Shown here piece by piece: positions 1 through 64,000 of a DNA stretch of 64,000 bases. The notes under the pieces are model-generated. The model made no database searches and was not told the origin of the DNA. It saw nothing but the letters and a program-made list of their open reading frames with translations. Source of the DNA: Lactiplantibacillus xiangfangensis (GTDB taxonomy: Bacteria; Bacillota; Bacilli; Lactobacillales; Lactobacillaceae). The DNA lies in assembly GCF_001438845.1 (NCBI RefSeq), contig NZ_JQCL01000080.1, positions 1 through 64,000 of the forward strand, in the 5' to 3' direction. The stretch's first letter is position 1; every line of letters begins with the position of its first letter. The translations under genes and the position numbers were made by a program.

Positions 1-54
1 AGACAGATTTAACTTTATAATATTTCATCTGTCAACTTGACAGGGACTAGTGCA
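1..54. mobile_element. Possible right end of an insertion sequence
   Basis: The first 54 bases are not response-regulator coding sequence: the frame that enters the regulator at 50 has a TGA stop at 38-40. The stretch contains the palindrome TGTCAACTTGACA and ends in ...GTGCA. From base 55 on, the sequence reads as the expected linker/DNA-binding domain of an OmpR-type regulator. An IS3-like element end (these end in CA) inserted at about 54/55 would explain this. No transposase is visible because the rest would lie outside the window, so this is inference. Confidence 0.4.
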
Positions 55-331
55 CTTGACGATTGAAAAGGAAAACTTAGTCGTTAAGCGCGGTGACGAA
101 GTCATTAATTTAACGAAGCGGGAATACGAACTATTACTGACGTTAATGGAAAACATCAACGTGGTCTTAGCGCGTGACGTTTTATTGAATAAGGTTTGGG
201 GCTACGAATCAGAAGTCGAAACCAACGTGGTGGATGTCTACATTCGTTACTTACGGAACAAGATCGACCGGCCAGGTGAAAAGAGTTATATTCAAACAGT
301 TCGTGGGACAGGATACGTGATCCGTTCCTAA
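50..331 (+). pseudogene. OmpR-family response regulator, DNA-binding domain only (5' truncated)
   Basis: The 93 residues readable from GTG 50 are a complete winged-helix effector domain of the OmpR/PhoB class: the [12 protein letters not shown] segment, the recognition-helix region [12 protein letters not shown] and the terminal [10 protein letters not shown] wing. The whole phospho-receiver domain is missing. The frame is blocked by TGA at 38-40 and there is no convincing ribosome binding site for GTG 50. It overlaps the ATG of the sensor kinase by one base, the usual two-component operon layout. The regulator is probably broken by a mobile element; a short DNA-binding protein from GTG 50 could still be made. 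The resemblance is to ArlR/CsrR-like regulators, but I do not assign a name. Confidence 0.75.
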
Positions 332-1995
332 TGACTGACCAAGCTGAGGATCAAGTGATGCCGAAGCAACGAAAACGTTGGTCGTTAAAATGGAAATGGG
401 CGCTCGGGACCGCAATTGGGACCGCGCTCATTTTTATTTGTTTTTCAATGCTGGTCTATAAGAGTTTCACGAACCTCTTATTGCGCCAGGAACAACGTGA
501 CGTTGTTAGTGCCATCACGACAGTACAACAATCTCTGCGGACGGAACCCAAGGGCCTGACTATTCACTCGGTCGCCGCTAAGTTACAACCAGAAGCCAGT
601 GTCGAGCCGGCTGAAGGCATGTATGAGCGGAAACGGGGCGCCATCCAAGGAAAAATCTTTTCGGATTCAGAGTTAACGGCCCTATCACGGACTAACCTTG
701 CCGTTACGGTCTATGATCCGCACGGGACAACGTTATACATTTCACGTAAAGATTCCCATGAATTTCAGAAAAGTACGAAGCGTCAAGTTAACATGGTCGG
801 TCGCGGGCACGCGGCTCAGTTAGTGGGGCGCGCACCGATTCGCGCGACGGCCACGCATAAACTGATTGGTTATGCGCAAGTAACGAATAGTTTGGCGGAT
901 TATCATAATACGACGTATAACTTGGTTTGGATTTTTATTGTCATGACGATGATTGCCATCTTTGGTGCAACGTTACTGGGTTACTTCTTAGCGGCCTTCT
1001 TACTACGGCCAATGCGTCAAATCAAAGAAACCATCAACGCCGTTAACGCCGATCCCCAAACGGATTCGCGGGTGCCCGATTTGCGTCGAAATGACGAACT
1101 CTCTGATCTAGCCGTTTTGTTCAATGATATGTTGGATCAAATGCAACGTTATATTACGCAGCAGCAACAATTCGTGGAAGACGTTTCCCACGAACTGCGG
1201 ACACCGGTCGCCATCATTCAAGGCCACATGGAACTATTGAACCGGTGGGGTAAGGATGACCCACAAGTCTTGTCCGAATCGCTGGCAGCGAGTTTGTCTG
1301 AAACTAAGCGGATGCAGAGCTTAGTTCAAGAAATGTTGGACCTGTCACGGGCTGAACAGTTGGAAATCAACTTTAGTCACGAGACGACTGACGTGCAAAA
1401 ACTCGTCACTCAAGCGTTTAACGACTTTAAGATGATTCACCCAGACTTCCGCTTTACGTTTGATGACGACGTTAAGAAGCCGGTCTATGCGCAGATTTAC
1501 CGCAACCACTTGGAACAACTGCTGATTATCTTGCTAGATAATGCCGTTAAGTATTCGACAAAGCGCAAAGAAATCCATTTGTCCCTTTCGACAGACATTC
1601 GTTACATTGAAGTCGCGGTACAAGATTTTGGTGAAGGCATCTCGAAAGATAATCTGGACCGTGTTTTCAACCGTTTCTACCGGGTCGATAAGGCGCGTAG
1701 CCGCGATAAGGGTGGTAACGGACTAGGGTTGTCGATCGCCCAACGGTTAGTTGAAGGATACCACGGCAAAATCAGTGTGGAATCAGTCGTTGGCCAAGGG
1801 TCGATTTTCCGCTTCCACTTGCCGATTTTGCGTGATCCTGAACTCTTAGCTGAGGCACAAGCTGAAACGGATAAAGTTGAAAAGATCGCTAAAACCGAGT
1901 TACCGGCGGGAATCAAGCCGGCAATTTACAGTAAAGATGAACCCCCGTTAGATGATCATGAACATGATGATGGGGATGTAAAGCCATCTAAATAA
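331..1995 (+). CDS. Two-component sensor histidine kinase
   Basis: 554 residues, ATG overlapping the last base of the regulator. There is a transmembrane helix at about residues 25-47, an extracytoplasmic sensor region of about 145 residues, a second helix at about 197-220, and a HAMP linker. A HisKA domain follows with VSHELRTP (phospho-acceptor His287), then an HATPase domain with the N box LLDNAVKYS (about 400) and the G boxes GEGIS and GGNGLGLSIA. The acidic tail (DDHEHDDGD) is unusual but not part of a known motif. It resembles ArlS-type kinases. It is intact although its partner regulator appears truncated, so its signalling output in this strain is uncertain. A terminator follows at about 2009. 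Confidence 0.9.
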   Translation: MTDQAEDQVMPKQRKRWSLKWKWALGTAIGTALIFICFSMLVYKSFTNLLLRQEQRDVVSAITTVQQSLRTEPKGLTIHSVAAKLQPEASVEPAEGMYERKRGAIQGKIFSDSELTALSRTNLAVTVYDPHGTTLYISRKDSHEFQKSTKRQVNMVGRGHAAQLVGRAPIRATATHKLIGYAQVTNSLADYHNTTYNLVWIFIVMTMIAIFGATLLGYFLAAFLLRPMRQIKETINAVNADPQTDSRVPDLRRNDELSDLAVLFNDMLDQMQRYITQQQQFVEDVSHELRTPVAIIQGHMELLNRWGKDDPQVLSESLAASLSETKRMQSLVQEMLDLSRAEQLEINFSHETTDVQKLVTQAFNDFKMIHPDFRFTFDDDVKKPVYAQIYRNHLEQLLIILLDNAVKYSTKRKEIHLSLSTDIRYIEVAVQDFGEGISKDNLDRVFNRFYRVDKARSRDKGGNGLGLSIAQRLVEGYHGKISVESVVGQGSIFRFHLPILRDPELLAEAQAETDKVEKIAKTELPAGIKPAIYSKDEPPLDDHEHDDGDVKPSK

Positions 1996-2008
1996 TCACT
2001 TCAGTGAA

Positions 2009-2057
2009 AAACTGTCGGAAATTCTTGTTGATTGAGAATTTTTCGGCAGTTTTTTTA
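2009..2057 (+). terminator. Rho-independent terminator after the histidine kinase gene
   Basis: Arms ACTGTCGGAAATTCT and AGAATTTTTCGGCAGT pair around a short loop and are followed by seven T. It separates the two-component operon from the secreted-protein genes. Confidence 0.8.
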
Positions 2058-2206
2058 TCATGAACACAAGTTCAATGTTATTAATTTAATTATGTATGTT
2101 TATGTTAGAATTAATTAAGGCGTTATCGTAATCGCGGGGAAACGATTATGGCTATTATGTAACGTTACGTTAAATTTTCAAGAAACAATTATGAGGAGTG
2201 TCGGGC

Positions 2207-4186
2207 ATGAATTTGAAGCAACACGTCGCGTTAGGTATGGCGTTATTAGGGAGTGCGGCGTTGATTGGGACGAGTACACAACCAAACAACGTTGTCGCAA
2301 GCAAACGTCGGGGAAAAAAGGTTACCAAGGTTAGCAAGACTTATCGGACAAAGGCCACCAAGGTGAGTCATAAGTCGTATTATTCGCTAAGTAAAACCGG
2401 AAAGACTTACAAATTGAGTGGGTCACTCAAAAAGCCAGTTTTAAAAGCTAACCACACGTTAAAGCACTATGTAAAGACGACGTGGACTCGCTCCAAACAG
2501 ATGGTTGTCACTAAAAAGGGTAAAAAAGTTCGTTACTATTACGTTACTAACGCCAAGGACCACGCCGCGGGTTGGGTCAAGGCGAGTGCGTTAAAGGCCG
2601 GGAAGAACGGTCAAGCAACGACGCCTAAGAAAGTGGCGACCAAAGCTTACTATAAGAACGCCAAAGCTGGCAAGATTTACCAGTTAAAGGGTAAGAATCG
2701 TTACGTGACCCTTAAGAGTGCTCGGAAGTTAGCAGCTAACAAAAAATACACCAGAACGCAAAAGCGTTACGTTTATAAACACGGTAAAAAGATGACGTAT
2801 TACTACGTCAAACAAGGCAAGACGAAGGGCTGGGTCTGGAGTGGTGATTTAACGACCAAGATGCCTGCTAAAGCTAAAGCAAAGTTCAAAGCCAAGGCCA
2901 AAGCCAAGGCCAAAGCCAAATCCAAAGCAAAGGCTAAATCCAAAGCCAAAGCAAAGGCAAAGTCCAAAGCCAAAGCCAAAGCCAAGGCCAAGGCTAAGTC
3001 CAAGTCCAAGTCCAAAGCTAAAGCCAAAGCTAAAGCAAAGTCAAAAGCTAAAGCCAAGGCTAAAAGTAAACGTGGTTTGACGACACGGGGCGCAACGGCC
3101 AATGGAATTACGACGTACCATACAACTGGCGACGTCATTGCACCCTATCTCTCGAAAAATTTCTCAACGGTGAAAGTTCCCAATGCCTATTTTGTTAAGA
3201 ACTACGCCTATCAGTATTCAGCAAGTTACCACGCAGATCAGACGTTACAACCTAAGAGCGAAACGCTAGGGGTCGTGCGGCACATGGGAGCTAACAGTAA
3301 TTATGATTTACGGTCAACCATGTATTTGCCACTAGATAGCGCCAACGAAAAGGGACGCAACTCTAATCCGCAAAGTGCCACTTTTTCTAAGGACGACCAT
3401 TACTTGTACGTCATGTACGTTGATAAAAGCGGGACGGACGCCGATACGCAAAAAGGCTGGGTCATTCGTTATGATTGGCAAAAGCTGACGGCGTTAGGCA
3501 CGCGGAAGAACGGTCAAATGGAACTGATCCGTCAAGCCGCCGTTGATCAGTATCATGATCGGGTCACGAGCCAAGACCGGGCCATTTTAAATTGTATTAA
3601 AGTTGGACCAACGTTTAATTCGGGTCACGCGCAGTCATTGACGTTGAACCCGAAAACCAATGAATTATGGTTCATCAAGGATCATAAATCAGGTGTCAAG
3701 GCGATGGTTGAACGCTTGAACGCCAGCACTTTGAAGCCGGATGCTGCGGTCAACTTCACGTTGAAATCCACGTTAAGCATGGGTGGCGTTTTAACCTTTG
3801 ATAACGCTGGGAATGCTTACTTCTGGACGCATACGGTCGCAGCTTGGCCAACGGCACCAGTTAATTCGGCTAAGATCTACAAGGGTCAAATCAGTACGAA
3901 ACGGGTTCGCTTCAGCTTAGTAATGCAAGGCTTGAGCAAAGGGCCTGGTGAAATCGTACAATCCATGGGTTACAACCAAGCAAATAAGCGGCTGTACCTT
4001 GTGTCCAACGGGAGTATCTTCTCCGTACCGACAAGCAAGCTAGGTCATTTGAAGTCGAGCGACGTTAGTGCCACGAACTTCACTGGTAAACGAGAATTTG
4101 AAGGGGTTGCCTTCATGCATCGCAGTAATTCTGGCTACGTCTTGTTAAACCGGGGACCAGCGCTTTACCAAATGAATAACAAATAG
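2207..4186 (+). CDS. Secreted SH3-like/beta-propeller-like surface protein with Lys/Ala repeat
   Basis: About 659 residues. I start at ATG 2207 (MNLKQHV) because AGGAG at 2194-2198 lies 8 bases upstream; the in-frame GTG 2198 overlaps that site. A signal peptide (hydrophobic stretch, then SKRRGKK) is followed by two SH3-like modules with the pattern YY-x-GKxYxLKG ... TRxxK...GKKxxYYYVK..GWV. Next comes a Lys/Ala/Ser repeat (about residues 219-289, nt 2862-3071) and a C-terminal region of about 370 residues beginning LTTRGATANGI, with propeller-like blocks (NPQSATFSKDDHYLYVMYVD). No LPxTG is present; the basic modules could hold it to anionic wall polymers (inference). The next gene is a paralog without the repeat. 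I do not recognise a named function. Confidence 0.75.
   Translation: MNLKQHVALGMALLGSAALIGTSTQPNNVVASKRRGKKVTKVSKTYRTKATKVSHKSYYSLSKTGKTYKLSGSLKKPVLKANHTLKHYVKTTWTRSKQMVVTKKGKKVRYYYVTNAKDHAAGWVKASALKAGKNGQATTPKKVATKAYYKNAKAGKIYQLKGKNRYVTLKSARKLAANKKYTRTQKRYVYKHGKKMTYYYVKQGKTKGWVWSGDLTTKMPAKAKAKFKAKAKAKAKAKSKAKAKSKAKAKAKSKAKAKAKAKAKSKSKSKAKAKAKAKSKAKAKAKSKRGLTTRGATANGITTYHTTGDVIAPYLSKNFSTVKVPNAYFVKNYAYQYSASYHADQTLQPKSETLGVVRHMGANSNYDLRSTMYLPLDSANEKGRNSNPQSATFSKDDHYLYVMYVDKSGTDADTQKGWVIRYDWQKLTALGTRKNGQMELIRQAAVDQYHDRVTSQDRAILNCIKVGPTFNSGHAQSLTLNPKTNELWFIKDHKSGVKAMVERLNASTLKPDAAVNFTLKSTLSMGGVLTFDNAGNAYFWTHTVAAWPTAPVNSAKIYKGQISTKRVRFSLVMQGLSKGPGEIVQSMGYNQANKRLYLVSNGSIFSVPTSKLGHLKSSDVSATNFTGKREFEGVAFMHRSNSGYVLLNRGPALYQMNNK
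2862..3071 (+). repeat. In-frame Lys/Ala(Ser) codon repeat
   Basis: About 210 bases of imperfect AAAGCC/AAGGCC/AAGTCC hexamers encode about 70 residues of (K-A)n with scattered K-S. The paralog at 4272 has a short Val/Pro linker at the same place. Such tracts are prone to slippage, so the repeat number is expected to vary between strains. An apparent minus-strand reading frame of Leu/Ala codons across the same bases is only its shadow. Confidence 0.9.
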
Positions 4187-4201
4187 ACTTTTATCGTGGT
4201 T

Positions 4202-4238
4202 GCAAAAAACACTGATTTTAGGATTGGTGTTTTTTGCT
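4202..4238 (+). terminator. Terminator between the two paralogous surface-protein genes
   Basis: GCAAAAAACAC and GTGTTTTTTGC form a stem whose 3' arm carries its own T run. The A/T symmetry would let it work in both directions. Confidence 0.7.
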
Positions 4239-4271
4239 TCTAAGTATTAATTTTTGTAAGGAGTGTCAGGG

Positions 4272-6065
4272 ATGAGTTTTAAACAACACGTCTTTTTAGG
4301 CGTCACGTTGCTAAGTAGTGTCGCGGTGATTGGGGCTAGCGTGCAATCAACGACTGTAGCCGCAAGTAAACGACGGGGAAAAAAGGTCACCAAAGTTAGT
4401 AAGACTTATCGGACTAAGGCGACCAAGGTAAGTCATAAGGCGTATTATTCACTGAGTAAAACCGGCAAGACTTACAAATTAAGCGGAACGCTCAAGAAGC
4501 CCGTTTTAAAGTCCAACCACGCGTTGAAAAACTATACGAAAACGACGTGGACGCGGTCTAAGCAGATGTTCGTGACTAAAAAGGGCAAAACGACGCGCTA
4601 CTACTACGTTAAAGCTGCTAAGAATAAAGCGGCTGGCTGGGTCAAAGCAAGTCAGTTAAAAGCCGGCAAGAATGGTCAAGCAACCACGGCCAAGAAAACG
4701 ACCGCTAAAGTTTATTATAAGAACGCCAAGTCAGGTAAGATTTATCAGCTCAAGGGTAAGAATAGCTATGTGACCTTTAAAAAGGGCGTCAAGCTGGTTG
4801 CTGACCAGAAGTACACAAGAACACAAAAACGGACGGTTTATAAGCGGGGCAAGAAGACCACGTATTACTACGTTAAATCAGGGGAAACGAAGGGCTGGGT
4901 CTGGAATGGCTATTTGACGACCAAAGCGCCCGTTGTCCCCGAACCAACAGTGAGTGGCTTGACGACGCCTGGTGAAACGGTTGATGGCATCACGTCCTAC
5001 AACGTTTCTGGCAATACGATTGATCCGTATAAATCGGAAGACTTTTCAACGGTGGACGTGCCGAGTGACTACGCCTTAGCGCGGTATAAGTACCAATATT
5101 CGCCAACGTACAAGGCAAAGAAGACCCTTCAAACTAAAAGCGAAACGTTAAGCGTTGTTCGACACACTGGTGCGGATAGCGATTACGCTTTGAAGTCGAC
5201 GATGTACTTGCCTTTGGACGGTGAGTCAACGAAGGGGATTAATTCAAACCCGCAAAGTGCGACGTTCTCTAAAGATGACCATTACTTATACGTGATGTAC
5301 GTGGATAAGAGTGGTAAGGGGGATGACGATCAGATGGGGTGGGTCATCCGTTATGACTGGCAAAAGTTGACGGCGTTAGGCACGCGAAAAAACGGTCAGA
5401 TGCAGTTGATCCGCAAGGCCGCCGTTAACCAATATCACAATAAGGCGACGAGCAAGGATAAGGCCATTTTGAAGTGTATCAAAGTTGGGCCAACCTTTAA
5501 TACTGGTCATGCGCAGTCGTTAGCTTTGAATCCGCGAACCAACGAGTTATGGTTCGTTAAGAAGCACCAAGCAGATGATCAATCGACGGTTGAACGACTA
5601 AATCAGAAGACGTTGAAACCAGATGCCGCGGTTAACTTTACGTTGAAGTCCGGCATGCACATGGGTAGCGTCTTGGCGTTTGATAATGATGGGAACGCCT
5701 ATTATTGGACCCATACGCTTTCGGCTTGGTCAACGGCACCGCTTAACTCGGCTAAGATTTATAAGGGACAGATTAGTACTGACCGGATTCATTTTAGTTT
5801 AGTCATGCAGGGTCTCAGCAGGGTACCGGGAGAAGTCGTTCAGTCGATGAGCTACAATGGCGCTAATAACCGGTTGTACCTGGTATCTAACGGCAGCATC
5901 TTCTCTGTTCCGGTGGACAAACTCGGGCAATTAGATGCCAGTGATGTTAGTGCGACGAACTTCACGGGTGACCGTGAGTTTGAAGGCATGATGTTCATGC
6001 ATCAAAGCAATCAAGGCTTTGTCTTGACGAATCGTGGTCCCGCCATCCTACAAATGACGAATTAA
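4272..6065 (+). CDS. Secreted SH3-like/beta-propeller-like surface protein (paralog)
   Basis: About 597 residues. The start at ATG 4272 (MSFKQHV) is set by AAGGAG at 4258-4263, 8 bases upstream; GTG 4263 lies on that site. It parallels the upstream protein from the signal peptide through both SH3-like modules (TYRTKATKVSHKAYYSLS, TRSKQMFVTKKGK) and the C-terminal domain (GLTTPGETVDGI onward), with many blocks identical. The Lys/Ala tract is replaced by the short linker TKAPVVPEPTVSG. The pair is a tandem duplication that diverged by gain or loss of the basic repeat. Secreted; function unknown. Confidence 0.75.
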   Translation: MSFKQHVFLGVTLLSSVAVIGASVQSTTVAASKRRGKKVTKVSKTYRTKATKVSHKAYYSLSKTGKTYKLSGTLKKPVLKSNHALKNYTKTTWTRSKQMFVTKKGKTTRYYYVKAAKNKAAGWVKASQLKAGKNGQATTAKKTTAKVYYKNAKSGKIYQLKGKNSYVTFKKGVKLVADQKYTRTQKRTVYKRGKKTTYYYVKSGETKGWVWNGYLTTKAPVVPEPTVSGLTTPGETVDGITSYNVSGNTIDPYKSEDFSTVDVPSDYALARYKYQYSPTYKAKKTLQTKSETLSVVRHTGADSDYALKSTMYLPLDGESTKGINSNPQSATFSKDDHYLYVMYVDKSGKGDDDQMGWVIRYDWQKLTALGTRKNGQMQLIRKAAVNQYHNKATSKDKAILKCIKVGPTFNTGHAQSLALNPRTNELWFVKKHQADDQSTVERLNQKTLKPDAAVNFTLKSGMHMGSVLAFDNDGNAYYWTHTLSAWSTAPLNSAKIYKGQISTDRIHFSLVMQGLSRVPGEVVQSMSYNGANNRLYLVSNGSIFSVPVDKLGQLDASDVSATNFTGDREFEGMMFMHQSNQGFVLTNRGPAILQMTN

Positions 6066-6089
6066 TTAAAATATTTGGGATGAAATTCA

Positions 6090-6133
6090 AATAACCGTTC
6101 AGGAATAGCCAATATTTCTGAACGGTTATTTTG
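6090..6133 (+). terminator. Terminator after the second surface-protein gene
   Basis: AATAACCGTTCAG pairs with CTGAACGGTTATT across a loop of about 15 bases, followed by TTTG. Confidence 0.75.
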
Positions 6134-6249
6134 CTTAAATGTACGTCAAAAGATTCTTTGTTACGGGATACTCTGTTTGAGCCGGTTTTCACAAACACTA
6201 ATCTTTGTTATAGTGGAAGTGCAGCAAATTAATTTGGGGGGCGAAACTG

Positions 6250-7215
6250 TTGACAAACGAAACGGCTTATCGGCCGATGACATTCAAGATCTTCTTGCAA
6301 TTCATTCGGTTGAATGCAAAAGCAGCTAGTGTGGTACCTTACTTCATTGGTATTTTGTTTTCAATCTATTATTTCCACGCGTTTAATTGGGTAAATTCAT
6401 TAATTTATTTAATTGCGCAAGTCGCAATTGCGTTATTTGTAACGGGTTTCAATAACGTACAGGACTACTATTTAGCCAAGGATATTCATTACCGCGATAC
6501 TTATAATATCGTTGGGCGTGAGCATTTATCACCACGGCGATCAATGAACATGATGCTAGCCATGTTAGCAACAGCAATTATTTTAGGCATCGTGTTGGTT
6601 TTCAAGACGAACCTATTGTTACTCTTTATGGGGGCGGCCGCAATTGGTGTGGCAGTTTTCTATACGTACGGCCCAGTACCATTCTCACGATTCCCATTGG
6701 GTGAACTATTGTCTGGTTGCGTTGAAGGGTTTGGGGTATTTTTCCTGAGCGTTTACATGAACGTTGCAACACCCGTGTTAGCGGGCTTCACCTTTGACTG
6801 GCCACGGTTTGCGGTAGTTGGTAACTTGCAAAACATTTTGGTGATGATCCTAGTTGGGCTACCAGGGATTTTCCTAGTGGCGAACATTATGCTTGCCGAC
6901 AATATTTCCGATTTACAACAAGATATTCGCAATGAACGGTACACGGTACCTTACTACATCGGGACTAAGCGGTCATTAAAAGTTTACGATACGCTGGCAT
7001 TGCTCGGTTACGTCCCCGTTATCATTAGCGTTATCTTACAGATCTTGCCAATTTATCAACTCTTAGTGTTACTAGTCTTGCCTAAGATTTTGAAAAATAT
7101 TCGGGCATTCAACGCGGAACAAGTTAAGGAAACGACCTTTAACACCGCACCACAAAACTTGATGATGTTTCAAGGAATGCAATTAGTAGGATTAATTTTA
7201 GGAATTATCTTTTAA
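6250..7215 (+). CDS. UbiA-family prenyltransferase (MenA-like)
   Basis: 321 residues from TTG 6250, with a G-rich Shine-Dalgarno site (6235-6241) 8 bases upstream. It is a polytopic membrane protein (about 8-9 helices) with the two Asp-rich motifs that bind prenyl diphosphate through Mg2+ in this superfamily: NNVQDYYLAKDIHYRD in the first half and ADNISDLQQDIRNERYT in the second. The family transfers a prenyl chain to an aromatic acceptor; the MenA branch makes demethylmenaquinone. No other menaquinone genes are adjacent, so the substrate is inferred from family only. A single-gene unit with a terminator behind it. Confidence 0.8.
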   Translation: MTNETAYRPMTFKIFLQFIRLNAKAASVVPYFIGILFSIYYFHAFNWVNSLIYLIAQVAIALFVTGFNNVQDYYLAKDIHYRDTYNIVGREHLSPRRSMNMMLAMLATAIILGIVLVFKTNLLLLFMGAAAIGVAVFYTYGPVPFSRFPLGELLSGCVEGFGVFFLSVYMNVATPVLAGFTFDWPRFAVVGNLQNILVMILVGLPGIFLVANIMLADNISDLQQDIRNERYTVPYYIGTKRSLKVYDTLALLGYVPVIISVILQILPIYQLLVLLVLPKILKNIRAFNAEQVKETTFNTAPQNLMMFQGMQLVGLILGIIF

Positions 7216-7231
7216 TTAAAATTGTAATTAA

Positions 7232-7277
7232 GACGGACGGGCGCTCTTCATTGAAGCGGATTGGCCGTCTTTTTTAG
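7232..7277 (+). terminator. Terminator after the prenyltransferase gene
   Basis: AGACGG...CCGTCT with an internal GCT...AGC pairing, followed by TTTTTT at 7271-7276. Confidence 0.6.
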
Positions 7278-7303
7278 TGGTTGTACCAGTTCAATGGACC
7301 TAG

Positions 7304-7480
7304 TCCGGCTGTCGCTGATAGTATGCGGTCGTGGGACCGGTCCAAGCCTGAGGAACGTCTTGCACCTCGTCCGGAATAATTGCAAAAAGCGCAATTGTCC
7401 CGGACCGTCCGTGGCCTAAGACCGGAAAAGCACCGGTCAAAAGCCACCTTCACGACCGATGCTATCAGCGACAGCCTCCG
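7304..7480. repeat. Structured intergenic element A, copy 1
   Basis: 177 bp from TCCGG to CCTCCG. The terminal arms GCTGTCGCTGATAG and CTATCAGCGACAGC are perfectly complementary. Inside are GCGGTCGTG/CACGACCG, a GGTCCAAG/CTTGCACC hairpin around the conserved loop CCTGAGGAACGT, a CAATTG-type hairpin (one arm imperfect), and GGCCTAAGACCGG...CCGGTC. Reading frames here are by-products of the GC-rich repeat. The downstream flank resembles that of copy 4. No known Rfam family comes to mind. Confidence 0.85.
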
Positions 7481-7508
7481 ATGATCCAATGAATTTTTAG
7501 AACGTATC

Positions 7509-7537
7509 AATAATACTGACGGGGCGACAGTATTATT
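7509..7537. other. Perfect 10-bp inverted repeat upstream of nth
   Basis: AATAATACTG and CAGTATTATT are separated by 9 bases (ACGGGGCGA). There is no T run, so it is not a standard terminator. It lies between element A copy 1 and the nth promoter region. Function unknown. Confidence 0.6.
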
Positions 7538-7720
7538 GGTAGGTGCTGGCGGCTTTTTATTGCAACTAAAATAATTTTAAAAAATTTTCTTTAACAAGTC
7601 TTACTGGGCATTTTTCGGGTAAGATAGAAGTAATTACTAGAGGTTGAAGCGTAGTCTTAATAAGGATTGGCTACACGTGACTTAGTTAACAACTTAAGCT
7701 TGAAAGGAGTGAAGTAGCGT

Positions 7721-8371
7721 ATGTTGAAGGACGAACAAATTGTATGGGCTATTCATCAAATGGAAAAAGAGATGGGGCCGGTGGGGCCATCTCTTGATTC
7801 GCGGACCCCGTTTCAGTACTTGGTGTCGGTGATTTTAAGTGCGCAGGCTACGGACGTTTCAGTCAATAAGGTGACCCCGGTACTATTTGACAAGTATCCA
7901 GAACCTAAGGATTTGATGGTGGCGGACGTCACCGATGTTGAGCAGATCATCAAAAGTGTTGGCTTGTTTCGGAATAAGGCTAAAAACATTATCAAAACGG
8001 CACGGATCGTTCACGAGGACCTGCACGACGTGGTGCCAACGGATCGCAAGGGCATCATGGCCTTGCCGGGTGCAGGGCGTAAGACGGCTAACGTGGTCCT
8101 AAGCGATGTCTTTGACCAGAATACGTTTGCGGTGGATACCCACGTTTCAGCAATTTCTAAGCGGTTACACTTTGTCGACCAAGCCGCGTCACCGCTGCAG
8201 GTTGAGCAAAAGATCGTTGGGGTGTTGGACCCTAAAGAATTACACCAAGCCCACCATACGATGATTGAATTTGGACGCAAATACTCCATGAAGCTCACAC
8301 CCGATCGGGAAGTTTGCCAATTGATTATTGACTGCGACAAATTGAACGAGGAAAACGAGTCTGGACTATAA
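7721..8371 (+). CDS. nth: Endonuclease III-like DNA glycosylase/AP lyase
   Basis: 216 residues from ATG 7721, preceded by GAAAGGAG. It removes oxidised pyrimidines and nicks abasic sites in base-excision repair. The LSAQATD motif, the helix-hairpin-helix LPGAGRKTANVVL with the catalytic Lys, and VDTHVSAISKRL with the catalytic Asp are intact. Odd: the C-terminal C-x6-C-x2-C-x5-C cluster that binds [4Fe-4S] in Escherichia coli Nth is absent; only VCQLIIDCDK with two Cys remains. This is therefore a cluster-less member of the family. Monocistronic, followed by element A copy 2. Confidence 0.9.
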   Translation: MLKDEQIVWAIHQMEKEMGPVGPSLDSRTPFQYLVSVILSAQATDVSVNKVTPVLFDKYPEPKDLMVADVTDVEQIIKSVGLFRNKAKNIIKTARIVHEDLHDVVPTDRKGIMALPGAGRKTANVVLSDVFDQNTFAVDTHVSAISKRLHFVDQAASPLQVEQKIVGVLDPKELHQAHHTMIEFGRKYSMKLTPDREVCQLIIDCDKLNEENESGL

Positions 8372-8455
8372 CTTAATAACTAAAGGTTGAAACTTAAATT
8401 TAAGAAACTGTTGCATCAATGTCTGGACCAACAAAATTAGCTATTTATAAGCTAT

Positions 8456-8636
8456 TCCGGTCGCAACTGATGACATGCGGTCGTGGGACCGGGCCTAGCC
8501 TGGGAAACGGTCTAGTCCTTCGCCCGGAACGATTACAAAAGGCACAATTGTCCCGGACCGTCCGTGGTGTAAGCCCGGCAAAAAAGCGCCGCGCCAACAC
8601 CACCTTCACGACCGATGTCATCAGTTACGGCCTCCG
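8456..8636. repeat. Structured intergenic element A, copy 2
   Basis: 181 bp from TCCGG to CCTCCG, downstream of nth. It keeps the fold of copies 1 and 3-5 with different bases. Outer arms AACTGATGACA/TGTCATCAGTT and GCGGTCGTG/CACGACCG pair. The 3' hairpin stem is GGTGT (8566-8570)/ACACC (8597-8601), where copy 3 has GGCCT/AGGCC. About 45 bases of downstream flank (to about 8680) also match copy 3, so the two form a subfamily. Confidence 0.85.
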
Positions 8637-8761
8637 ATTGTCTGATGGAGATAACAATAGTAAGATTATTCTGCCTGACGGAGCAATTGATTTAGGAATA
8701 ACAGCTAAAGGATGAAAGTCATAAAAACTGATATTAGCAACATACCAATATTAACAAAGTC

Positions 8762-8796
8762 GGTAAATTTGTTGCTTCCAGCTAAGTTGATCTTTC
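8762..8796. other. Probable empty insertion site for element A
   Basis: The sequence GGTAAATTTGTTGCTTCC joined to AGCTAAGTTG matches the two flanks of element A copy 5 (GGTAAACTTGTCGCTTCC and AGCTAAGGTG at 20593-20786) with nothing between. Both sites then run into a copy of element B. This looks like the unoccupied version of the same locus. Confidence 0.65.
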
Positions 8797-8825
8797 GATG
8801 AAAGTTGATTTATCTTGCTTTTAAC

Positions 8826-9012
8826 CAATCCTAGCGCAGCCGGCAGAACCAGTGGGCAGTGTCGGTCATGTTGGCTGGCGGTTTATGCCTGGCGACATGG
8901 CGGGGCGTCTTGGAAGACTTGGGCTTTTAGGCTTACAAGCGAGGCGGAAGCCCGTACCTTGGCTGTAGCCGACCCCACAGCCCACTGGTTCTGTCCGGCG
9001 GAGCGATGAAGA
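8826..9012. repeat. Structured intergenic element B, copy 1
   Basis: It begins AATCCTAGCGCAGCC. The inverted repeat GCCGGCAGAACCAGTGGGC (8839-8857) pairs with GCCCACTGGTTCTGTCCGGC (8980-8999), and the element ends at GGAGCGATGAAGAATC. Inner hairpins include GTCTT/AAGAC and GGGCTT/AAGCCC. It is near-identical to copy 2 at 20825-20990 except for about 20 extra bases around 8876-8900. It sits between the convergent nth and yidC genes. Confidence 0.85.
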
Positions 9013-9051
9013 ATCCTATGTGTCTAATTAATGCTATTAACCTTGAGTTAA

Positions 9052-9102
9052 TAAAAAGAAAACCGGCATCCCGATGAAAATCATCGAGGTGCCGGTTTGA
9101 CT
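9052..9102 (-). terminator. Terminator of yidC (minus strand)
   Basis: AAACCGGCATC...GGTGCCGGTTT with an inner CGAT/ATCG pair. On the minus strand the stem is followed by a T-rich tract (complement of AAAAAGAAAA). Confidence 0.75.
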
Positions 9103-9114
9103 TGTTTAAATCAA

Positions 9115-10050
9115 TTAGTTGCGGTGATGGCGTTGCTGCTTGCCAGCATTGCGACCCTTACCAGGGGTGTAGTTACGTGGCTTAGGCGTTGCGTCACTTT
9201 CAGTTGCATTAACTGGCTTAGCTTGTGCAACTGGCGCTGGAGTTGGGGTCTTGATGGGGTGCTTCTTCAGTTCAGCTTCAACTTCACGCCGAATCCGGGG
9301 GCGGAAGAAGTTGATGATGAGCGTTTGTAAGCAGGCGAATAACCCACCGACGAAGAAGTATAGCCCTAAACCAGCGGGTGCTGACATGGACACGAATAAG
9401 ATCATGATTGGACTCATGACGAGCATCATCCGCATTTGCTTCTTTTGATCATCCGGCAAACCAATCATTGAGAGGTAGCCTTGTGCCAAGTAAGACAAGA
9501 AGGCTAAGATGGCCAAAAGTAAACTGGATTTCCCTAAGGAGATCCCCATGAACGTGGCACTTTGCAACTCGGGTGAGAAGCGGATGGCGTAGTAAAGGGC
9601 TGAGAAGACGGGCAGTTGAATTAATAATGGTAAACAACCGATCCCACCAGTCATGCTAATGCCGTTTTCCTTGTAAAGCTGCATCATTTCGTTACTGATT
9701 GCAGCTTTTTCTTCCTGCGTTGTCGCAGCTTTTTGCCGGGCTTGAATCTTTTGCATCTGCGGTTTAACGGCAGACATTTTTTCTTGTTGGTACGTGGACT
9801 TGCGTTGTTGACTGATCATCATAGGTAGAAGTACTAACCGTACGATGACCGTCAGACCGATGATGGCCCAGCCGTAGTTATTGCCTAAAATTTGTGATAA
9901 CCATTGCATAACGGCTTGACCAGGACGTGCTAGGTAGTCGTAGACAAAGCCGTATGGTTTCCCAGACTTAGTTGTCTGTACACAGCCACTCAGAAATAAC
10001 GTCAGCGTAGTTAATGTCAACGCTAATGTGAGGCCTTTTTTAGATTTCAA
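9115..10050 (-). CDS. yidC: YidC/Oxa1 family membrane protein insertase
   Basis: 311 residues. A lipoprotein signal peptide ends in the lipobox LFLSGC (Cys about 23), typical of Gram-positive YidC/SpoIIIJ. The core has five membrane segments: the first ends in the conserved Arg region IVRLVLLPMMISQQR, followed by the cytoplasmic coiled-coil hairpin (QEKMSAVKPQMQKIQ), then GGCLPLLIQLPVFSALYYAI and the last helices. The tail is basic (RNAGKQQRHHRN), as in YidC2-type paralogs that contact ribosomes. It inserts proteins into the cytoplasmic membrane with or without Sec. Its neighbour acyP lies upstream on the same strand. Confidence 0.92.
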   Translation of the reverse strand: MKSKKGLTLALTLTTLTLFLSGCVQTTKSGKPYGFVYDYLARPGQAVMQWLSQILGNNYGWAIIGLTVIVRLVLLPMMISQQRKSTYQQEKMSAVKPQMQKIQARQKAATTQEEKAAISNEMMQLYKENGISMTGGIGCLPLLIQLPVFSALYYAIRFSPELQSATFMGISLGKSSLLLAILAFLSYLAQGYLSMIGLPDDQKKQMRMMLVMSPIMILFVSMSAPAGLGLYFFVGGLFACLQTLIINFFRPRIRREVEAELKKHPIKTPTPAPVAQAKPVNATESDATPKPRNYTPGKGRNAGKQQRHHRN

Positions 10051-10113
10051 TAGATCATAATCCCCTTTATTAAAGATATATAAACTCGATGATACTAAAC
10101 CTGAACGGGGATT

Positions 10114-10386
10114 TCAATTAGTTATCCGAAAATTGTGGTAGTTTTGTGGTTCAACGTCGTTAACGATGAGCTTGTTAACCTTACCAAAATCGGTCGGTGA
10201 TTGTTTGATCACGTCAATAAAGACTTGAACCCGTTGATCTTCGCCTTCCGCTTCAATGAATACGGAGCCATCCATTAAATTGCGAACAATTCCGTTGACA
10301 CCACACTTATCCGCGGCGACCTTTGTGGCCCAGCGAAAACCAACCCCTTGAACGCGGCCGCTGGCTTGCAGAGTTACTGCGCGCAT
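10114..10386 (-). CDS. acyP: Acylphosphatase
   Basis: 90 residues, the usual length for this alpha/beta sandwich enzyme, which hydrolyses acyl phosphates. The phosphate-binding loop GRVQGVGFRW with its catalytic Arg, and VRNLMDGSVFIEAEGE with the catalytic Asn, are both present. The minus-strand gene is separated by 63 bases from yidC and divergent from the RNA methyltransferase gene, a common arrangement in lactobacilli. Confidence 0.93.
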   Translation of the reverse strand: MRAVTLQASGRVQGVGFRWATKVAADKCGVNGIVRNLMDGSVFIEAEGEDQRVQVFIDVIKQSPTDFGKVNKLIVNDVEPQNYHNFRITN

Positions 10387-10487
10387 ACTGTCACTTCCTT
10401 TAATTGTAAATCATAATAACCCATACACTATATAATAGCATGGAAGTGTGATGCGGGCGATATGCTATACTTGAAAATAAATCGTGA

Positions 10488-10508
10488 GGTCTCTCAGCAT
10501 GAGAGACC
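10488..10508 (+). promoter_or_regulatory. Strong hairpin in the leader of the RNA methyltransferase gene
   Basis: GGTCTCTCA and TGAGAGACC form a perfect 9-bp stem with the loop GCA, about 30 bases before the GTG start and after a possible -10 (TATACT, 10465-10470). There is no T run, so it is not a terminator; it may affect transcript stability or translation. Confidence 0.5.
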
Positions 10509-10536
10509 CTGCAAGGACGAAAAGGAAGTTCATACC

Positions 10537-11307
10537 GTGGAAAAAATCAATTCATTACAAAACGTGCACGTTAAAGCGTGGAAAAAATTACAGACCAAAA
10601 AGGGCCGTAAGCAGCAGGGCATGTACCTATTAGACGGCTGGCACCTAGTTAACGAAGCCGTTAAAGCACATATTCCCGTTAAAACGTTACTGATTACCGA
10701 AAAACAATTGGCGACCGACCCGGACTTAACTAAGTTCCCGGCGTTGATTGAAATCTCTGAAGAGGTTGCGGCCCACATTAGCGCAACCGTTACGCCCCAA
10801 GGGGTATTTGCACTGGTTGTTTTGCCGGCAGCAGAGGACGATGAGTTAGCAAAGCTAGACCTAACCCGGCCGTGGTTATTACTCGATAACGTCCAAGATC
10901 CTGGTAATATCGGGACCATGGTGCGAACAGCGGATGCCGCTGGTTTTGCCGGGGTTGCGTTTGGACAGGGAACGGTTGACGTCCACCAACCAAAAGTTGA
11001 ACGGGCCATGCAAGGTAGCCAGTTCCATCTTCATTTAATTAGTACCGATTTAACGACCCTAGTTGAACGGTTGCATGCTGATAACGTCCCGGTGTACGGC
11101 TCGGAATTGAATCCGGAAGCCGTGCAGTATCAAGATGTTGACGCCCCCGCAGCTTTTGGCCTCGTGATGGGGAATGAAGGTAACGGGATGAGTAAGACGC
11201 TCTTAGCGCAGACGGATCAAAACTTATACATCCCAATTAAAGGGCGTGCGGAATCTTTAAATGTTGCGGTTGCAGCCGGGATTCTCATGTTCGGGTTATA
11301 CCACTAG
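10537..11307 (+). CDS. TrmH/SpoU-family RNA 2'-O-methyltransferase
   Basis: 256 residues from GTG 10537 (MEKINSLQN), chosen because AAAGGA at 10521-10526 precedes it; the longer frame upstream crosses the leader hairpin. The N-terminal RNA-binding subdomain (KAWKKLQTKKGRKQQGMYLLDG) is followed by the SPOUT domain with its three signatures: DNVQDPGNIGTMVRTADAAG, LVMGNEGNGMS and the knot end IPIKGRAESLNVAVAAGILMF. The family methylates ribose 2'-OH in rRNA or tRNA using S-adenosylmethionine; the target cannot be told from sequence. This gene commonly precedes pheST in Firmicutes, as here. Confidence 0.9.
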   Translation: MEKINSLQNVHVKAWKKLQTKKGRKQQGMYLLDGWHLVNEAVKAHIPVKTLLITEKQLATDPDLTKFPALIEISEEVAAHISATVTPQGVFALVVLPAAEDDELAKLDLTRPWLLLDNVQDPGNIGTMVRTADAAGFAGVAFGQGTVDVHQPKVERAMQGSQFHLHLISTDLTTLVERLHADNVPVYGSELNPEAVQYQDVDAPAAFGLVMGNEGNGMSKTLLAQTDQNLYIPIKGRAESLNVAVAAGILMFGLYH

Positions 11308-11407
11308 GTTACAATTAGTAAGAATGACGTTTAAATTGGGCAAAATACTTTTAAAGTTACTTACTTTTTAGTAGAATAGCGGTAGTTATTAACAAAGGGA
11401 GCTTTTA

Positions 11408-11914
11408 ATGAAAACTAATGCGTGGAAACAAGATTCTGAATACGTGGCGCTTGTTGCAGATTTGTTAGCTCAACCAGAAGTACAGCGGTTGGCAGAGTTT
11501 ACTCAGCACCATCATTCGAATCGCTTAGATCATTCAATTGCAGTTTCATATGATAGTTATGTTTTAGCGAAGAAATGGCATCTTAATACGACGGCAGTTG
11601 CTCGTGGTGGATTATTGCATGATTTGTTTTATTATGACTGGCGTGAAACCAAGTTTGATTTAGGGTCACACGCATTTATCCACCCACGGGTCGCGTTACG
11701 AAACGCTGAAAAGTTAACCAAATTAACACCGATGGAAAAGGATATCATTTTGAAGCACATGTTTGGGGCGACGTTAGCCGTTCCTAAATATCGAGAAAGT
11801 TTGCTCGTTTCCTTAGTCGACGATTATGAAGCAGAACATGAATTTTTTGGCCCACTACGGACGAAAGTGGCCAAACAGTTAGATCGGTTCCGAGGTAAGG
11901 TCTCCGCCGGTTAA
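11408..11914 (+). CDS. HD-domain phosphohydrolase-like protein
   Basis: 168 residues from ATG 11408 with AAAGGGAG upstream. The metal-binding pattern of HD proteins is visible: H in NRLDHSIAVS, the HD pair in GGLLHDLFYYDW, H in DIILKHMFG and D in LVSLVDDYEA. It is a compact cytoplasmic HD hydrolase of the type often annotated as uncharacterised in lactobacilli. The substrate is unknown. It is followed after 24 bases by the HxlR regulator on the same strand, so the two are probably co-transcribed. Confidence 0.8.
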   Translation: MKTNAWKQDSEYVALVADLLAQPEVQRLAEFTQHHHSNRLDHSIAVSYDSYVLAKKWHLNTTAVARGGLLHDLFYYDWRETKFDLGSHAFIHPRVALRNAEKLTKLTPMEKDIILKHMFGATLAVPKYRESLLVSLVDDYEAEHEFFGPLRTKVAKQLDRFRGKVSAG

Positions 11915-11938
11915 TCGAATTTTTTGGAGGTCATGCAT

Positions 11939-12301
11939 ATGTCAGAAATGATAGTTGATACGGTTGAAGACTCAGCCGTCGATTTTGAGCTGTGTCCCAA
12001 ATTTGAAAAGACTTTTTCCATTTTGGGTAAGAAGTGGAATGGTCTGATCATTGACGTTTTACTCGAAGACGGGCCACAACGTTTTAAGAACTTGGCACGG
12101 CGCATTCCTAAGTGTAGTGACCGGGTACTGGTGGTTCGCTTGAAAGAACTCGAAGCTAATGGGATTGTTAGTCGGGTCACGCATTGTGATTCCGCATTGA
12201 TTGAATACAGCTTAACGACCAAGGGGAAGGATCTCCGGCAAGTTATGGATACCGTCCACACTTGGTCTGATAAGTGGTTTAGTCCAACTCAGTGTAATTA
12301 A
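11939..12301 (+). CDS. HxlR-family winged-helix transcriptional regulator
   Basis: 120 residues from ATG 11939 (MSEMIVD), placed by GGAGG at 11926-11930 with 8-base spacing; TTG 11924 and ATG 11933 are too close to or upstream of that site. It shows the HxlR pattern: CPKFEKTFSILGKKWNGLII, then the recognition region RFKNLARRIPKCSDRVLVVRLKELE and the wing VSRVTHCDSALIEYSLTTKG. Three Cys could be redox-sensing in this family (inference). It follows the HD gene and precedes the pheS T-box leader, which belongs to its own transcript. Confidence 0.85.
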   Translation: MSEMIVDTVEDSAVDFELCPKFEKTFSILGKKWNGLIIDVLLEDGPQRFKNLARRIPKCSDRVLVVRLKELEANGIVSRVTHCDSALIEYSLTTKGKDLRQVMDTVHTWSDKWFSPTQCN

Positions 12302-12339
12302 TGGGTTGACGGAATTAGGGCTTTAGCCTAGACTTACAT

Positions 12340-12594
12340 TGTAGATAAAAGCTGTGACGAGAAATAGTAGTTAGGAGCGACGTCTTAGGGACGGGTGTCA
12401 TCGATTGTAAGCACCCCGGCGTTTAAGCTAGTGAATTCACTCTCTGAGCTGAAATTGGGCGTTTTTGATAACAAATAATTTTCCGGTCACCCGACCGTTA
12501 CTACGGGAAAAGTGCACGTTAGGATTGAATGCTGACGTGAACAAGGGTGGTACCGCGATGAACCTCGTCCCTTTTTGGGCGAGGTCTTTTTTTG
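12340..12594 (+). promoter_or_regulatory. T-box leader of pheST
   Basis: The antiterminator T-box AAGGGTGGTACCGCG lies at 12543-12557. Its TGGT (12548-12551) matches a discriminator A as in tRNA-Phe. A terminator CCTCGTCCC/GGGCGAGG (12563-12584) with a T run competes with it. A candidate Phe specifier codon TTC followed by A is at 12436-12438 in the Stem I region. Uncharged tRNA-Phe would stabilise read-through into pheS. The exact 5' end and specifier assignment are estimates. Confidence 0.92.
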
Positions 12595-12629
12595 TCGTCA
12601 AACGTTAATAAAAATATTGGAGGAAGCAT

Positions 12630-13676
12630 ATGAGTTTACAAGATCGGTTAACTGAATTACGTGATCAAGGCTTGGCCGACATTAAGTCCGCCGATGTGTT
12701 GAAAAAAGTCAACCAAGTTAAAGTCGATTTACTTGGTAAGAAGGGTCCCATTACGGAAGTTTTACGTGGGATGCGGGACTTAACGCCCGAAGAACGACCT
12801 AAAGTTGGTGCTTACGCCAACGAAGTGCGTGATCGCCTTCAAAATGCGATTGATCAACGGCGCGCAGAATTGGAACAATTAGCGGTCAATAAGCAATTGG
12901 CTGCGGAAAAATTAGACGTGACCTTACCAGGGCGTGAAGTTGCCCAAGGCCAACCACATGTCATCACGCAAATTATCACGGAATTAGAAGACCTATTCAT
13001 GGGAATGGGTTATCAAATCGTTGACGGTGATGAAGTTGAAGAAGATTACTACAACTTCGAACGCTTAAACTTGCCTAAGGATCACCCCGCACGGGATATG
13101 CAAGATACGTTCTACATCACTAAGGAAGTCTTATTACGGACCCAAACATCCGCTGACCAACCCCGGTCACTTGAAAACCATGATTTCTCCAAGGGTCCAT
13201 TAAAAGTGTTGTCACCCGGACGTGTTTATCGTCGCGATACCGATGATGCGACCCATTCACACCAATTCCATCAAATTGAAGGATTAGTTGTGGACAAGCA
13301 CATCACCATGGCCGACTTAAAAGGAACCTTAACGTTAGTTTCTAAGACGTTGTTCGGGGACCAATTCGACGTTCGCTTACGGCCAAGTTACTTCCCATTC
13401 ACGGAACCATCCGTTGAAGCCGACGTCACTTGCTTTAACTGTGGCGGTAAAGGTTGTGGCATCTGTAAACAAACCGGTTGGATCGAAGTATTAGGTGCCG
13501 GAATGGTTCATCCCCACGTGCTTGAAATGTCAGGGATCGACCCCGAAGTATACGGTGGGTTTGCCTTTGGCTTAGGCCCAGACCGTTTTGCAATGTTGAA
13601 ATACGGTGTTGATGATATCCGGAACTTCTACTTAAACGATGTTCGGTTCTTGTCACAGTTTTACAAGAAAGGTTAG
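12630..13676 (+). CDS. pheS: Phenylalanyl-tRNA synthetase alpha subunit
   Basis: 348 residues from ATG 12630 with GGAGG upstream. The N-terminal coiled coil (residues 1-90) is followed by the class II catalytic core: motif 2 region [24 protein letters not shown], and motif 3 [18 protein letters not shown] near the C terminus. [18 protein letters not shown] Cys cluster region is typical of bacterial PheS. It attaches Phe to tRNA-Phe as an alpha2beta2 tetramer with PheT, which starts 11 bases downstream. Confidence 0.97.
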
Positions 13677-13687
13677 GAGGAGTCCAC

Positions 13688-16105
13688 ATGAGAATTTCTA
13701 CCCAATGGTTAAAGGATTATTTAAAGCTGGACATTCCGGCCGATGAATTAGCAGAAAAAATTGAACGGACGGCCGTTGAAGTTGACGGTGTCATTCGTCC
13801 CGATGAAGGACAGAAAAAGGTTGTGGTTGGGCACGTTTTAACCTGTGAACCCCATCCTGATTCTGACCATTTACACGTTTGCCAAGTTGACGTTGGCGAA
13901 GATGAACCACTTCAAATCGTTTGTGGCGCACCAAACGTTGCCGCTGGCGAAAAGGTCGTTGTGGCGTTACCTAACTCTTGGATCGGTAACCACACAAAGA
14001 TTAAAAAGAGCAAGATGCGCGGTGTGAAGTCTGCCGGAATGCTCTGTGCCTTGGACGAACTTGGCTTTGATGAAAAGTTAGTGCCTAAGGAAGTCGCTGA
14101 CGGGATCTTTATTCTGCCAGACGACGCGGTTCCAGGCGAACCCGTCTTCGGTTACCTCGGGATGGACGATGAAATTATCGATATGTCCGTCACACCTAAC
14201 CGTGGGGACATGCTGAGCATGAACGGAACGGCGCACGAATTGGCTGCTATTTACGATCAAACGCCTAACATGCCAACGGTTGACTTACATGAAGACGAAC
14301 AAGATGACGCCACCGACCAATTAGAAGTGCGGGTCGATGCCGATGAACACGACGTTCCAATGTACAAGATGCGTCTCATTAAAAACGTGACGATCAAACC
14401 AAGTCCATTATGGTTACAAATCCGGATTTGGAATGCCGGGATGCGTCCAATCAATAACGTTGTTGACGCGACGAACTACATTTTGATGCAATACGGGCAA
14501 CCATTACACGCCTTTGATTTCGATCAATTGAAGAACGGGCACGTTAACGTTCGGTTGGCCAAGGCCGGCGAACACATGACAACTTTGGACGGTGAAGACC
14601 GCGAATTGTTGCCAACGGACCTCGTTATTTGTAGTGAAGATACCCCAATTTGTTTAGCAGGGACCATGGGTGGTTTGGATACTGAAGTGACCGATGCAAC
14701 GACGTCGATTGCCTTGGAAGGTGCCGTATTTGATGCGGTTAAAATCCGGAAGACGGCTCATAATCACGATTTGCACAGTGAAGCTTCCATGCGCTACGAA
14801 CGCGGCATTGACCATGGGATGACCGAAACAGCCTTGAACGCGGCGGCCGCAATGATTGCTGAATTAAGTGGCGGTACTGTGACGAATAACGTTGTCATTG
14901 GGCGCGATGAAGACGTTCAACCAACGACGGTCACGATCACCTTAAGCAAAATCAACCACGTGTTGGGAACGACGTTGTCCGTTGAAGCAGTGGCGGACAT
15001 CTTTAAACGGTTAGACTTTGAAACGACGGTTGCTGGTGAAACTTATACGGTCACGGTTCCATCTCGTCGGTGGGATATTCACATTCCGGCTGATTTGATC
15101 GAAGAAGTTGCCCGGCTATACGGCTATGACAACTTGCCTTCAACTTTACCAACGGGACAACCAACCATTGGTAAGCTGAACGAAACACAACAAGTTATTC
15201 GGGACTCACGTAAATTAATGGAAAGTGCCGGTTTAACGCAGGCCATTAGTTATTCATTGACGACTGAGGAAAAGGCTAAGGCCTTTGCTTTACATCCAAG
15301 TGAAGTCACTAAGTTAGACTTCCCAATGAGCTCAGAACGGACGACGTTACGCTTGAGCCTAGTTTCTGGTTTGCTGGATGACTTAGCCTACAATAATGCC
15401 CGTAAGGAACATAACGTGGCGTTATACGAAGAAGGCCGGGTCTTCTACAGTCAGCCTGAACAAGTTCGTCCAAAGGAAATCGAACACATTGCTGGTGCTA
15501 TTACGGGCTCAATGACCAAGAAGAGCTGGGGCGTTGCTGAACAACCCGTTGATTTCTATCAAATCAAGGGAATCGTGGAAGGCTACTTGAAGAGCTTGGC
15601 TTTAGACGATGCCGTAAGCTATGTCGCAACGAGTGACCATCCTGAAATGCACCCTGGTCGAACAGCCAACATTTTTGTTGGTGACCAGTTAGTTGGGTTT
15701 GTTGGTGAAATTCACCCGAACACGGCAAAAGCTTACAAGGTTCGTGAAACCTACGTCTTCGAACTCGACTTGACGGCCTTAATTGCCTTACCAAAGGAAC
15801 GGCAGCAATATCAACCAATCTCGAAGTTCCCAAGTATCACGCGGGACGTTGCGATGTTGATTGATGACACCGTTACGAACGCGACGATTGTTGACCTGAT
15901 TAATGACAAGGGTGGGGCACACTTACAAAGTGTTGAACTCTTTGACGTTTATACTGGTAGTCACGTTCCAGCTGGTAAGAAGTCATTGGCTTACACATTA
16001 ACTTACCGTGATCAAAACGCGACACTAGTTGACGATGAAGTGACGCAAGCCTTCAATAAGGTCTTGGCCGCTTTGACCGATGAACTGGGTGCGGAAATTC
16101 GTTAA
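13688..16105 (+). CDS. pheT: Phenylalanyl-tRNA synthetase beta subunit
   Basis: 805 residues from ATG 13688 (GGAGG at 13677-13681). The domain order is standard: N-terminal EMAP-like tRNA-binding domain (VVVGHVLTCEPHPDSDHLHVC), B3/B4 editing domain (about 200-400), B5 domain, catalytic-like core, and a C-terminal ferredoxin-like anticodon-binding domain (FPSITRDVAMLIDDTV). It is translated with pheS under the T-box control upstream. Element A copy 3 lies 46 bases past the stop codon. Confidence 0.97.
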   Translation: MRISTQWLKDYLKLDIPADELAEKIERTAVEVDGVIRPDEGQKKVVVGHVLTCEPHPDSDHLHVCQVDVGEDEPLQIVCGAPNVAAGEKVVVALPNSWIGNHTKIKKSKMRGVKSAGMLCALDELGFDEKLVPKEVADGIFILPDDAVPGEPVFGYLGMDDEIIDMSVTPNRGDMLSMNGTAHELAAIYDQTPNMPTVDLHEDEQDDATDQLEVRVDADEHDVPMYKMRLIKNVTIKPSPLWLQIRIWNAGMRPINNVVDATNYILMQYGQPLHAFDFDQLKNGHVNVRLAKAGEHMTTLDGEDRELLPTDLVICSEDTPICLAGTMGGLDTEVTDATTSIALEGAVFDAVKIRKTAHNHDLHSEASMRYERGIDHGMTETALNAAAAMIAELSGGTVTNNVVIGRDEDVQPTTVTITLSKINHVLGTTLSVEAVADIFKRLDFETTVAGETYTVTVPSRRWDIHIPADLIEEVARLYGYDNLPSTLPTGQPTIGKLNETQQVIRDSRKLMESAGLTQAISYSLTTEEKAKAFALHPSEVTKLDFPMSSERTTLRLSLVSGLLDDLAYNNARKEHNVALYEEGRVFYSQPEQVRPKEIEHIAGAITGSMTKKSWGVAEQPVDFYQIKGIVEGYLKSLALDDAVSYVATSDHPEMHPGRTANIFVGDQLVGFVGEIHPNTAKAYKVRETYVFELDLTALIALPKERQQYQPISKFPSITRDVAMLIDDTVTNATIVDLINDKGGAHLQSVELFDVYTGSHVPAGKKSLAYTLTYRDQNATLVDDEVTQAFNKVLAALTDELGAEIR

Positions 16106-16151
16106 ATTGTTGTCTAAAAGGCAACGCTAAGAATGGCCACTTGCAAGTTAT

Positions 16152-16328
16152 TCCGGTTGCCACTGATAACATGCGGTCGTGGGACCGGGTCAAGCCTGAG
16201 GTGCGGTCTTGCCCCTCGCCCGGAGCAATTATAAAAAGCGTAATTGTCCCGGACCGTCCGTGGCCTAAGACCGGAAAATCACCGGTCAAGGCCACCTTCA
16301 CGACTGATGCCATCAGTGGCAACCTCCG
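16152..16328. repeat. Structured intergenic element A, copy 3
   Basis: 177 bp from TCCGG to CCTCCG, just after pheT. Outer arms GTTGCCACTGAT and ATCAGTGGCAAC pair, with GCGGTCGTG/CACGACTG within. The inner hairpin GGGTCAAG/CTTGCCCC encloses the loop CCTGAGGTGCGGT. The 3' hairpin GGCCT (16262-16266)/AGGCC (16289-16293) has a second stem GACCGG/CCGGTC. The flank to about 16375 matches that of copy 2. Confidence 0.85.
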
Positions 16329-16432
16329 ATTATCCGACAGTAATAACGATAGTAAAGTTATTTTAAGCGGAGTCGGGTAGTGGTGGTGTGATGTGCCGGT
16401 AGTGATGAAAATTTAAATCTTTAGTGGTTATT

Positions 16433-16478
16433 AAAAGTAGTGCCAACAACTGTGATGGTTGCGGGCACTACTTTTTTA
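16433..16478. terminator. Bidirectional-type terminator upstream of the 16569 gene
   Basis: AAAAGTAGTGCC...GGCACTACTTTTTT, with an inner CAAC/GTTG pair and A/T runs on both sides. It probably ends the pheST transcript after element A. Confidence 0.8.
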
Positions 16479-16568
16479 TGTGGCCGAGTCTAAATAATCA
16501 TGTGTTGCCAATCATACTGTGGTTTGATACATTTATCGGATAGCAAATTCTAAGTTAAGGAAACTAGC

Positions 16569-16916
16569 ATGAAAAATTATGTTCTAATCCAAGTTATTGC
16601 GGGCATTTATTTGATGATCTTTGTTGCCGCACTTTATTTTGCCACCGGTGTTCAAACTGGGTTTAAGTTAGATGACAATCAATTGATTGGTTACGGCGGG
16701 TGTGGTATTTTGCTCGTGAGCCTTGTCGCATCGCTTTTTACCGTTAAAATTAAACTGCAAAAGGGTATGGCAGTGTTACTGACGCTTTGTTGCGTGGGGT
16801 TACTCTTTAATGGGGTTAATTTTAATGAAGCCTTTTGGTACTTTATTTTATTTGTGGTGCTAATCCCTTTTTGGATGTTATTAGAGACTGTGATTTTTGT
16901 GACCCAACGAGAATAA
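16569..16916 (+). CDS. Small integral membrane protein, unknown
   Basis: 115 residues from ATG 16569 (AAGGAAA upstream). Four hydrophobic segments (about residues 5-27, 38-58, 64-82 and 88-110) leave almost no soluble part. I see no family motif. It has its own terminator at 16928 and is convergent with the L,D-transpeptidase gene. Hypothetical. Confidence 0.6.
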   Translation: MKNYVLIQVIAGIYLMIFVAALYFATGVQTGFKLDDNQLIGYGGCGILLVSLVASLFTVKIKLQKGMAVLLTLCCVGLLFNGVNFNEAFWYFILFVVLIPFWMLLETVIFVTQRE

Positions 16917-16927
16917 AGGTTAAATCT

Positions 16928-17003
16928 AAAAAAAGACAAGTTCACATGACCATCCGTTAAGCTTCAGAAGTGAGATGGGTCGTAATGAACTTGCTTTTTT
17001 TAT
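16928..17003. terminator. Shared terminator between convergent genes
   Basis: AAAAAAAG and ACAAGTTCA on the left pair with TGAACTTG and CTTTTTTT on the right, with further pairing inside (ACCATC/GATGGGT). Suited to both the membrane gene (+) and the transpeptidase gene (-). Confidence 0.8.
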
Positions 17004-17004
17004 T

Positions 17005-17604
17005 TTAGTCAATGACAACTTTTGTACCATAGCGAATATTTTTATAAACCCACTTTGAATCGGCAATACTTAGATGAACGCAGCCGTGTGACGAAGGTCG
17101 TTTGCCGAGGTCCGCCGCGTCGGATTTGATAAAGTGGCCCTGAGTATCGACCGGGGTTGAGTGAAATAAGTATTCACCATGGTTCAACCATGAGACCCAG
17201 TAATAGGCGCCTTCGTTCACGCTAGCACTGTAAAAGTATTTTCCCCGTTCAGCTTGAACGTGGTAGGTGCCTCGTGGTGTCTTAGTGTTTTTTGTTGTGC
17301 GGCCGGTTGAAACATACATGGTATAGAGTACACGCTTGTCAGTCATCAAATACAGTCGTTGCTTTTTCAGTGAGACGTGAATCCACATATGCGGATACTT
17401 GCTGACATCGGGATAGGCGACCTTTTCTGAAGATTTGTGCCAGTTGATCGGTGACCGCATGACAGAAGGCTTTGTGACCTTCTTGGTGGTCGTGATATTT
17501 TTAGCCGCCGCACTTCGATGGTGGGTCATGATTGGAAGTGATATTAATAGACCGGCAATCAGTATAATTCCCAGCAATATCGCTAACTTCTTTGGTCGTA
17601 GCAT
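17005..17604 (-). CDS. L,D-transpeptidase (YkuD domain)
   Basis: 199 residues from ATG 17604 (MLRPKKLAILLG), set by GGGGGA 9 bases upstream; a TTG 39 bases earlier also keeps the frame but lacks a site. An N-terminal membrane anchor is followed by a Ser/Lys-rich linker and a YkuD catalytic domain. The motif SSHGCVHLS supplies the catalytic His and Cys, and upstream YLFHSTP supplies the other conserved His. The enzyme cross-links or trims peptidoglycan peptides outside the membrane, independent of penicillin-binding proteins. Monocistronic. Confidence 0.9.
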   Translation of the reverse strand: MLRPKKLAILLGIILIAGLLISLPIMTHHRSAAAKNITTTKKVTKPSVMRSPINWHKSSEKVAYPDVSKYPHMWIHVSLKKQRLYLMTDKRVLYTMYVSTGRTTKNTKTPRGTYHVQAERGKYFYSASVNEGAYYWVSWLNHGEYLFHSTPVDTQGHFIKSDAADLGKRPSSHGCVHLSIADSKWVYKNIRYGTKVVID

Positions 17605-18092
17605 GTTATAAAATCCCCCGTTAATCAATAAAACTTCTCTCAAAGACTGTTATAACCTTATTAGATTAAAAAAACAACTGGTCTATCTGGAAATGAAGTC
17701 ATCATAACGGCAGCAATTCACTACTAATTAGCCGAATGTTAATCTGGTTGAATTAATAATCGAGATGATGTAAACGCTACCATGTAAATGAATGCTGATA
17801 TTGAGCCAATTAGCCACTAGTCGCAACAGCGTGTTAGTCAGGATTGAAGCTAATCCCAGAAAATATTACTAATTTTGTTAAGTGGTCTAGTAGGAAAGCA
17901 AGTGGTGGTATGACTACTCAGTATCCAGTTCAGACAAGGTGTGGTAGGGTGAAGTTATCGTTTGTGAGTGGTCTTAGTAAGCAATCTTAGCCATTTAACT
18001 TTAAAAATCGCTAAAACTCGTTGTGAACTAGTGCAAAGCAAGCAACAGTTTTGTATAATTGATAGGATTATTAATAAATGGAGGGGCGAAAG
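17605..18092. other. Intergenic region between divergent ldt and mltG genes
   Basis: About 490 AT-rich bases hold the promoters of both flanking genes. The only clear site is a TATAAT -10 at 18054-18059, about 33 bases before the mltG start. I see no structured element, repeat or convincing small gene in the rest. Confidence 0.5.
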
Positions 18093-19265
18093 TTGAATAA
18101 CGACCAAGATAACCAGGATCAACAAGATCATGGGTCGACCGAACCAAAACGGTCGGTGCAAAAACAGCGGAAATCATTTTCAAAACACGTCATTGGTGGC
18201 GTGTTCGGCATTTTACTAGTGCTATTGATTATTATTGGTGTCATGGGTTACCGTTATTTTGATAATGCAACACAGCCATACAACAGCAAGGATAATCAGG
18301 TTGTGCAAGTAGATATTCCATATGGTGCCAATAGTAAAAAGATTGCGACGATTCTGCAATCCAACAAAGTCATCAAGAGTGGCTTTGTGTTTGAGTACTG
18401 GACCAAAGCGCATAACTTGTCTAACTTCCACGCTGGCTATTACCAATTAAAGCCGTCGATGAGTTTGTCACAGATTGCAACGGCCTTGAACAAGGGTGGT
18501 TCATCCGAACCAATTCAAAGTTCTAGTGGCCGGGTGCTAGTCGTCGAAGGAAGTCAAATTACGACGATTGCTAAGACGGTTCAAAAACAGACGGACTTTA
18601 CCGCGGCTGAATTTTTAGCCCTGATGAAGGATCAGACGTTCATGAAATCCTTAGCACAGAAATACCCGCAATTATTATCGTCATCGATGGCTGCTAAACA
18701 AGTTCGTTATCACTTGGAAGGGTATCTTTTCCCAGCAACGTATGAAGTGGGCAAGAAGACAACGCTGAAACAGCTAGTCACACAAATGGTTTCGAAGACG
18801 AACGATGAGTTAAAACCATACTATGGTCAAGTTAAGAAGTCGAAGATGTCAGTTCAAGAAATCATGACCTTAGCTTCCTTAGTGGAACGCGAAGGTAGTA
18901 CTAACAAGGACCGGCGTTTAATTGCCGGGGTCTTCTTGAACCGCTTGGATGCCAAGTGGCGCTTGGATTCTGATATTTCCGTGTTCTACGCGATTAACTC
19001 GACTAAGTCAACGTTAACGGCAAAGGATCTCGCAACCGATTCACCATATAATTTACGGCGTAACTTAGGTTATGGTCCTGGTCCATTTAACAGTCCTAGC
19101 CTGACTTCCATCAAGGCGGTCTTAGATCCCGCACAACGTAGTAAGGGTTACATGTACTTCGTAGCGGATCTCAAGACTGGGAAAGTCTACTATGCAAAGG
19201 ATGCGGCTGGACACGCAGCTAACATTGAAAAGGTTTCGAAGCATAACGAAGCCGCTGAAAAATAA
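18093..19265 (+). CDS. mltG: Endolytic murein transglycosylase MltG
   Basis: 390 residues from TTG 18093, because the upstream ATG 18078 is part of the GGAGGGG site (18080-18086). A cytoplasmic Gln/Asp-rich head is followed by one membrane helix (about 30-55), a LysM-like segment and the YceG catalytic domain. That domain shows the conserved Glu in LASLVEREG and the characteristic [12 protein letters not shown] and [21 protein letters not shown]. MltG cleaves nascent glycan strands at the membrane and sets their length. It lies 19 bases before udk; the mltG-udk-greA order is common in lactobacilli. Confidence 0.93.
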
Positions 19266-19284
19266 GAACGGGGCTAACTTTAAA

Positions 19285-19917
19285 ATGAGCGAAAATAAAC
19301 ATCACCAACGACCAGTCGTTATCGGTGTGACCGGTGGTTCTGGTAGTGGTAAAACGACCGTCAGTAAGGCGATTTACAATCAATTGTCTGGCCAATCATT
19401 ACTGATTTTACAACAAGATTCATACTACAATGATCAAAGTGATATGACGATGGCTCAGCGCCACGCCGTGAACTACGATCACCCGTTGGCTTTTGATACC
19501 GACCTGATGATCAAACAAATCCAGCAGTTACTGGCGTACGAACCGATTGAAAAACCAGTCTATGATTACGAACAGTACACCCGGAGCAGTGAGACCATTC
19601 ATCAAGAACCCCGTGACGTGATTATCGTCGAAGGTGTTTTGATTTTGGATGATCAGCGGTTGCGTGACTTGATGGATATCAAAGTCTTTGTCGATACGGA
19701 TGATGACATTCGAATCATCCGCCGCATTCAACGGGATATCAAGGAACGTGGGCGGACGTTAGACTCCGTGATCAGCCAATACTTGGCGACCGTTAAGCCG
19801 ATGTATCACCAATTTGTGGAACCAACCAAGCGTTACGCGGACATCATTGTGCCCGAGGGTGGGGAAAACGAAGTGGCCATTGATTTACTGACAACTAAGG
19901 TTCGCTCGATTTTATAA
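19285..19917 (+). CDS. udk: Uridine kinase
   Basis: 210 residues from ATG 19285 ([10 protein letters not shown]); the frame is open upstream inside mltG, but family length and alignment start here. P-loop [14 protein letters not shown], substrate-binding [19 protein letters not shown] and the lid [14 protein letters not shown] are all present. It phosphorylates uridine and cytidine to the monophosphates in pyrimidine salvage. Probably co-transcribed with mltG; a terminator follows at 19926. Confidence 0.95.
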
Positions 19918-19925
19918 ACAGAATT

Positions 19926-19992
19926 AAAAGACCAGCGCTATTTTGGATTTGAGAGTTTACATTTAAAATTCAGAATGGTAGGCTGGTCTTTG
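19926..19992 (+). terminator. Terminator after udk
   Basis: AAAGACCAGC and GCTGGTCTTT close a large loop of about 45 bases with weak internal pairing; the T run is short (CTTTGATAT). Confidence 0.55.
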
Positions 19993-20027
19993 ATATAACT
20001 ATTACAGGAATTAGAGGAGTGGAAACA

Positions 20028-20510
20028 TTGGCCGAAGATAAAACATATCCAATGACAGAAGAGGGAAAGGTCAAGCTCGAAAAAGAACTTGAAGATCTTA
20101 AAATCAACCAACGCCCTGAAATTATTAACCGAATTAAAATTGCCCGGAGCTACGGTGACTTATCCGAAAACTCTGAATACGAATCAGCAAAAAATGAACA
20201 AAGTTTGCTTGAAAACCGGATTAAGACGGTTGAACACATGCTTCAATACGCCGAAATCATCGATAGTGAACAAATTGATGAAAATGAAGTTTCCGTTGGT
20301 AAATCCGTGACGTTTAAGGAATTACCTGACGAAGAACCAGAAAGCTATATCATTGTTGGGGCCGCTGAAGCCGATCCAATGGAAGGCAAAATTTCCAACG
20401 ATTCACCAATTGCCAAGGGCTTAATTGGCCACCGGGTTGGTGAAGAAGTCACAATCAACATTCCAGCCGGTTCAATGAAAGTTAAAATCTTAAAGGTTGA
20501 AAACGCCTAA
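20028..20510 (+). CDS. greA: Transcription elongation factor GreA
   Basis: 160 residues. TTG 20028 ([13 protein letters not shown]) is placed 8 bases after GAGGAG (20014-20019); the GTG at 20019 overlaps the site. The N-terminal antiparallel coiled coil carries the acidic tip [17 protein letters not shown], which reaches into the RNA polymerase secondary channel to trigger transcript cleavage. The C-terminal FKBP-like domain (about 80-158) ends [11 protein letters not shown]. It acts in rescue of backtracked polymerase. A strong terminator follows. Confidence 0.95.
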
Positions 20511-20523
20511 AGCTATTAACGTC

Positions 20524-20566
20524 AAAAACGCATTCACAACGAATCAGCTGTGAATGCGTTTTTTTA
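20524..20566 (+). terminator. Terminator of greA
   Basis: AACGCATTCACA and TGTGAATGCGTT form a perfect 12-bp stem followed by TTTTT. Confidence 0.9.
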
Positions 20567-20607
20567 GGCTTTTAAAATTAAATATCTAGTTTGGTAAACT
20601 TGTCGCT

Positions 20608-20776
20608 TCCGGCCGACCATGATTTCACCTGCCGTGGCGACCGGACTAAGCCTGGAAAACGGTCTTAGTCCTCGCTTGCAAGCCGAAACCCCACGTCTCG
20701 CAAGACGTCGGTGGCGTAAACCGGAAGTACACCGGTCAACGCCACTTTCACGGCAGATTTATCATGGTCGACCTCC
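20608..20776. repeat. Structured intergenic element A, copy 5 (diverged variant)
   Basis: About 166 bp inserted between CTTCC and AGCT. The terminal arms are GGCCGACCATGAT and ATCATGGTCGACC, with TGCCGTG/CACGGCA inside. The hairpin GGACTAAG/CTTAGTCC keeps the conserved loop CCTGGAAAACGGT, and the 3' hairpin GGCGT (20713-20717)/ACGCC (20739-20743) has ACCGG/CCGGT. The primary sequence of the outer arms differs from copies 1-4, but the fold and TCCGG...CCTCC ends are kept. It is followed by element B copy 2. Confidence 0.85.
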
Positions 20777-20824
20777 AGCTAAGGTGTTTTTTTTGTCAAA
20801 ATTGATTTAGATTATTTTTAGCTA

Positions 20825-20990
20825 ATCCTAGCGCAGCCGGCAGAACCAGTGGGCAGTGTCGGCCATGTTGCCTGGCGGGACGTCTTGGAAGACTTGGGCT
20901 TTAGGCTTACAAGCGAGGCGAAGCCCGTACTCTGGCTGTAGCCGACCCCACAGCCCACTGATTCTGTCCGGCGGAGCGATGAAGAATCTT
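20825..20990. repeat. Structured intergenic element B, copy 2
   Basis: It begins AATCCTAGCGCAGCC. GCCGGCAGAACCAGTGGGC (20836-20854) pairs with GCCCACTGATTCTGTCCGGC (20953-20972), and inner hairpins GTCTT/AAGAC and GGGCTT/AAGCCC are present. It matches copy 1 along its length apart from a deletion near 20872 and a few substitutions. Confidence 0.85.
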
Positions 20991-21013
20991 ATTTTAATGC
21001 TTTCAAGCTTTAG

Positions 21014-21721
21014 TTAAATATAAATGACCTTAAGTTCCCCGAGTGAGAGGTTACCGTCCACGTATACGACGGGACCGACATTAGTTGGCTGACCGACCGT
21101 GTCAATGTGGCCCATACTGTTGGTCACGTTCATTTGTAACTGCCAAGTACTTGGCACGAAGAGCTCGATACTACCAAGTGAGAGGTCGAGATTGATCACG
21201 GCGGTTGGACCGGCGAGTTCGACATCGTCAAAGTAAATCTTGGCACCAGCCATGGAAACGTTGATGGCTGCCGTCTTAAACTGGTCGGTATGGACGTAAC
21301 GAATGCTATTACCAAATGATAAGTCGAGCTTAACGTTGGCGTTGCTGATAGTGCCGCGGGAGTCGCGGTGGTGATGCTTCTTCCAATCCATCGAGTACTC
21401 CCAGTTCTTGGGCTTAAAGTAGCGCGGACGAATGATCAAGCTCAGTCCGATGCTGAGAAGCAGCGCAGCGCCCAGAATCGTCCACGGGACCAGCTGAGTG
21501 ATTCCTAGTGGGCGGGCATAGAGAATGGCTAGGAAGGCCAGGGCAAACACCGCACCGGCCATGTTTAAGTAACGTAAGCTACTAATGAGTGCGGCGACTA
21601 GTACGATGGTGAAGAGAATACCCCAAAAGCCGATGTGGACGGTGAGCAAGCCGAGTTGGCTCGTCACGAGTACGACGGCACTGACGATTAAGAAAGTGGC
21701 CCAAAACCAATTTCGTTTCAT
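21014..21721 (-). CDS. LiaF-like cell-envelope stress protein
   Basis: 235 residues. Four closely spaced membrane helices occupy residues 5-95. A cytoplasmic or surface C-terminal beta-rich domain follows (about 125-235: LDLSFGNSIRYVH, VSMAGAKIYFDDV, LDLSLGSIELFVPSTW), of the LiaF/VraT C-terminal type found in envelope-stress modules. Its start codon overlaps the stop of the LytTR gene (ATGA), so the two are translated together. The pair is reminiscent of LytTR-plus-membrane-partner modules in which the membrane protein restrains the regulator (inference). Confidence 0.75.
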   Translation of the reverse strand: MKRNWFWATFLIVSAVVLVTSQLGLLTVHIGFWGILFTIVLVAALISSLRYLNMAGAVFALAFLAILYARPLGITQLVPWTILGAALLLSIGLSLIIRPRYFKPKNWEYSMDWKKHHHRDSRGTISNANVKLDLSFGNSIRYVHTDQFKTAAINVSMAGAKIYFDDVELAGPTAVINLDLSLGSIELFVPSTWQLQMNVTNSMGHIDTVGQPTNVGPVVYVDGNLSLGELKVIYI

Positions 21722-22176
21722 AGTGAAGACTCCTTTTGTTCTAAGATGAGTTTTAGTGGTCGGTAGTAGCGCCGCGAGACGTATAACTGCTTCGGCGATT
21801 GTTGAAACGCTAGCAAGTTACCAGTGAGGGTCTTAGTGAGCGAGTAGACGCGCTGCACGTTCACGACCGCAGACTTTGAGACCCGTTGAAAGTTAGTTGG
21901 TAGGGTCGTGGCAATTGCCGTTAAGGAGTCACTAGCCCGGTAAACGGCATCGGGTGTGTGGACCGCAACGTTGTGACCGGTCGCTTCGATGAACATAATG
22001 GCGGTTAATGGTAATGCGACGGCCTGTCCGTGTTGTGAAACCGGTAACGTAGCCGGCGTCAGCGAAATTTTTGCCAACGCGGCAACCAGTTGCTCCCGTT
22101 GGGGAAAGTCTTCCGGAATCGTTAAGGTCAGGCGGGGTTCAGTTGAATTTTTGTCAGTTACGACCCGGACTTTCAC
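21718..22176 (-). CDS. LytTR-family DNA-binding regulator
   Basis: 152 residues from GTG 22176 (MKVRVVTDK), chosen because AGGAGG (22184-22189) is 7 bases upstream. There is no receiver domain. A short N-terminal region of about 50 residues is followed by the LytTR domain: FIEATGHNVAVHT, NFQRVSKSAVVNVQRVYSL and the terminal LYVSRRYYRPLKLIL. LytTR proteins of this short type typically regulate their own operon and bind paired imperfect repeats. It overlaps the LiaF-like gene by four bases. Confidence 0.85.
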   Translation of the reverse strand: MKVRVVTDKNSTEPRLTLTIPEDFPQREQLVAALAKISLTPATLPVSQHGQAVALPLTAIMFIEATGHNVAVHTPDAVYRASDSLTAIATTLPTNFQRVSKSAVVNVQRVYSLTKTLTGNLLAFQQSPKQLYVSRRYYRPLKLILEQKESSL

Positions 22177-22360
22177 GGGACCACCTCCTAAGATGTTATC
22201 AGTACACCATATTTTTAAAAGGTTGTAAATCAACATTGCCTAACTGGTTTATTTTACGTCCTAAGTGGTCAGAACTGATTTGCTCAATGAGTTGCAATGT
22301 TGCGTTCTGGGGATAAAACGGGCACAATGATTGTAAACGATTACAGAGTGAGGTGGCAAC

Positions 22361-22663
22361 ATGAAAATTACGATTACGGATGCGGCCAGTAAATGGTTTC
22401 ATGATGATATGGGTGTAACGACCGGTAATGGGGTGCGCTTTTTTGGTAAGACTTACGGTAAGACCGCCGTTCACAGTGGTTTTTCAATCGGTTTAATGCG
22501 CGATGATCAGCCACATAACCCCATCGGCGAAGCCCAAAAAGATGGCGTCAATTATTACGTCAATGACCGGGATGAATGGTTCTTTAAGGGTTATGACTTA
22601 AACGTCGATTTTGATCCCGATAACGACGGGCCTAAGTATGATTACATTCCAAACGCGGAATAG
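22361..22663 (+). CDS. HesB/IscA-like (YneR-type) protein
   Basis: 100 residues from ATG 22361 with GAGGTGG upstream. The fold pattern matches the short HesB-like family of Firmicutes: MKITITDAASKWFHDDMG, VRFFGKTYG, SGFSIGL and DEWFFKGYDLNVDFD. It lacks the three Cys of true A-type iron-sulfur carriers, so an iron-sulfur role should not be assumed. Single gene, divergent from the LytTR operon, ended by a very long hairpin at 22691. Confidence 0.75.
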   Translation: MKITITDAASKWFHDDMGVTTGNGVRFFGKTYGKTAVHSGFSIGLMRDDQPHNPIGEAQKDGVNYYVNDRDEWFFKGYDLNVDFDPDNDGPKYDYIPNAE

Positions 22664-22690
22664 GCTTAATCGGTTAAAGCAGCAATTAAA

Positions 22691-22743
22691 CACTAAAGGC
22701 GTCTCCCAGATGAAATTCATTTGGGAGACGCCTTTAGTGTTTT
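22691..22743. terminator. Long bidirectional terminator
   Basis: CACTAAAGGCGTCTCCCA and TGGGAGACGCCTTTAGTG form a perfect 18-bp stem with a 13-base loop and a TTTTG tail. It serves convergent genes at 22361 (+) and 22759 (-). Confidence 0.85.
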
Positions 22744-22758
22744 GCTTATAAGCCTTAA

Positions 22759-25398
22759 TTAGTCTCGACGTCGTTTCAGTGTGAACCACGCGACGGTTCC
22801 AATGGCAGCGACTCCGGAAATGAGACTACCAGTGAGAAGCATTGGTGGCCGGTAAGTCAACGTTACAGTATGTTTACCCTGACTTAGCGGTACCGCAACG
22901 AAGGTATTGATGACTTTGTTAGTCGTCACGGCCTTACCATCAACCGTTGCGTGCCAGCCTCTAGAGTAAGGAATGGTCGTCATAAGGACTTGGTGCGCCT
23001 TCTTAATATTGATCGTTCCGCGTAACTGCCGACTCGAATGGTGCGTCAGGTGCCAAGGTTCTTGTTGTAAGACTTTGGCGGACTGTTTAAATTGCGCGTT
23101 ATTTAGCTTGTAGAGTGTGAAGTTCTGCAACCACAACGACGTTTTCTTCATTTGAATCCCAAACGTCACCGTCTTGCCCTTGCTATTAGTTGCCACATTG
23201 ACCGCAATGGTATGCCGGTAAGTCGGGTACTGCTTGAGTTCTTTACCATTAATATAGTAACTGGCGTTAGACGTTGTTAAGTTGGAACCAAGTGTAATGT
23301 AATAAGAATCATTCGTTGGTGGGGTGAACTTGAAGTAAATTGACCCAGTTTTCGCTAGATTTTGCTTATTCACGACCGAACCGGTTAAGGTAGTGACCCG
23401 TTTGACGTTTTGGAAAATAACCTGATCGAAGTTTTCAGCGGTAATTAAGCCACTCGTTGAGCGGTTAGCTAGCGTCTGATAAATTAATTCTTGACGGGCA
23501 ATCGGGTCACCAGTCGTTTTAGAAACTTTCAGCTTAGTAATGTTATCAGAAGCACCGAATCCTAACCCGAGGGCGTAGGGGTTCTTGTACGTGCTGATTT
23601 TTGTATTGCTCAAAGTTGATGATTTCTGATAGTTTTGTAAGTCTGGTTTCGTACTAGTGACCGGAATGTAGCTCCGGTAATCCGCATTACTCTTTTGTGA
23701 AGTTGGGACGTTTTTGTCCATAAAGTATTGCATGTCTAGTAGCGAATCACTGATCAAAGTCCCGTTGGTGTAAGCGACGACCCCGTCGCCGTCCGGTTGA
23801 CCAATCGAGCCAAAGAAGTTTGGAATAATGCTTTCAAAGGTCGAACTAAAGTGGTCGGCCCCGTTATACGCAGCCTGCATAGGGTCATCCTTGGTTCGGG
23901 TGAACGTCTTACCGATTCGGTAAAAACCAGAATTGCTAGCTTTTATTTGATTGACCGTTTGATCCAGGACCTTGGTGTAGTTTCCAAATTCGTCTTGAGA
24001 AACGTAGGACAAATTATTTAAGGAAGCGACGGCGTTAATCGACATATCGACCGCAACAATTAGTAACGCAATGATCTGATAAAGTTGAATCCGTGGTTTT
24101 GGCACCAGTAAAAAGATCAAAGTGACCGCGGCCAGGGCAATCGTTATGAGCAAGTTCGCTTGGGTTACGTAAGTCACGTGTTTAATGTTCAGGTAAACCG
24201 TGCCGAATATGCCGGCCGTCAAGAGCAGCATAATGGTCCCTTGCCACCATTTAACAGTCAGACGATCCGTTAGCGCCTGAGCGCCAATCCAAACGATCCA
24301 GAAACAGAAGACAAAGGAGAATCGGTAGGGGTACCAGACAGGAAATTGGTCGGCGTGCCAGAGTAAGTCCAGTGGTTCGTAACAGAAGGACAGGATTAGC
24401 ACGGCGGTAACTAGCAAGGTGCTAACTTTGACTGTCCAGTGGAATTTACGGCGGCAGAAGAACAGGATGAACGCAAAAATTGCGAGCCAAGCGACGTAGA
24501 AGTTCGGTTGGCCGGATGGCATCTGGTCAAAGTTAAACGTTCCGGTGACAAATTTAGCTAACATTTTCCACGGGGCGTACTCGAATTTCCAGTGAACCTT
24601 CGTGACGTTATACTTAGCTTTACTCTGCATCAGGGCCCAGAGCGTCGGCAGTAAGATCCAAGCGGAGAGTGCGACCGCTAGTAGGCCACCCCAAGCGAAT
24701 TTTAAGACGTGAACACAGAACGTCTTGAAATTTTGCCAATACTTAGTTGCACCGTATAGCCAGTAGAGGCAACTAAATAAAATAACCATGTAGCCCATAT
24801 AGTAGTTGTCAATCAGCATGACGGCCAACCAACCGGCAAAGTAACGGACCTTTCCGGTTTTGAAGAGCCGTTCGAGACCTAAAATCACGAGGGGCAGGAT
24901 GGCCGTGGTATCTAACCAGATCATGTTTAACTGGTTGGCAATCATCCAGCCCATCATGGCGTAAGCCGTACTGAAGGTTGGCACGAGCCAGCCCTTTTGC
25001 GTGTGTGTCTTGGTTAGCAACCAAGCAAAGGATAGGCCGGCACAACCGTACTTTAAGACCGTGACGAGGAAAATCCCGGTGGTGATAGATTGGCCTGGGA
25101 AAAATAGATAAATTAAGTTGAATGGACTCATTAAGTAATAAGCCCAGACCCCGACCATTTCACCCCCAATGGTTTTGGAGAAGGAATAGAAAAACGCACT
25201 GGGGTCGTGTAACAGGGTGTGCCGGAAATAGGCAAACAAATCAACGTATTGTTGACCTAAGTCGACCGTCAACAGACTGCTGGAACCAAAGGGCGCCATG
25301 TGCCGGTAGATGAAATAGCCGGTCATGATAAGCAGTGGAAGCCAAAAACTGACCCACAGTGGCCAGGTTCGTTTGTCGAAAAAACGACGGATTTTCAA
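22759..25398 (-). CDS. YfhO-family multi-pass membrane protein
   Basis: 879 residues from TTG 25398 (MKIRRFFDKRTWPLW), which has GAGGTGG 6 bases upstream. About 12-13 membrane helices fill residues 15-450, with the loop SLLTVDLGQQYVDLFAYFRHTLL after helix 1. A large extracytoplasmic beta-rich domain (about 460-850) is followed by a final helix. YfhO proteins are predicted GT-C-fold enzymes; in lactobacilli and Bacillus homologs have been linked to adding sugars to lipoteichoic acid. That role is from family knowledge. Monocistronic, with a structured minus-strand leader at about 25650-25770. Confidence 0.88.
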   Translation of the reverse strand: MKIRRFFDKRTWPLWVSFWLPLLIMTGYFIYRHMAPFGSSSLLTVDLGQQYVDLFAYFRHTLLHDPSAFFYSFSKTIGGEMVGVWAYYLMSPFNLIYLFFPGQSITTGIFLVTVLKYGCAGLSFAWLLTKTHTQKGWLVPTFSTAYAMMGWMIANQLNMIWLDTTAILPLVILGLERLFKTGKVRYFAGWLAVMLIDNYYMGYMVILFSCLYWLYGATKYWQNFKTFCVHVLKFAWGGLLAVALSAWILLPTLWALMQSKAKYNVTKVHWKFEYAPWKMLAKFVTGTFNFDQMPSGQPNFYVAWLAIFAFILFFCRRKFHWTVKVSTLLVTAVLILSFCYEPLDLLWHADQFPVWYPYRFSFVFCFWIVWIGAQALTDRLTVKWWQGTIMLLLTAGIFGTVYLNIKHVTYVTQANLLITIALAAVTLIFLLVPKPRIQLYQIIALLIVAVDMSINAVASLNNLSYVSQDEFGNYTKVLDQTVNQIKASNSGFYRIGKTFTRTKDDPMQAAYNGADHFSSTFESIIPNFFGSIGQPDGDGVVAYTNGTLISDSLLDMQYFMDKNVPTSQKSNADYRSYIPVTSTKPDLQNYQKSSTLSNTKISTYKNPYALGLGFGASDNITKLKVSKTTGDPIARQELIYQTLANRSTSGLITAENFDQVIFQNVKRVTTLTGSVVNKQNLAKTGSIYFKFTPPTNDSYYITLGSNLTTSNASYYINGKELKQYPTYRHTIAVNVATNSKGKTVTFGIQMKKTSLWLQNFTLYKLNNAQFKQSAKVLQQEPWHLTHHSSRQLRGTINIKKAHQVLMTTIPYSRGWHATVDGKAVTTNKVINTFVAVPLSQGKHTVTLTYRPPMLLTGSLISGVAAIGTVAWFTLKRRRD

Positions 25399-25649
25399 AA
25401 ATGCCACCTCAATCTCTTTAGAAATTCGCAACTGAAGGTGAAACTTGCAGCTACTATTTTATGTCTACCGTATAGGATAGCATAAGAAACGTCCTACTGG
25501 TATTAAGCCTTTATTATGAAAGGTTTAATCCTAAAGAGAATCAGTTTTAAAAGCATGATATCGATTCGTGGTGTCAAAAAGGCTCAGGTAGGGTTGATCC
25601 TGTGTTATGGTTATAGACATATAATGAAATTAATTTTACGTACAATAAA

Positions 25650-25772
25650 AAAGTCCCTCGTCAGCAAAAGTGACGGGGACCGCTTGGCAAACGGACAATG
25701 TGCACTCAATCCGGAGTGACATGATCCGTGCTAACAATGGGTTAGGGTGCGAGATACCCTAACATCTTATAT
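25650..25772 (-). promoter_or_regulatory. Candidate structured leader with terminator upstream of yfhO
   Basis: Read on the minus strand, a perfect hairpin GTTAGGGT/ACCCTAAC (25741-25763) is followed by an imperfect hairpin GGA...CACTC/GAGTG...TCC. Then comes a terminator GTCCC(C)GTCA/TGACGAGGGAC (25653-25680) ending in TTTTTT. It lies about 250 bases before the yfhO start on that strand. The layout suggests transcription attenuation, but no standard riboswitch or T-box core (no TGGN box) is recognisable. Confidence 0.4.
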
Positions 25773-25846
25773 ATTCGCAAATTTAACGATAGTCATTTTT
25801 TTCGTGGAAAAATTTAAAATTCAGTTTTTATACAGGTTTTAGCGAA

Positions 25847-25948
25847 GGCGTGCAGGATTAGTGTGTTGTGAAGGCAATATCAGACGGTGGTCCTCAGCCG
25901 ACTGATATTGCGGGGGCCGTCCCCCATAGCACACTAGTCCTGCACGCC
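25847..25948. repeat. Structured intergenic element C (long nested hairpin)
   Basis: A 19-base arm GGCGTGCAGGATTAGTGTG (25847-25865) pairs with CACACTAGTCCTGCACGCC (25930-25948) with one mismatch. Inside are CAATATCAG/CTGATATTG (25875-25883/25902-25910) and GGGGG-CCGT-CCCCC (25912-25925). It resembles elements A and B in design but not in sequence. Only one copy is present here. It lies in the long intergenic region before the PBP2B gene and has no T run. Confidence 0.75.
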
Positions 25949-26181
25949 AAGCGGCTAATGGTCCTAGCGATTCGTTAATTAGACGTTGAGATAAGTATTT
26001 TTAAAGATGCTTATAAATTTGTTTCACCAGGAATGCGAAAGAATAGGATTTATAGTAAACTATTGATTGGTAAAAGCGCGTAGGCTAAAATAGCATAGGT
26101 AGCGCAATTGTTTAGGATTATTTAGTAACATCTGGCGGATTTTAGGAAAAGTTCACCAAATTAAGAACGGGAGCCTGAGAA

Positions 26182-28212
26182 TTGAAACTGTTTAAGAAAA
26201 TTACTGCGAATCGTGATCCTAATAAGTCACATATTCCGTTTCGGTTAAACTTTTTGTTCTTCATCGTCTTTTTGCTGTTTGCTGCGTTGATTGGACAGCT
26301 GGCTTACTTGCAAGTCGATTACGGACAAAAGTTTCGGACGGAAGTTAACTCCGCCAATAATACGACGGCGACGGCTAACGTTCAGCGGGGGTCGGTCTAT
26401 GATTCTGCCGGACGGGTCTTAGTCGGGAATAAATCGCATCAAGCGATTCAATACACGAAGGGACTAAACGTTGCTTCTACTAAGATGTACTCGGTTGCGA
26501 CCAAGTTAAGTGAGTATTTGGATATTCCAACGAATACCTTAACCGACCGAAATCTAGCCGACTACTATTTAGCTAGTGCTAGCAATTTGAAAGCTGTCTC
26601 TAAGAAGGTCAAAACTTCATCCGACGAAGACGTTGTGTACGCGCGGGAAGTGGCCTATGCGGAGAAGAACTTGATCAATAACTTCACACCGCAGCAGAAA
26701 AAAGCCGCAGCCATCTATTATAAGATGAACTCGGCGTACTCATTATCAACCGTTAACATCAAGTCGACGGGTGTAAGCAGTACGGAGCTAGCGCAAATCG
26801 GTGAACACCAATCCGAAATGCCTGGTGTGAAAGTTGGGACGAGTTGGACGCGGAGTTATCCAAACGGGACCGATTTGAGTAGTGTACTCGGGACCGTGAC
26901 GACTGAAAAGCAAGGGTTACCAAGTGATGACGTTAAGACGTTATTAGCTGAAGGCTATTCCCGTGATGATTCAGTTGGGCAAAGTCAACTTGAAAAGCAA
27001 TACGAAAATGTCTTGCGCGGAACCAAATCCCAGACTGAGGTTAAAACTCAGGATGGTGTGATTCAAAAAGAAGTTGAAAAGTATGGCGGTTCTAAGGGTG
27101 ATAACATCCAGTTGACCGTTAATGCGAAGTTCCAAAAACAAGTTCAAAGCATTATGAAGTCCGTTGTAAGTTCTAATACCGGATCTAATCCTTACATGTC
27201 TGGTGGGTATGCCGTGGTAATGAACCCAAGTACCGGTGCTATTTACGCATTGGCCGGGGTTGACCGGGATACTTCAACCGGGAAGATGACGGAAAATGCT
27301 CTCGGGACGATTAACCAATCAATCGTTATGGGGTCAGTTGTTAAGGGTGCCACCGTCATGGGTGCCTTACAAGATGGTGTGATTACACCAACGAACAGTA
27401 CGCTGACCGATACGCCAATTAAGTTAGCCGGAACGGCTTCTAAGTCTTCCTGGTTCAACAAGAGCGGTAGTGCGAGCCTAGCGTTGAATGCATCAACGGC
27501 GATGGAAGTTTCTTCCAACTCGTACATGATGCAATTGGCTATGAAGGAAGGTAACTATTCCTACGCTTCCGGGAAGGCGTTAACGATGTCTGCATCAGTC
27601 TTCTCGAAGTTACGGGGCTACTTCAATGAATTTGGTCTCGGAGTTAAGACTGGGATTGACTTGCCAGGTGAAGCAACCGGGTATCAAGGGATTGCTAACC
27701 GGGCTAATATTGGTAAAGCACTTGACTTGTCCTACGGGAACTACGATTCTTATACGACCATTCAAGTGGCGCAATATATTTCTACAATGGCCAATGGTGG
27801 TCGACGAATCGCGCCACACGTTGTCGGTGCCATTACTGGGACCAATGCTAACGGGACGCAAGGGAAGGTCAAGACCAACGTTAGTCCACGGGTCTTAAAC
27901 ACGATTGACGTGCCTTCTTCATACTTTGATGTTGTTCATCAAGGTTACTGGGACGTGGTTCACGGGAACAGTGCCTATAAGACTGGTTCCGCGTTGTCCA
28001 GCTTGTCACCAGCGGTCGCAGCTAAGTCTGGGACTGCCGAAACGTTCCACGGTTCAACTTCGACGGAAACGTTGAGTTTAGCCACTTACGCACCTTTCAA
28101 GAATCCTAAGGTCGCGATGGCCATCGTCTTCCCAGGGATGTCTGGTGGGGCGGCTAATACAACGGCTGCCACCCAAATCTACAAAGCTTTCTGGAAGTAT
28201 TATAATAAGTAA
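26182..28212 (+). CDS. Class B penicillin-binding protein (PBP2B-like transpeptidase)
   Basis: 676 residues from TTG 26182 with GGGAG about 9 bases upstream. A short cytoplasmic N terminus and one membrane helix (about 24-46) are followed by a dimerisation domain (NVQRGSVYDSAGRVL) and the transpeptidase domain. The active-site motifs are SVVK (Ser385), SSN (about 444-446) and KSGT (Lys615). It cross-links septal or peripheral peptidoglycan with a SEDS glycosyltransferase. The Gly/Ser/Asn-rich ending has no PASTA domains. The promoter must lie after element C. A terminator follows. Confidence 0.92.
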   Translation: MKLFKKITANRDPNKSHIPFRLNFLFFIVFLLFAALIGQLAYLQVDYGQKFRTEVNSANNTTATANVQRGSVYDSAGRVLVGNKSHQAIQYTKGLNVASTKMYSVATKLSEYLDIPTNTLTDRNLADYYLASASNLKAVSKKVKTSSDEDVVYAREVAYAEKNLINNFTPQQKKAAAIYYKMNSAYSLSTVNIKSTGVSSTELAQIGEHQSEMPGVKVGTSWTRSYPNGTDLSSVLGTVTTEKQGLPSDDVKTLLAEGYSRDDSVGQSQLEKQYENVLRGTKSQTEVKTQDGVIQKEVEKYGGSKGDNIQLTVNAKFQKQVQSIMKSVVSSNTGSNPYMSGGYAVVMNPSTGAIYALAGVDRDTSTGKMTENALGTINQSIVMGSVVKGATVMGALQDGVITPTNSTLTDTPIKLAGTASKSSWFNKSGSASLALNASTAMEVSSNSYMMQLAMKEGNYSYASGKALTMSASVFSKLRGYFNEFGLGVKTGIDLPGEATGYQGIANRANIGKALDLSYGNYDSYTTIQVAQYISTMANGGRRIAPHVVGAITGTNANGTQGKVKTNVSPRVLNTIDVPSSYFDVVHQGYWDVVHGNSAYKTGSALSSLSPAVAAKSGTAETFHGSTSTETLSLATYAPFKNPKVAMAIVFPGMSGGAANTTAATQIYKAFWKYYNK

Positions 28213-28228
28213 AAAAATTGTCTGATAA

Positions 28229-28262
28229 AGTGCCAGTATCTTAATTGATACTGGCATTTTTA
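28229..28262 (+). terminator. Terminator of the PBP2B gene
   Basis: TGCCAGTATC and GATACTGGCA form a perfect 10-bp stem with a TTTTTA tail. Confidence 0.9.
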
Positions 28263-28338
28263 ATGCATTAATGATATAGTAGTTTGAGTTAAGGGCTCTG
28301 GCCCTGGAATACGCGAATGAGTTTGGAGGGTCAACACT

Positions 28339-28488
28339 ATGCGGGTACACATTACACTAGAATGTACTGAATGCCACGAACGTAACTACTTATCTTCAAA
28401 GAACCGTCGGAACAATCCTGACCGGGTTGAATTTAAGAAGTACTGTCCTCGTGAACATAAAGTGACATTACATCGCGAAACAAAATAA
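28339..28488 (+). CDS. rpmG: 50S ribosomal protein L33
   Basis: 49 residues from ATG 28339 with GGAGGG upstream. [34 protein letters not shown] and a Lys/Arg-rich end match L33. It retains one Cys pair (CTEC) plus a single Cys (KYCP) followed by His, so the second pair of the zinc ribbon is incomplete (CPREH). A G/C-rich hairpin with T run follows at about 28487-28514. Confidence 0.93.
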
Positions 28489-28515
28489 CAACGGGGTTAC
28501 CTGTTGTTTTTTCTG
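28485..28515 (+). terminator. Probable terminator of rpmG
   Basis: AACAACGGGG and CCTGTTGTT pair across TTA and lead into TTTTTTCT. Confidence 0.55.
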
Positions 28516-28629
28516 TAACATTGTCATTGGACAATGGGTTTCTCATTTGTTGGCAACTGCCGGATGTTTATTCGGCATGTTAATGAATGAGATTTTTTTA
28601 TATCATCAATCATGCAGGGGGCGTAAGAA

Positions 28630-29196
28630 GTGGAGAAAAAAGCGTTTCGACAACAACAGATTCAGCGACTAAGTCAAATGACGGCTGAAGAGCGAGTTGC
28701 ACAGAATCTGTCCTTACAAAATCAATTATTTACTAGCACGGCATGGCAACAAGCTCAAATCGTTGCAATCACAATTAGTAGTGCGATTGAAGTTGATACC
28801 CGACCGTTTGTGAAGCGCGCGTGGGATGAGGGCAAGACGGTCGTTATTCCTAAAACGTTACCACACCGTCAGATGGCTTTTTATCCGTATACGGATGCTA
28901 GTCAGTTGACCCGGACGAAATTTGGCATCTTAGAGCCCGCTGACGGGACGCCCGTTGCAAAGCAGGCCATTGACCTGATCCTGGTTCCAGGACTGGGATA
29001 TAGCCGCACAGAGTGTGCTCGCATCGGATTTGGTGGTGGCTACTATGATCGTTATCTCGCTGACTTTACTGGGGTAAAGTTGACACTGGCTTACCGCCAG
29101 ATGGTCTTTGATCATCCAGAGTGGCCGGTTGATGAGTTTGATATTTTATTGGACCAGTTGCTCGTTGCAAAGGATGATAATAATGAACACAATTAA
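28630..29196 (+). CDS. 5-formyltetrahydrofolate cyclo-ligase
   Basis: 188 residues from GTG 28630. It converts 5-formyl-THF to 5,10-methenyl-THF using ATP in folate one-carbon metabolism. An N-terminal Lys/Arg region (KKAFRQQQIQRL) is followed by PKTLPHRQMAFYP, DLILVPGLGYSRTECARIGFGGGYYDRYL (the nucleotide/folate-binding GFGGGYYDRYL motif) and the C-terminal LAYRQMVFD. Its stop lies inside the rhomboid gene (14-base overlap), so the two form an operon that continues with the YqgQ-like and glucokinase genes. Confidence 0.93.
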   Translation: MEKKAFRQQQIQRLSQMTAEERVAQNLSLQNQLFTSTAWQQAQIVAITISSAIEVDTRPFVKRAWDEGKTVVIPKTLPHRQMAFYPYTDASQLTRTKFGILEPADGTPVAKQAIDLILVPGLGYSRTECARIGFGGGYYDRYLADFTGVKLTLAYRQMVFDHPEWPVDEFDILLDQLLVAKDDNNEHN

Positions 29197-29869
29197 ACGG
29201 TGGTGGCAAACAGAAGCAGCGGTGACGCAGATTATTTTAGCCATCACGGTCGGAATCTTCTTAATTGAATGGTTACTGCTAGGTGACAGCGGCATCATGC
29301 TGTTTAACGCACTGGGCGCTAAGAACAATCAGGCGATCGTTGCTGGGGAGTGGTGGCGTTTCATCACACCGATGTTTTTGCACATGAGCCTAACGCACAT
29401 TGCGTTGAACGCGGTGGTGATCTACTTCATGGGGATTCAAATTGAAGCGATGTTTGGTCACTGGCGAATGCTACTTATTTACTTCATTGGTGGGATTAGC
29501 GGTAATATTTTGAGCTTTGCGCTGTCCAATAATCAGTCGGTTGGGGCAAGTACCGCGTGTTTCGCCTTATTTGGGGCCTTTTTAATGGTTGGTGAATCCT
29601 TCTGGGAGAACCCAGTTATTCGACAATTATCCGGCCGGTTTTTATTATTAACGGTCATGAACCTGGTCTTTGATATGTTTTCCACGGGGATTGATATCTG
29701 GGGTCACATCGGTGGGCTAGTTGGTGGATTTTTAATCGCTTACACACTTGGCGTACCGCGGATTGGAAAAATTTCTAATGTTAAACGCGTCGTAGCGACC
29801 GTTGTCTTAGTAATTGCATGGCTTGCACTGTTAAAAATGGGTTTTACAAATACTAAATTAACTGTATAA
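29183..29869 (+). CDS. Rhomboid-family intramembrane serine protease
   Basis: 228 residues from ATG 29183 (MNTIKRWWQTE) with AAAGGAT upstream, overlapping the cyclo-ligase end. It has six to seven membrane helices. The catalytic Ser is in GASTACFALFG, the catalytic His in WGHIGGLVGG, and the conserved HMSLTHIALNAVVIYFMG (L1 loop, HxxxN) is present. It corresponds to the GluP/YqgP-type gene that sits beside the cyclo-ligase, YqgQ and glucokinase genes in Bacillus and lactobacilli. It cleaves membrane proteins within the bilayer; the substrate is unknown. Confidence 0.92.
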   Translation: MNTIKRWWQTEAAVTQIILAITVGIFLIEWLLLGDSGIMLFNALGAKNNQAIVAGEWWRFITPMFLHMSLTHIALNAVVIYFMGIQIEAMFGHWRMLLIYFIGGISGNILSFALSNNQSVGASTACFALFGAFLMVGESFWENPVIRQLSGRFLLLTVMNLVFDMFSTGIDIWGHIGGLVGGFLIAYTLGVPRIGKISNVKRVVATVVLVIAWLALLKMGFTNTKLTV

Positions 29870-29887
29870 TTAATCGAGGATATGCAC

Positions 29888-30109
29888 ATGAAAACACTTT
29901 ACGACGTCCAGCAATTACTTAAAAAGTTTGGTGTGTACGTTTACGTTGGCAAGCGGATTTGGGACATTGAACTCATGGCCATTGAGATTGATCATTTATA
30001 TCAGGCCGGAGTTATCGATGCTAAAATGTACGCTCGCGTAAAACTCGTATTGAGTCATGAGCACCGGCTAGAAGAAGAACATGAGCGCGCAGAAGACGCG
30101 CATCATTAA
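29888..30109 (+). CDS. YqgQ-like small protein (DUF910)
   Basis: 73 residues from ATG 29888 (MKTLYDVQQLLKKFG), which lies 7 bases after CGAGGA; ATG 29882 is too close to the site. A helical protein with VYVGKRIWDIELMAIEIDHLYQAG, the pattern of the YqgQ family. It ends in a charged tail (EEEHERAEDAHH). It is always found between the rhomboid and glucokinase genes in related bacteria; its function is unknown. Confidence 0.85.
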   Translation: MKTLYDVQQLLKKFGVYVYVGKRIWDIELMAIEIDHLYQAGVIDAKMYARVKLVLSHEHRLEEEHERAEDAHH

Positions 30110-30126
30110 TGGAGGGATTTGGCAAC

Positions 30127-31089
30127 ATGGATCGCAAATTAATCGGGGTCGACCTTGGTGGTACGACGACTAAATTCGCTATTTTAACAGAAAATGGTGA
30201 CATTCAACAAAAATGGAGTATTGAAACCACGATTTTAGACGAGGGCGCACACATCGTCCCTAACATCATCGATTCAATTAACCATCACATCGACCTTTAC
30301 AAGATGGACCGTTCTCAATTTGTTGGTATCGGGATGGGAACTCCTGGGACCGTTGATTTGGAAAAAGGGACCGTTATTGGCGCCTACAACTTAAACTGGA
30401 AGACCTTACAACCAGTTAAGAAACAAATCGAAGAAGGCACTGGCATCAAGTTTACGTTGGATAATGACGCTAACGTCGCTGCTTTAGGCGAACGTTGGAA
30501 GGGTGCCGGCGAAAACGGTAACGACGTTGTCTTCGTAACACTTGGTACTGGTGTCGGCGGTGGGATCATCGCTGATGGCCACTTGTTACACGGAACTGCT
30601 GGTGCAGCCGGTGAAATTGGTCACGTTACCGTTGAACCAAATGGCTACATGTGTACTTGTGGTAAGAAGGGTTGTTTGGAACAATACGCTTCCGCAACTG
30701 GTGTGGTTCACGTCGCTCGCGACATGGCCGAAGAATTCTCTGGTAGCTCTAAGTTAAAACAACTCTTAGACAACGGTGAAGAAATCAGTTCAAAGATTAC
30801 CTTTGATTTAGCTAAAGAAGGCGACACCTTAGCAAAGAGCGTGGTTGACCGTGTTTCTTACTACTTAGGTTTAGCATTAGCTAACGTTGGTAACACGATG
30901 AACCCATCATTCATCATTATCGGTGGTGGTGTTTCCGCTGCCGGTGACTTCTTATTGAAGCAAGTTGAAAGTTACTTCAAGCAATTTACGTTCCCAACAG
31001 TTCGTAATACCACGATCTTGAAGCTAGCCGTTTTAGGTAACGATGCTGGTGTGATTGGGGCTGCTTCATTAGCACAACGCTTTATTTAA
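30127..31089 (+). CDS. glkA: Glucokinase (ROK family)
   Basis: 320 residues from ATG 30127 (MDRKLIGVDLGG), with GGAGGG 8 bases upstream. The phosphate-binding DLGGTTTKF, catalytic Asp in DNDANVAALGE, TLGTGVGGGII and the ROK zinc motif CTCGKKGCLEQYAS are all present. It phosphorylates glucose to glucose-6-phosphate and supports carbon-catabolite signalling. Last gene of the cyclo-ligase/rhomboid/yqgQ operon, followed by a terminator and element A copy 4. Confidence 0.95.
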   Translation: MDRKLIGVDLGGTTTKFAILTENGDIQQKWSIETTILDEGAHIVPNIIDSINHHIDLYKMDRSQFVGIGMGTPGTVDLEKGTVIGAYNLNWKTLQPVKKQIEEGTGIKFTLDNDANVAALGERWKGAGENGNDVVFVTLGTGVGGGIIADGHLLHGTAGAAGEIGHVTVEPNGYMCTCGKKGCLEQYASATGVVHVARDMAEEFSGSSKLKQLLDNGEEISSKITFDLAKEGDTLAKSVVDRVSYYLGLALANVGNTMNPSFIIIGGGVSAAGDFLLKQVESYFKQFTFPTVRNTTILKLAVLGNDAGVIGAASLAQRFI

Positions 31090-31107
31090 AGATATAATCG
31101 TATTGAA

Positions 31108-31136
31108 AAGGTCCGGCGAATGCCGGGCCTTTTTTG
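31108..31136 (+). terminator. Terminator of glkA
   Basis: GGTCCGGC and GCCGGGCC with the tetraloop GAAT, followed by six T. Confidence 0.9.
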
Positions 31137-31154
31137 GTACATAGAGATACTTAG

Positions 31155-31336
31155 TCCGGTCGCCACTGATAACACGCGGCCGTGGGACCGGGTTAAGCCT
31201 GAGGAGCGGTCTTAACCCTCGCCCGGAACAATTGCAAAAAACACAATTGTCCCGGACCGTCCGTGATGTAAGGTCGGCAAAGAAAACGCCGCCCCAACAT
31301 CACCTGCACGACCGATGTTATCAGTGGCAACCTCCG
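31155..31336. repeat. Structured intergenic element A, copy 4
   Basis: 182 bp from TCCGG to CCTCCG. The outer arms GTCGCCACTGATAACA and TGTTATCAGTGGCAAC pair nearly perfectly. The hairpin GGGTTAAG/CTTAACCC is perfect around CCTGAGGAGCGGT, and CAATTG/CAATTG is perfect. The 3' hairpin has GATGT (31265-31269)/ACATC (31297-31301). It is the clearest copy of the family and lies between the convergent glkA and oxidoreductase genes. Confidence 0.88.
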
Positions 31337-31451
31337 AGCATTCAATAAATTTAGATCGTTAATATCGGAAAAATTGTGTTTAGTACTGGCGGCAGAAAGA
31401 CTTTCTTTGGAAATGTGGTCCAGGGTGATATTCAAAATTGTTTACAATATC

Positions 31452-31498
31452 AAAAAGCTGGTCATGAAAAGTCCGAAGATTTTTCATGACCAGCTTTT
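31452..31498 (-). terminator. Terminator of the oxidoreductase operon (minus strand)
   Basis: AAAAGCTGGTCATGAAAA and TTTTCATGACCAGCTTTT form an 18-bp stem; the minus-strand tail is T-rich. Confidence 0.85.
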
Positions 31499-31532
31499 AA
31501 TTCAAGGACTTATGTTCAAAGTTCCGTTTTAA

Positions 31533-33035
31533 TTATTCTGCAGCGTATTGACCAGCTAAGCGGCCAAAGGTGAGGGCGTGGCTAGCAGTTAAGCCAGGAA
31601 CATGGTCTGGGTAAGAACCCCAGAAGAAGCCACCTGAGCAGTTACCAGCAGCGTAGAGGCCAGGGATAACGTCGTCAGCGGTATTAACCACTTCCATCTT
31701 AGTCGTGACCCGTAAGCCATCCAGGGTAGCAAGTAAGCGACCACCCACAATGGCACCGTAATAGGGTGCTTGGTCAACGGGTTCTAACCGTGAGGCTTCC
31801 TTACCGAAGTCGGTGTCTTTACCGGCTTTGACGTTAGCGTTATATTGTTGGACACTATTTTCCAAGTTCTTAACGGGTAAGTTCAGTTTGGCTGCTAATT
31901 CTTCAATCGTATCAGCCTTTTGAACTAAGCCTTCTTTAAGGCGGTCTTGGACTTCTGAGCGCGCTTCATCACCAGTAAAGATGCCGGGGAAGTTTAAGCG
32001 TGAGCAACCAAGCGTATGGTATTGTTTTAAGAATTTATCAGTCATCGTGGCTTCAGTCCAAATCATGGCACTGAGGTAACCAGGCTGCTTTGAAGCGGCG
32101 TTCATCTGAAATTGATAAGGGGCGCTTTCGTTGAAGAAACGTTGACCGTTCAAGTTGACCTTTAACATTGGGTATGAACCTAACCATAAGTAACCAGGAT
32201 CGTCGGGTGGGGTCATATCGATTTCGTAAAAGTCTTTTGCATTGGTGCCAACCGGTACCGCAGCACGGTTAAAGACGATTGATGCTGGTTCTTCATCTTT
32301 TGCGGCGCCAACTTCGAGGGCAGCAACTAGGCCCGAACCGTCATCACGTTGACCATCGGAATACATATTGGTCTTTAAGCCAACTGGGTTCCACTTTTGC
32401 ATTAAAGCTTGGTTGGTGCCATAGCCACCAGTACATAAAATAACGCCTTTGTTAGCGGAAATGGTAGTCTGTTGATTCGTTTTAGTATCGCGGACGACGG
32501 CACCAACGACACGGCCATCTTTGACGACTAAGTGTTCAAGCTTGGTTTGCCATCTAAATTCAACGCCAAGTTGTTCGTCCTTTTCAATGACCCAGTTACC
32601 GTAGCCCATTTCCCAGTAGGCGCCGTCTGCTGCGGTGACTTCGTTGCCAGTTGGGAAGGCGTGGTTGCGTTCAGTTTCATAGTGGGCATCGCTAGTTGAT
32701 TGCATATACGCGCCGTGTGGTTGCAAGACTTGGTCATCCAACCAGTCAACGGCTTCAGAGCTGTGGTCTACCCAAGTATAGAGTAGGCGTTCATCAACGT
32801 TGCCTTGTGCAAAAGTTGATAGAAAGTTAACCAGTTCGTTGCGATCAATGTCGACGTTTTTTTTCTGTTGGGCTTTACTATGAATTGAAGCAATTGTATC
32901 CCGGTATAAATAACCCGCACTTTTCATCTTATCAATGACTAAGACCTTAGCACCGTTTTCAGCGGCACTGGCTGCAGCCATCCCACCAGCATTGCTGGCA
33001 CCGACAATAATAATATCGTAATTTGTTTTTTTCAT
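31533..33035 (-). CDS. FAD-dependent oxidoreductase of the fumarate reductase/flavocytochrome c type
   Basis: 500 residues. N-terminal FAD-binding IIIVGASNAGGMAAASAAENG (the dinucleotide fold, GxSxxGG variant) is followed by GVILCTGGYGTN and the C-terminal FAD site GLYAAGNCSGGFFWGSYPDH. This is the flavoprotein fold shared by soluble fumarate, urocanate and ketosteroid reductases. No FMN-binding or heme domain is fused. It is translationally coupled to the MFS transporter (overlap TCATGAG), so its substrate is probably the molecule that carrier brings in. Substrate unassigned. Confidence 0.85.
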   Translation of the reverse strand: MKKTNYDIIIVGASNAGGMAAASAAENGAKVLVIDKMKSAGYLYRDTIASIHSKAQQKKNVDIDRNELVNFLSTFAQGNVDERLLYTWVDHSSEAVDWLDDQVLQPHGAYMQSTSDAHYETERNHAFPTGNEVTAADGAYWEMGYGNWVIEKDEQLGVEFRWQTKLEHLVVKDGRVVGAVVRDTKTNQQTTISANKGVILCTGGYGTNQALMQKWNPVGLKTNMYSDGQRDDGSGLVAALEVGAAKDEEPASIVFNRAAVPVGTNAKDFYEIDMTPPDDPGYLWLGSYPMLKVNLNGQRFFNESAPYQFQMNAASKQPGYLSAMIWTEATMTDKFLKQYHTLGCSRLNFPGIFTGDEARSEVQDRLKEGLVQKADTIEELAAKLNLPVKNLENSVQQYNANVKAGKDTDFGKEASRLEPVDQAPYYGAIVGGRLLATLDGLRVTTKMEVVNTADDVIPGLYAAGNCSGGFFWGSYPDHVPGLTASHALTFGRLAGQYAAE

Positions 33036-34300
33036 GAGAGAACCTTCTTTTCATCTAAATTAGTTTTTGACGTGTTGAAATGGTTTCTGCTAAGTAGCGC
33101 AATTAATGCCATGATGACTACTGTGACAATGGCAAAGAAGACGTAGACCGCGTTGAAACCGCCGAATTTTTCGGCAATGAAGTTATTTAAAGGCATTGCA
33201 AAGGCACCAATGAAGAAAGAAATCGAGCTAACATAGGAGAATCCTTTGGAGAAGGCGCGTTTGCCAAGTGCCGCACTTGCAATCGTTGTAATCCCAGTAC
33301 CAAGATAAACGTAAAAGACGTCGTTGATTCCGGCACTGAAGATGGCTAAATTAGCAACGTGACTGTTAGTGGCAATGATTAATAAGATATCTGAGATGAC
33401 GGCAACGCCTAACCAAAGCATGCTAGCACGTTCAGCACCGTATTTGTCACAAGTTGACCCAATTAGCGGGTTCAAGAAAATATCAAATAACATGGCTGCT
33501 GTGACCATTAATCCACCAACGGTTCCGTTGAAGCCGGATGTGGCAGCGTAGGTTGGAAACATCTGGTTTAAAACGGCTGGGAATTGAAGTAAGACAATCA
33601 TAATGAGTAAGATCCAGAAAGCGGCGGAATGGAAAAGCTCGTGGTTAGAGACTGGTTTGACCGTTTCTGAAGTGGCCTCTTCCTCGTGCAAAGTGCCGTA
33701 TGGTTGCCGATTTTCTTGTTCGGGTGAGAAGCTAACGCCAAACAGCGCACAAGGAATACTTAGGACGGCAACTAAGATAGCAAGGAGTGTCAACGTATTT
33801 TGCCAGCCATTGTTGGCAATTAACCCTGATAAAATTGGGCTCATGATGCCTTGAAAAACTGAGGTAATCGCCCAGCATAATCCGATTGCTAACCCCGCTT
33901 TGTCGGCGAACCAGTTATTGATCAAAATACCAACTGGGACAAATGACATAAACGAGACTGCAATTCCAACGACAACTGCAATTAAGAAGAACCACCAAAC
34001 ATTGGTGAAATGTGGCATCAATAATAAACTGATAACAATGGCAATACTTGAAACTGTATAAAGTAACCGACTGCTTGTCCGTGCAAGAATTTTAGGAACA
34101 ATCGGCATCATTAATGCCATCACTAAAACGATCACGGTGTAGTAATACGATAAAAATGAAACGCTAGTATGTAACGATAGACTTAACGGCACGAGGAAGG
34201 ACCCCATTAATACCATGCTGGAACCTAAACACGCTGCTGAAATTAGGCCGATGCAGAACATCACGATCCAAGGCCTAATATTCGATTTTTGATTAGTCAT
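33032..34300 (-). CDS. MFS transporter
   Basis: 422 residues with 12 predicted membrane helices in two six-helix halves. Helix 1 begins PWIVMFCIGLISAACLGSS, and the central cytoplasmic loop is charged (ENRQPYGTLHEEEATSETVKP). The organisation resembles the oxalate/formate-antiporter-like branch. It is the first gene of a two-gene operon with the flavin reductase, divergent from a LysR-type regulator across a 110-base gap. Together they suggest uptake and reduction of an organic electron acceptor (inference). Confidence 0.85.
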   Translation of the reverse strand: MTNQKSNIRPWIVMFCIGLISAACLGSSMVLMGSFLVPLSLSLHTSVSFLSYYYTVIVLVMALMMPIVPKILARTSSRLLYTVSSIAIVISLLLMPHFTNVWWFFLIAVVVGIAVSFMSFVPVGILINNWFADKAGLAIGLCWAITSVFQGIMSPILSGLIANNGWQNTLTLLAILVAVLSIPCALFGVSFSPEQENRQPYGTLHEEEATSETVKPVSNHELFHSAAFWILLIMIVLLQFPAVLNQMFPTYAATSGFNGTVGGLMVTAAMLFDIFLNPLIGSTCDKYGAERASMLWLGVAVISDILLIIATNSHVANLAIFSAGINDVFYVYLGTGITTIASAALGKRAFSKGFSYVSSISFFIGAFAMPLNNFIAEKFGGFNAVYVFFAIVTVVIMALIALLSRNHFNTSKTNLDEKKVLS

Positions 34301-34351
34301 TTAATCACCCCATCTAAATTACTTATTGCTTACACCTTGATAATACGCCAT

Positions 34352-34365
34352 TGATAGCGGTATCA
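34352..34365. promoter_or_regulatory. Candidate LysR-type operator
   Basis: The palindrome TGATA-GCGG-TATCA lies midway between the divergent MFS and LysR genes, in the position and with the interrupted dyad typical of LysR-family binding sites. Confidence 0.45.
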
Positions 34366-34410
34366 TTAACTCGATAATGAATAGTGCGATGACAGAATGG
34401 AATGGTAGTC

Positions 34411-35322
34411 ATGAATACGACGCAAGTGAAATGTTTTTTGTCTGTAGCTAAAACGCTTAACTTTACTAAATCGGCCGAAGAACTGTATTTATCACAGTCA
34501 ACGGTGTCAAAAAATATTAAAAACCTTGAAAAAGAAATTCAAGTCAAATTAGTTAATCGAAATTATCACCACGTTTATTTGACTGAAAAGGGAAAGATTT
34601 TCTATAACCGTATGTCACTAATTGCTGCGGAGATTGATAGTACGGTGGCTAACTTGCAACAAGGCCAGGTAATTGATCGACCAAAGATTAAAATGGGCTA
34701 CACGGACTTACCATTTGAAAAAAAGTGGCTCCCGATTGCGTTAAAGCTGACGAATGCCCAGACACACATCGACTTAGTGCCGTACTTTGTGAATCCAGGG
34801 CGTGAGCACCGGATTACGCAATTGATCACGAATGGGACCGTTGATTTAATGCTTATTCAACGGGATATCATGAAGAAAGCGGACGGGACTAAGTATTTTG
34901 AATTGTTTAAAAAGGTATTTTCCATCATCGCTTATGAAAATGACCCGCTATTCTTAAAACAGCAGATTACTTTTGATGATTTAATTGGGCATAATATTTA
35001 TTTGTGGAATGGTAATGATGATTTCCCAGCAATTGAAAGTTTAAAGTATAGCTTGAATACCCATGCACCTAGTATTAGTTTTAGCGAAGCAGACGATACT
35101 TCGACCATCATTGCGTATATTCGTGCGGGTATGGGTATTGGGATTGTTCCAAGTGTTCTTTATAACAAGGATGATACGGATTTGAGGTACATTCCATTAG
35201 ATGCCAAACAAGTCTTGTCGTACGGCATTGTCTATGCGCAGGATAGTGAACGACCAGAGCTTATTTCAGAGGTCAATAAGTTGGTTGCACGGGCGGTAAA
35301 CGTGGCTAAAGTCAATTTTTGA
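34411..35322 (+). CDS. LysR-family transcriptional regulator
   Basis: About 303 residues from ATG 34411 (MNTTQVKCFLSV); ATG 34402 is also in frame and neither has a strong ribosome binding site. The N-terminal helix-turn-helix AKTLNFTKSAEELYLSQSTVSKNIKNLEKEI is followed by a periplasmic-binding-protein-like effector domain (about 90-300) with IAYIRAGMGIGIVPSVLY. It is divergent from the MFS/flavoprotein operon and probably regulates it in response to the transported substrate. Confidence 0.9.
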   Translation: MNTTQVKCFLSVAKTLNFTKSAEELYLSQSTVSKNIKNLEKEIQVKLVNRNYHHVYLTEKGKIFYNRMSLIAAEIDSTVANLQQGQVIDRPKIKMGYTDLPFEKKWLPIALKLTNAQTHIDLVPYFVNPGREHRITQLITNGTVDLMLIQRDIMKKADGTKYFELFKKVFSIIAYENDPLFLKQQITFDDLIGHNIYLWNGNDDFPAIESLKYSLNTHAPSISFSEADDTSTIIAYIRAGMGIGIVPSVLYNKDDTDLRYIPLDAKQVLSYGIVYAQDSERPELISEVNKLVARAVNVAKVNF

Positions 35323-35385
35323 TTTGGAAAAAAGTTGAATGATTTTTAAGCTGATGAATTTAAAATTGCTAATTAAGTAAAATCA

Positions 35386-35440
35386 AAAAAGGCTCGCTGT
35401 TTGAATCCTCCTTACGAAGAGGACTCAAACAGCGAGCCTA
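35386..35440. terminator. Bidirectional terminator between lysR and the glycan operon
   Basis: AGGCTCGCTGTTTGA and TCAAACAGCGAGCCT form a perfect 15-bp stem, with an inner CCTC/GAGG pair and A/T-rich flanks. Confidence 0.85.
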
Positions 35441-35503
35441 TATTTGTTGTTCAAAAGTAAATCTTTAGCACACTGGTTTTGCCGACAAGCGAGAAATTTA
35501 GTT

Positions 35504-37354
35504 TTAACGCGACTGTGAGACTAAGGTCAGGTGACCACGTTGGACGCGATAGAATCCCGGATGAATACGTTGATGGTAAAACTTGCGCATTCCCTTTGTA
35601 AAGGACTTGTCAGCTTCGGGAACGGCAACGTACTCGTATTGCTGTAAGTTCTTGCGAAAGGCCGTTTTTTGCTTGCTAAAGGTGGCTTGACCCGTCGCGT
35701 TGTTCGTAAAGAAGTAGTAGTTCGCTAAGTAACCAGCGTAGTAAGTGTTAACTTCAACCTTATGCGGATCGATGATCAGAATCTTGGTATCGTTTAACTT
35801 CGTCCAAGGTTTGGCGATAGTGGTGATCATCACGGGAAGGGTACGTCGGTTATAGTTATTAGTAAAGTTTGTCCCGTTGATTTCAGAGTACATCATGATA
35901 ACAGCGAAGAACATGATGAGAAATGACGCCAGTTGATACCCGTTCTTTGTCCAAATGGAACGAAAATTGCGGGGACTCCGTTCAGCGAGGTTTTGCTCAT
36001 AAAAGGTTTCATCAATGACGCGGACCAAAACGATGGCCCCGATGAACAGGTTCAACACGACCGTTGTGGACATGTAGCGTTCAAACCCATCAAGGGTGAT
36101 GGCTTCGTCATAGGGCATCGACAAGACGTACATCCCTAGCAGACTGAAATAGTAAAGTAACGAGACGAGGTCTAACCAGCCCAACACTTTAAGTAGGCCG
36201 TTTGGATGGTGGCACGCGTACTTAATAATTGCCCAGCCCCCGATTAGGAGCAGGTTGAGTGCCAAAAAGCCCTGCGTAGATAACGATCCCAGGCTAAAGA
36301 TCTGTTTGAGAAACTGTTGGCCGATGCTGATGAAACCATGGAGGCCATCGTGGGACAGTTGGTGGGAATAGGCTTGAGCACTAATTTCGTGCTTGGAAGT
36401 CGTGAACGTCAATTTGACGTGGATTTCCCACCAAATAAACGGTAAGGCACCTACCAAGAGGGTACCAATCCAGGTGACGACAACGCGCAGTGCTTTTTTG
36501 AACCAATGGCTAGCTGAGGGTTGCTTAATCAATGAATATAAATAGTAAACCGCAATAATGGCGACAAAAAAGGCCGCGGAGTTTTTGACTAGCAAGAGCG
36601 ACCCGCTAAATAAAGCCACGTGGGCCATTTGGATGCGGGGCTGACGCTGGTAAACGAAGATGCCGCCTAGGGCGGCCATGGTGAGAATGGCTAAGACGTA
36701 ATCAACCAGTAAATTATTCAAGCGAATGTTGATATTAAAGACGTACGAAATCGCAATCGTCAGGCATAACAGCATCGAGTTAAGTCCCCGGGTTCGGTCA
36801 CGTAACGTGGCAAAGATGGCGTAACTCGCTGCCCAAATTAGGATGAATTGGGCGACGAGCATCGTGCCGGAACTAAAGCCCGTGAAGGTGACAAATTGGG
36901 TGATAAATAACGCGGTAGCCGGTGGATACGACGTAAAGGAAATAATCGTATCACTCGGACCGGGTAGGTGCCCCGTGTAAGTCAAAAATTTAACGATGGT
37001 GGCCCAGTGAGAAAAATTATCGTAGTGGATAAGTGGACTCCGGAAAAGCACCAGCGCCATGATGAAGCCTAGAAAAATCATCCAGGCATCAAAGAGGTGA
37101 AGGCCTTCATAATGAAAGGCAACTTTTCCAAAGTGACCTAGGACTAACCGGGCAATCAGTAAAACGACACCCAAGCTGGTGACGACCCACATACCGATTC
37201 GTAGCCAGCCGAGCATTGCAAAAACGTACAGTAACATGATTTGGACTAGAATGCCGGTAATCCAAGTTAAATACGGGTTAATTCTGAGCCAACGCATCGT
37301 GCTGCTGTAGCCAATCAACGCGAGTGCAAAGAAAATGAGACCAATGAATGCCAC
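35504..37354 (-). CDS. Polytopic membrane protein, probable GT-C glycosyltransferase
   Basis: 616 residues with about 11-12 membrane helices and a C-terminal extracytoplasmic region of about 120 residues (from EINGTNFTNNYNRRTLP). After helix 3 there is HYDNFSHWATIVKFLTYTGHLP, an Asp-containing first loop like that of GT-C enzymes, followed by SYPPATALFITQFV. It is paralogous to the gene directly upstream (37377), with the same loop and tail. The two are the last genes of an operon with a PilZ-type synthase and a GT2-GtrA protein. Predicted to move sugars from lipid carriers at the outer membrane face; the specific reaction is unknown. Confidence 0.65.
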   Translation of the reverse strand: MAFIGLIFFALALIGYSSTMRWLRINPYLTWITGILVQIMLLYVFAMLGWLRIGMWVVTSLGVVLLIARLVLGHFGKVAFHYEGLHLFDAWMIFLGFIMALVLFRSPLIHYDNFSHWATIVKFLTYTGHLPGPSDTIISFTSYPPATALFITQFVTFTGFSSGTMLVAQFILIWAASYAIFATLRDRTRGLNSMLLCLTIAISYVFNINIRLNNLLVDYVLAILTMAALGGIFVYQRQPRIQMAHVALFSGSLLLVKNSAAFFVAIIAVYYLYSLIKQPSASHWFKKALRVVVTWIGTLLVGALPFIWWEIHVKLTFTTSKHEISAQAYSHQLSHDGLHGFISIGQQFLKQIFSLGSLSTQGFLALNLLLIGGWAIIKYACHHPNGLLKVLGWLDLVSLLYYFSLLGMYVLSMPYDEAITLDGFERYMSTTVVLNLFIGAIVLVRVIDETFYEQNLAERSPRNFRSIWTKNGYQLASFLIMFFAVIMMYSEINGTNFTNNYNRRTLPVMITTIAKPWTKLNDTKILIIDPHKVEVNTYYAGYLANYYFFTNNATGQATFSKQKTAFRKNLQQYEYVAVPEADKSFTKGMRKFYHQRIHPGFYRVQRGHLTLVSQSR

Positions 37355-37376
37355 GAGAATCCCTCCGATTAATGAA

Positions 37377-39221
37377 TTAGTGAATGCGTTTTAAACCGTG
37401 CGGTGTTACTTTAAAGAATCCAGTAATGACGTGCTGGTGATAAGCCTTATGAGTAAGCACCGTAAACGTACGGTGGGTTTCAGGGATGGCGACGTAATCA
37501 AATTTTTGTACGGTCGCCTTGAAAGCCTTAGGGGTCATCATAAAGTTTTCCTGGCCAATGGCTTTGTCAGTAAAGAAGTAATAGCGTCCTACGTAACCGG
37601 CATAGTAGTCGTTGACGTCGACTTCCTCGGGATCAACGATGAGGACCTTGGCGTGATTTAAATGAGTCCACGGTTTCGCAATTCGCTTCATTTGTAGCGG
37701 TAGCGTGTTGTGGTTCATTTTGTTAGTAAAGTTTGTCCCGGTAATTTCAGAGTACATCATTGTAATGGCAAAGAAGCCCACGACTAACGTGGAGACTTGA
37801 TAGATATTTTTAGTGGCCGCGTTTTTAAAGGACTGGGTATCCCGCTTTTGAAAGTTTTGCTCAAATTGCAAGTTATCTAGGACCCGAACGAGTGCCACGG
37901 CGCCAATAAACAAGTTGATGATTACAATACTACCCATGTAGCGTTCAAAACCGTCTAAGATGATGGCTTCTGCGTAGGGCATTGAAAGGATGTACATACC
38001 AAATAGGCTGCCGTAATAGGCAATAAAGACGATATCTAATAGGACGGCCATGCCGAACAGATCATTACGGCGGTGCATCCGCAAACGGGTGTAAAGCCAC
38101 GTTCCGATTAAGACCACGTTAATCAGTAGGATTCCCTTGGTCGAAAGCGAATTAAGACTTAGAATCTGTTCAATAAATTTATGAGCAATTTTTAGTAATT
38201 GTTGGTGACTTTCACCACCCAGTTGCTTGGAGTACGCTTGCGCACTAATTTGGTGTTTTGAAACCGTAAACGTGTGTTTAACGTGCCAGTTCCACCATAG
38301 GAACGGTAAGAGCCCGATGCCAATGGTGCTGACAAATTGTAGCGGTACGGCGATAAGCCGCCGGTACCAGTGACCACGCCCGTTTGCAATCAGGGTATAC
38401 AGGAAGTAGCACCCAATCATCACGACAAAGAACGTCGCGGAGTTTTTGACCAACATTAACGCGCCGATAAAGATGGCGGTGTGCGCGCATAGTAACGCTG
38501 GCTTTTTCTTGTAGGCAAAGATCCCAAGTAAGGCTGCGACCGCAATGATTGGCAGCACGTAATCAACTAACAAGTTATTAAGACGGATAGCGACGTTAAA
38601 AACAAATGAGATGGCCAACGTGAAGCAGAGCGCAAAGCTTGTCAGTGCGCGGGAACGGTCCCGGAGACCGGCGAAGATGGCGTATCCGGATGCCCAGATT
38701 AATATAAATTGGGCGACCAGGGCCGTACCATCGCTAAAGCCCGTCCAGTGCACAAATTGGGTAATAAAAAGTGCAGTTGCGGGCGGGTACGACGTAAATG
38801 AAATCAGGTGATCCGTTGCTCCGGGAAGTCGGCCCGTAAACGTCATGAATTTGACCATGACGGCCCAGTGCGAAAAGTTGTCGTAGTGGACCAGGGGACT
38901 TTTCAGCAACGTTTGGCCCATGGCAATTCCTAAGCCAATCATCCAGAAATCAAAAAGGTGAATCCCTTCGAATTTCAGTCGGCCTTTGTGCCAAAATCCT
39001 AAAATAAACCAAAATACGACTAAGGCGATCCCTAAATAGGTGGTGATTTGAATCCCTAAGTTCAACATGCCGAGCATCGCAAAAACGTACAGCATTAAAA
39101 TTTGAACGAGCATCGCGGTAATCCAAGCTAAGTAGGGACTAATTCCCAATCGACGCAGGGTCCCGTTGTAGCCTAGTAATCCTAAGAAGTAAATAAAAAA
39201 TCCAATCCAAGCGTTCATCAA
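37377..39221 (-). CDS. Polytopic membrane protein, probable GT-C glycosyltransferase (paralog)
   Basis: 614 residues starting MMNAWIGFFIYFLGLLGYN. It has the same plan as the 35504 protein: helices in the first 480 residues, loop HYDNFSHWAVMVKFMTFTGRLP, SYPPATALFITQFVHW, and a soluble tail starting EITGTNFTNKMNHNTLPL. Identity is spread over the whole length, so the pair arose by tandem duplication. Its start is 14 bases after the stop of the upstream synthase, so co-translation is likely. Function inferred only from topology and operon context. Confidence 0.65.
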   Translation of the reverse strand: MMNAWIGFFIYFLGLLGYNGTLRRLGISPYLAWITAMLVQILMLYVFAMLGMLNLGIQITTYLGIALVVFWFILGFWHKGRLKFEGIHLFDFWMIGLGIAMGQTLLKSPLVHYDNFSHWAVMVKFMTFTGRLPGATDHLISFTSYPPATALFITQFVHWTGFSDGTALVAQFILIWASGYAIFAGLRDRSRALTSFALCFTLAISFVFNVAIRLNNLLVDYVLPIIAVAALLGIFAYKKKPALLCAHTAIFIGALMLVKNSATFFVVMIGCYFLYTLIANGRGHWYRRLIAVPLQFVSTIGIGLLPFLWWNWHVKHTFTVSKHQISAQAYSKQLGGESHQQLLKIAHKFIEQILSLNSLSTKGILLINVVLIGTWLYTRLRMHRRNDLFGMAVLLDIVFIAYYGSLFGMYILSMPYAEAIILDGFERYMGSIVIINLFIGAVALVRVLDNLQFEQNFQKRDTQSFKNAATKNIYQVSTLVVGFFAITMMYSEITGTNFTNKMNHNTLPLQMKRIAKPWTHLNHAKVLIVDPEEVDVNDYYAGYVGRYYFFTDKAIGQENFMMTPKAFKATVQKFDYVAIPETHRTFTVLTHKAYHQHVITGFFKVTPHGLKRIH

Positions 39222-39235
39222 AGTAGTGACTCCTT

Positions 39236-41221
39236 TTAAAACCGATTAAAGCGCCGACTCCAGTTCCGTTCGTAAGTACGGGCCCGGACGATCAAGTTCA
39301 TATACAATTCATCAAATGGGGTAACCCACGTGTCTTGGACACGGGGCAACGTCTTGTTTGCGCCGTCGTAAATGAGTTGCAAGTAGTGGTCCCGGTTTTC
39401 GTCAGGTGGGACCTGCACTTGTACACTGTAGATGGTGTTGTTACCGCGTTGACTAATGCGGGCAACTTTACCGGATAACTGCACGTCGAACTTGCCGTGC
39501 GCAACTGTGAGTTTAATCGTATCGCCCGTCTTGATCTTGTCGACGGGGCCATCGGTGGTGGTGAAAGCTATCCCACCTTCGGAAACATCTTCGGTGACCA
39601 TTTTGTGCCATTTACCGGCGTCATCTTGAACCTTGCCTGGCACTTGCCGAATAAACCGTTCGTTTTTACGATAAACGGGACGTCCCATGGAGATAAATAG
39701 GCACATACTCAAATTAATAAAGTGCATGAGTAGCCAGAAAGTAATGACACTTCCGACCAGAATTTCGGAACCGTATTTGCCATAGTTAAACTTAATAATC
39801 GCAACCACGGTAATCGTCCATAAAATTAAGTAGGGCAAGATATACAATTTATCTTTGATCGAGTAAGTGACGTTTTTAGAGGTCACCTTGAACTTCTTAG
39901 CCTTAATCCCTAACGTCTCTAGAATGACCGGAATGAAGAGGTAGGGGGCAAAGAAGGTTTCTTGCACTTCGCCCCAACGTTCATTACGAATCTTGGCCGT
40001 GTCGCCCATTCCGGAAGTATCTCCCATGACGTAGTGCAGGAGGAAATACCCGGGCGCCCACACGACCATTAGGATCCAGAAGTTCGCATTAACGACTTGA
40101 ATCTTAAAGAGGGCGTAAAGAATGGGTGCAATCATGTAAATCATGCGTCGGAAAAAGGCCCACCAATAAAAGTAGGTATTAATTAAGATAATTCGGTTCA
40201 TCATTGAGAGTTTGGGATTAGTGAAAATGTGCAGGTTGCGACAACTCTGCATGACACCGCGGGCCCAACGCGTCCGTTGCTTGATGACCCCCTTCATATC
40301 AATCGGGGTTATCCCGCTTGATTGGGGCACTTTGGTGGCCAAGCTAATATAGCCGGCCATATTTAACATGGTACCCAGTTCAAAGTCTTCGGTGATCGTG
40401 TCGGTCGGGAAACCACCGACTTCGTCCACTGCTTTACGTAAGAAGACGGCGTTCGACCCGGTAAAGAGCGCCCGCTTATTTCCCCCGTTTAAGACGTTAA
40501 TATCCCGAGAAAAGAAGTCCTGTTCGTTGGGGATGATCTTTTCTGAGAAGAGGTTAAATTGGAAAATATCGGCGTTGTAAAAACTTTGGGGCGTTTGGAC
40601 AAAGCCCAGTGGTTCAGTGTGATCAGGATCATCGGTCAATTGTTGAAAGTTTTGGGTAAATAACGGTACGGTATTGCGAAGAAAACCGGAAAAGGGAATC
40701 ATATCGGTATCGAAAATAACAAACAGTGGTGAATCCAACTTAGCCAGGGTGTTATTGATGTTCCCGGACTTAGCCTGTTTGTTACCTTCCATGCCGGAAT
40801 AACCGACGTGATAATGTTTGGCTAACGCCTGAACTTCTGGCCGGTTGCCGTCGTCGGCAATGACCACGTGGACCTTGCTCTTATCCGGGTAGTCGATGTA
40901 GGTCGCGGCGTTTACCGTTTTGCGCAATAAGTCGACTTCTTCGTTATGGGTCACGATGATAATGTCGACGTCTGGCAGTGGTTGGGTCGTGCTGTAGTCT
41001 GGCATCTCTAAGCGCCACTTTTGCTTAGTTGAAAGCATCCGGAAGAAAATTAAAATAAAGCCGGTGGTATTCGACAGAATTTCGCTGATGACTAATAACA
41101 AGGCAAAAATCAGAATAAAGATGTTTGCGTGCCAGGGAATCGTGAAAAAGATCCGCCATAACAAATAAATTACTGATAAAAGAATCGCTAGAAAATAAAG
41201 GACCCGGCGACGGTTAGACAT
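39236..41221 (-). CDS. Membrane GT2 polysaccharide synthase with C-terminal PilZ domain
   Basis: 661 residues from ATG 41221 (MSNRRRVLYFL), preceded by AAGGAAGG and overlapping the GT2-GtrA stop by 8 bases. Two N-terminal helices are followed by a cellulose-synthase-like catalytic domain with all motifs: VTHNEE, VVIADDGNRP, FDTDM (DxD), TEDFELG (TED) and QRTRWARG (QxxRW), then membrane helices. The C-terminal PilZ domain (about 535-640) has RKNER (RxxxR) and DVSEGG (DxSxxG), the cyclic-di-GMP binding signature. It should polymerise and export a sugar chain under c-di-GMP control (inference from family). The polymer is unknown. Confidence 0.88.
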   Translation of the reverse strand: MSNRRRVLYFLAILLSVIYLLWRIFFTIPWHANIFILIFALLLVISEILSNTTGFILIFFRMLSTKQKWRLEMPDYSTTQPLPDVDIIIVTHNEEVDLLRKTVNAATYIDYPDKSKVHVVIADDGNRPEVQALAKHYHVGYSGMEGNKQAKSGNINNTLAKLDSPLFVIFDTDMIPFSGFLRNTVPLFTQNFQQLTDDPDHTEPLGFVQTPQSFYNADIFQFNLFSEKIIPNEQDFFSRDINVLNGGNKRALFTGSNAVFLRKAVDEVGGFPTDTITEDFELGTMLNMAGYISLATKVPQSSGITPIDMKGVIKQRTRWARGVMQSCRNLHIFTNPKLSMMNRIILINTYFYWWAFFRRMIYMIAPILYALFKIQVVNANFWILMVVWAPGYFLLHYVMGDTSGMGDTAKIRNERWGEVQETFFAPYLFIPVILETLGIKAKKFKVTSKNVTYSIKDKLYILPYLILWTITVVAIIKFNYGKYGSEILVGSVITFWLLMHFINLSMCLFISMGRPVYRKNERFIRQVPGKVQDDAGKWHKMVTEDVSEGGIAFTTTDGPVDKIKTGDTIKLTVAHGKFDVQLSGKVARISQRGNNTIYSVQVQVPPDENRDHYLQLIYDGANKTLPRVQDTWVTPFDELYMNLIVRARTYERNWSRRFNRF

Positions 41222-42296
41222 GTTGAGGACCTTCCTTAAAAATAACGTCACGTTGAATCTGGTAGCTAATAATGAAGAGGATGAAGTCGACAATCATTTT
41301 AGCTAGGGTTGGAACCAACTGGCCATTGGTGGCTGGTAGCAGCGTGGTGAGTAAGTCGGTAAAGAACCCTGAGGCTAACATTTGTACGATAAATAAACAC
41401 CCGTACTTAATTAACGTTTGGCTGCCGGCGTGATTGAAAACAACGCGGTGGTTAATTGAATAGTTTGCAAGCGAAGAGGCCACGCGTGAAACGATGGTGG
41501 CCATTAAAATACTGTTCAAAACGTGGTTGCCGAGAACAAAAAGGACAAGGTAAAAAAGGCTAATATCGATTAAGAAGGAGATTAGCCCGCTAGCAGCAAA
41601 TTTTAAAAATCGTGAATAGATGGCAACGGAATCACGAATAACCCGAAAATGTGAAGAAGCGTTACCGGCCAAGTAAATCGTGGGAATCGGTTGTTCGACG
41701 ATTTTAACTTGGTGCTTTTTGGCTTGGAGCAACATATCAAATTCGAATTCAAACCGGTCACCGGGAAAATTGATCAGTTCTGCCATGTACGTGACTGGAA
41801 TCACCCGTAACCCCGTCTGGGTATCGGAAATAGTTTGTCGCGTTAGTAGTCGTACCAAGGCTCTGGTCAGTAAATTGCCGAATTGACTACGGAAGGGGAT
41901 GTCGTTGGTAAAGTGACGGACCCCGATGACTAGCCGGTGCGGATTGTCCGCAAACTTGGTTAAGCAACTCTGGAGTGCGTCAGCGGTATGCTGGCCGTCA
42001 GAGTCCATGGTGGCAACGCCGTCGATGTCCGGAAAATGCTTCTGGACGTAGGCAAAGCCGGTTTTGAGCGCCGCCCCCTTACCGCGGTTTTGAGGATGGT
42101 GGCGAATGGTCAGGTCAGGATAATTGCGGATCAATTCTTGAAAAATGGCTTGGTGTTTGGTATCACTGCCATCATCCACAATAATGATTTTTTTAATGAT
42201 GTTGTTTAATGTCGTGGTGGTTGTAATGTTGTTAATCAGCTCAATTAACTTATTGTCTGGGTTAAGAGCTGGAATGATGACGCCGATACTTATCAT
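41214..42296 (-). CDS. GT2 glycosyltransferase fused to GtrA-like membrane domain
   Basis: 360 residues. The N-terminal GT2 domain of the dolichyl-phosphate-mannose synthase type (VIIPALNPDNKL, IIIVDDGSD, TMDSDGQHTADAL) is followed by a GtrA domain of four helices (about 235-355, FLIDISLFYLVLF). This fusion typically makes a polyprenyl-phosphate sugar donor and flips it, feeding GT-C enzymes. That suits the two GT-C-like proteins of the same operon. First gene of the operon 42296-35504. Confidence 0.87.
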   Translation of the reverse strand: MISIGVIIPALNPDNKLIELINNITTTTTLNNIIKKIIIVDDGSDTKHQAIFQELIRNYPDLTIRHHPQNRGKGAALKTGFAYVQKHFPDIDGVATMDSDGQHTADALQSCLTKFADNPHRLVIGVRHFTNDIPFRSQFGNLLTRALVRLLTRQTISDTQTGLRVIPVTYMAELINFPGDRFEFEFDMLLQAKKHQVKIVEQPIPTIYLAGNASSHFRVIRDSVAIYSRFLKFAASGLISFLIDISLFYLVLFVLGNHVLNSILMATIVSRVASSLANYSINHRVVFNHAGSQTLIKYGCLFIVQMLASGFFTDLLTTLLPATNGQLVPTLAKMIVDFILFIISYQIQRDVIFKEGPQHV

Positions 42297-42729
42297 AATG
42301 TTTCCCCGGTTTCTTTCTATATAATTAGTAGAAATAATCTACTATAATTTCTCGTGTCGTAGACTATAAGAAAAGGTTCACTAGGAATTATATTAACTAT
42401 TAATTAAGACCTGTGGTAACTAGTTGGGGAAATAGTTTAAATAAATTGACATAAAGACTGAGATGGCAGTGTTAATAGAGCTGTTATGGTCTTTTATTAG
42501 GACGGATACGGGTCATTTTACTTAAGTCGTTTCATAACTAAATTAATGACTGTGGTGATGGATAATGATTATCTCGAAGGGGGATGAAAAATTAGAATTG
42601 CGGGATAAATGTTTTAAATCGGTGCGGATTGAAAGTAAGTGTATTTATTTAGGGGTCTTTTCACGCTTGCCCCTAGTCAAAGTAAGCGGTTTTGTGTAAA
42701 ATAGGTAGGTAGAAATTAGGAGGGATAAC
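42297..42729. other. Intergenic region upstream of the glycan operon
   Basis: 430 AT-rich bases between divergent genes. A small inverted repeat TAGTA/TACTA flanks GAAATAATC near 42330, and an AGGGG/CCCCT pair occurs at 42651-42675. Promoters for both directions must lie here but none is clear enough to mark. No gene seen. Confidence 0.4.
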
Positions 42730-43143
42730 GTGGTTTTAGGTGCGATGAGCGGTTGGAATTACATCAACATTGTGTTGATTATTATAATCGCGGCTTATTT
42801 TATTTATGAGCTGTACAGTTACATTCGGCGGCGACAAGTTTCCACGATGCTGGAAGAGGAAGATTTTCAGGCAGGAATGCGGAAAGCGCAAGTGGTTGAT
42901 TTACGTGAAAAGAAGGAATTTGATGCGGGCCATATTTTAGGGGCACGGAATATTCCTTTCAATACGTTAAAAGTACGGATGAATGAGCTTCGTACGGACA
43001 TGCCAGTCTACGTTTATGATCAAACTCACACGTTGAGCACGCGGGCCGTAGTGACCTTGCATAAAAATGGGTTTAAAGAATTATACATTTTAAAACCTGG
43101 CTATGCGCGTTGGGAAGGTAAGACTAAAAAAGCGAAGTATTAA
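42730..43143 (+). CDS. Membrane-anchored rhodanese-like protein lacking the catalytic Cys
   Basis: 137 residues from GTG 42730 with AGGAGGG 6-7 bases upstream. One N-terminal membrane helix (about 9-28) is followed by a rhodanese domain (VVDLREKKEFDAGHILGARNIPF). In the active loop, where sulfurtransferases have a Cys after the strand VYVY, this protein reads DQTHTLSTRA, so the sulfur-carrying Cys is absent. It is likely a binding or structural version of the fold (YqhL-like group). Monocistronic. Confidence 0.85.
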   Translation: MVLGAMSGWNYINIVLIIIIAAYFIYELYSYIRRRQVSTMLEEEDFQAGMRKAQVVDLREKKEFDAGHILGARNIPFNTLKVRMNELRTDMPVYVYDQTHTLSTRAVVTLHKNGFKELYILKPGYARWEGKTKKAKY

Positions 43144-43145
43144 AA

Positions 43146-43196
43146 AATGGCGGCCGGAACAAAATTAGTTTTTGTTCGTGCCACCATTTTTTATTT
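43146..43196. terminator. Shared terminator for convergent genes
   Basis: AAAATGG...CCATTTT with AACAAA/TTTGTT pairing inside and a T-rich end. Confidence 0.7.
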
Positions 43197-43198
43197 GA

Positions 43199-43375
43199 TT
43201 AGCCGTTATGTGCTGAACGACTCTTACGCATTGCCTTTTTACGGCTTTCTTCAAACTTGTTTTCTTGGTCTTCAATTGGATCGACAACTTGTTTCTTAAA
43301 AGATAAAACGGAACCAATCACGGCACCCGCCGTTGCAACGACCCCGAATAAGAAGCCACGTGTAAATGATTTCAT
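43199..43375 (-). CDS. DUF3042-family small membrane protein
   Basis: 58 residues on the minus strand, ATG at 43375 with AGGAGGTTC upstream. An N-terminal membrane helix (MKSFTRGFLFGVVATAGAVI) precedes a charged helix (DPIEDQENKFEESRKKAMRK). The pattern is that of the DUF3042 proteins of lactic acid bacteria, which are found in this length and gene setting. Function unknown. Confidence 0.8.
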   Translation of the reverse strand: MKSFTRGFLFGVVATAGAVIGSVLSFKKQVVDPIEDQENKFEESRKKAMRKSRSAHNG

Positions 43376-43472
43376 AGTCTGAACCTCCTAGCTGTTATTA
43401 GTATCATTATGCTTGTTTTTGCTTGAGATATCAATGATTTAAAGCCTAAATTTCGAAAAGTGGGGTGGGAAA

Positions 43473-44207
43473 ATGTTAACGCAAATTATCGCTCACCGGG
43501 GCAGTAAGGGAACGCGCCCCGAAAATACTTTGTTGGCCTTTCAGGCCGCATTAGATGACGGCGCCGATGGTATTGAAACCGACGTTCATTTGTCAAAGGA
43601 TGGTCACTTGATCATCATGCACGATGAAACGGTCGATCGGACGACGAACGGGACGGGGCGCATTATGGACCTCACGTTAGCTGAATTAAAACGGCTAGAT
43701 GCGGGGCAATCATTTGACCCCTTGTATGCGGGGGCAAGCGTGCCCACGTTAGACGAAGTGGTTCAACTATTGATTCAGCAAAACTTTACGGGAATTTTTA
43801 ATTTGGAACTAAAAACTAATCGGATTCATTACGATGGCATTGAAGCGCTAGTCGCTGACTATTTTAACCACCACGAGGTGCCGTTTAAACTCGTTTATTC
43901 CAGTTTTTACGGCAAATCGATTGAACGACTGCACGCCTTGCAGCCAGACGTTGAGTTTGACAGTTTATTTCAGGCTAAACAACAGACGGCTAAGCGGCTA
44001 CATGCCGAACACGTCGTCTTAGGGTATCATCCTGATATCCGCTGGGTCCGGTTGCACTGGCTACTCTTGCCGAAAGTGCAATTGCGGCCGTGGACGGTGA
44101 ATAAGGAACGCGACATGCGATTTTGTTACCGGCACCGATTTGCCGGCGTCATTACGGATTATCCTGGGTTGGCGCACCGCATTCGGGTCAAGGTACAGGG
44201 AGGGTAA
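43473..44207 (+). CDS. Glycerophosphodiester phosphodiesterase
   Basis: 244 residues from ATG 43473. It is a GDPD TIM barrel with the catalytic signature AHRGSKGTRPENTLLAF at the start, DGIETDVHLSKDGHLIIMHDE (metal Glu/Asp and general acid His) and NLELKTN. It hydrolyses deacylated phospholipid diesters to glycerol-3-phosphate. There is no signal peptide, so it acts in the cytoplasm (UgpQ-like). It ends 3 bases before miaA and is probably co-transcribed. Confidence 0.92.
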   Translation: MLTQIIAHRGSKGTRPENTLLAFQAALDDGADGIETDVHLSKDGHLIIMHDETVDRTTNGTGRIMDLTLAELKRLDAGQSFDPLYAGASVPTLDEVVQLLIQQNFTGIFNLELKTNRIHYDGIEALVADYFNHHEVPFKLVYSSFYGKSIERLHALQPDVEFDSLFQAKQQTAKRLHAEHVVLGYHPDIRWVRLHWLLLPKVQLRPWTVNKERDMRFCYRHRFAGVITDYPGLAHRIRVKVQGG

Positions 44208-44210
44208 ACT

Positions 44211-45137
44211 TTGAAAGCCAAAAAGGTACTATTAATTGCGGGCCCGACGGCGGTTGGTAAGACGGCCCTGTCACTCGCGTTGGCTAAACAACTTAATGGT
44301 GAAATTATTTCTGGTGACTCGATGCAAGTTTATCGGCATTTAGATATTGGAACCGCCAAGATCATGCCCGCTGAACGAGCCGGAATTTCCCATTATTTAA
44401 TTGATATTAAAGATGTCCAACAACGTTTTACGGTCGCGGAATTTGTGACCCGGGCAACGGTCTTAATTAACGAGATGACGTCACGCGGAAAACTTCCTAT
44501 TATTGTTGGTGGGACTGGTTTTTATTTGCAGTCGTTACTGGCCGGATTCCAATTTGGTCCAACGGATGCGGATCCCGACCTCGCTTACCGCCAGAAATGG
44601 TTGGACTTAGCTGCGGAACAAGGCAACCAAGTTGTTTGGGACGCCCTTCAGCAGCAGGACCCCGCAGCGGCAGCACAAATTGCTCCCACTAACGTGATTC
44701 GCGTTGTCCGGGCATTGGAGTACCAGCATACGAGTGGCGAACGCTTTTCGGCACAGGCGGATCACGCCACGAACCAGTTAGACGCGTACACGCTGTGCTT
44801 GACGACAGAACGCCAACGCCTGTATGACCGGATCAACCAACGCGTTGACCTGATGATGACGGCGGGGCTGGTTGACGAAGCTCGGTGGTTATATGAACAG
44901 GGTGGTGCCGACCTACCTGCAGGGAAAGGGATTGGTTACCACGAGTTGTTCCCATATTTCGATGGTCAAAGAACACTCGCCGACGCCACGGCATCAATCA
45001 AGCAAGATTCACGGCGTTACGCCAAGCGGCAACTAACATGGTTCCGTAATAAGATGACAGTTGACTGGGTCAACTTATTGGAACACCCCGATCAGCGGGC
45101 TGAAATTGACCAGCGAATCGCTAGTTGGTTAAGCTAA
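44211..45137 (+). CDS. miaA: tRNA dimethylallyltransferase
   Basis: 308 residues from TTG 44211 with AGGGAGGG upstream. P-loop LIAGPTAVGKTALSL, SGDSMQVYRHLDIGTAK, VGGTGFYLQSLL and the C-terminal SIKQDSRRYAKRQLTWFRN are family hallmarks. It adds an isopentenyl group to A37 of tRNAs reading UNN codons. It precedes glnRA, an order common in Bacilli (often with hfq between, absent here). Confidence 0.95.
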   Translation: MKAKKVLLIAGPTAVGKTALSLALAKQLNGEIISGDSMQVYRHLDIGTAKIMPAERAGISHYLIDIKDVQQRFTVAEFVTRATVLINEMTSRGKLPIIVGGTGFYLQSLLAGFQFGPTDADPDLAYRQKWLDLAAEQGNQVVWDALQQQDPAAAAQIAPTNVIRVVRALEYQHTSGERFSAQADHATNQLDAYTLCLTTERQRLYDRINQRVDLMMTAGLVDEARWLYEQGGADLPAGKGIGYHELFPYFDGQRTLADATASIKQDSRRYAKRQLTWFRNKMTVDWVNLLEHPDQRAEIDQRIASWLS

Positions 45138-45167
45138 AATATAAATTGGTCTACCTAATTTTAGCGA

Positions 45168-45184
45168 TGTGATATTTTCTTACA
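45168..45184. promoter_or_regulatory. GlnR box upstream of glnRA
   Basis: TGTGATATTTTCTTACA matches the GlnR/TnrA consensus TGTNA-N7-TNACA exactly. It sits just upstream of the glnR -35 box, so GlnR would repress its own operon when glutamine is plentiful. Confidence 0.92.
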
Positions 45185-45191
45185 TGATTTA

Positions 45192-45220
45192 TTGACAATC
45201 AGTTATTAGATTGCTAATAT
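45192..45220 (+). promoter_or_regulatory. glnRA promoter
   Basis: TTGACA (45192-45197), 17-base spacer, TAATAT (45215-45220). The start codon of glnR is 29 bases further on, so the leader is short. Confidence 0.85.
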
Positions 45221-45248
45221 TAAGTCTGTATTAAAGAGGAGGGTCGTT

Positions 45249-45629
45249 ATGAAGGAAAAGGAATTACGTCGTTCATTGGCAGTCTTGCCAATTGGTACAG
45301 TTATGAAGCTGACTGATTTATCAGCGCGTCAAATTCGCTATTATGAAGAACAGGGGCTCATCGTTCCTGATCGGAATGCGGGTAATCGCCGAATGTTCTC
45401 GTTAAATGATGTGGACCGGTTATTAGAAATCAAGGATTACTTGGCGGATGGGATCAACATGGCTGGTATCAAGGAAATCTACGAGATGCAACGCCAGCGG
45501 GCCAAGCAAAAAGAAGCTGATTTGACTCGACCGTTAACGGACAATGATGTACGCCGAATCTTGCATGACGAGTTCCTGAATCTGGGGGGATTGGAATCCA
45601 AGCAGGGTCCCAACTACCCCACGCATTAA
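45249..45629 (+). CDS. glnR: MerR-family nitrogen regulator GlnR
   Basis: 126 residues from ATG 45249 with GAGGAGGG upstream. The N-terminal MerR helix-turn-helix (AVLPIGTVMKLTDLSARQIRYYEEQGLI) ends in a short C-terminal region (LTRPLTDNDVRRILHDEFLNLGG), which in GlnR proteins mediates the feedback response to glutamine synthetase. A GlnR box overlaps its promoter region, and glnA follows in the same transcript after 43 bases. Confidence 0.95.
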   Translation: MKEKELRRSLAVLPIGTVMKLTDLSARQIRYYEEQGLIVPDRNAGNRRMFSLNDVDRLLEIKDYLADGINMAGIKEIYEMQRQRAKQKEADLTRPLTDNDVRRILHDEFLNLGGLESKQGPNYPTH

Positions 45630-45672
45630 TGCGTCTGTATCCATTAGTCAATCAATTTAAGGAGCGATTTTC

Positions 45673-47019
45673 ATGGCAAAACAGCAGTACACCAAGGATG
45701 ACATTCGTCGCATCGTCAAGGAAGAAAACGTTAACTTTTTGCGCTTAATGTTCACCGACTTATTTGGGACCATCAAAAACGTAGAAGTGCCAGTTTCACA
45801 ACTGGATAAATTACTCGACAACAAGTTGATGTTTGATGGTTCTTCCATCGATGGCTTTGTTCGAATCGAAGAAAGTGACATGTACTTGTACCCAGACTTA
45901 TCAACTTGGTTGATCATGCCTTGGAACACGGAACATGGTAAAATTGCGCGGTTGATTTGTGAAGTCTACACGACTGACAAGAAGCCATTCGCCGGGGACC
46001 CACGGAACAACTTGATCCGGGTCTTAAACGACATGCGCGATGCTGGTTACACGGCCTTTAACGTCGGAACTGAACCAGAATTTTTCCTCTTTAAGATGAA
46101 TGACAAGGGCGAACCAACCACTGAGTTAAACGACAAGGGGAGTTACTTCGACTTGTCACCAATGGACTTAGGTGAAAACTGCCGACGTGATATTGCGCTT
46201 GAACTTGAACGCTTAGGCTTTAACGTTGAAGCCAGTCACCATGAAGTTGCGCCTGGTCAACATGAAATCGACTTCAAGTATGCGGACGCCTTATCCGCTG
46301 CTGACCACATTCAAACCTTTAAACTGGTTGTGAAGACGATTGCGCGTAAGTATAACTTATGGGCAACCTTCATGCCAAAGCCTTTAAACGGTGTCAACGG
46401 TTCTGGGATGCACGTTAACATGTCCTTGTTCCATGACAAGGGGAACGCGTTCTACGATCCTGAAGAAAAAGATGAATTACAATTATCATCAGATGCTTAT
46501 CACTTCTTAGGCGGCTTGATGAAACATGCACGCAGTTACACCGCCGTTACCAACCCAACGGTTAACTCGTACAAGCGGTTAGTTCCAGGTTACGAAGCAC
46601 CCGTTTACGTGGCATGGTCCGCATCTAACCGGTCACCAATGATCCGGATTCCAAGTGCCCGTGGCTTATCCACTCGTTTGGAATTGCGGAGTGTGGATGC
46701 TTCAACGAACCCATACTTGGCCTTTGCTACCGTTCTGGAAGCTGGTCTTGATGGGATTAAGAACGGCATCGAACCACCAAAGAGCGTGGACCGTAACATC
46801 TACGTGATGGATGAAGACGAGCGTCATAAGGCGGGGATCGCGGACTTACCATCAACGTTGCACAACGCGTTGAAGGAATTCCAGACCGACCCAATTATGA
46901 AGAAGGCCTTGGGACCACATATTTACCAAAGTTTCTTGGAAGCTAAACGACTTGAATGGGCTTCGTACCGTCAACAAGTTAGCGAATGGGAACGCGATCA
47001 GTACATGGAATTGTACTAA
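45673..47019 (+). CDS. glnA: Glutamine synthetase, type I
   Basis: 448 residues from ATG 45673 with AAGGAG upstream. It makes glutamine from glutamate and ammonia as a dodecamer. [10 protein letters not shown], the metal-ligand region [34 protein letters not shown], and the substrate loop [20 protein letters not shown] with SNRSP are all intact. There is no adenylylation-type C-terminal loop, so it belongs to the Firmicutes GS-alpha type regulated by feedback and GlnR. Confidence 0.97.
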
Positions 47020-47044
47020 TCACCTAAAACGATAGAAGAAATGA

Positions 47045-47083
47045 CGGTTAGGACGCCTATTTGGGCTTCCTAACCGGTTTTTT
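47045..47083 (+). terminator. Terminator of glnRA
   Basis: CGGTTAGG and CCTAACCG with an inner GCC/GGC pair, followed by GTTTTTTG. Confidence 0.85.
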
Positions 47084-47205
47084 GTTATAATTTTGGAAAA
47101 TCGACGGCGTTAACCTTTATTATTACTAGGATTTTCGGTAACATTAGTATCAGCAGTGCAATTCAGCAATAAGCAAAGATTGAAATTGATTGCAAGGAGA
47201 TTATT

Positions 47206-48093
47206 ATGGAAAAACAAAATCAGCCTGATCTTGAAAAACAAGATCAACCAACGCGTGCGCTAACGAATCGCCTTCAACAAAAGTTGGATTACGTGACTGC
47301 GTTGCGCCAAGCAATTACGGCTGGTGACGACCGGTTGATCTACGAATTGATCGATGGTGACCACTATCACCAAGCCTTGTTAAATGAGGAACCGGATCCA
47401 ACCCGTAACACCCAAGTGGATTTAATTACGGACGTCCATCCGGCAATCAGTCATTATTTGAGTACCAAATTGATTGATTATTTGGCTCATGAATATCCGT
47501 TCTTTTACTATGAAGAGACCCAATTAGGTGAATTTCAAATTTACTTTGGGAACTGGTGGGACCGTCGCCGGTTTGGCAAATTAAACGTTTTGAACGTGGC
47601 ATTTGAATTCAGTAGCGAAGAATATAATAAACTACAAAAAACATTTGAGTTGGCGAGTGCGCATAAGCGTTTCAATACCGACCAAATTCAAAAAATCTCA
47701 GCTGGAAGCGACCAGTTACAAAAATTGATTGATGCCCAAACTGACCGTGACGAACAAAAAGAGACGTTGCGTAAGCAGTTGAAAGAAAACGGGCAACGAA
47801 ACTCGTTGTTCGATTCTGGCCGAATCAAAGAAGAACGTCAAAAGATCATTGACCAGTTGACCAAACTCGCTGACGAGGACGAACAAGCGAACAACGCCCA
47901 CGCCACGATGAAGGATAACGAAGCAAAGATTTTGACGTTGTCCAAGGAAGATACGATCTTGGCTTACGAAAAACAAGCCATTGAAAACGCCTTTAAGAGC
48001 TTCGAGAATTTTAATGAGCGTAACCGTAGCCTATACGTTGACTACTTGACTACGCTGATTGGGAAGGCGCAGGTAGCAGAGGATGGCGAATAA
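47206..48093 (+). CDS. Conserved hypothetical protein with coiled coil
   Basis: 295 residues from ATG 47206 with AAGGAG upstream. The N-terminal globular part of about 150 residues (HPAISHYLSTKLIDYLAHEYPFFYYE, IYFGNWWDRRRFGKL) is followed by a long charged coiled coil (about 155-285). No family motif is recognised. It overlaps the next gene by 11 bases and is in one unit with the 48083 gene and a dUTPase, so a role linked to nucleotide pools or DNA is possible but unproven. Confidence 0.65.
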   Translation: MEKQNQPDLEKQDQPTRALTNRLQQKLDYVTALRQAITAGDDRLIYELIDGDHYHQALLNEEPDPTRNTQVDLITDVHPAISHYLSTKLIDYLAHEYPFFYYEETQLGEFQIYFGNWWDRRRFGKLNVLNVAFEFSSEEYNKLQKTFELASAHKRFNTDQIQKISAGSDQLQKLIDAQTDRDEQKETLRKQLKENGQRNSLFDSGRIKEERQKIIDQLTKLADEDEQANNAHATMKDNEAKILTLSKEDTILAYEKQAIENAFKSFENFNERNRSLYVDYLTTLIGKAQVAEDGE

Positions 48094-49033
48094 CGAAAAG
48101 CACGTTGACTCCGCAACGCTAAGTACCCATGGCAAACTGACTATGTTTAACGAAGGGCTAAAGAGTGGCCTAGCTAACGGGGAAAAGTTCACGGCGTTGA
48201 TGGATCAGTTAATTGAGACTACGGACGGCGAAGTTTTACTAACGGCCGCTCAGAAACTGGCTGACTTTAAGCTGGATTCGGCCTACGTTACTTTCCCGCA
48301 TCAGTACCAGAATGCGGACTACTACTTGATCTTTATGAGTCGGTTGCTGGGGATGCACCACGATGAAAAGCCAATCTTAAATTCACAACGTCAAAGTGAA
48401 TCGTTATATCACGTCTATGAAGACTTGACTGACGATTACACGTTCCTGTATCAAGTTGTTAACAACGCTAACGGTGGTGCTTATTACCGTGAACAGACGA
48501 CGGGTGAGAATTTATTTTACATTCATCTTGAACGACGGCTCTTGCGCTTTAACAGTGAGGCCTTTACCAATTTGTTTATTAATAAATTGTTGCTGAAGGG
48601 AACCGGTGTTGACCAGATCAACGCGGTGCTTGCAACTTTGATTAAGTTTGGTCACTGTCTGCGCGACGACTTTGGGTTTAACGTGGACTTCAACATCTTA
48701 GACGTCGATAATGCGGCTAAGTACGAATTGCGCGCGGGTAACCTCGATGCTGCAATCGTGGATAAACTGTTTGTTTCGTCGGCGCAACACGACTACATGT
48801 TACGTAATTCCAAGCACGGTCACGGGGCGCAAATTGAACTGCGAGCTGGCCTACTCGTCGATATTTTCAACAGCGCGTCCGATGGGAGCCCTAAGTGGGT
48901 CTTGACGGTCCACGATCCGAAACAAGCAGTTTCCTGGTTCGATGTCTTATTACACTTTGACTTTATGCGTGACTGGTATTTGGACAATATCGAATCCCTG
49001 GAAATAAAAGCGGATCCATTAGTATTTGCTTAA
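48083..49033 (+). CDS. Conserved hypothetical protein
   Basis: 316 residues from ATG 48083, 11 bases inside the preceding gene (AGAGGATGG supplies the site). A soluble mixed alpha/beta protein with no signal peptide or recognisable motif; notable stretches are VTFPHQYQNADYYLIFMSRLLG and LRAGLLVDIFNSASDG. It precedes the dUTPase gene by 15 bases. Function unknown. Confidence 0.65.
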   Translation: MANNEKHVDSATLSTHGKLTMFNEGLKSGLANGEKFTALMDQLIETTDGEVLLTAAQKLADFKLDSAYVTFPHQYQNADYYLIFMSRLLGMHHDEKPILNSQRQSESLYHVYEDLTDDYTFLYQVVNNANGGAYYREQTTGENLFYIHLERRLLRFNSEAFTNLFINKLLLKGTGVDQINAVLATLIKFGHCLRDDFGFNVDFNILDVDNAAKYELRAGNLDAAIVDKLFVSSAQHDYMLRNSKHGHGAQIELRAGLLVDIFNSASDGSPKWVLTVHDPKQAVSWFDVLLHFDFMRDWYLDNIESLEIKADPLVFA

Positions 49034-49048
49034 CGACGGAGGGATTGA

Positions 49049-49588
49049 ATGTTAGATTTAACGACTTTATTACAACAATCCATTCGCTTGGATCGTGACA
49101 TTACAATGCGGCAAAAGATTCACTGGAAGCCGGCAGACCGGCTACAAAACGCCATGGTCTCACTGGACGTTGAATTGGCTGAAATGGCGAATACTTCCGA
49201 GTGGTTCAAGGTTTGGAAGATTCACAAGGGCAAAGCGGATGAAGGAAAGACGGAGCGAGAAACGTTACTGAACGAGTACGTGGACGCAATGGACTTTTTC
49301 TTCTTAGTGGCGGCCATTCAGCAGTGGACGCATTTGGTGCCGATTACAGCGGATGATTTGGCAAAAATCAGCGACAAACCGGTCACTGACTTGAATAAGC
49401 AGTATCTGGCGATTAAACACCTCCTATATGATGCTTACTTCAATCACCGGCAAGTCAGCTACAAGCATGCCTGGCACGTTTTCTTAAAGATTGGACTCGT
49501 CGAATTTGGGTTTAGTCAAGATGAGATTCAGGCGGCGTTTACCGCGAAGAATCAAGTCAATGAACAGCGTCAAGCGGACCACTATTAA
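49049..49588 (+). CDS. All-alpha dUTP diphosphatase (dimeric dUTPase/MazG superfamily)
   Basis: 179 residues from ATG 49049 with GGAGGG upstream. The metal-binding pattern of the all-alpha NTP pyrophosphatases is present: DVELAEMANTSEWFKVWK (ExxE region) and LLNEYVDAMDFFFLVA (ExxD). It hydrolyses dUTP to dUMP and limits uracil in DNA. It shares a short operon with two uncharacterised genes. Confidence 0.85.
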   Translation: MLDLTTLLQQSIRLDRDITMRQKIHWKPADRLQNAMVSLDVELAEMANTSEWFKVWKIHKGKADEGKTERETLLNEYVDAMDFFFLVAAIQQWTHLVPITADDLAKISDKPVTDLNKQYLAIKHLLYDAYFNHRQVSYKHAWHVFLKIGLVEFGFSQDEIQAAFTAKNQVNEQRQADHY

Positions 49589-49599
49589 ATATAAAAACA

Positions 49600-49672
49600 C
49601 TCGTAATGACTTTCTCTATAGCCTTACACATTAGATCGTGCAAGGTAGGAAAGTCGGTTACGAGTGTTTTTA
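49600..49672. terminator. Terminator after the dUTPase gene
   Basis: AAAAACACTCGTAA...TTACGAGTGTTTTT with GACTTTC/GAAAGTC pairing inside. Confidence 0.85.
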
Positions 49673-49720
49673 TTTACAAAGTAATTTAATTTTTATGAGT
49701 GGCAGCGACACATTTTAGAC

Positions 49721-50056
49721 CTAGTCACTGATTAGTTCGGCGTTGTTATCAGGATCATTAGCGACCAGTTCGTTGACTTGGTCGATTAGTGGTTGGCGTT
49801 GGTCTAAGTCGTCGTCGCATTCAAAGAAGGCCCCGAGTTCTTCGGCTAAGGTCTCTTTGCCAGCATCCATGTAGCGGTAGTCGTAACTGTTGATGGTATA
49901 GTGCTGGTGGTCCGGCATGCGCACGATCACGCAGCCAGTTGCGGATTTACCCTTAGTTGCTTTATCCGTAAATTCAACGGATAAAATGTACGGTGCATCG
50001 GTGCTACGGTCCTTGATGGCATGCGCAATGTTGCCAGTAATTTGTTCTAGTTTCAT
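49721..50056 (-). CDS. Hypothetical acidic protein
   Basis: 111 residues starting MKLEQITGNIAHAIKDRS, with GAGGTGAAACC upstream. Soluble, with beta strands (YILSVEFTDK, SATGCVIVRMPDHQHYTINSYDYRY) and an acidic end (ANDPDNNAELISD). No motif recognised. It precedes no other gene on its strand. Confidence 0.6.
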   Translation of the reverse strand: MKLEQITGNIAHAIKDRSTDAPYILSVEFTDKATKGKSATGCVIVRMPDHQHYTINSYDYRYMDAGKETLAEELGAFFECDDDLDQRQPLIDQVNELVANDPDNNAELISD

Positions 50057-50097
50057 GGTTTCACCTCAACGTTCATTATACCAGTCTGTGGGCGCTT

Positions 50098-50256
50098 TTA
50101 GCCACGCTTGATTCGTTCCCAAACGACGTAAAAGAGGGTGGCAAGCGTGACGACGATGGCAAGAACGGTTGCGGCGGAACTGTGTGCGAAGCGGGCGTAC
50201 GAGTCAATAATAATCATTAAAATTAAAAGAATCAAAAGTCGGTTACGTTTAAACAT
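50098..50256 (-). CDS. Small membrane protein, hypothetical
   Basis: 52 residues from ATG 50256 (MFKRNRLLILLI), placed by GGGAGAG upstream. Two hydrophobic segments (LLILLILMIIIDSYARF and AATVLAIVVTLATLFYVVW) end with WERIKRG. It is the first gene of a short minus-strand group with the 49721 gene. Confidence 0.55.
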   Translation of the reverse strand: MFKRNRLLILLILMIIIDSYARFAHSSAATVLAIVVTLATLFYVVWERIKRG

Positions 50257-50358
50257 AGAAATCTCTCCCTTACCTGCTAATAGTCTGCCTGATTTGTTAG
50301 GGGGATGCAAGTTGTTTTTAAGCGAGGATGAACTTTTAAAAAACTTAGCGGCGTCGAA

Positions 50359-50402
50359 AAAAGTCATTGTCAGGTATTCGTGCATCCTGACAATGACTTT
50401 TG
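50359..50402 (-). terminator. Terminator of the 50407 gene (minus strand)
   Basis: AAAAGTCATTGTCAGG and CCTGACAATGACTTTT, a perfect 16-bp stem around ATTCGTGCAT-type loop bases; T-rich on the minus strand. Confidence 0.85.
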
Positions 50403-50406
50403 AGTT

Positions 50407-50886
50407 TTAGTCCTTAACGATCCGGCCGTTACTCTTGATCTTTTTAGTTAGTTTAGCTGGATTCTTTTTAAGTTGGCGTTTTAAATACTTATAGCCATGT
50501 TTCTTGTAAGACTTGTAGGTATCTAGAGAAAGCTTGTGGCCCTTTTGGTAAACGACGGAGTCAAATTTACCCCCAAGAACCATCCCACGTTTCTGTGTAT
50601 GACCGACTAAGCGGTAGGTGTGGCCCTTAAGCTTCTTGTACTTAAGTTTAGTGGTCTTCTCTTGCGACATGTTTGAGTATTGTTGGATGAAGGATTTGCT
50701 AGTTACTTTGTAGACGTAGCCAAAGCCTTCAGCAGCTGAAGTCCGTTTACCTTGATAGGTACCACGGATGACTTTAGGTGTACCTTTGTGCCATTTTGCT
50801 GCACTGGCGTTAGTAGGTACGGTCGCCACACCCGTGGTAAGGACTGCGGCTAAGACTAATACTTTAAATCCCGTTTGTTTATTCAT
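50407..50886 (-). CDS. Secreted basic protein, hypothetical
   Basis: 159 residues. A signal peptide (MNKQTGFKVLVLAAVLTTGVA, cleavage near NASAAK) is followed by a Lys/Tyr-rich mature part (TYQGKRTS, YKKLKGHTYRLVGHTQKRG, YKSYKKHGYKYLKRQLKKN). The same composition occurs in the 52290 protein, so the two may be distant relatives. No wall-binding signal is seen. Function unknown. Confidence 0.65.
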   Translation of the reverse strand: MNKQTGFKVLVLAAVLTTGVATVPTNASAAKWHKGTPKVIRGTYQGKRTSAAEGFGYVYKVTSKSFIQQYSNMSQEKTTKLKYKKLKGHTYRLVGHTQKRGMVLGGKFDSVVYQKGHKLSLDTYKSYKKHGYKYLKRQLKKNPAKLTKKIKSNGRIVKD

Positions 50887-51118
50887 GAAAAATGCTCCCC
50901 GTATGATGCTTTTTTAGTTGAAACTTATTTAAGCATAGCTTTAGCCTCTGAGAAATACAATAGATAGTTGAGGGTGGTCGTGAAAATTAGTGACGGCTGG
51001 AAACTAAATATAAGTTGGATGGTGGCCGTAGCTTAGGCTTCAAATGTTGTAAGTGTTAAACTAGCTCTCGCTTAACAACGTGGATTTCTGTATAGTTAGG
51101 GTTTGGAGGTACGAAAAC

Positions 51119-51475
51119 ATGAATGCATTTTTAGATTTTATTAATTTTGAATACACTAGGGAAGAATTAGTCGAACGGGTTCAAGAATATTTAACGTACA
51201 GTGTTGAAGCTGATAAGTTACTGAATGGGAAGGGTCCCAGGAGTGCGGTCAAGTACATTCGGCCGATTCGTCAACAGATTGATAATGAGTTTAGTAATTA
51301 TGCGCGTGAAAATATGCAAAAGATGATTCGTAAGAACAAGGATGCTGACAGTTACTATGGCTGGCTAAAAGAAGTCTCAACGAATACAATTGGCCCTGTA
51401 ACGTCCAAAAACATTGATTCATATTTGGATGATATGAATGACTATGCACGACGTTACTTTCCAGAAATAAAATAA
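51119..51475 (+). CDS. Hypothetical helical protein
   Basis: 118 residues from ATG 51119 (MNAFLDFINFEYT), with GGAGG 9 bases upstream. Soluble and mainly helical (EELVERVQEYLTYSVEADKLL, NEFSNYARENMQKMIRKNKD). It precedes the dehydrogenase gene by 14 bases and may share its transcript. No family recognised. Confidence 0.6.
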   Translation: MNAFLDFINFEYTREELVERVQEYLTYSVEADKLLNGKGPRSAVKYIRPIRQQIDNEFSNYARENMQKMIRKNKDADSYYGWLKEVSTNTIGPVTSKNIDSYLDDMNDYARRYFPEIK

Positions 51476-51489
51476 ATGAGGCGAATGCT

Positions 51490-52197
51490 TTGCAACAAGT
51501 AAAAACAATCGTTATTACTGGTGCAACTAGTGGCATCGGTAAAGCAACGGCATTACTCGCAGCCAGTCACGGTCATCAAGTTGTTTTGGCCGCGCGTAAA
51601 GAAGCGGATTTACAAGCTACGGCTGAAACAATTCAGCAGGCGGGTGGTCAGGCAATTTATAAGGTAACCGACGTTAGTAAGAAGGCTGAGGTTCAAGCGT
51701 TAATTGATTTTGCGTTAGCACAGTATGGCCGAATTGATGTTTTAGACCTAAATGCGGGCGTGATGAGCTTTGCACCGATGAATGAAGTGCGAGTTGATGA
51801 ATGGGAAAAGATGATCGACATCAACGTTAAGGGCGTTTTATATGGGCTAGCGGCTGTCATTCCAGTGATGGAAAAGCAGCAAGGCGGTCAAATTATTGCG
51901 ACCGATTCGACGGCGGGTCATCAAGTAGGCCAAAATAATACGGTTTATGCCAGTACAAAGTTTAGCGTCCGGGCAATTATGGACGGGGTTCGCGCGGAAG
52001 AAGCAAAATCGCATATTAGAACGATGATGGTGTCTCCGGCGTTTGTAAAGACGGGCTTTTTTGAAGATCAAAGAAACGCAAATTTAGAACGGGTTCCAAA
52101 ATTGCGTCCTGAAGATATTGCGGCTTCCGTGCTTTTCGCTGTTGAACAGCCAGATAATGTTGATATTAATGAGATCGTTTTGCGGCCGACTTTGTAG
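51490..52197 (+). CDS. Short-chain dehydrogenase/reductase
   Basis: 235 residues from TTG 51490 with GAGGCG upstream. Classical SDR: cofactor motif TGATSGIGKAT (NADP preference suggested by the following AARKEADL), LNAGVM, catalytic Ser in ATDSTAGHQ, and YASTKFS for Tyr and Lys. Closest in pattern to the serine/3-hydroxy acid-type SDRs of lactobacilli, but substrate is not predictable. Confidence 0.9.
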   Translation: MQQVKTIVITGATSGIGKATALLAASHGHQVVLAARKEADLQATAETIQQAGGQAIYKVTDVSKKAEVQALIDFALAQYGRIDVLDLNAGVMSFAPMNEVRVDEWEKMIDINVKGVLYGLAAVIPVMEKQQGGQIIATDSTAGHQVGQNNTVYASTKFSVRAIMDGVRAEEAKSHIRTMMVSPAFVKTGFFEDQRNANLERVPKLRPEDIAASVLFAVEQPDNVDINEIVLRPTL

Positions 52198-52207
52198 TAT
52201 GAAGAGT

Positions 52208-52243
52208 ACTAAAAAAGACCAGTCAAAAGACTGGCCTTTTTGA
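52208..52243 (+). terminator. Terminator of the SDR gene
   Basis: AAGACCAGTC and GACTGGCCTT around AAAA, with TTTTTG after it. Confidence 0.8.
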
Positions 52244-52289
52244 TATACAAATAAAAATGGCATCTTACAATTTAGTCAATAATAATTAA

Positions 52290-52796
52290 TTACCATAAAT
52301 CAGGATAATAAATGAATTTGCGATAATGCTTGGTGCCCATCTTTTTGGCGACAGATTTGCTACGATAATAATGAGCACTTACCCATATCCGTGCACCACC
52401 AGCTGCTGTAAGCACCTTATGTTTGCCGAATTTATGTAAGTTATAATAGTCACCATCACCTGCTGATTGTTGCCAACCATACGTATGAATCCAACGATAG
52501 CCGTGGTATTTGCCAATTTGTGTGGCTGTCCAATATTTACTGGTCTTCAGTGCTTTTTTCCCATTGTAAACCTTGTGCTTCTTATATTTACGTAGATTCT
52601 TATTAGTTAAATGAATTTTGTAAATCTTCTTTTTCCCATAGCCAAAATTAGTATAGGTATACCATTTTCCTAACATTCCTTTTGGAAGGCGACTATATGA
52701 ATACCCGACCCTTTTAGCGGATGCAGTTGTACTTACCGTAAATATTGCCAAGAAACAGATGGCGACTACTAAAAATATCTTCCCCATTTTTCTCAT
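52290..52796 (-). CDS. Secreted basic protein, hypothetical
   Basis: 168 residues from ATG 52796 with GAGGAG 9 bases upstream. A signal peptide (MGKIFLVVAICFLAIFTVSTTASA) precedes a Lys/Tyr/Gly-rich mature protein (KGMLGKWYTYTNFGYGKKKIYKIHLTN). The WYTYTNFGYG opening recalls small secreted lactobacillus proteins of unknown role. Monocistronic. Confidence 0.65.
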   Translation of the reverse strand: MRKMGKIFLVVAICFLAIFTVSTTASAKRVGYSYSRLPKGMLGKWYTYTNFGYGKKKIYKIHLTNKNLRKYKKHKVYNGKKALKTSKYWTATQIGKYHGYRWIHTYGWQQSAGDGDYYNLHKFGKHKVLTAAGGARIWVSAHYYRSKSVAKKMGTKHYRKFIYYPDLW

Positions 52797-53146
52797 CAAA
52801 AAAAACTCCTCTTTTAATAATACAATAATTTTAACATTATAATTCTAGCACTATTTGGGAGTACATAAAGCAATTAGTTGAAATAATTGGACGTAGTCAG
52901 AATAGTAATAATAACGGAGCTTGTTCTGGCCGTTCAGAAAGGTGGGTAACTGCATGATAAAAGACCCATGCACTGAAAGGACGGTGTCAACGGGACTGCT
53001 ATGTGGGCGGATGGCAAACTGGTTAAACTAAAGCGCCTCCGATTGATTTAGAGTGTAGGTGTCGAAGCCAACATTACTAAATCGAAAGGAGACGCTTGAA
53101 ATGGCGAATAAACTAAATAGTCTTGTACATATTTAATTCTTTTATA
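52797..53146. other. Intergenic region with possible gene remnant
   Basis: 350 bases, AT-rich on the left. Between 53029 and 53136 a near-complementary pair (GCGCCTCCGATTGATTTAG and CTAAATCGAAAGGAGACGC) leads to AAAGGAG and a start codon at 53101 whose frame stops after 11 codons (MANKLNSLVHI). This looks like the 5' end of a lost gene, possibly a transposase, but I cannot name it. Confidence 0.4.
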
Positions 53147-53776
53147 CTAAAGATCAGAGCTTAATTTAGCGTCTGCATCACTAAAATGACTTGAAAAAGT
53201 AGCGTAGTTTCCACTAGGATTTTCTACGATATTGACAAGGTCCTTGGTATCTTTAACAACATTTTTGGCTTTTGATAGTTTATCAGTATTTTTACTGGTT
53301 ACATTTTGTTTCAATTCTTTGTAAGTAGATTCTAAGCTGTTCAATTTTGAATCTAATTTATCGATCGTACCATTTGATGTATACAGGTCAGATTGGGCAT
53401 TGAGGGCCTTGTTAAAATCAGTGTAATTTTGTCCATCAATCGTAATACCACCATCGTCCCAAATGGCAGCGTGCCAAACCTTGGTTAATTTATTACCGAC
53501 TTTTTCTGCTCTGGTGCCGGTTTCGTAGGCGTAGTAACTAATGTTTGAATAGTTGTCAGCAAAAGCTTTTTCTTTCGCTTTTTTAATTTGCGCTTGGCGA
53601 ACTTGCTCTTGGTGAACTTGATAAGTGTGCCCGAAATAGCCGCCAATTCCCAAAATTAGCCCAACGACCATGATAATAGATGACATTTGCTTCTTATTTC
53701 CTTTGGCATAGTCAATGAAGAAAAAGATGGCGCCAACAACTAAAATAATAATTCCAATGATACTAAGTATTAACAT
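53147..53776 (-). CDS. Membrane protein with extracytoplasmic helical domain, hypothetical
   Basis: 209 residues from ATG 53776 (MLILSIIGIII), with GGAGGAG 6 bases upstream. Two membrane helices (about 2-22 and 33-52) are followed by a soluble part that includes a helical hairpin (LDSKLNSLESTYKELKQNVTSK). AYETGTRAEKVGNKLTKVWHAAIWDDGG is the most distinctive segment. AT-rich compared with the housekeeping genes. Function unknown. Confidence 0.6.
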   Translation of the reverse strand: MLILSIIGIIILVVGAIFFFIDYAKGNKKQMSSIIMVVGLILGIGGYFGHTYQVHQEQVRQAQIKKAKEKAFADNYSNISYYAYETGTRAEKVGNKLTKVWHAAIWDDGGITIDGQNYTDFNKALNAQSDLYTSNGTIDKLDSKLNSLESTYKELKQNVTSKNTDKLSKAKNVVKDTKDLVNIVENPSGNYATFSSHFSDADAKLSSDL

Positions 53777-54105
53777 AAGATACTCCTCCAAAATTTTCAG
53801 CTTTTAGTGACATCAGTATTGTTGGTCAAAAACATGTTTAATCTAGTCATATGTAAAATGCTAATTTGGGAAAGTTCATAAGTCCTAGGTGAATTAAAAT
53901 GGAAAGAGAATAACTAATGTATATTAATACACATTAAAATGATTATGTAATCCGGTCAATTGTGCTTTTCAGGCTTTTGATTAATAATCTGTGCATTTCT
54001 ATTAGGGATAACTCTTTTATAATTAAAATGTATTTATATGCGGTTTGAAACGGACATTTGCAAAATAATCACCAATTAGTTCACCAATAATGTCTTTCTA
54101 ATGCA
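53777..54105. other. AT-rich intergenic region
   Basis: About 330 AT-rich bases with no gene, repeat or clear promoter. Its composition matches the low-GC accessory stretch from about 53 to 58 kb. Confidence 0.4.
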
Positions 54106-54142
54106 AAAAGAATCCCACCAAAAGTTGATTTAGTGGGATTCT
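54106..54142 (-). terminator. Terminator at the left edge of the AbiH region (minus strand)
   Basis: AATCCCACCAAA-AGTTGA-TTTAGTGGGATT (54111-54140), with T-rich minus-strand tail. It is closely related to the hairpin at 57945-57974. Confidence 0.8.
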
Positions 54143-54192
54143 TTAAGTTCTGGAGCCTGAATGTATCAACGACTTGAGATATGTGAAAACTG

Positions 54193-54556
54193 CTAGGGCT
54201 TTAGGCCACGTTCAAGTCGTGATTGAGTCTGCTTTTCGCCAGAAGTCTTCATGTAGTCCGGTGTACTCTGCAGTGCTTGTAGGTCCGACATACCTTCATG
54301 TTCCACTCTATACGCAGCAGGGGATTCACCATACTTGTTAACGAAACCGGATAAATTTTTTTCATCCATTGAAATACCAGATGTTTTAGTTGAAGATCCG
54401 TTTTCAGCGGCTTTCTGTGAACTTGCCACCGCAGCCGAATCCACAGAGTAGCTGCTGGATTTAGCAGACGTTGAGCGTGAGTTAGAGGAGCTAGCAATTG
54501 CGATACTTTGCGAACTTGCTTTACTTTCAGAAATGGTTTTGGCTACACTTGGGATT
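54193..54556 (-). pseudogene. C-terminal remnant of a secreted or lipoprotein-type gene
   Basis: An open frame of about 120 codons runs leftward from just inside the 3' end of the AbiH gene (TAG stop at about 54557). It has no good start: the first ATG/GTG choices (54444 GTG) lack a ribosome binding site. The encoded sequence is Ser-rich (SIAIASSSNSRSTSAKSSS) and then GFVNKYGESPAAYRVEHEGMS...TPDYMKTSGE, which resembles the tail of small exported lactobacillus proteins. Probably the end of a gene whose front was replaced when the AbiH gene arrived; a programmed or sequencing frameshift fusion is possible. Confidence 0.45.
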
Positions 54557-55904
54557 TTGTATACCTATCCGTTTCTTCAATATTCAAAATTTTAATTCTT
54601 TGTTCAAGCAGTAACCGGTGCATTAAATTAGTACCGTGTTCACTTACTTGAAGTGAATTGCCATATTGATTAATAAGCTTTGCTACCGGTGCAACTTGTT
54701 CAGTTTGGATTTGTTGATTCTGTATTTTTTTAAGATCTAATGTGTTTATAAATCCAGGTTGTACAGCATTACCATGTAAAGCGTAGTAAAAGGTTAATTT
54801 GAGATTACTATCATATAAGTTATAAGAATCAAAAATACTATAAAAATAATCATAGTCGCTAGTGTTGAGTGAATGCCCAAAGAAAATAATTTCATTCACG
54901 TTCTTAGGTAATGAAATACGTGCTGAATCTGGGTAAAGAGTTTGATTTAGTAACCCGCGGTATGTTTTTGTTAGCTGGAAGCTGCCAAATTCAGTAGAAA
55001 TGTTTTTTCCTTGAACAGTACTATTAATTCCGAAGATTATGTTTCTATACTCTAACGATCCATGTGGGTGTATGGTCGGAATATGTTCATTAAAATTAGT
55101 ATAATTAAAATTTAGAACTGTTGTCGTGAAAGAATCGGTCGGCAACACATTATGCATTATTTCTTTTTTATGATTGCTTGGATAGTCTGATGTACCAGTT
55201 GCAGGGTGTTCTAATAAGTATTCTTGAAATCGTTCCTCGATTCTGTTAACAGAATCGAGAAGCACCTGATGAAGCATATCAATATGAAAATCTTTTTTTT
55301 GAGTATGTTCGTCACCTATTTTGGAGGTATCAAGTTGTTCTATCAGATTGATTCGGGTGCTTGAATTTGAATTTTGAAGCACGGTTAATGCTTTTACAGT
55401 GGATGCGAATTTTTGATGAAATTGAGTTTCTGATGCATTATCAAGTGAGCTCGAACAAAGCGCAATAACTGATTCAATATCTGACCAATTAACTTGCTTC
55501 TTGTTTAAATTTTGAGAAATATTTGGTATTGATGAAATTAAATCTGGATATAAAAATATTAAGTCTAAAAGACTAAAATTATTAGAATTAAAAACCGGAC
55601 TGAATTTGCTAAAGAAAGCTTCAATTTCTGTATTTAGATTTTTTGATGCAAGGGTTTTTAACACATCAAATGGTGGGGAGTCTTGCTCAATTGTTATTCC
55701 AAAACTGTGTTTGCCATCATAAGCATCATAAAAAAAGTTAACTACTTTAAGTAGCAATTGATAAATGTTGTCTCGAATAGTTGTACCATCTTCTAAAAAC
55801 AAAGGTGTATATCTATCTCTGAAGAAATCAGAATATGAGTAAGGATAGCCTTGATATAGATCACTACCGTTTCCTAACACTAATAGTTTGTTTGAATTTG
55901 ACAT
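54543..55904 (-). CDS. AbiH-family phage abortive-infection protein
   Basis: 453 residues from ATG 55904 with TAAGGAGCG upstream. The AbiH signature is at both ends: LLVLGNGSDLYQGYPYSYSDFF near the N terminus and VNEIIFFGHSLNTSDYDYFYSIFD near 330-350, with NFNYTNFNEHIPTIHPHGSL between. AbiH proteins block phage growth in lactococci; their mechanism is not settled. AT-rich with rare codons compared with neighbours, suggesting transfer. Single gene with its own promoter at 55939-55966. Confidence 0.85.
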   Translation of the reverse strand: MSNSNKLLVLGNGSDLYQGYPYSYSDFFRDRYTPLFLEDGTTIRDNIYQLLLKVVNFFYDAYDGKHSFGITIEQDSPPFDVLKTLASKNLNTEIEAFFSKFSPVFNSNNFSLLDLIFLYPDLISSIPNISQNLNKKQVNWSDIESVIALCSSSLDNASETQFHQKFASTVKALTVLQNSNSSTRINLIEQLDTSKIGDEHTQKKDFHIDMLHQVLLDSVNRIEERFQEYLLEHPATGTSDYPSNHKKEIMHNVLPTDSFTTTVLNFNYTNFNEHIPTIHPHGSLEYRNIIFGINSTVQGKNISTEFGSFQLTKTYRGLLNQTLYPDSARISLPKNVNEIIFFGHSLNTSDYDYFYSIFDSYNLYDSNLKLTFYYALHGNAVQPGFINTLDLKKIQNQQIQTEQVAPVAKLINQYGNSLQVSEHGTNLMHRLLLEQRIKILNIEETDRYTKSQV

Positions 55905-55938
55905 TTTTCGCTCCTTAAAATAGTGATTCCATTACCTT

Positions 55939-55966
55939 AGTATACGAAACAATCAGAGACTGTCGA
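55939..55966 (-). promoter_or_regulatory. Promoter of the abiH gene
   Basis: On the minus strand TCGACA (-35), 16-base spacer and TATACT (-10), about 35 bases before the start codon. Confidence 0.6.
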
Positions 55967-55984
55967 GAAAAATGATAAAAATGA

Positions 55985-56209
55985 TATAGCATAGGGTGCC
56001 TGTGGATAACGACATGCACTAGAGATTTATCAATTCATGAAGAGCTACAGGGTCTGATTAATCGATTGATTAAAGTATCAACACAATTGATCACCTTGGT
56101 AGGCAATCTGATTCAAACCAAGCCAACGTGTTTCATTAATGATAGTAAAATTGCTTTGATAAGCCGAGCGGTTACACTATTCATTTCGGCAGACAAACCG
56201 GTTATATAG
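55985..56209 (+). pseudogene. Possible remnant of a small helical protein gene
   Basis: A frame open from a TGA at 55982 to TAG at 56207 encodes RDLSIHEELQGLINRLIKV followed by STQLITLVGNLIQTK. The heptad-like pattern looks protein-like, but there is no start codon with a ribosome binding site, so it is at best a degraded gene. The rest of the 490-base gap between the abiH and 56395 genes holds only promoters. Confidence 0.25.
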
Positions 56210-56394
56210 TCAATGGGATATAAATATTCAATGTACAGTCATGGCTTAGCAATGACAAACATATGTCATTACCTAAAAACGAAATGTAAGTGATAATTGT
56301 ACTATCGAATAGTTCCAAAGAGCGAAAATCGTTGCGATTATGTGATGGCTTTTTGTTATGATAATGAGTGATTAATATTTTGGAGGAATTATCG

Positions 56395-57027
56395 ATGAGC
56401 AAATCGGAATTGATTCAATATTTGTATAATGAAATAAATAGACAGAATACTTGGTATATGTGGACTGTTGGAATCCTAATTACTCTGTTAATTGCTTTTA
56501 CCGGTCTATTGGGATTTTTTCAGTGGAAACTATCGAGTAAGCAAATTGAAAATTTGAGTTTGAAAATTCAAGATCAACTAGCTGATAAATACAATCTTGA
56601 CAGCATTCACAAGTTTATATATTTAGAAATGCAAAATGAGGCTACACTGGTTTATCTTTTTAGTGACTTGTGTAGGCAAATGAAAAATAATTTTGTACTG
56701 AGAGATATAGCATCATATGCATTTAGCATGGAAAGATTGCTGATTATTGCGAGTACAAGAGAGAAAATTAGCAGAAATGAATTTATAAGTGTAACAAATA
56801 CAGTCTCTTCATACACTAGCTTAGCTAACAAAGTAGTTGAAAATAATGCGATTGCAATTAGTCAAAGCGAATGGGTAAGCTTTGATGACAGTATTGATTT
56901 GGTGATAAAGGCACTTACAGATGGTAGCTTGCAGTTAGAGCAAGTGGAATCTAAAACGCTTAAACAGCAAGCAGATGGTCTTGTAAAATTAAAATCAAAT
57001 ATTGTAAAGCACGTTCAAAATATTTAG
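56395..57027 (+). CDS. Single-pass membrane protein, hypothetical
   Basis: 210 residues from ATG 56395 (MSKSELIQYLYNEI), with GGAGGA 8 bases upstream. One membrane helix (about 18-40) is followed by a cytoplasmic helical domain with no recognisable motif. Low GC like abiH. Neighbour of the AbiH gene; any defence role is a guess from position only. Confidence 0.6.
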   Translation: MSKSELIQYLYNEINRQNTWYMWTVGILITLLIAFTGLLGFFQWKLSSKQIENLSLKIQDQLADKYNLDSIHKFIYLEMQNEATLVYLFSDLCRQMKNNFVLRDIASYAFSMERLLIIASTREKISRNEFISVTNTVSSYTSLANKVVENNAIAISQSEWVSFDDSIDLVIKALTDGSLQLEQVESKTLKQQADGLVKLKSNIVKHVQNI

Positions 57028-57215
57028 AAATTTTTTGATGAATAAAAAGTGATGTACGGTGACATGTGATGGGAAATTGGGGTGTACTGGTAGAGAGCTA
57101 CGTAATTACGATATACATGACTAAGGTAGTTGTTGATCTATAAAGAAAGTACGAATTATGGTGGTCGACTCTTGATAGCTACAGTATTAAAGCTGTTAAA
57201 TGGAATATGACAAAT

Positions 57216-57242
57216 AGAAAAAGTGTCAAACAAGTCACTTTT
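57216..57242. terminator. Terminator-like hairpin between convergent genes
   Basis: AAAAAGTG and CACTTTTT around TCAAACAAGT; usable in both directions. Confidence 0.55.
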
Positions 57243-57286
57243 TCTCAGACTTTAACACTTGTCTGATGCGGGGACTATTAAAAATG

Positions 57287-57736
57287 TTAATTATTATGAT
57301 TGGGACAATAAATCTGGATCAGTGATAAGATAATGATAAAGGCCGTCCATGCTATTACTATTTCAGACAAGGATGGGAGCGTATAGTTACCAAATATTTT
57401 CTTTCCAAATATGAATGCAGCAAAGGTAGTAGCAAAAGTAATATGCAAAGATAGAGATGAAATAGGACTGCGAAAGTTATCAAATATTAAAACGATTTTT
57501 TCATCAGGATACAATGACTTTAGTGATTTATAGTTATCTCTTAGGAATGATAAAAAATAGAAAATAGTTAAAGAAAATAAGCCAAAGCTAATTAGAAAGC
57601 TAGTAAAAGAATCGATTTTAAGTGTAATTATTTGAGTATAAACATTGATTAAGAACAAGGATGATATACCTAATGTTGCGATGGATATAGTCGTATAGAC
57701 TAAAATGATTAGTAAACCAAACCCTAATTTTTTCAA
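57287..57736 (-). CDS. Polytopic membrane protein, hypothetical
   Basis: About 149 residues from TTG 57736 (MKKLGFGLLIIL), which follows AAAGGACGG; a longer version from TTG 57778 is possible. Four hydrophobic helices (about 3-30, 38-62, 88-108, 117-138). No motif. Low GC, part of the accessory stretch ending at tRNA-Arg. Confidence 0.55.
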   Translation of the reverse strand: MKKLGFGLLIILVYTTISIATLGISSLFLINVYTQIITLKIDSFTSFLISFGLFSLTIFYFLSFLRDNYKSLKSLYPDEKIVLIFDNFRSPISSLSLHITFATTFAAFIFGKKIFGNYTLPSLSEIVIAWTAFIIILSLIQIYCPNHNN

Positions 57737-57940
57737 TTTTAGAATCCGTCCTTTTTTGTTAATATTTATCGAATACAATTCAAGATGATTATATGAACTA
57801 CTTTTTGGAAAGGTTATATATTACTCAGAACTAGTTAAGAGAGTATTTTATGAAAACCTGTCCATACGCAGAAATCCGTTGGGTCAAAAAAAAGGACCAA
57901 TCATTTCGCCAACCTGTCCATTTATCTCGAAAACTAAAAC

Positions 57941-57976
57941 AGGAAATCCCGCTAAACGTTGATTTAGCGGGATTCC
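57941..57976 (-). terminator. Terminator downstream of tRNA-Arg (minus strand)
   Basis: AATCCCGCTAAA-CGTTGA-TTTAGCGGGATT (57945-57974). It is the near-identical partner of the hairpin at 54111-54140. Confidence 0.75.
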
Positions 57977-58010
57977 TTAATTTCCGAACGGTGACTAATA
58001 CACCCATATA

Positions 58011-58084
58011 TGTCACGTGTGAGACTTGAACTCACAACCCTCCGCTTAGAAGGCGGATGCTCTATCCAGTTGAGCTAACATGAC
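58011..58084 (-). tRNA. tRNA-Arg (anticodon TCT)
   Basis: 74 bases on the minus strand. The acceptor pairs GTCATGT/ACGTGAC with discriminator A. The anticodon stem CCGC/GCGG encloses the loop CTTCTAA, giving anticodon TCT for AGA/AGG codons. The T arm TGTGAGTTCAAGTCTCACA is intact, and no CCA is encoded. Its 3' end faces the low-GC accessory genes, the usual geometry for an integration site, although no integrase or attachment repeat is seen. Confidence 0.97.
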
Positions 58085-58128
58085 AACAACAAGATTTATT
58101 ATAGATAAGAACGGGGGTGGTGTCAATC

Positions 58129-58695
58129 TTATTTAGCGTCTAAGTAGCGCTGGCTCAACTCCCGTAAGTCCTCTTTAAATTTATCTGTATCACAACCGGT
58201 CAGTGCAACGTACATATAAAGATCGATATACAAGCGATTGCCTTTTTGTGAAACGGCCCGATCCAGCTTCCTTACTTTAGGGTCCCAATTTTCCCGTGGT
58301 GCGACCAGCTCAATAATTAAAATATCTTCATTATTACTAAGGCGTTGAATATTGCGCCACGGGATGCGTCTGAAATTACGGGTAACCATCGGGGTCGCAA
58401 TGCCTTCCGCATTCACGTTTAAAACTTGGCAATGGCCCTGAAAGAATCGAACCAACATCTGATAGGCAGCAAATAAACCACCGAACCCGAAGAGGCCAAT
58501 GCTCAGCCATCCAATAATGTCATTTTCCAGAACGGAGACGTCACCGTAGCGAAAACTATGAAACGCTGTACTGAGCAGCGGCGCGCCCCACGAGTCGGTG
58601 AGTGAATCAATCGCAAACCACGCAAAACCGGCGGCAATTAATAAAATCAAAATGGTACGGTAGGGGGTGACACGATAAATTAGTGGCCGGGACAT
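58129..58695 (-). CDS. Membrane protein of the YcxB/STM3941-like type, hypothetical
   Basis: 188 residues starting MSRPLIYRVTPYRTILILLI, with GGAGGTCCC upstream. Two membrane helices (about 13-32 and 62-84) are followed by a soluble beta-rich part (VNAEGIATPMVTRNFRRIPWRNIQRL) like the PH-like domains of small membrane proteins. Function unknown. Convergent with no gene; tRNA-Arg lies 44 bases beyond its stop. Confidence 0.65.
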   Translation of the reverse strand: MSRPLIYRVTPYRTILILLIAAGFAWFAIDSLTDSWGAPLLSTAFHSFRYGDVSVLENDIIGWLSIGLFGFGGLFAAYQMLVRFFQGHCQVLNVNAEGIATPMVTRNFRRIPWRNIQRLSNNEDILIIELVAPRENWDPKVRKLDRAVSQKGNRLYIDLYMYVALTGCDTDKFKEDLRELSQRYLDAK

Positions 58696-58873
58696 ATTGG
58701 GACCTCCAGAAAATTATAGTGATAGATAAAATAGGCACTTATATGATTAACACACTGTTATTGTTTAAGAAAGTTTAAAGAAGAAGGTAAAAATGCTTAA
58801 ACTCAAACTTTTTTCTTGAAATATGTTTGTAACAAAACGATAATATAAACGTAACAGGGAAGGGGAATCACTT

Positions 58874-58999
58874 ATGGGTCCAGTATTAGCAATTATCTTA
58901 ATTTTAGCCATCGCGGGTGGCGTTCAGTACTACTCTAATTTTGTCACAAAAGAGAACGCGGCAAGCAAACATTTCACTGCGTCCCGTAATAACCGTTAG
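58874..58999 (+). CDS. Small membrane protein (41 residues), hypothetical
   Basis: MGPVLAIILILAIAGGVQYY, then a short charged tail ending FTASRNNR. ATG 58874 is preceded by GAAGGGGA, and an AT-rich promoter-like TAATAT lies upstream at about 58841. One membrane helix and a basic end; its clear ribosome binding site and terminator support that it is real. Confidence 0.6.
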   Translation: MGPVLAIILILAIAGGVQYYSNFVTKENAASKHFTASRNNR

Positions 59000-59053
59000 G
59001 CCTACGGGAGATTCTTTTATCAACGCACACATGTGCTTATACAATCAAACTAT

Positions 59054-59092
59054 TAAAAAAGAACTGATCAGCAATTGATCAGTTCTTTTTTA
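59054..59092. terminator. Bidirectional terminator between two small genes
   Basis: AAAAAAGAACTGATCA and TGATCAGTTCTTTTTT form a 16-bp stem with the loop GCAAT. Confidence 0.9.
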
Positions 59093-59093
59093 A

Positions 59094-59249
59094 TTACTTG
59101 ATTTTTGGAGTATGTTCGATGGTTTCAGTCTTACCAGCGGCCCAACGTTGGATCGCTGCAGTTTGCTTTTCGCGACGAATGCGCTTTTGCTTGTCAGCAA
59201 CTGGCCGACGTGAAGCCCAAGTGTTATATGGTTTTGCAACAACAGTCAT
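59094..59249 (-). CDS. Small basic protein (51 residues), hypothetical
   Basis: MTVVAKPYNTWASRRPVADK followed by a Lys/Arg helix (QKRIRREKQTAAIQRWA) and KTETIEHTPKIK. ATG 59249 has GGAGGGACAT upstream. A conserved-looking short lactobacillus protein of unknown function; basic enough to bind nucleic acid (inference). Confidence 0.6.
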   Translation of the reverse strand: MTVVAKPYNTWASRRPVADKQKRIRREKQTAAIQRWAAGKTETIEHTPKIK

Positions 59250-59570
59250 AAGAGTATGTCCCTCCTTTGATTAGTCCAATAACGACTATATTAAAACAAG
59301 TATAGCGTAAATTGCAACCGAATTTTACGGAAAAGGTGCCTTTCCCTGAAAAAATTGCATTTTCATTATACCTAATGCGACTGAAAGTTGTCAAGGTATT
59401 ATCCTTTACAGGAAATCTAATTTAGAGCCATTAAGCCGCAAATGATTAACCAAACTGAACGATTAATTACCGGTTATAGACGTTCACGGGTGAATTGTCT
59501 GCCATACGCGGATTGTTAGACACTTTTGGGAAATGATGCTATATTACTTTTAGAAAGTAGGGAAGCTATC
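59250..59570. other. Intergenic region between divergent genes
   Basis: 320 bases containing the promoters of the small basic protein and the TetR regulator; nothing else recognised. Confidence 0.4.
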
Positions 59571-60200
59571 ATGAGTCACGATGTTGACCCCCGTGTCGAT
59601 AAGACGCGTCGGCGTTTACGCCAAGCATTAATTACATTATTACAAACTGAAACCGTTGAAAATATTTCCGTCCAAAAATTAACGAGCACCGCTGCGGTCA
59701 CGCGGGGGACATTTTATCTTCATTATAAGGATAAACCCGCTTTTGTCGATCAGGCACTGGAAGACCTTGTCACGGAATTATTTGACCAGGCCGTCGTCAC
59801 GGTGGGTATCGGGGACATTATCACTAACCCGGTAGACCCCTTGCGCCGTGTTCAAGTCCTTTCCTTATCACGGGCACTAGGCTACATTGACCAGCACGCC
59901 GATGCGTTTAAGACGCTGCTGTTGGAACAACGCCAACTGGATGTTAACCTCCGGATCAATCAGCAACTAACGAAGTGGATGGAAAACTTCTACCACGATT
60001 TTGAAGACCAGTTCACCGACCTAGAAGTGCCGGTCAGTATTCAAATCGCGTACTACGTTTCCGCTACCGTTGGCCTGATTACGGATTGGCTCGCCAATGA
60101 CATGATTTACACGCCACGTTACTTAACTAAGTGCATCAAAAAGATGCATCATTTGATGACGGCGCGCAGCATTAGTTTTACAGATTTCTTTGTCCAATGA
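59571..60200 (+). CDS. TetR/AcrR-family transcriptional regulator
   Basis: 209 residues from ATG 59571 (MSHDVDPRVDKTRRRLRQA), with AGGGAAGC upstream. The N-terminal helix-turn-helix (NISVQKLTSTAAVTRGTFYLHYKDKPAFV) is followed by an all-helical ligand/dimerisation domain of the TetR_C type found in DhaS-like regulators. No target gene is adjacent on the same operon, so the regulated function is unknown. Confidence 0.9.
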   Translation: MSHDVDPRVDKTRRRLRQALITLLQTETVENISVQKLTSTAAVTRGTFYLHYKDKPAFVDQALEDLVTELFDQAVVTVGIGDIITNPVDPLRRVQVLSLSRALGYIDQHADAFKTLLLEQRQLDVNLRINQQLTKWMENFYHDFEDQFTDLEVPVSIQIAYYVSATVGLITDWLANDMIYTPRYLTKCIKKMHHLMTARSISFTDFFVQ

Positions 60201-60234
60201 AACTCTTACTTGACTATTGCAAAGAAATTTGATA

Positions 60235-60355
60235 ACATTTTCCTGTTGTATTTGTGGACTTCTACAGCTACAACCGCACGAGTTGAGTATTAAGTCCAGC
60301 TTACTGGCGCTTAACTTGGCGAGTCTAAGTGATTCATAATTTAAGGAGGTGCACA
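60235..60355 (+). ncRNA. L21 leader (rplU autoregulatory leader)
   Basis: The 5' region of rplU in Bacilli carries a conserved leader. Here the segment GGACTTCTACAGCTACAACCG, AGTATTAAGTCC and GCGCTTAACTTGGCGAGTC gives paired stems before AAGGAGG. The assignment rests on position and general pattern. Confidence 0.6.
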
Positions 60356-60358
60356 AAC

Positions 60359-60667
60359 GTGTACGCAATTATTGTAACTGGTGGTAAACAATATAAAGTT
60401 GAAGCAGGTCAAGCAATCTATGTTGAAAAACTTGATGCTGCAGCTGGTGACAAGGTTACTTTTGATCAAGTAGTCTTTGTCGGCGGCGACACAACCAAGA
60501 TTGGTACTCCTACTGTTGATGGTGCGACGGTTGAAGGTACTGTTGAAAAACAAGGCCGTGACCGTAAAGTGGTTACTTTCAAGTACAAGGCTAAAAAGGG
60601 CCAACATACTAAGAAGGGTCATCGCCAACCATATACTAAGGTAACGATCGACACAATTAATGCATAA
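60359..60667 (+). CDS. rplU: 50S ribosomal protein L21
   Basis: 102 residues from GTG 60359 ([18 protein letters not shown]), with AAGGAGG 9 bases upstream; the in-frame GTG 60329 lies in the leader. The C-terminal signature [26 protein letters not shown] is standard. First gene of the rplU-prp-rpmA operon. Confidence 0.96.
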
Positions 60668-60688
60668 TTAAGAAAGTAGGCATTCTTC

Positions 60689-61024
60689 ATGATTCAGGCA
60701 ACCATTTCTCGTAATCACAACGGTCAGGTGATCGCTTTTAAATTAACGGGACATGCTGATTCAGGTGCTTATGGACAAGACATCGTCTGTGCGGCGGTTT
60801 CGGTGTTAGCAATTAGTACGATCAATGGGATCGAACAAGTTGCACACCTCAAACCCACGGTTCAGAGTGATGAGACTAACGGGGGCCTTTTAATTGCGGA
60901 TTTTACTAAGCTAGACTTAGGCAATCAACAATTACAAACGTTACTTGCGAGTTTCACACTTGGATTAAACGATGTTGAAGCGAATTATGGTGATTACATC
61001 CATGTTCGCGAACAAACACGATAA
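60689..61024 (+). CDS. prp: Ribosomal-processing cysteine protease Prp
   Basis: 111 residues from ATG 60689. The catalytic His and Cys are in LTGHADSGAYGQDIVCAAVS. Prp removes the N-terminal extension of ribosomal protein L27, encoded by the next gene, which carries the matching cleavage signal. It lies in its usual place between rplU and rpmA. Confidence 0.93.
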   Translation: MIQATISRNHNGQVIAFKLTGHADSGAYGQDIVCAAVSVLAISTINGIEQVAHLKPTVQSDETNGGLLIADFTKLDLGNQQLQTLLASFTLGLNDVEANYGDYIHVREQTR

Positions 61025-61048
61025 CCACATTCGGAGGTGGACTTTACT

Positions 61049-61327
61049 ATGTTAATGAACTTGCAATTCTTCAGTCACCATAAAGGTGGCGGTTCAACTG
61101 CCAACGGTCGTGATTCAGCTGGTCGGCGTTTAGGTGCCAAGCGTGCTGATGGCCAAACGGTTAAGAATGGTAACATTCTATATCGTCAACGCGGAACTCA
61201 TATTTACCCAGGTGTAAACGTTGGTCGCGGTGGTGACGATACGTTATTTGCAATGGCAGACGGTGTCGTTCGTTTTGAACGTAAAGGTCGCGACAAGCGC
61301 CAAGTCTCTGTTTACCCAGCAGAATAA
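61049..61327 (+). CDS. rpmA: 50S ribosomal protein L27 (with Prp-cleaved N-terminal extension)
   Basis: 92 residues from ATG 61049 ([15 protein letters not shown]), with GGAGGTGG 8 bases upstream. The leading MLMNLQFF is the Firmicutes-type extension cut by Prp after FF to expose SHHKGG, which reaches the peptidyl-transferase centre. The rest ([29 protein letters not shown]) is canonical L27. A terminator follows. Confidence 0.96.
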
Positions 61328-61334
61328 TTTTTTG

Positions 61335-61363
61335 AAGAGCCTCTGCGGGGGCTCTTTTTTTTC
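61335..61363 (+). terminator. Terminator of the rplU-prp-rpmA operon
   Basis: GAGCC and GGCTC stem with the loop TCTGCGGG and eight T. Confidence 0.9.
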
Positions 61364-61473
61364 GAGAGTGGTTCGGGTCACACACCGTAGTTTAGCGCTA
61401 TTTATAACCTCGATTCATCAGTTTTGATAAACTTTGGTATAATGGAGCCTGTAGTATGGATGGGAGTGATTCA

Positions 61474-62538
61474 GTGTCAAGTCGAATTGAACGATTACAA
61501 CAAACCTTTGAACAGCTCAAAATTGACGTGTTCTTAGTTTCCAGTGAAGCCAACCTGCACTATTTAACGGGCATGGCTGACATGGCGGGTGATGGTTACC
61601 TGCTCGTATTAGCAGACGATGCGTACCTCATTACGGACGCACGTTACCAGACGGCGTTTGCCGGACAGTATGATACGGAGCACCTCGTCATCACACGGGA
61701 CTACCTCGGGGCCGTTTGTACCTTAATTGCGCAAACGCACACCGGCGTCATGGGCTTTGAAGATGACTTGCCGTACGCGGCTTATAGTTATCTTGATGAG
61801 AACCTCGTCAGTGACTTAGGCGCATTGCCGGCCGTGGTCGATACGTTACGCGTAACGAAGGACGCAAGTGAAATTGCTAAGCTACGTGCGTCTGCACGAC
61901 TAGCCGATGCGGGCTTTGAATACGTGACGAGTATCGTCCGTCCGGGTATGCGGGAAATTGACGTCAGCAACTTGCTAGATGCCTTTATGCGCAGCCACGG
62001 TGCCAGCAACGCGTCGTTTACAACGATCGTCGTTGGTGGCGCCCGCGCAGCGCTCCCACACGGCACGGCGTCGACAGCGTTACTTGAAGCTGGTCAAATG
62101 GTCACGTTGGACTTCGGCTATTTCTTGGATGAGTACACTTCCGATATGACCCGGAACTTTGCATTAGGAGAACCGGACGCCAAGCTCAAGACGGCTTATG
62201 CAGCTGTCAAAACGGCCCAAGACATGGTCGTGGCGCAGGTGCGTCCCGGCGCAAACAGTGCGGAACTAGATGCGGTTGGCCGTGACTTTCTGACGCAAGC
62301 TGGTTATGGGGAAGCCTTTAACCACGGCATGGGTCATGGAATCGGGTTAGCCATTCACGAAGATCCGTTAATCTCCAAAAATACAAATAATCAATTAGTT
62401 GCTAACAGCGTGGTCACCGTTGAACCTGGCGTCTATTTCCCAGGGTTAGGTGGTATGCGGATCGAAGACGACGTGTTAGTAACACCAACGGGTCACGAAC
62501 GCTTGACTAAAGCGACCCGCGAATTACTTATTTTATAG
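61474..62538 (+). CDS. pepP: Xaa-Pro aminopeptidase (M24 family)
   Basis: 354 residues from GTG 61474 (MSSRIERLQQTF), with GGGAG 8 bases upstream; ATG 61456 is in frame but has no site. The N-terminal creatinase-like domain (1-130) is followed by the pita-bread domain with the five metal ligands: TLDFGY (Asp), TSDMTRNF (Asp), GHGIGLAIHE (His), VEPGVYFPG (Glu) and RIEDDV (Glu). It removes an N-terminal residue before proline. Encoded upstream of efp, as is usual in Firmicutes. Confidence 0.92.
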   Translation: MSSRIERLQQTFEQLKIDVFLVSSEANLHYLTGMADMAGDGYLLVLADDAYLITDARYQTAFAGQYDTEHLVITRDYLGAVCTLIAQTHTGVMGFEDDLPYAAYSYLDENLVSDLGALPAVVDTLRVTKDASEIAKLRASARLADAGFEYVTSIVRPGMREIDVSNLLDAFMRSHGASNASFTTIVVGGARAALPHGTASTALLEAGQMVTLDFGYFLDEYTSDMTRNFALGEPDAKLKTAYAAVKTAQDMVVAQVRPGANSAELDAVGRDFLTQAGYGEAFNHGMGHGIGLAIHEDPLISKNTNNQLVANSVVTVEPGVYFPGLGGMRIEDDVLVTPTGHERLTKATRELLIL

Positions 62539-62607
62539 TTAAGACAGTTGTCATGACGGCTCTGTCTTGTTATAGTAATAAAGATATCTTCTAGGAGGAC
62601 TTAAAAT

Positions 62608-63165
62608 ATGATTTCGACTGCAGATTTTAAAAATGGTTTAACCATTGAAGTAGACAACGCAATTTGGCGCATCGTGGAATTCCAGCACGTTAAGCCAGGT
62701 AAGGGTGGCGCGTTTGTTCGTTCAAAGCTTAAGAACTTACGGACTGGTGCCGTTCAAGATAAGACTTTCCGTGCCGGTGCACGGATGGAACAAGCCCCAA
62801 TCGATAAGAGTACGATGCAGTACCTTTACGAAGATGGCGGTAGCTACGTTTTCATGAACACCGAAACTTACGAACAAATTGAAATTCCTGGGGACCATAT
62901 TCAAAACGAATTGAAGTTCTTGAAGGAAAACATGGAAGTTCAAGTAACGATGTATAACAACGAAGTGTTAGGTATTGATTTACCAAACACGGTTACCTTG
63001 GAAGTTTCTGAAACTGAACCCGGCATCAAGGGTGATACTGCTTCAGGTGGTTCAAAACCAGCTACTTTGGAAACCGGTGCGATTATTCAGGTGCCATTCT
63101 TTGTTAAGGCTGGCGACAAGTTGATCGTTAACACGGTTGACAGCACCTACGTTTCACGGGCTTAA
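62608..63165 (+). CDS. efp: Elongation factor P
   Basis: 185 residues from ATG 62608 with GGAGGAC upstream. [40 protein letters not shown] (loop with the modifiable Lys region) and the C-terminal OB signature [22 protein letters not shown] are all present. It relieves ribosome stalling at polyproline stretches. Close to pepP and the asp23-nusB genes. Confidence 0.96.
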
Positions 63166-63211
63166 TTCAATAGCTTAGAACCGGCAAACATGGAATTGGA
63201 GGAATGTCGAC

Positions 63212-63670
63212 ATGGCTGACAGTAGCAATATTACGTTACAAAGTGAAGAACCCAGCTTAGGACAAATTCAAATTGCACCAGAAGTGCTTGAAATAATCGT
63301 TGGGATCGCGGTAAGCCAGATTGATGGCGTTAACCGGATGCAAGGAACGATTTCTTCCAGTGTAAATGAGTTGTTCGGTCGTAAGAAGAGTCTTGGTAAG
63401 GGTGTTAAGCTGACAATCGTTGACGACCAAATCAGTGTGGATGTCTATGCTTACTTGAACTACGGTGTGTCCGTACCAAAAGTGGCGTTGGCCATTCAAG
63501 ATAAAGTCAAACAACAGATTTTGTTCATGACCGATTTGGCGTTGAGTGAAGTTAACGTGCACATTACCGGGATCGTTACCGAAAAGACGGAGAGTGCCAT
63601 TGATCCGAACAATCTTTTTGGTGATGAAGACCCCGAAGCTGATCAAAATGAAGATGGTGAAGAATCTTGA
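63212..63670 (+). CDS. Asp23/Gls24-family envelope stress protein
   Basis: 152 residues from ATG 63212 with GGAGGAATG upstream. The Asp23 domain (about 18-125: IQIAPEVLEIIVGIAVSQIDGV, VKLTIVDDQISVDVYAYLNYG) is followed by an acidic tail (FGDEDPEADQNEDGEE). This YqhY-type member sits in front of nusB in most Firmicutes, and its stop codon overlaps the nusB start. Confidence 0.93.
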   Translation: MADSSNITLQSEEPSLGQIQIAPEVLEIIVGIAVSQIDGVNRMQGTISSSVNELFGRKKSLGKGVKLTIVDDQISVDVYAYLNYGVSVPKVALAIQDKVKQQILFMTDLALSEVNVHITGIVTEKTESAIDPNNLFGDEDPEADQNEDGEES

Positions 63671-64000
63671 GTTTAACGCGTCATGAAATTCGGGAAAAAG
63701 CCTTTCAAGCTTTATTTGCTTTGAATGCTAACCCGGACGCTGATGAAAATCAGCTATTCCAACAGTTATTAAACCCGGACGAAGCGGCTGAAATAGAAAT
63801 TCCAGCTTACCTGAGTACGTTAGTAACTGGTGTTCGTGAGCATCAAGCGGAATTAGACGCCCAGATTCAGCCATACCTAAGTCGTACGTGGTCATTAGAC
63901 CGGTTGGCAAAAACCGATTTAATTGTTCTGCGTATTGCATTCTTCGAATTGAAGTACGTTGACGCCGTTCCTGCAAAGGTAGCTGTTAACGAAGCAATCG
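63667..64000 (+). CDS. nusB: Transcription antitermination factor NusB (partial, window edge)
   Basis: The first 111 codons from TTG 63667, which overlaps the asp23-like stop (TTGA). MSLTRHEIREKAFQALFAL and DRLAKTDLIVLRIAFFELKY, then VPAKVAVNEAI match NusB. The helical protein binds boxA with NusE in rRNA antitermination. It is cut off by the window end. Confidence 0.92.
   Translation, partial: MSLTRHEIREKAFQALFALNANPDADENQLFQQLLNPDEAAEIEIPAYLSTLVTGVREHQAELDAQIQPYLSRTWSLDRLAKTDLIVLRIAFFELKYVDAVPAKVAVNEAI

Follow-up and report, generated by a model that had tools for sequence, protein, structure and literature searches.

A probable MITE with two self-folding modules underlies structured intergenic repeats in Lactiplantibacillus xiangfangensis

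Results

Five intergenic repeats as part of a larger element

Sequence comparison indicates that five structured intergenic repeats in the window, the 64,000-nt stretch of L. xiangfangensis DNA analysed here, are very probably not free-standing RNA genes but one component, module A, of a short transposon of the MITE type, which is non-coding and non-autonomous. The MITE has become multicopy in several Lactiplantibacillus genomes, and the enzyme that moves it apparently belongs to a different transposon. All five copies that the sequence-only reading had listed were recovered, each about 180 nt long with TCCGG...CCTCC ends and with a mean identity per column of 84%. That reading had also proposed a discrete ncRNA family with ends of its own, which finds no support, given the position of module A inside a larger element bounded by terminal inverted repeats (TIRs), the target duplications, the orthologous sites that are occupied in one genome and empty in another, and a TIR shared with an autonomous IS4-family element. 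The features of the window, compared with a relative of about 93% identity (G004), are as follows.

7304–7480, + strand: module A copy 1, after the prenyltransferase gene; 193 bits with the covariance model; a truncated A at the equivalent place in G004
8373–8379, no strand: left target-site duplication TTAATAA; a single copy in G004
8380–9047, + strand: complete composite element, 668 bp, after nth; missing from G004
8380–8393, + strand: left TIR CTAAAGGTTGAAAC of the composite element
8456–8636, + strand: module A copy 2, inside the composite element
8705–8718, + strand: second TIR-like start CTAAAGGATGAAAG, composite element after nth
8833–9005, + strand: module B, an inverted relative of A; R1 model match on the minus strand (L152 2615–2782, E 3e-13)
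9034–9047, − strand: right TIR of the composite element, CTATTAACCTTGAG on the + strand
9048–9054, no strand: right target-site duplication TTAATAA
16152–16328, + strand: module A copy 3, after pheT; also present in G004
20608–20777, + strand: module A copy 4, a diverged subtype, after greA; also present in G004
20830–20978, + strand: module B of the copy-4 element
21000–21013, − strand: right TIR of the copy-4 element, CTTTCAAGCTTTAG on the + strand
25841–25915, + strand: what is left of a module B, scoring 33 bits; A+B present at the equivalent place in G004
31155–31336, + strand: module A copy 5, after the glucokinase gene; no A at this place in G004, where a B-like remnant lies further along

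The L. xiangfangensis genome contains at least 43 copies of module A. Within Lactiplantibacillus, which has uses in food, copy numbers run to tens per genome, with 143 model matches as the maximum; under stricter filters, 9 of 20 congeners gave no match at E 0.001. Copy 4 scores 94 bits, against 174–182 for the remaining four. The sequence-only reading had placed the copies just downstream of genes, and they do start 47–98 bp past the preceding ORF; the genes that it named agree with the best NCBIfam matches (1,4-dihydroxy-2-naphthoate prenyltransferase, nth, pheT, greA and ROK glucokinase), the first two of which lie slightly below the curated cut-offs. An ORF of at least 110 aa is overlapped by more than 100 bp in 12 of 136 A copies, and the view of the family as a non-coding repeat with strong pairing-preserving change is upheld. 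No copy was found on a plasmid or phage, the sole plasmid match covering bases 1–184 of a 501-base query, i.e., the glucokinase gene.

Element architecture and insertion polymorphism

The element consists of the TIR CTAAAGGTTGAAAG, module A, a spacer, module B and a second TIR. Module B is related to A but inverted and diverged, and the two modules fold independently of each other. When up to one mismatch is allowed, the TIR 14-mer matches the own genome 57 times and G004 35 times, whereas its reversed form, the control, does so once and twice, respectively; TIRs also occur as convergent pairs. The 19 copies with paired TIRs, which include two pairs of orthologous sites, are 136–619 bp long and carry no transposase; 13 of them have target duplications of 7 bp that differ at no more than one base (shuffle mean 1.2), and two have an exact duplication of 8 bp. 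In a second set of 19 copies, from genomes G009 and G015, the same tolerance gives 7-bp duplications around six and 8-bp duplications around seven.

A clean case lies after nth, where TTAATAA stands on both sides of 8380–9047 and the corresponding site in G004 is empty, with one TTAATAA; the second TIR-like start within this composite indicates two elements, nested or in tandem. The polymorphism also runs in reverse, G004 holding an A+B copy where the window retains the remnant at 25841–25915, and close relatives differ in this way at orthologous sites. A left arm was recognised in only 12 of the 43 own A copies, and B in 29, which implies either widespread truncation or a further carrier. The first reading had noted neither module B and the terminal repeats nor the duplicated target site and the mobile-element context.

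An autonomous IS4-family partner

Two congeners contain an autonomous element of the IS4 family whose 14-bp TIR is that of the MITE; it measures 1565 bp in G008 (locus L303) and 1567 bp in G020 (L308). Its transposases match NF049925 (IS4) with E 2e-144 and 6e-138. The G020 copy is flanked by the 7-bp duplication ATAGGAG, the G008 copy by no clear target duplication, and G020 also carries six MITEs with perfect TIRs and A and/or B. Neither module occurs in the autonomous IS. A search of the own genome and G004 returned no IS4 transposase match at E 1e-10 and no convergent TIR pair 1–3 kb apart among matches with at most one mismatch. The link between the MITE and an IS4-type enzyme is drawn from the TIR, the duplication size and co-occurrence in the genus.

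Insertion sites and orientation

At 13 of 25 sites, two of them those of the autonomous copies, the insertion lies immediately downstream of an intrinsic terminator, compared with 6.8% of random non-coding positions (p 1e-9). The set excludes two duplicates at orthologous positions and a pair of TIRs standing back to back. Several copies sit behind a terminator-like hairpin with a T-run, and in the G009/G015 set, examined with a slightly wider fold window, a terminator was found at 8 of 19 sites. The location of A downstream of genes agrees with the sites at which the element inserts or persists.

Among tandem genes, module A points the same way as the genes that it follows in 50 cases and the opposite way in 13 (p 3e-6), a count based on 95 (93 distinct) of the 107 matches of alignment A3, the other 12 having been excluded as short, cut, partial or duplicate. 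In neither G009 (14:7) nor G015 (5:3) does the bias reach significance. It counts against a strand-neutral DNA role, which does not predict it. Replication direction does not explain the co-orientation with genes either, since 13 of the 17 A copies listed for G020 point against the fork, with the terminus assumed to lie half way.

Fold and covariation

Module A is predicted to fold as a long closing stem bearing three hairpins. With 4–5 flanking bases per side, copy 5 reaches −84.4 kcal/mol (z −6.2), and none of 200 shuffles was as low. The greater stability of the minus strand in 140 of 144 copies was set aside as mostly base composition, because shuffled copies also differ, by 8.9 against 11.9 kcal/mol (own set). 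The claim that stems differ in sequence while staying paired is borne out: in the own genome, both sides have changed in 34 of 53 pairs (alignment A2, 41 of 43 copies, two truncated ones left out), and 0 of 500 shuffles reached any of five measures. Beyond it, 40 of 53 pairs covary in 103 distinct copies from other genomes, in an alignment that was fitted to the model and hence is biased towards it. The 107 matches of alignment A3, all with E values no higher than 1e-18, come from 91 selected loci, with 14 loci from more distant genomes and 7 from unrelated species lying outside it; copies of the own genome and G004 are partly non-independent.

The stem pairs given as examples in the sequence-only reading are real, but copies 4 and 5 were interchanged: copy 5 (31155) bears GATGT/ACATC and GGGTTAAG/CTTAACCC, and copy 4 (20608) bears GGCGT/ACGCC and GGACTAAG/CTTAGTCC. 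Its view that no Rfam family has this design agrees with a whole-window scan, in which no family reached threshold over the copies; when copy 5 and four further elements were scanned permissively, all matches stayed below threshold.

Balance of G-U and A-C pairs

Departures from Watson–Crick pairing in module A are nearly strand-symmetric: with pairs predicted from both strands, G-U:A-C is 34:45 and 89:100, unlike RNase P RNA of the genus treated in the same way (19:3, 15 sequences). A first RNase P count took 29 of 36 matches; its ratios, 23 for 28 sequences and 40 for 15, were discarded as inflated, the pairs having been drawn from the plus-strand fold. Hairpin 3 alone gave 59 G-U and 12 A-C in A3, and module B gave 26:7 in one count. 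Without an RNA-like G-U excess, DNA-level pairing or palindrome copying is likelier for module A than a single-strand RNA function. The proposal of selection on an RNA or cruciform fold is thus half supported, with the evidence leaning away from RNA. Neutral decay of dead copies would also yield symmetric mismatches and could mask RNA selection in source copies.

Discussion

A new structured ncRNA or 3'-UTR regulatory RNA, carried by the transposon but selected as RNA, would be in keeping with the massive covariation, the low fold energy, the sense orientation 3' of genes and the G-U preference in hairpin 3; it is nevertheless improbable, given the G-U to A-C balance of A as a whole, the 9 of 20 congeners without a match, the differences between close relatives at orthologous sites, the several copies behind terminator-like hairpins and the lack of a significant orientation bias in G009 and G015. 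Moreover, six orthologous A pairs, at 90–97% identity, are no better conserved than their surroundings. The orientation bias would be accounted for if the modules were transcription insulators or terminators that render gene-adjacent insertion harmless, and the 3'-end position, the very stable folds and a run of eight T shortly 3' of A in copy 4 agree with such a role. It is unlikely all the same, as inspection of the listed flanks by eye shows no regular U-tract after A or B, and many insertions are already behind a terminator.

Template switching or gene conversion between palindrome arms, and between copies, might alternatively generate compensatory changes with little selection on the fold. 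The strand-symmetric pattern has few intermediates; states common to at least five copies in A3 comprise 33 alternative Watson–Crick, 8 G-U and 10 A-C pairs; the six orthologous pairs show 6 double Watson–Crick changes, where about 0.4 would be expected from the single-change rate; and one orthologous site bears a quite different B hairpin. Wholesale arm copying would, however, erase bulges and internal loops, which, judged by eye, are conserved across copies together with the loop motif AGCC...GGTCT, and as the main cause this process is doubtful, if somewhat more plausible than an insulator role.

Folded intergenic repeats near gene 3' ends include REP-type palindromes. SPRITE repeats share this placement (PMC3049150), whereas the present element is far longer, multi-branched and bounded by TIRs. 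In that source, MITEs mobilised in trans by an IS are represented by RUP with IS630-Spn1 and Nezha with ISNpu3-like elements, which are likewise short, non-coding, multicopy and folded, with TIRs matching an autonomous IS and target duplications; peculiar to the present MITE are the IS4-family partner, the 7–8-bp duplications, the two inverted self-folding modules of about 175 nt and the terminator-side insertion. BOX of Streptococcus pneumoniae, as described there (PMC3049150), is also modular, intergenic, present in many copies, extensively structured, over-represented between convergent genes and thought to be parasitic, but it is built as boxA-boxB-boxC, whereas A and B are inverted relatives. 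With IS4-family insertion sequences (NF049925) the MITE shares the 14-bp TIR of the autonomous element and the 7-bp duplication of the G020 copy; it differ­s in sharing the TIR region only and in having no transposase, the IS in turn having no A or B module. No account of such a Lactiplantibacillus element was found in searches of the open-licence literature, at the level of listed entries and opening abstract lines, or in passages of PMC3049150 and PMC2267715.

For the MITE favoured here, an IS4-type transposase would act in trans, and insertion would take place just 3' of intrinsic terminators. Source copies may need paired DNA, as a hairpin or cruciform, in their modules, either for mobility or for staying harmless, and the fold would be kept for this reason, perhaps with the help of local copying between hairpin arms; once inserted, copies would decay. 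It is tempting, if speculative, to see in this a class of MITE that spreads via folded DNA, in which two inverted multi-hairpin modules of about 175 nt, unrelated to the IS, are read in cis as single-stranded or cruciform DNA by an IS4-type transposase or the replication fork, with insertion beside a terminator hairpin. If so, the selected trait would be structure in DNA, not RNA.

Strong RNA-style covariation in intergenic repeats need not mean an ncRNA, since a transposon can carry it, and the balance of G-U to A-C over strand-fair pairs helps to separate the two. The partner IS makes the proposed mobilisation mechanism testable, and the module A repeat family shapes intergenic DNA in Lactiplantibacillus.

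Covariation and distribution of the folded repeat

The sequence-only reading proposed five copies of a folded repeat of about 180 nt (module A) as a possible new ncRNA family, and all five, with their common ends and common fold, are present in the window at 7304, 8456, 16152, 20608 and 31155, copies 4 and 5 having been interchanged in its sequence examples. The fold comprises six helices with 53 pairs. The compensatory changes that formed the central observation of that reading are strongly confirmed: across 41 copies from the same genome, 34 of the 53 pairs have changed on both sides, 95.5% of cells are paired, none of 500 shuffles matches the alignment on any measure, and sliding the partners lowers the paired fraction to 28–46%. 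Among 103 distinct copies from other genomes, in an alignment fitted to the model, 40 of the 53 pairs have changed on both sides. The feature is real.

Copy 5 used as a BLAST query gives at least 40 long matches in its own genome, where 43 copies, drawn from the window and extracted loci, score above 90 bits. A covariance-model search, as the sequence-only reading had proposed, was run with a model of the 41 copies on 60 genomes at E 0.001 with stricter filters; it places the module in 13 of them. Apart from the own genome, these are 11 of 20 congeners and a single genome from another genus of the family. Two congeners have 98 and 143 matches, which may include B modules (below). Among named genomes, an 18-base core recurs in many stretches of Lactiplantibacillus pingfangensis and is also found in L. 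nangangensis and one Lactobacillus MAG; single matches in seven unrelated species look like chance. This distribution makes Lactiplantibacillus the most likely source of the window.

Architecture of the larger element

The flanks of many A copies resemble each other, and the larger element is ordered as follows:
Left arm, starting CTAAAGGTTGAAAG
Module A
Spacer, mostly 20–60 nt
Module B, a second structured module of about 173 nt
Right arm, ending in the inverted terminal repeat (TIR)

Modules A and B appear to be related to each other in inverted orientation, because the covariance model of A matches B on the opposite strand (E down to 3e-13) and the first hairpin of both carries an AGCC...GGTCT motif, recognised by eye. 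B accompanies 29 of the 43 own-genome A copies and a recognised left arm 12 of them; the remaining copies are truncated, diverged or carried some other way. At loci L048, L103, L131 and L135 (L048 and L131 being one site), two A modules facing each other replace A and B. In the copy-2 composite, the second of the two elements (window 8700–8840, compared with 20560–20800) is without an A module, and its junction TTCC/AGCTAAG resembles, by eye, a deletion between the TCC repeats bounding A in copy 4.

Transposition and a candidate partner

Sequence comparison indicates that the larger element is a transposable element. In alignment to the close relative G004 (about 93% identity in the region), 8380–9047 after nth is absent from G004, and TTAATAA stands twice at this site in the window and once in G004. 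Elsewhere the window retains only a B remnant where G004 carries an A+B copy, and after glucokinase G004 has only a B-like remnant, without the A copy; copies 3 and 4 are common to both, and copy 1 is truncated in G004. In the own genome, G004 and seven further congeners, the 14-mer TIR occurs far more often than the reversed sequence used as a control. Among 19 elements with both TIRs, including two pairs of orthologous sites, a 7-bp target duplication with at most one mismatch flanks 13 (exact in 11) and an exact 8-bp duplication two; in a second set of 19 from two congeners (G009 and G015), six have 7-bp and seven 8-bp duplications at the same tolerance.

Two insertion sites common to the own genome and G004 differ widely in internal length (612 vs 136 bp at L294/L299, 251 vs 619 bp at L288/L295), reflecting internal deletions of inserted elements. 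At one orthologous site (L034/L097) the A–B pair is oppositely oriented in the two genomes, which suggests an inversion or a separate insertion. Several contigs of congeners G008 and G018 have a TIR no more than about 80 bp from their start, a pattern that collapsed recent copies of an IS or MITE (small non-autonomous transposon) would produce.

Listing the TIR across congeners revealed elements of 1565 bp in G008 and 1567 bp in G020 that carry the MITE's TIR; the one large ORF in each (451 or 457 aa) encodes a DDE transposase of the IS4 family. The G020 copy has an exact duplication, ATAGGAG; a clear target duplication was not found for the G008 copy. Six MITEs examined in G020 have perfect TIRs plus A and/or B modules. 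Four further congeners carry homologues or fragments; none was found in the own genome or G004. Because TIR and duplication size match, the MITE is likely mobilised in trans by an IS4-family element.

Insertion sites and orientation

In many cases the insertion follows a hairpin and its T-run by no more than about 30 nt. Under a fixed rule this signal occurs at 13 of 25 sites, compared with 6.8% of 4,000 non-coding positions chosen at random (p 1e-9), and, when the fold window is widened slightly, at 8 of 19 sites of the set from G009 and G015; surviving harmless insertions may contribute to the excess. The earlier placement of the copies downstream of genes holds; if the upstream gene runs towards the module, the median distance is 81 bp. 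Between tandem genes the module is in sense orientation in 50 of 63 cases (p 3e-6, some sites being common to the own genome and G004), with sense:antisense ratios of 15:4 in the own genome and 35:9 in the other-species set; in G009 (14:7) and G015 (5:3) the bias does not reach significance. On contig C1 of G020, 13 of 17 listed A copies run against the replication fork, assuming a terminus half way.

One neighbouring feature lies 55 bp upstream of the ORF at 12630–13676, which precedes pheT:
12345–12575, T-box leader, above the Rfam threshold

Pairing in RNA or DNA

Were module A selected as an RNA, G-U should replace Watson-Crick pairs on the selected strand more often than A-C. This reading is unlikely, as G-U is not in excess: at pairs predicted from both strands, G-U:A-C is 34:45 in own copies and 89:100 in others, unlike RNase P RNA of the genus (19:3; 15 sequences), and at pairs at least 70% Watson-Crick the ratios are 41:68, 98:166 and 30:8, respectively. 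States present in at least five copies from other genomes number 33 alternative Watson-Crick, 8 G-U and 10 A-C. In favour of RNA-level selection, hairpin 3 gives 59:12 in the same other-genome alignment and module B gives 26:7 on shared pairs, but 34:33 on the other pair set; dead copies that decay neutrally also bring symmetric noise into such counts.

Six orthologous A pairs are 90–97% identical, diverging about as much as their surroundings, which gives little reason to think that individual insertions are maintained to the host's benefit. Their changes comprise 6 double Watson-Crick, 11 involving G-U and 10 to A-C, the structure being taken from the own-genome copy so that A-C in that copy is uncounted; paired sites change at less than half the rate of unpaired ones. 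These pair changes therefore hint that pairs are repaired in place, through selection or arm copying.

As far as the literature search reached, no description of the folded element was found. The best classification is a novel MITE variant in which two structured modules are inverted relative to each other and an IS4-family element is the partner.
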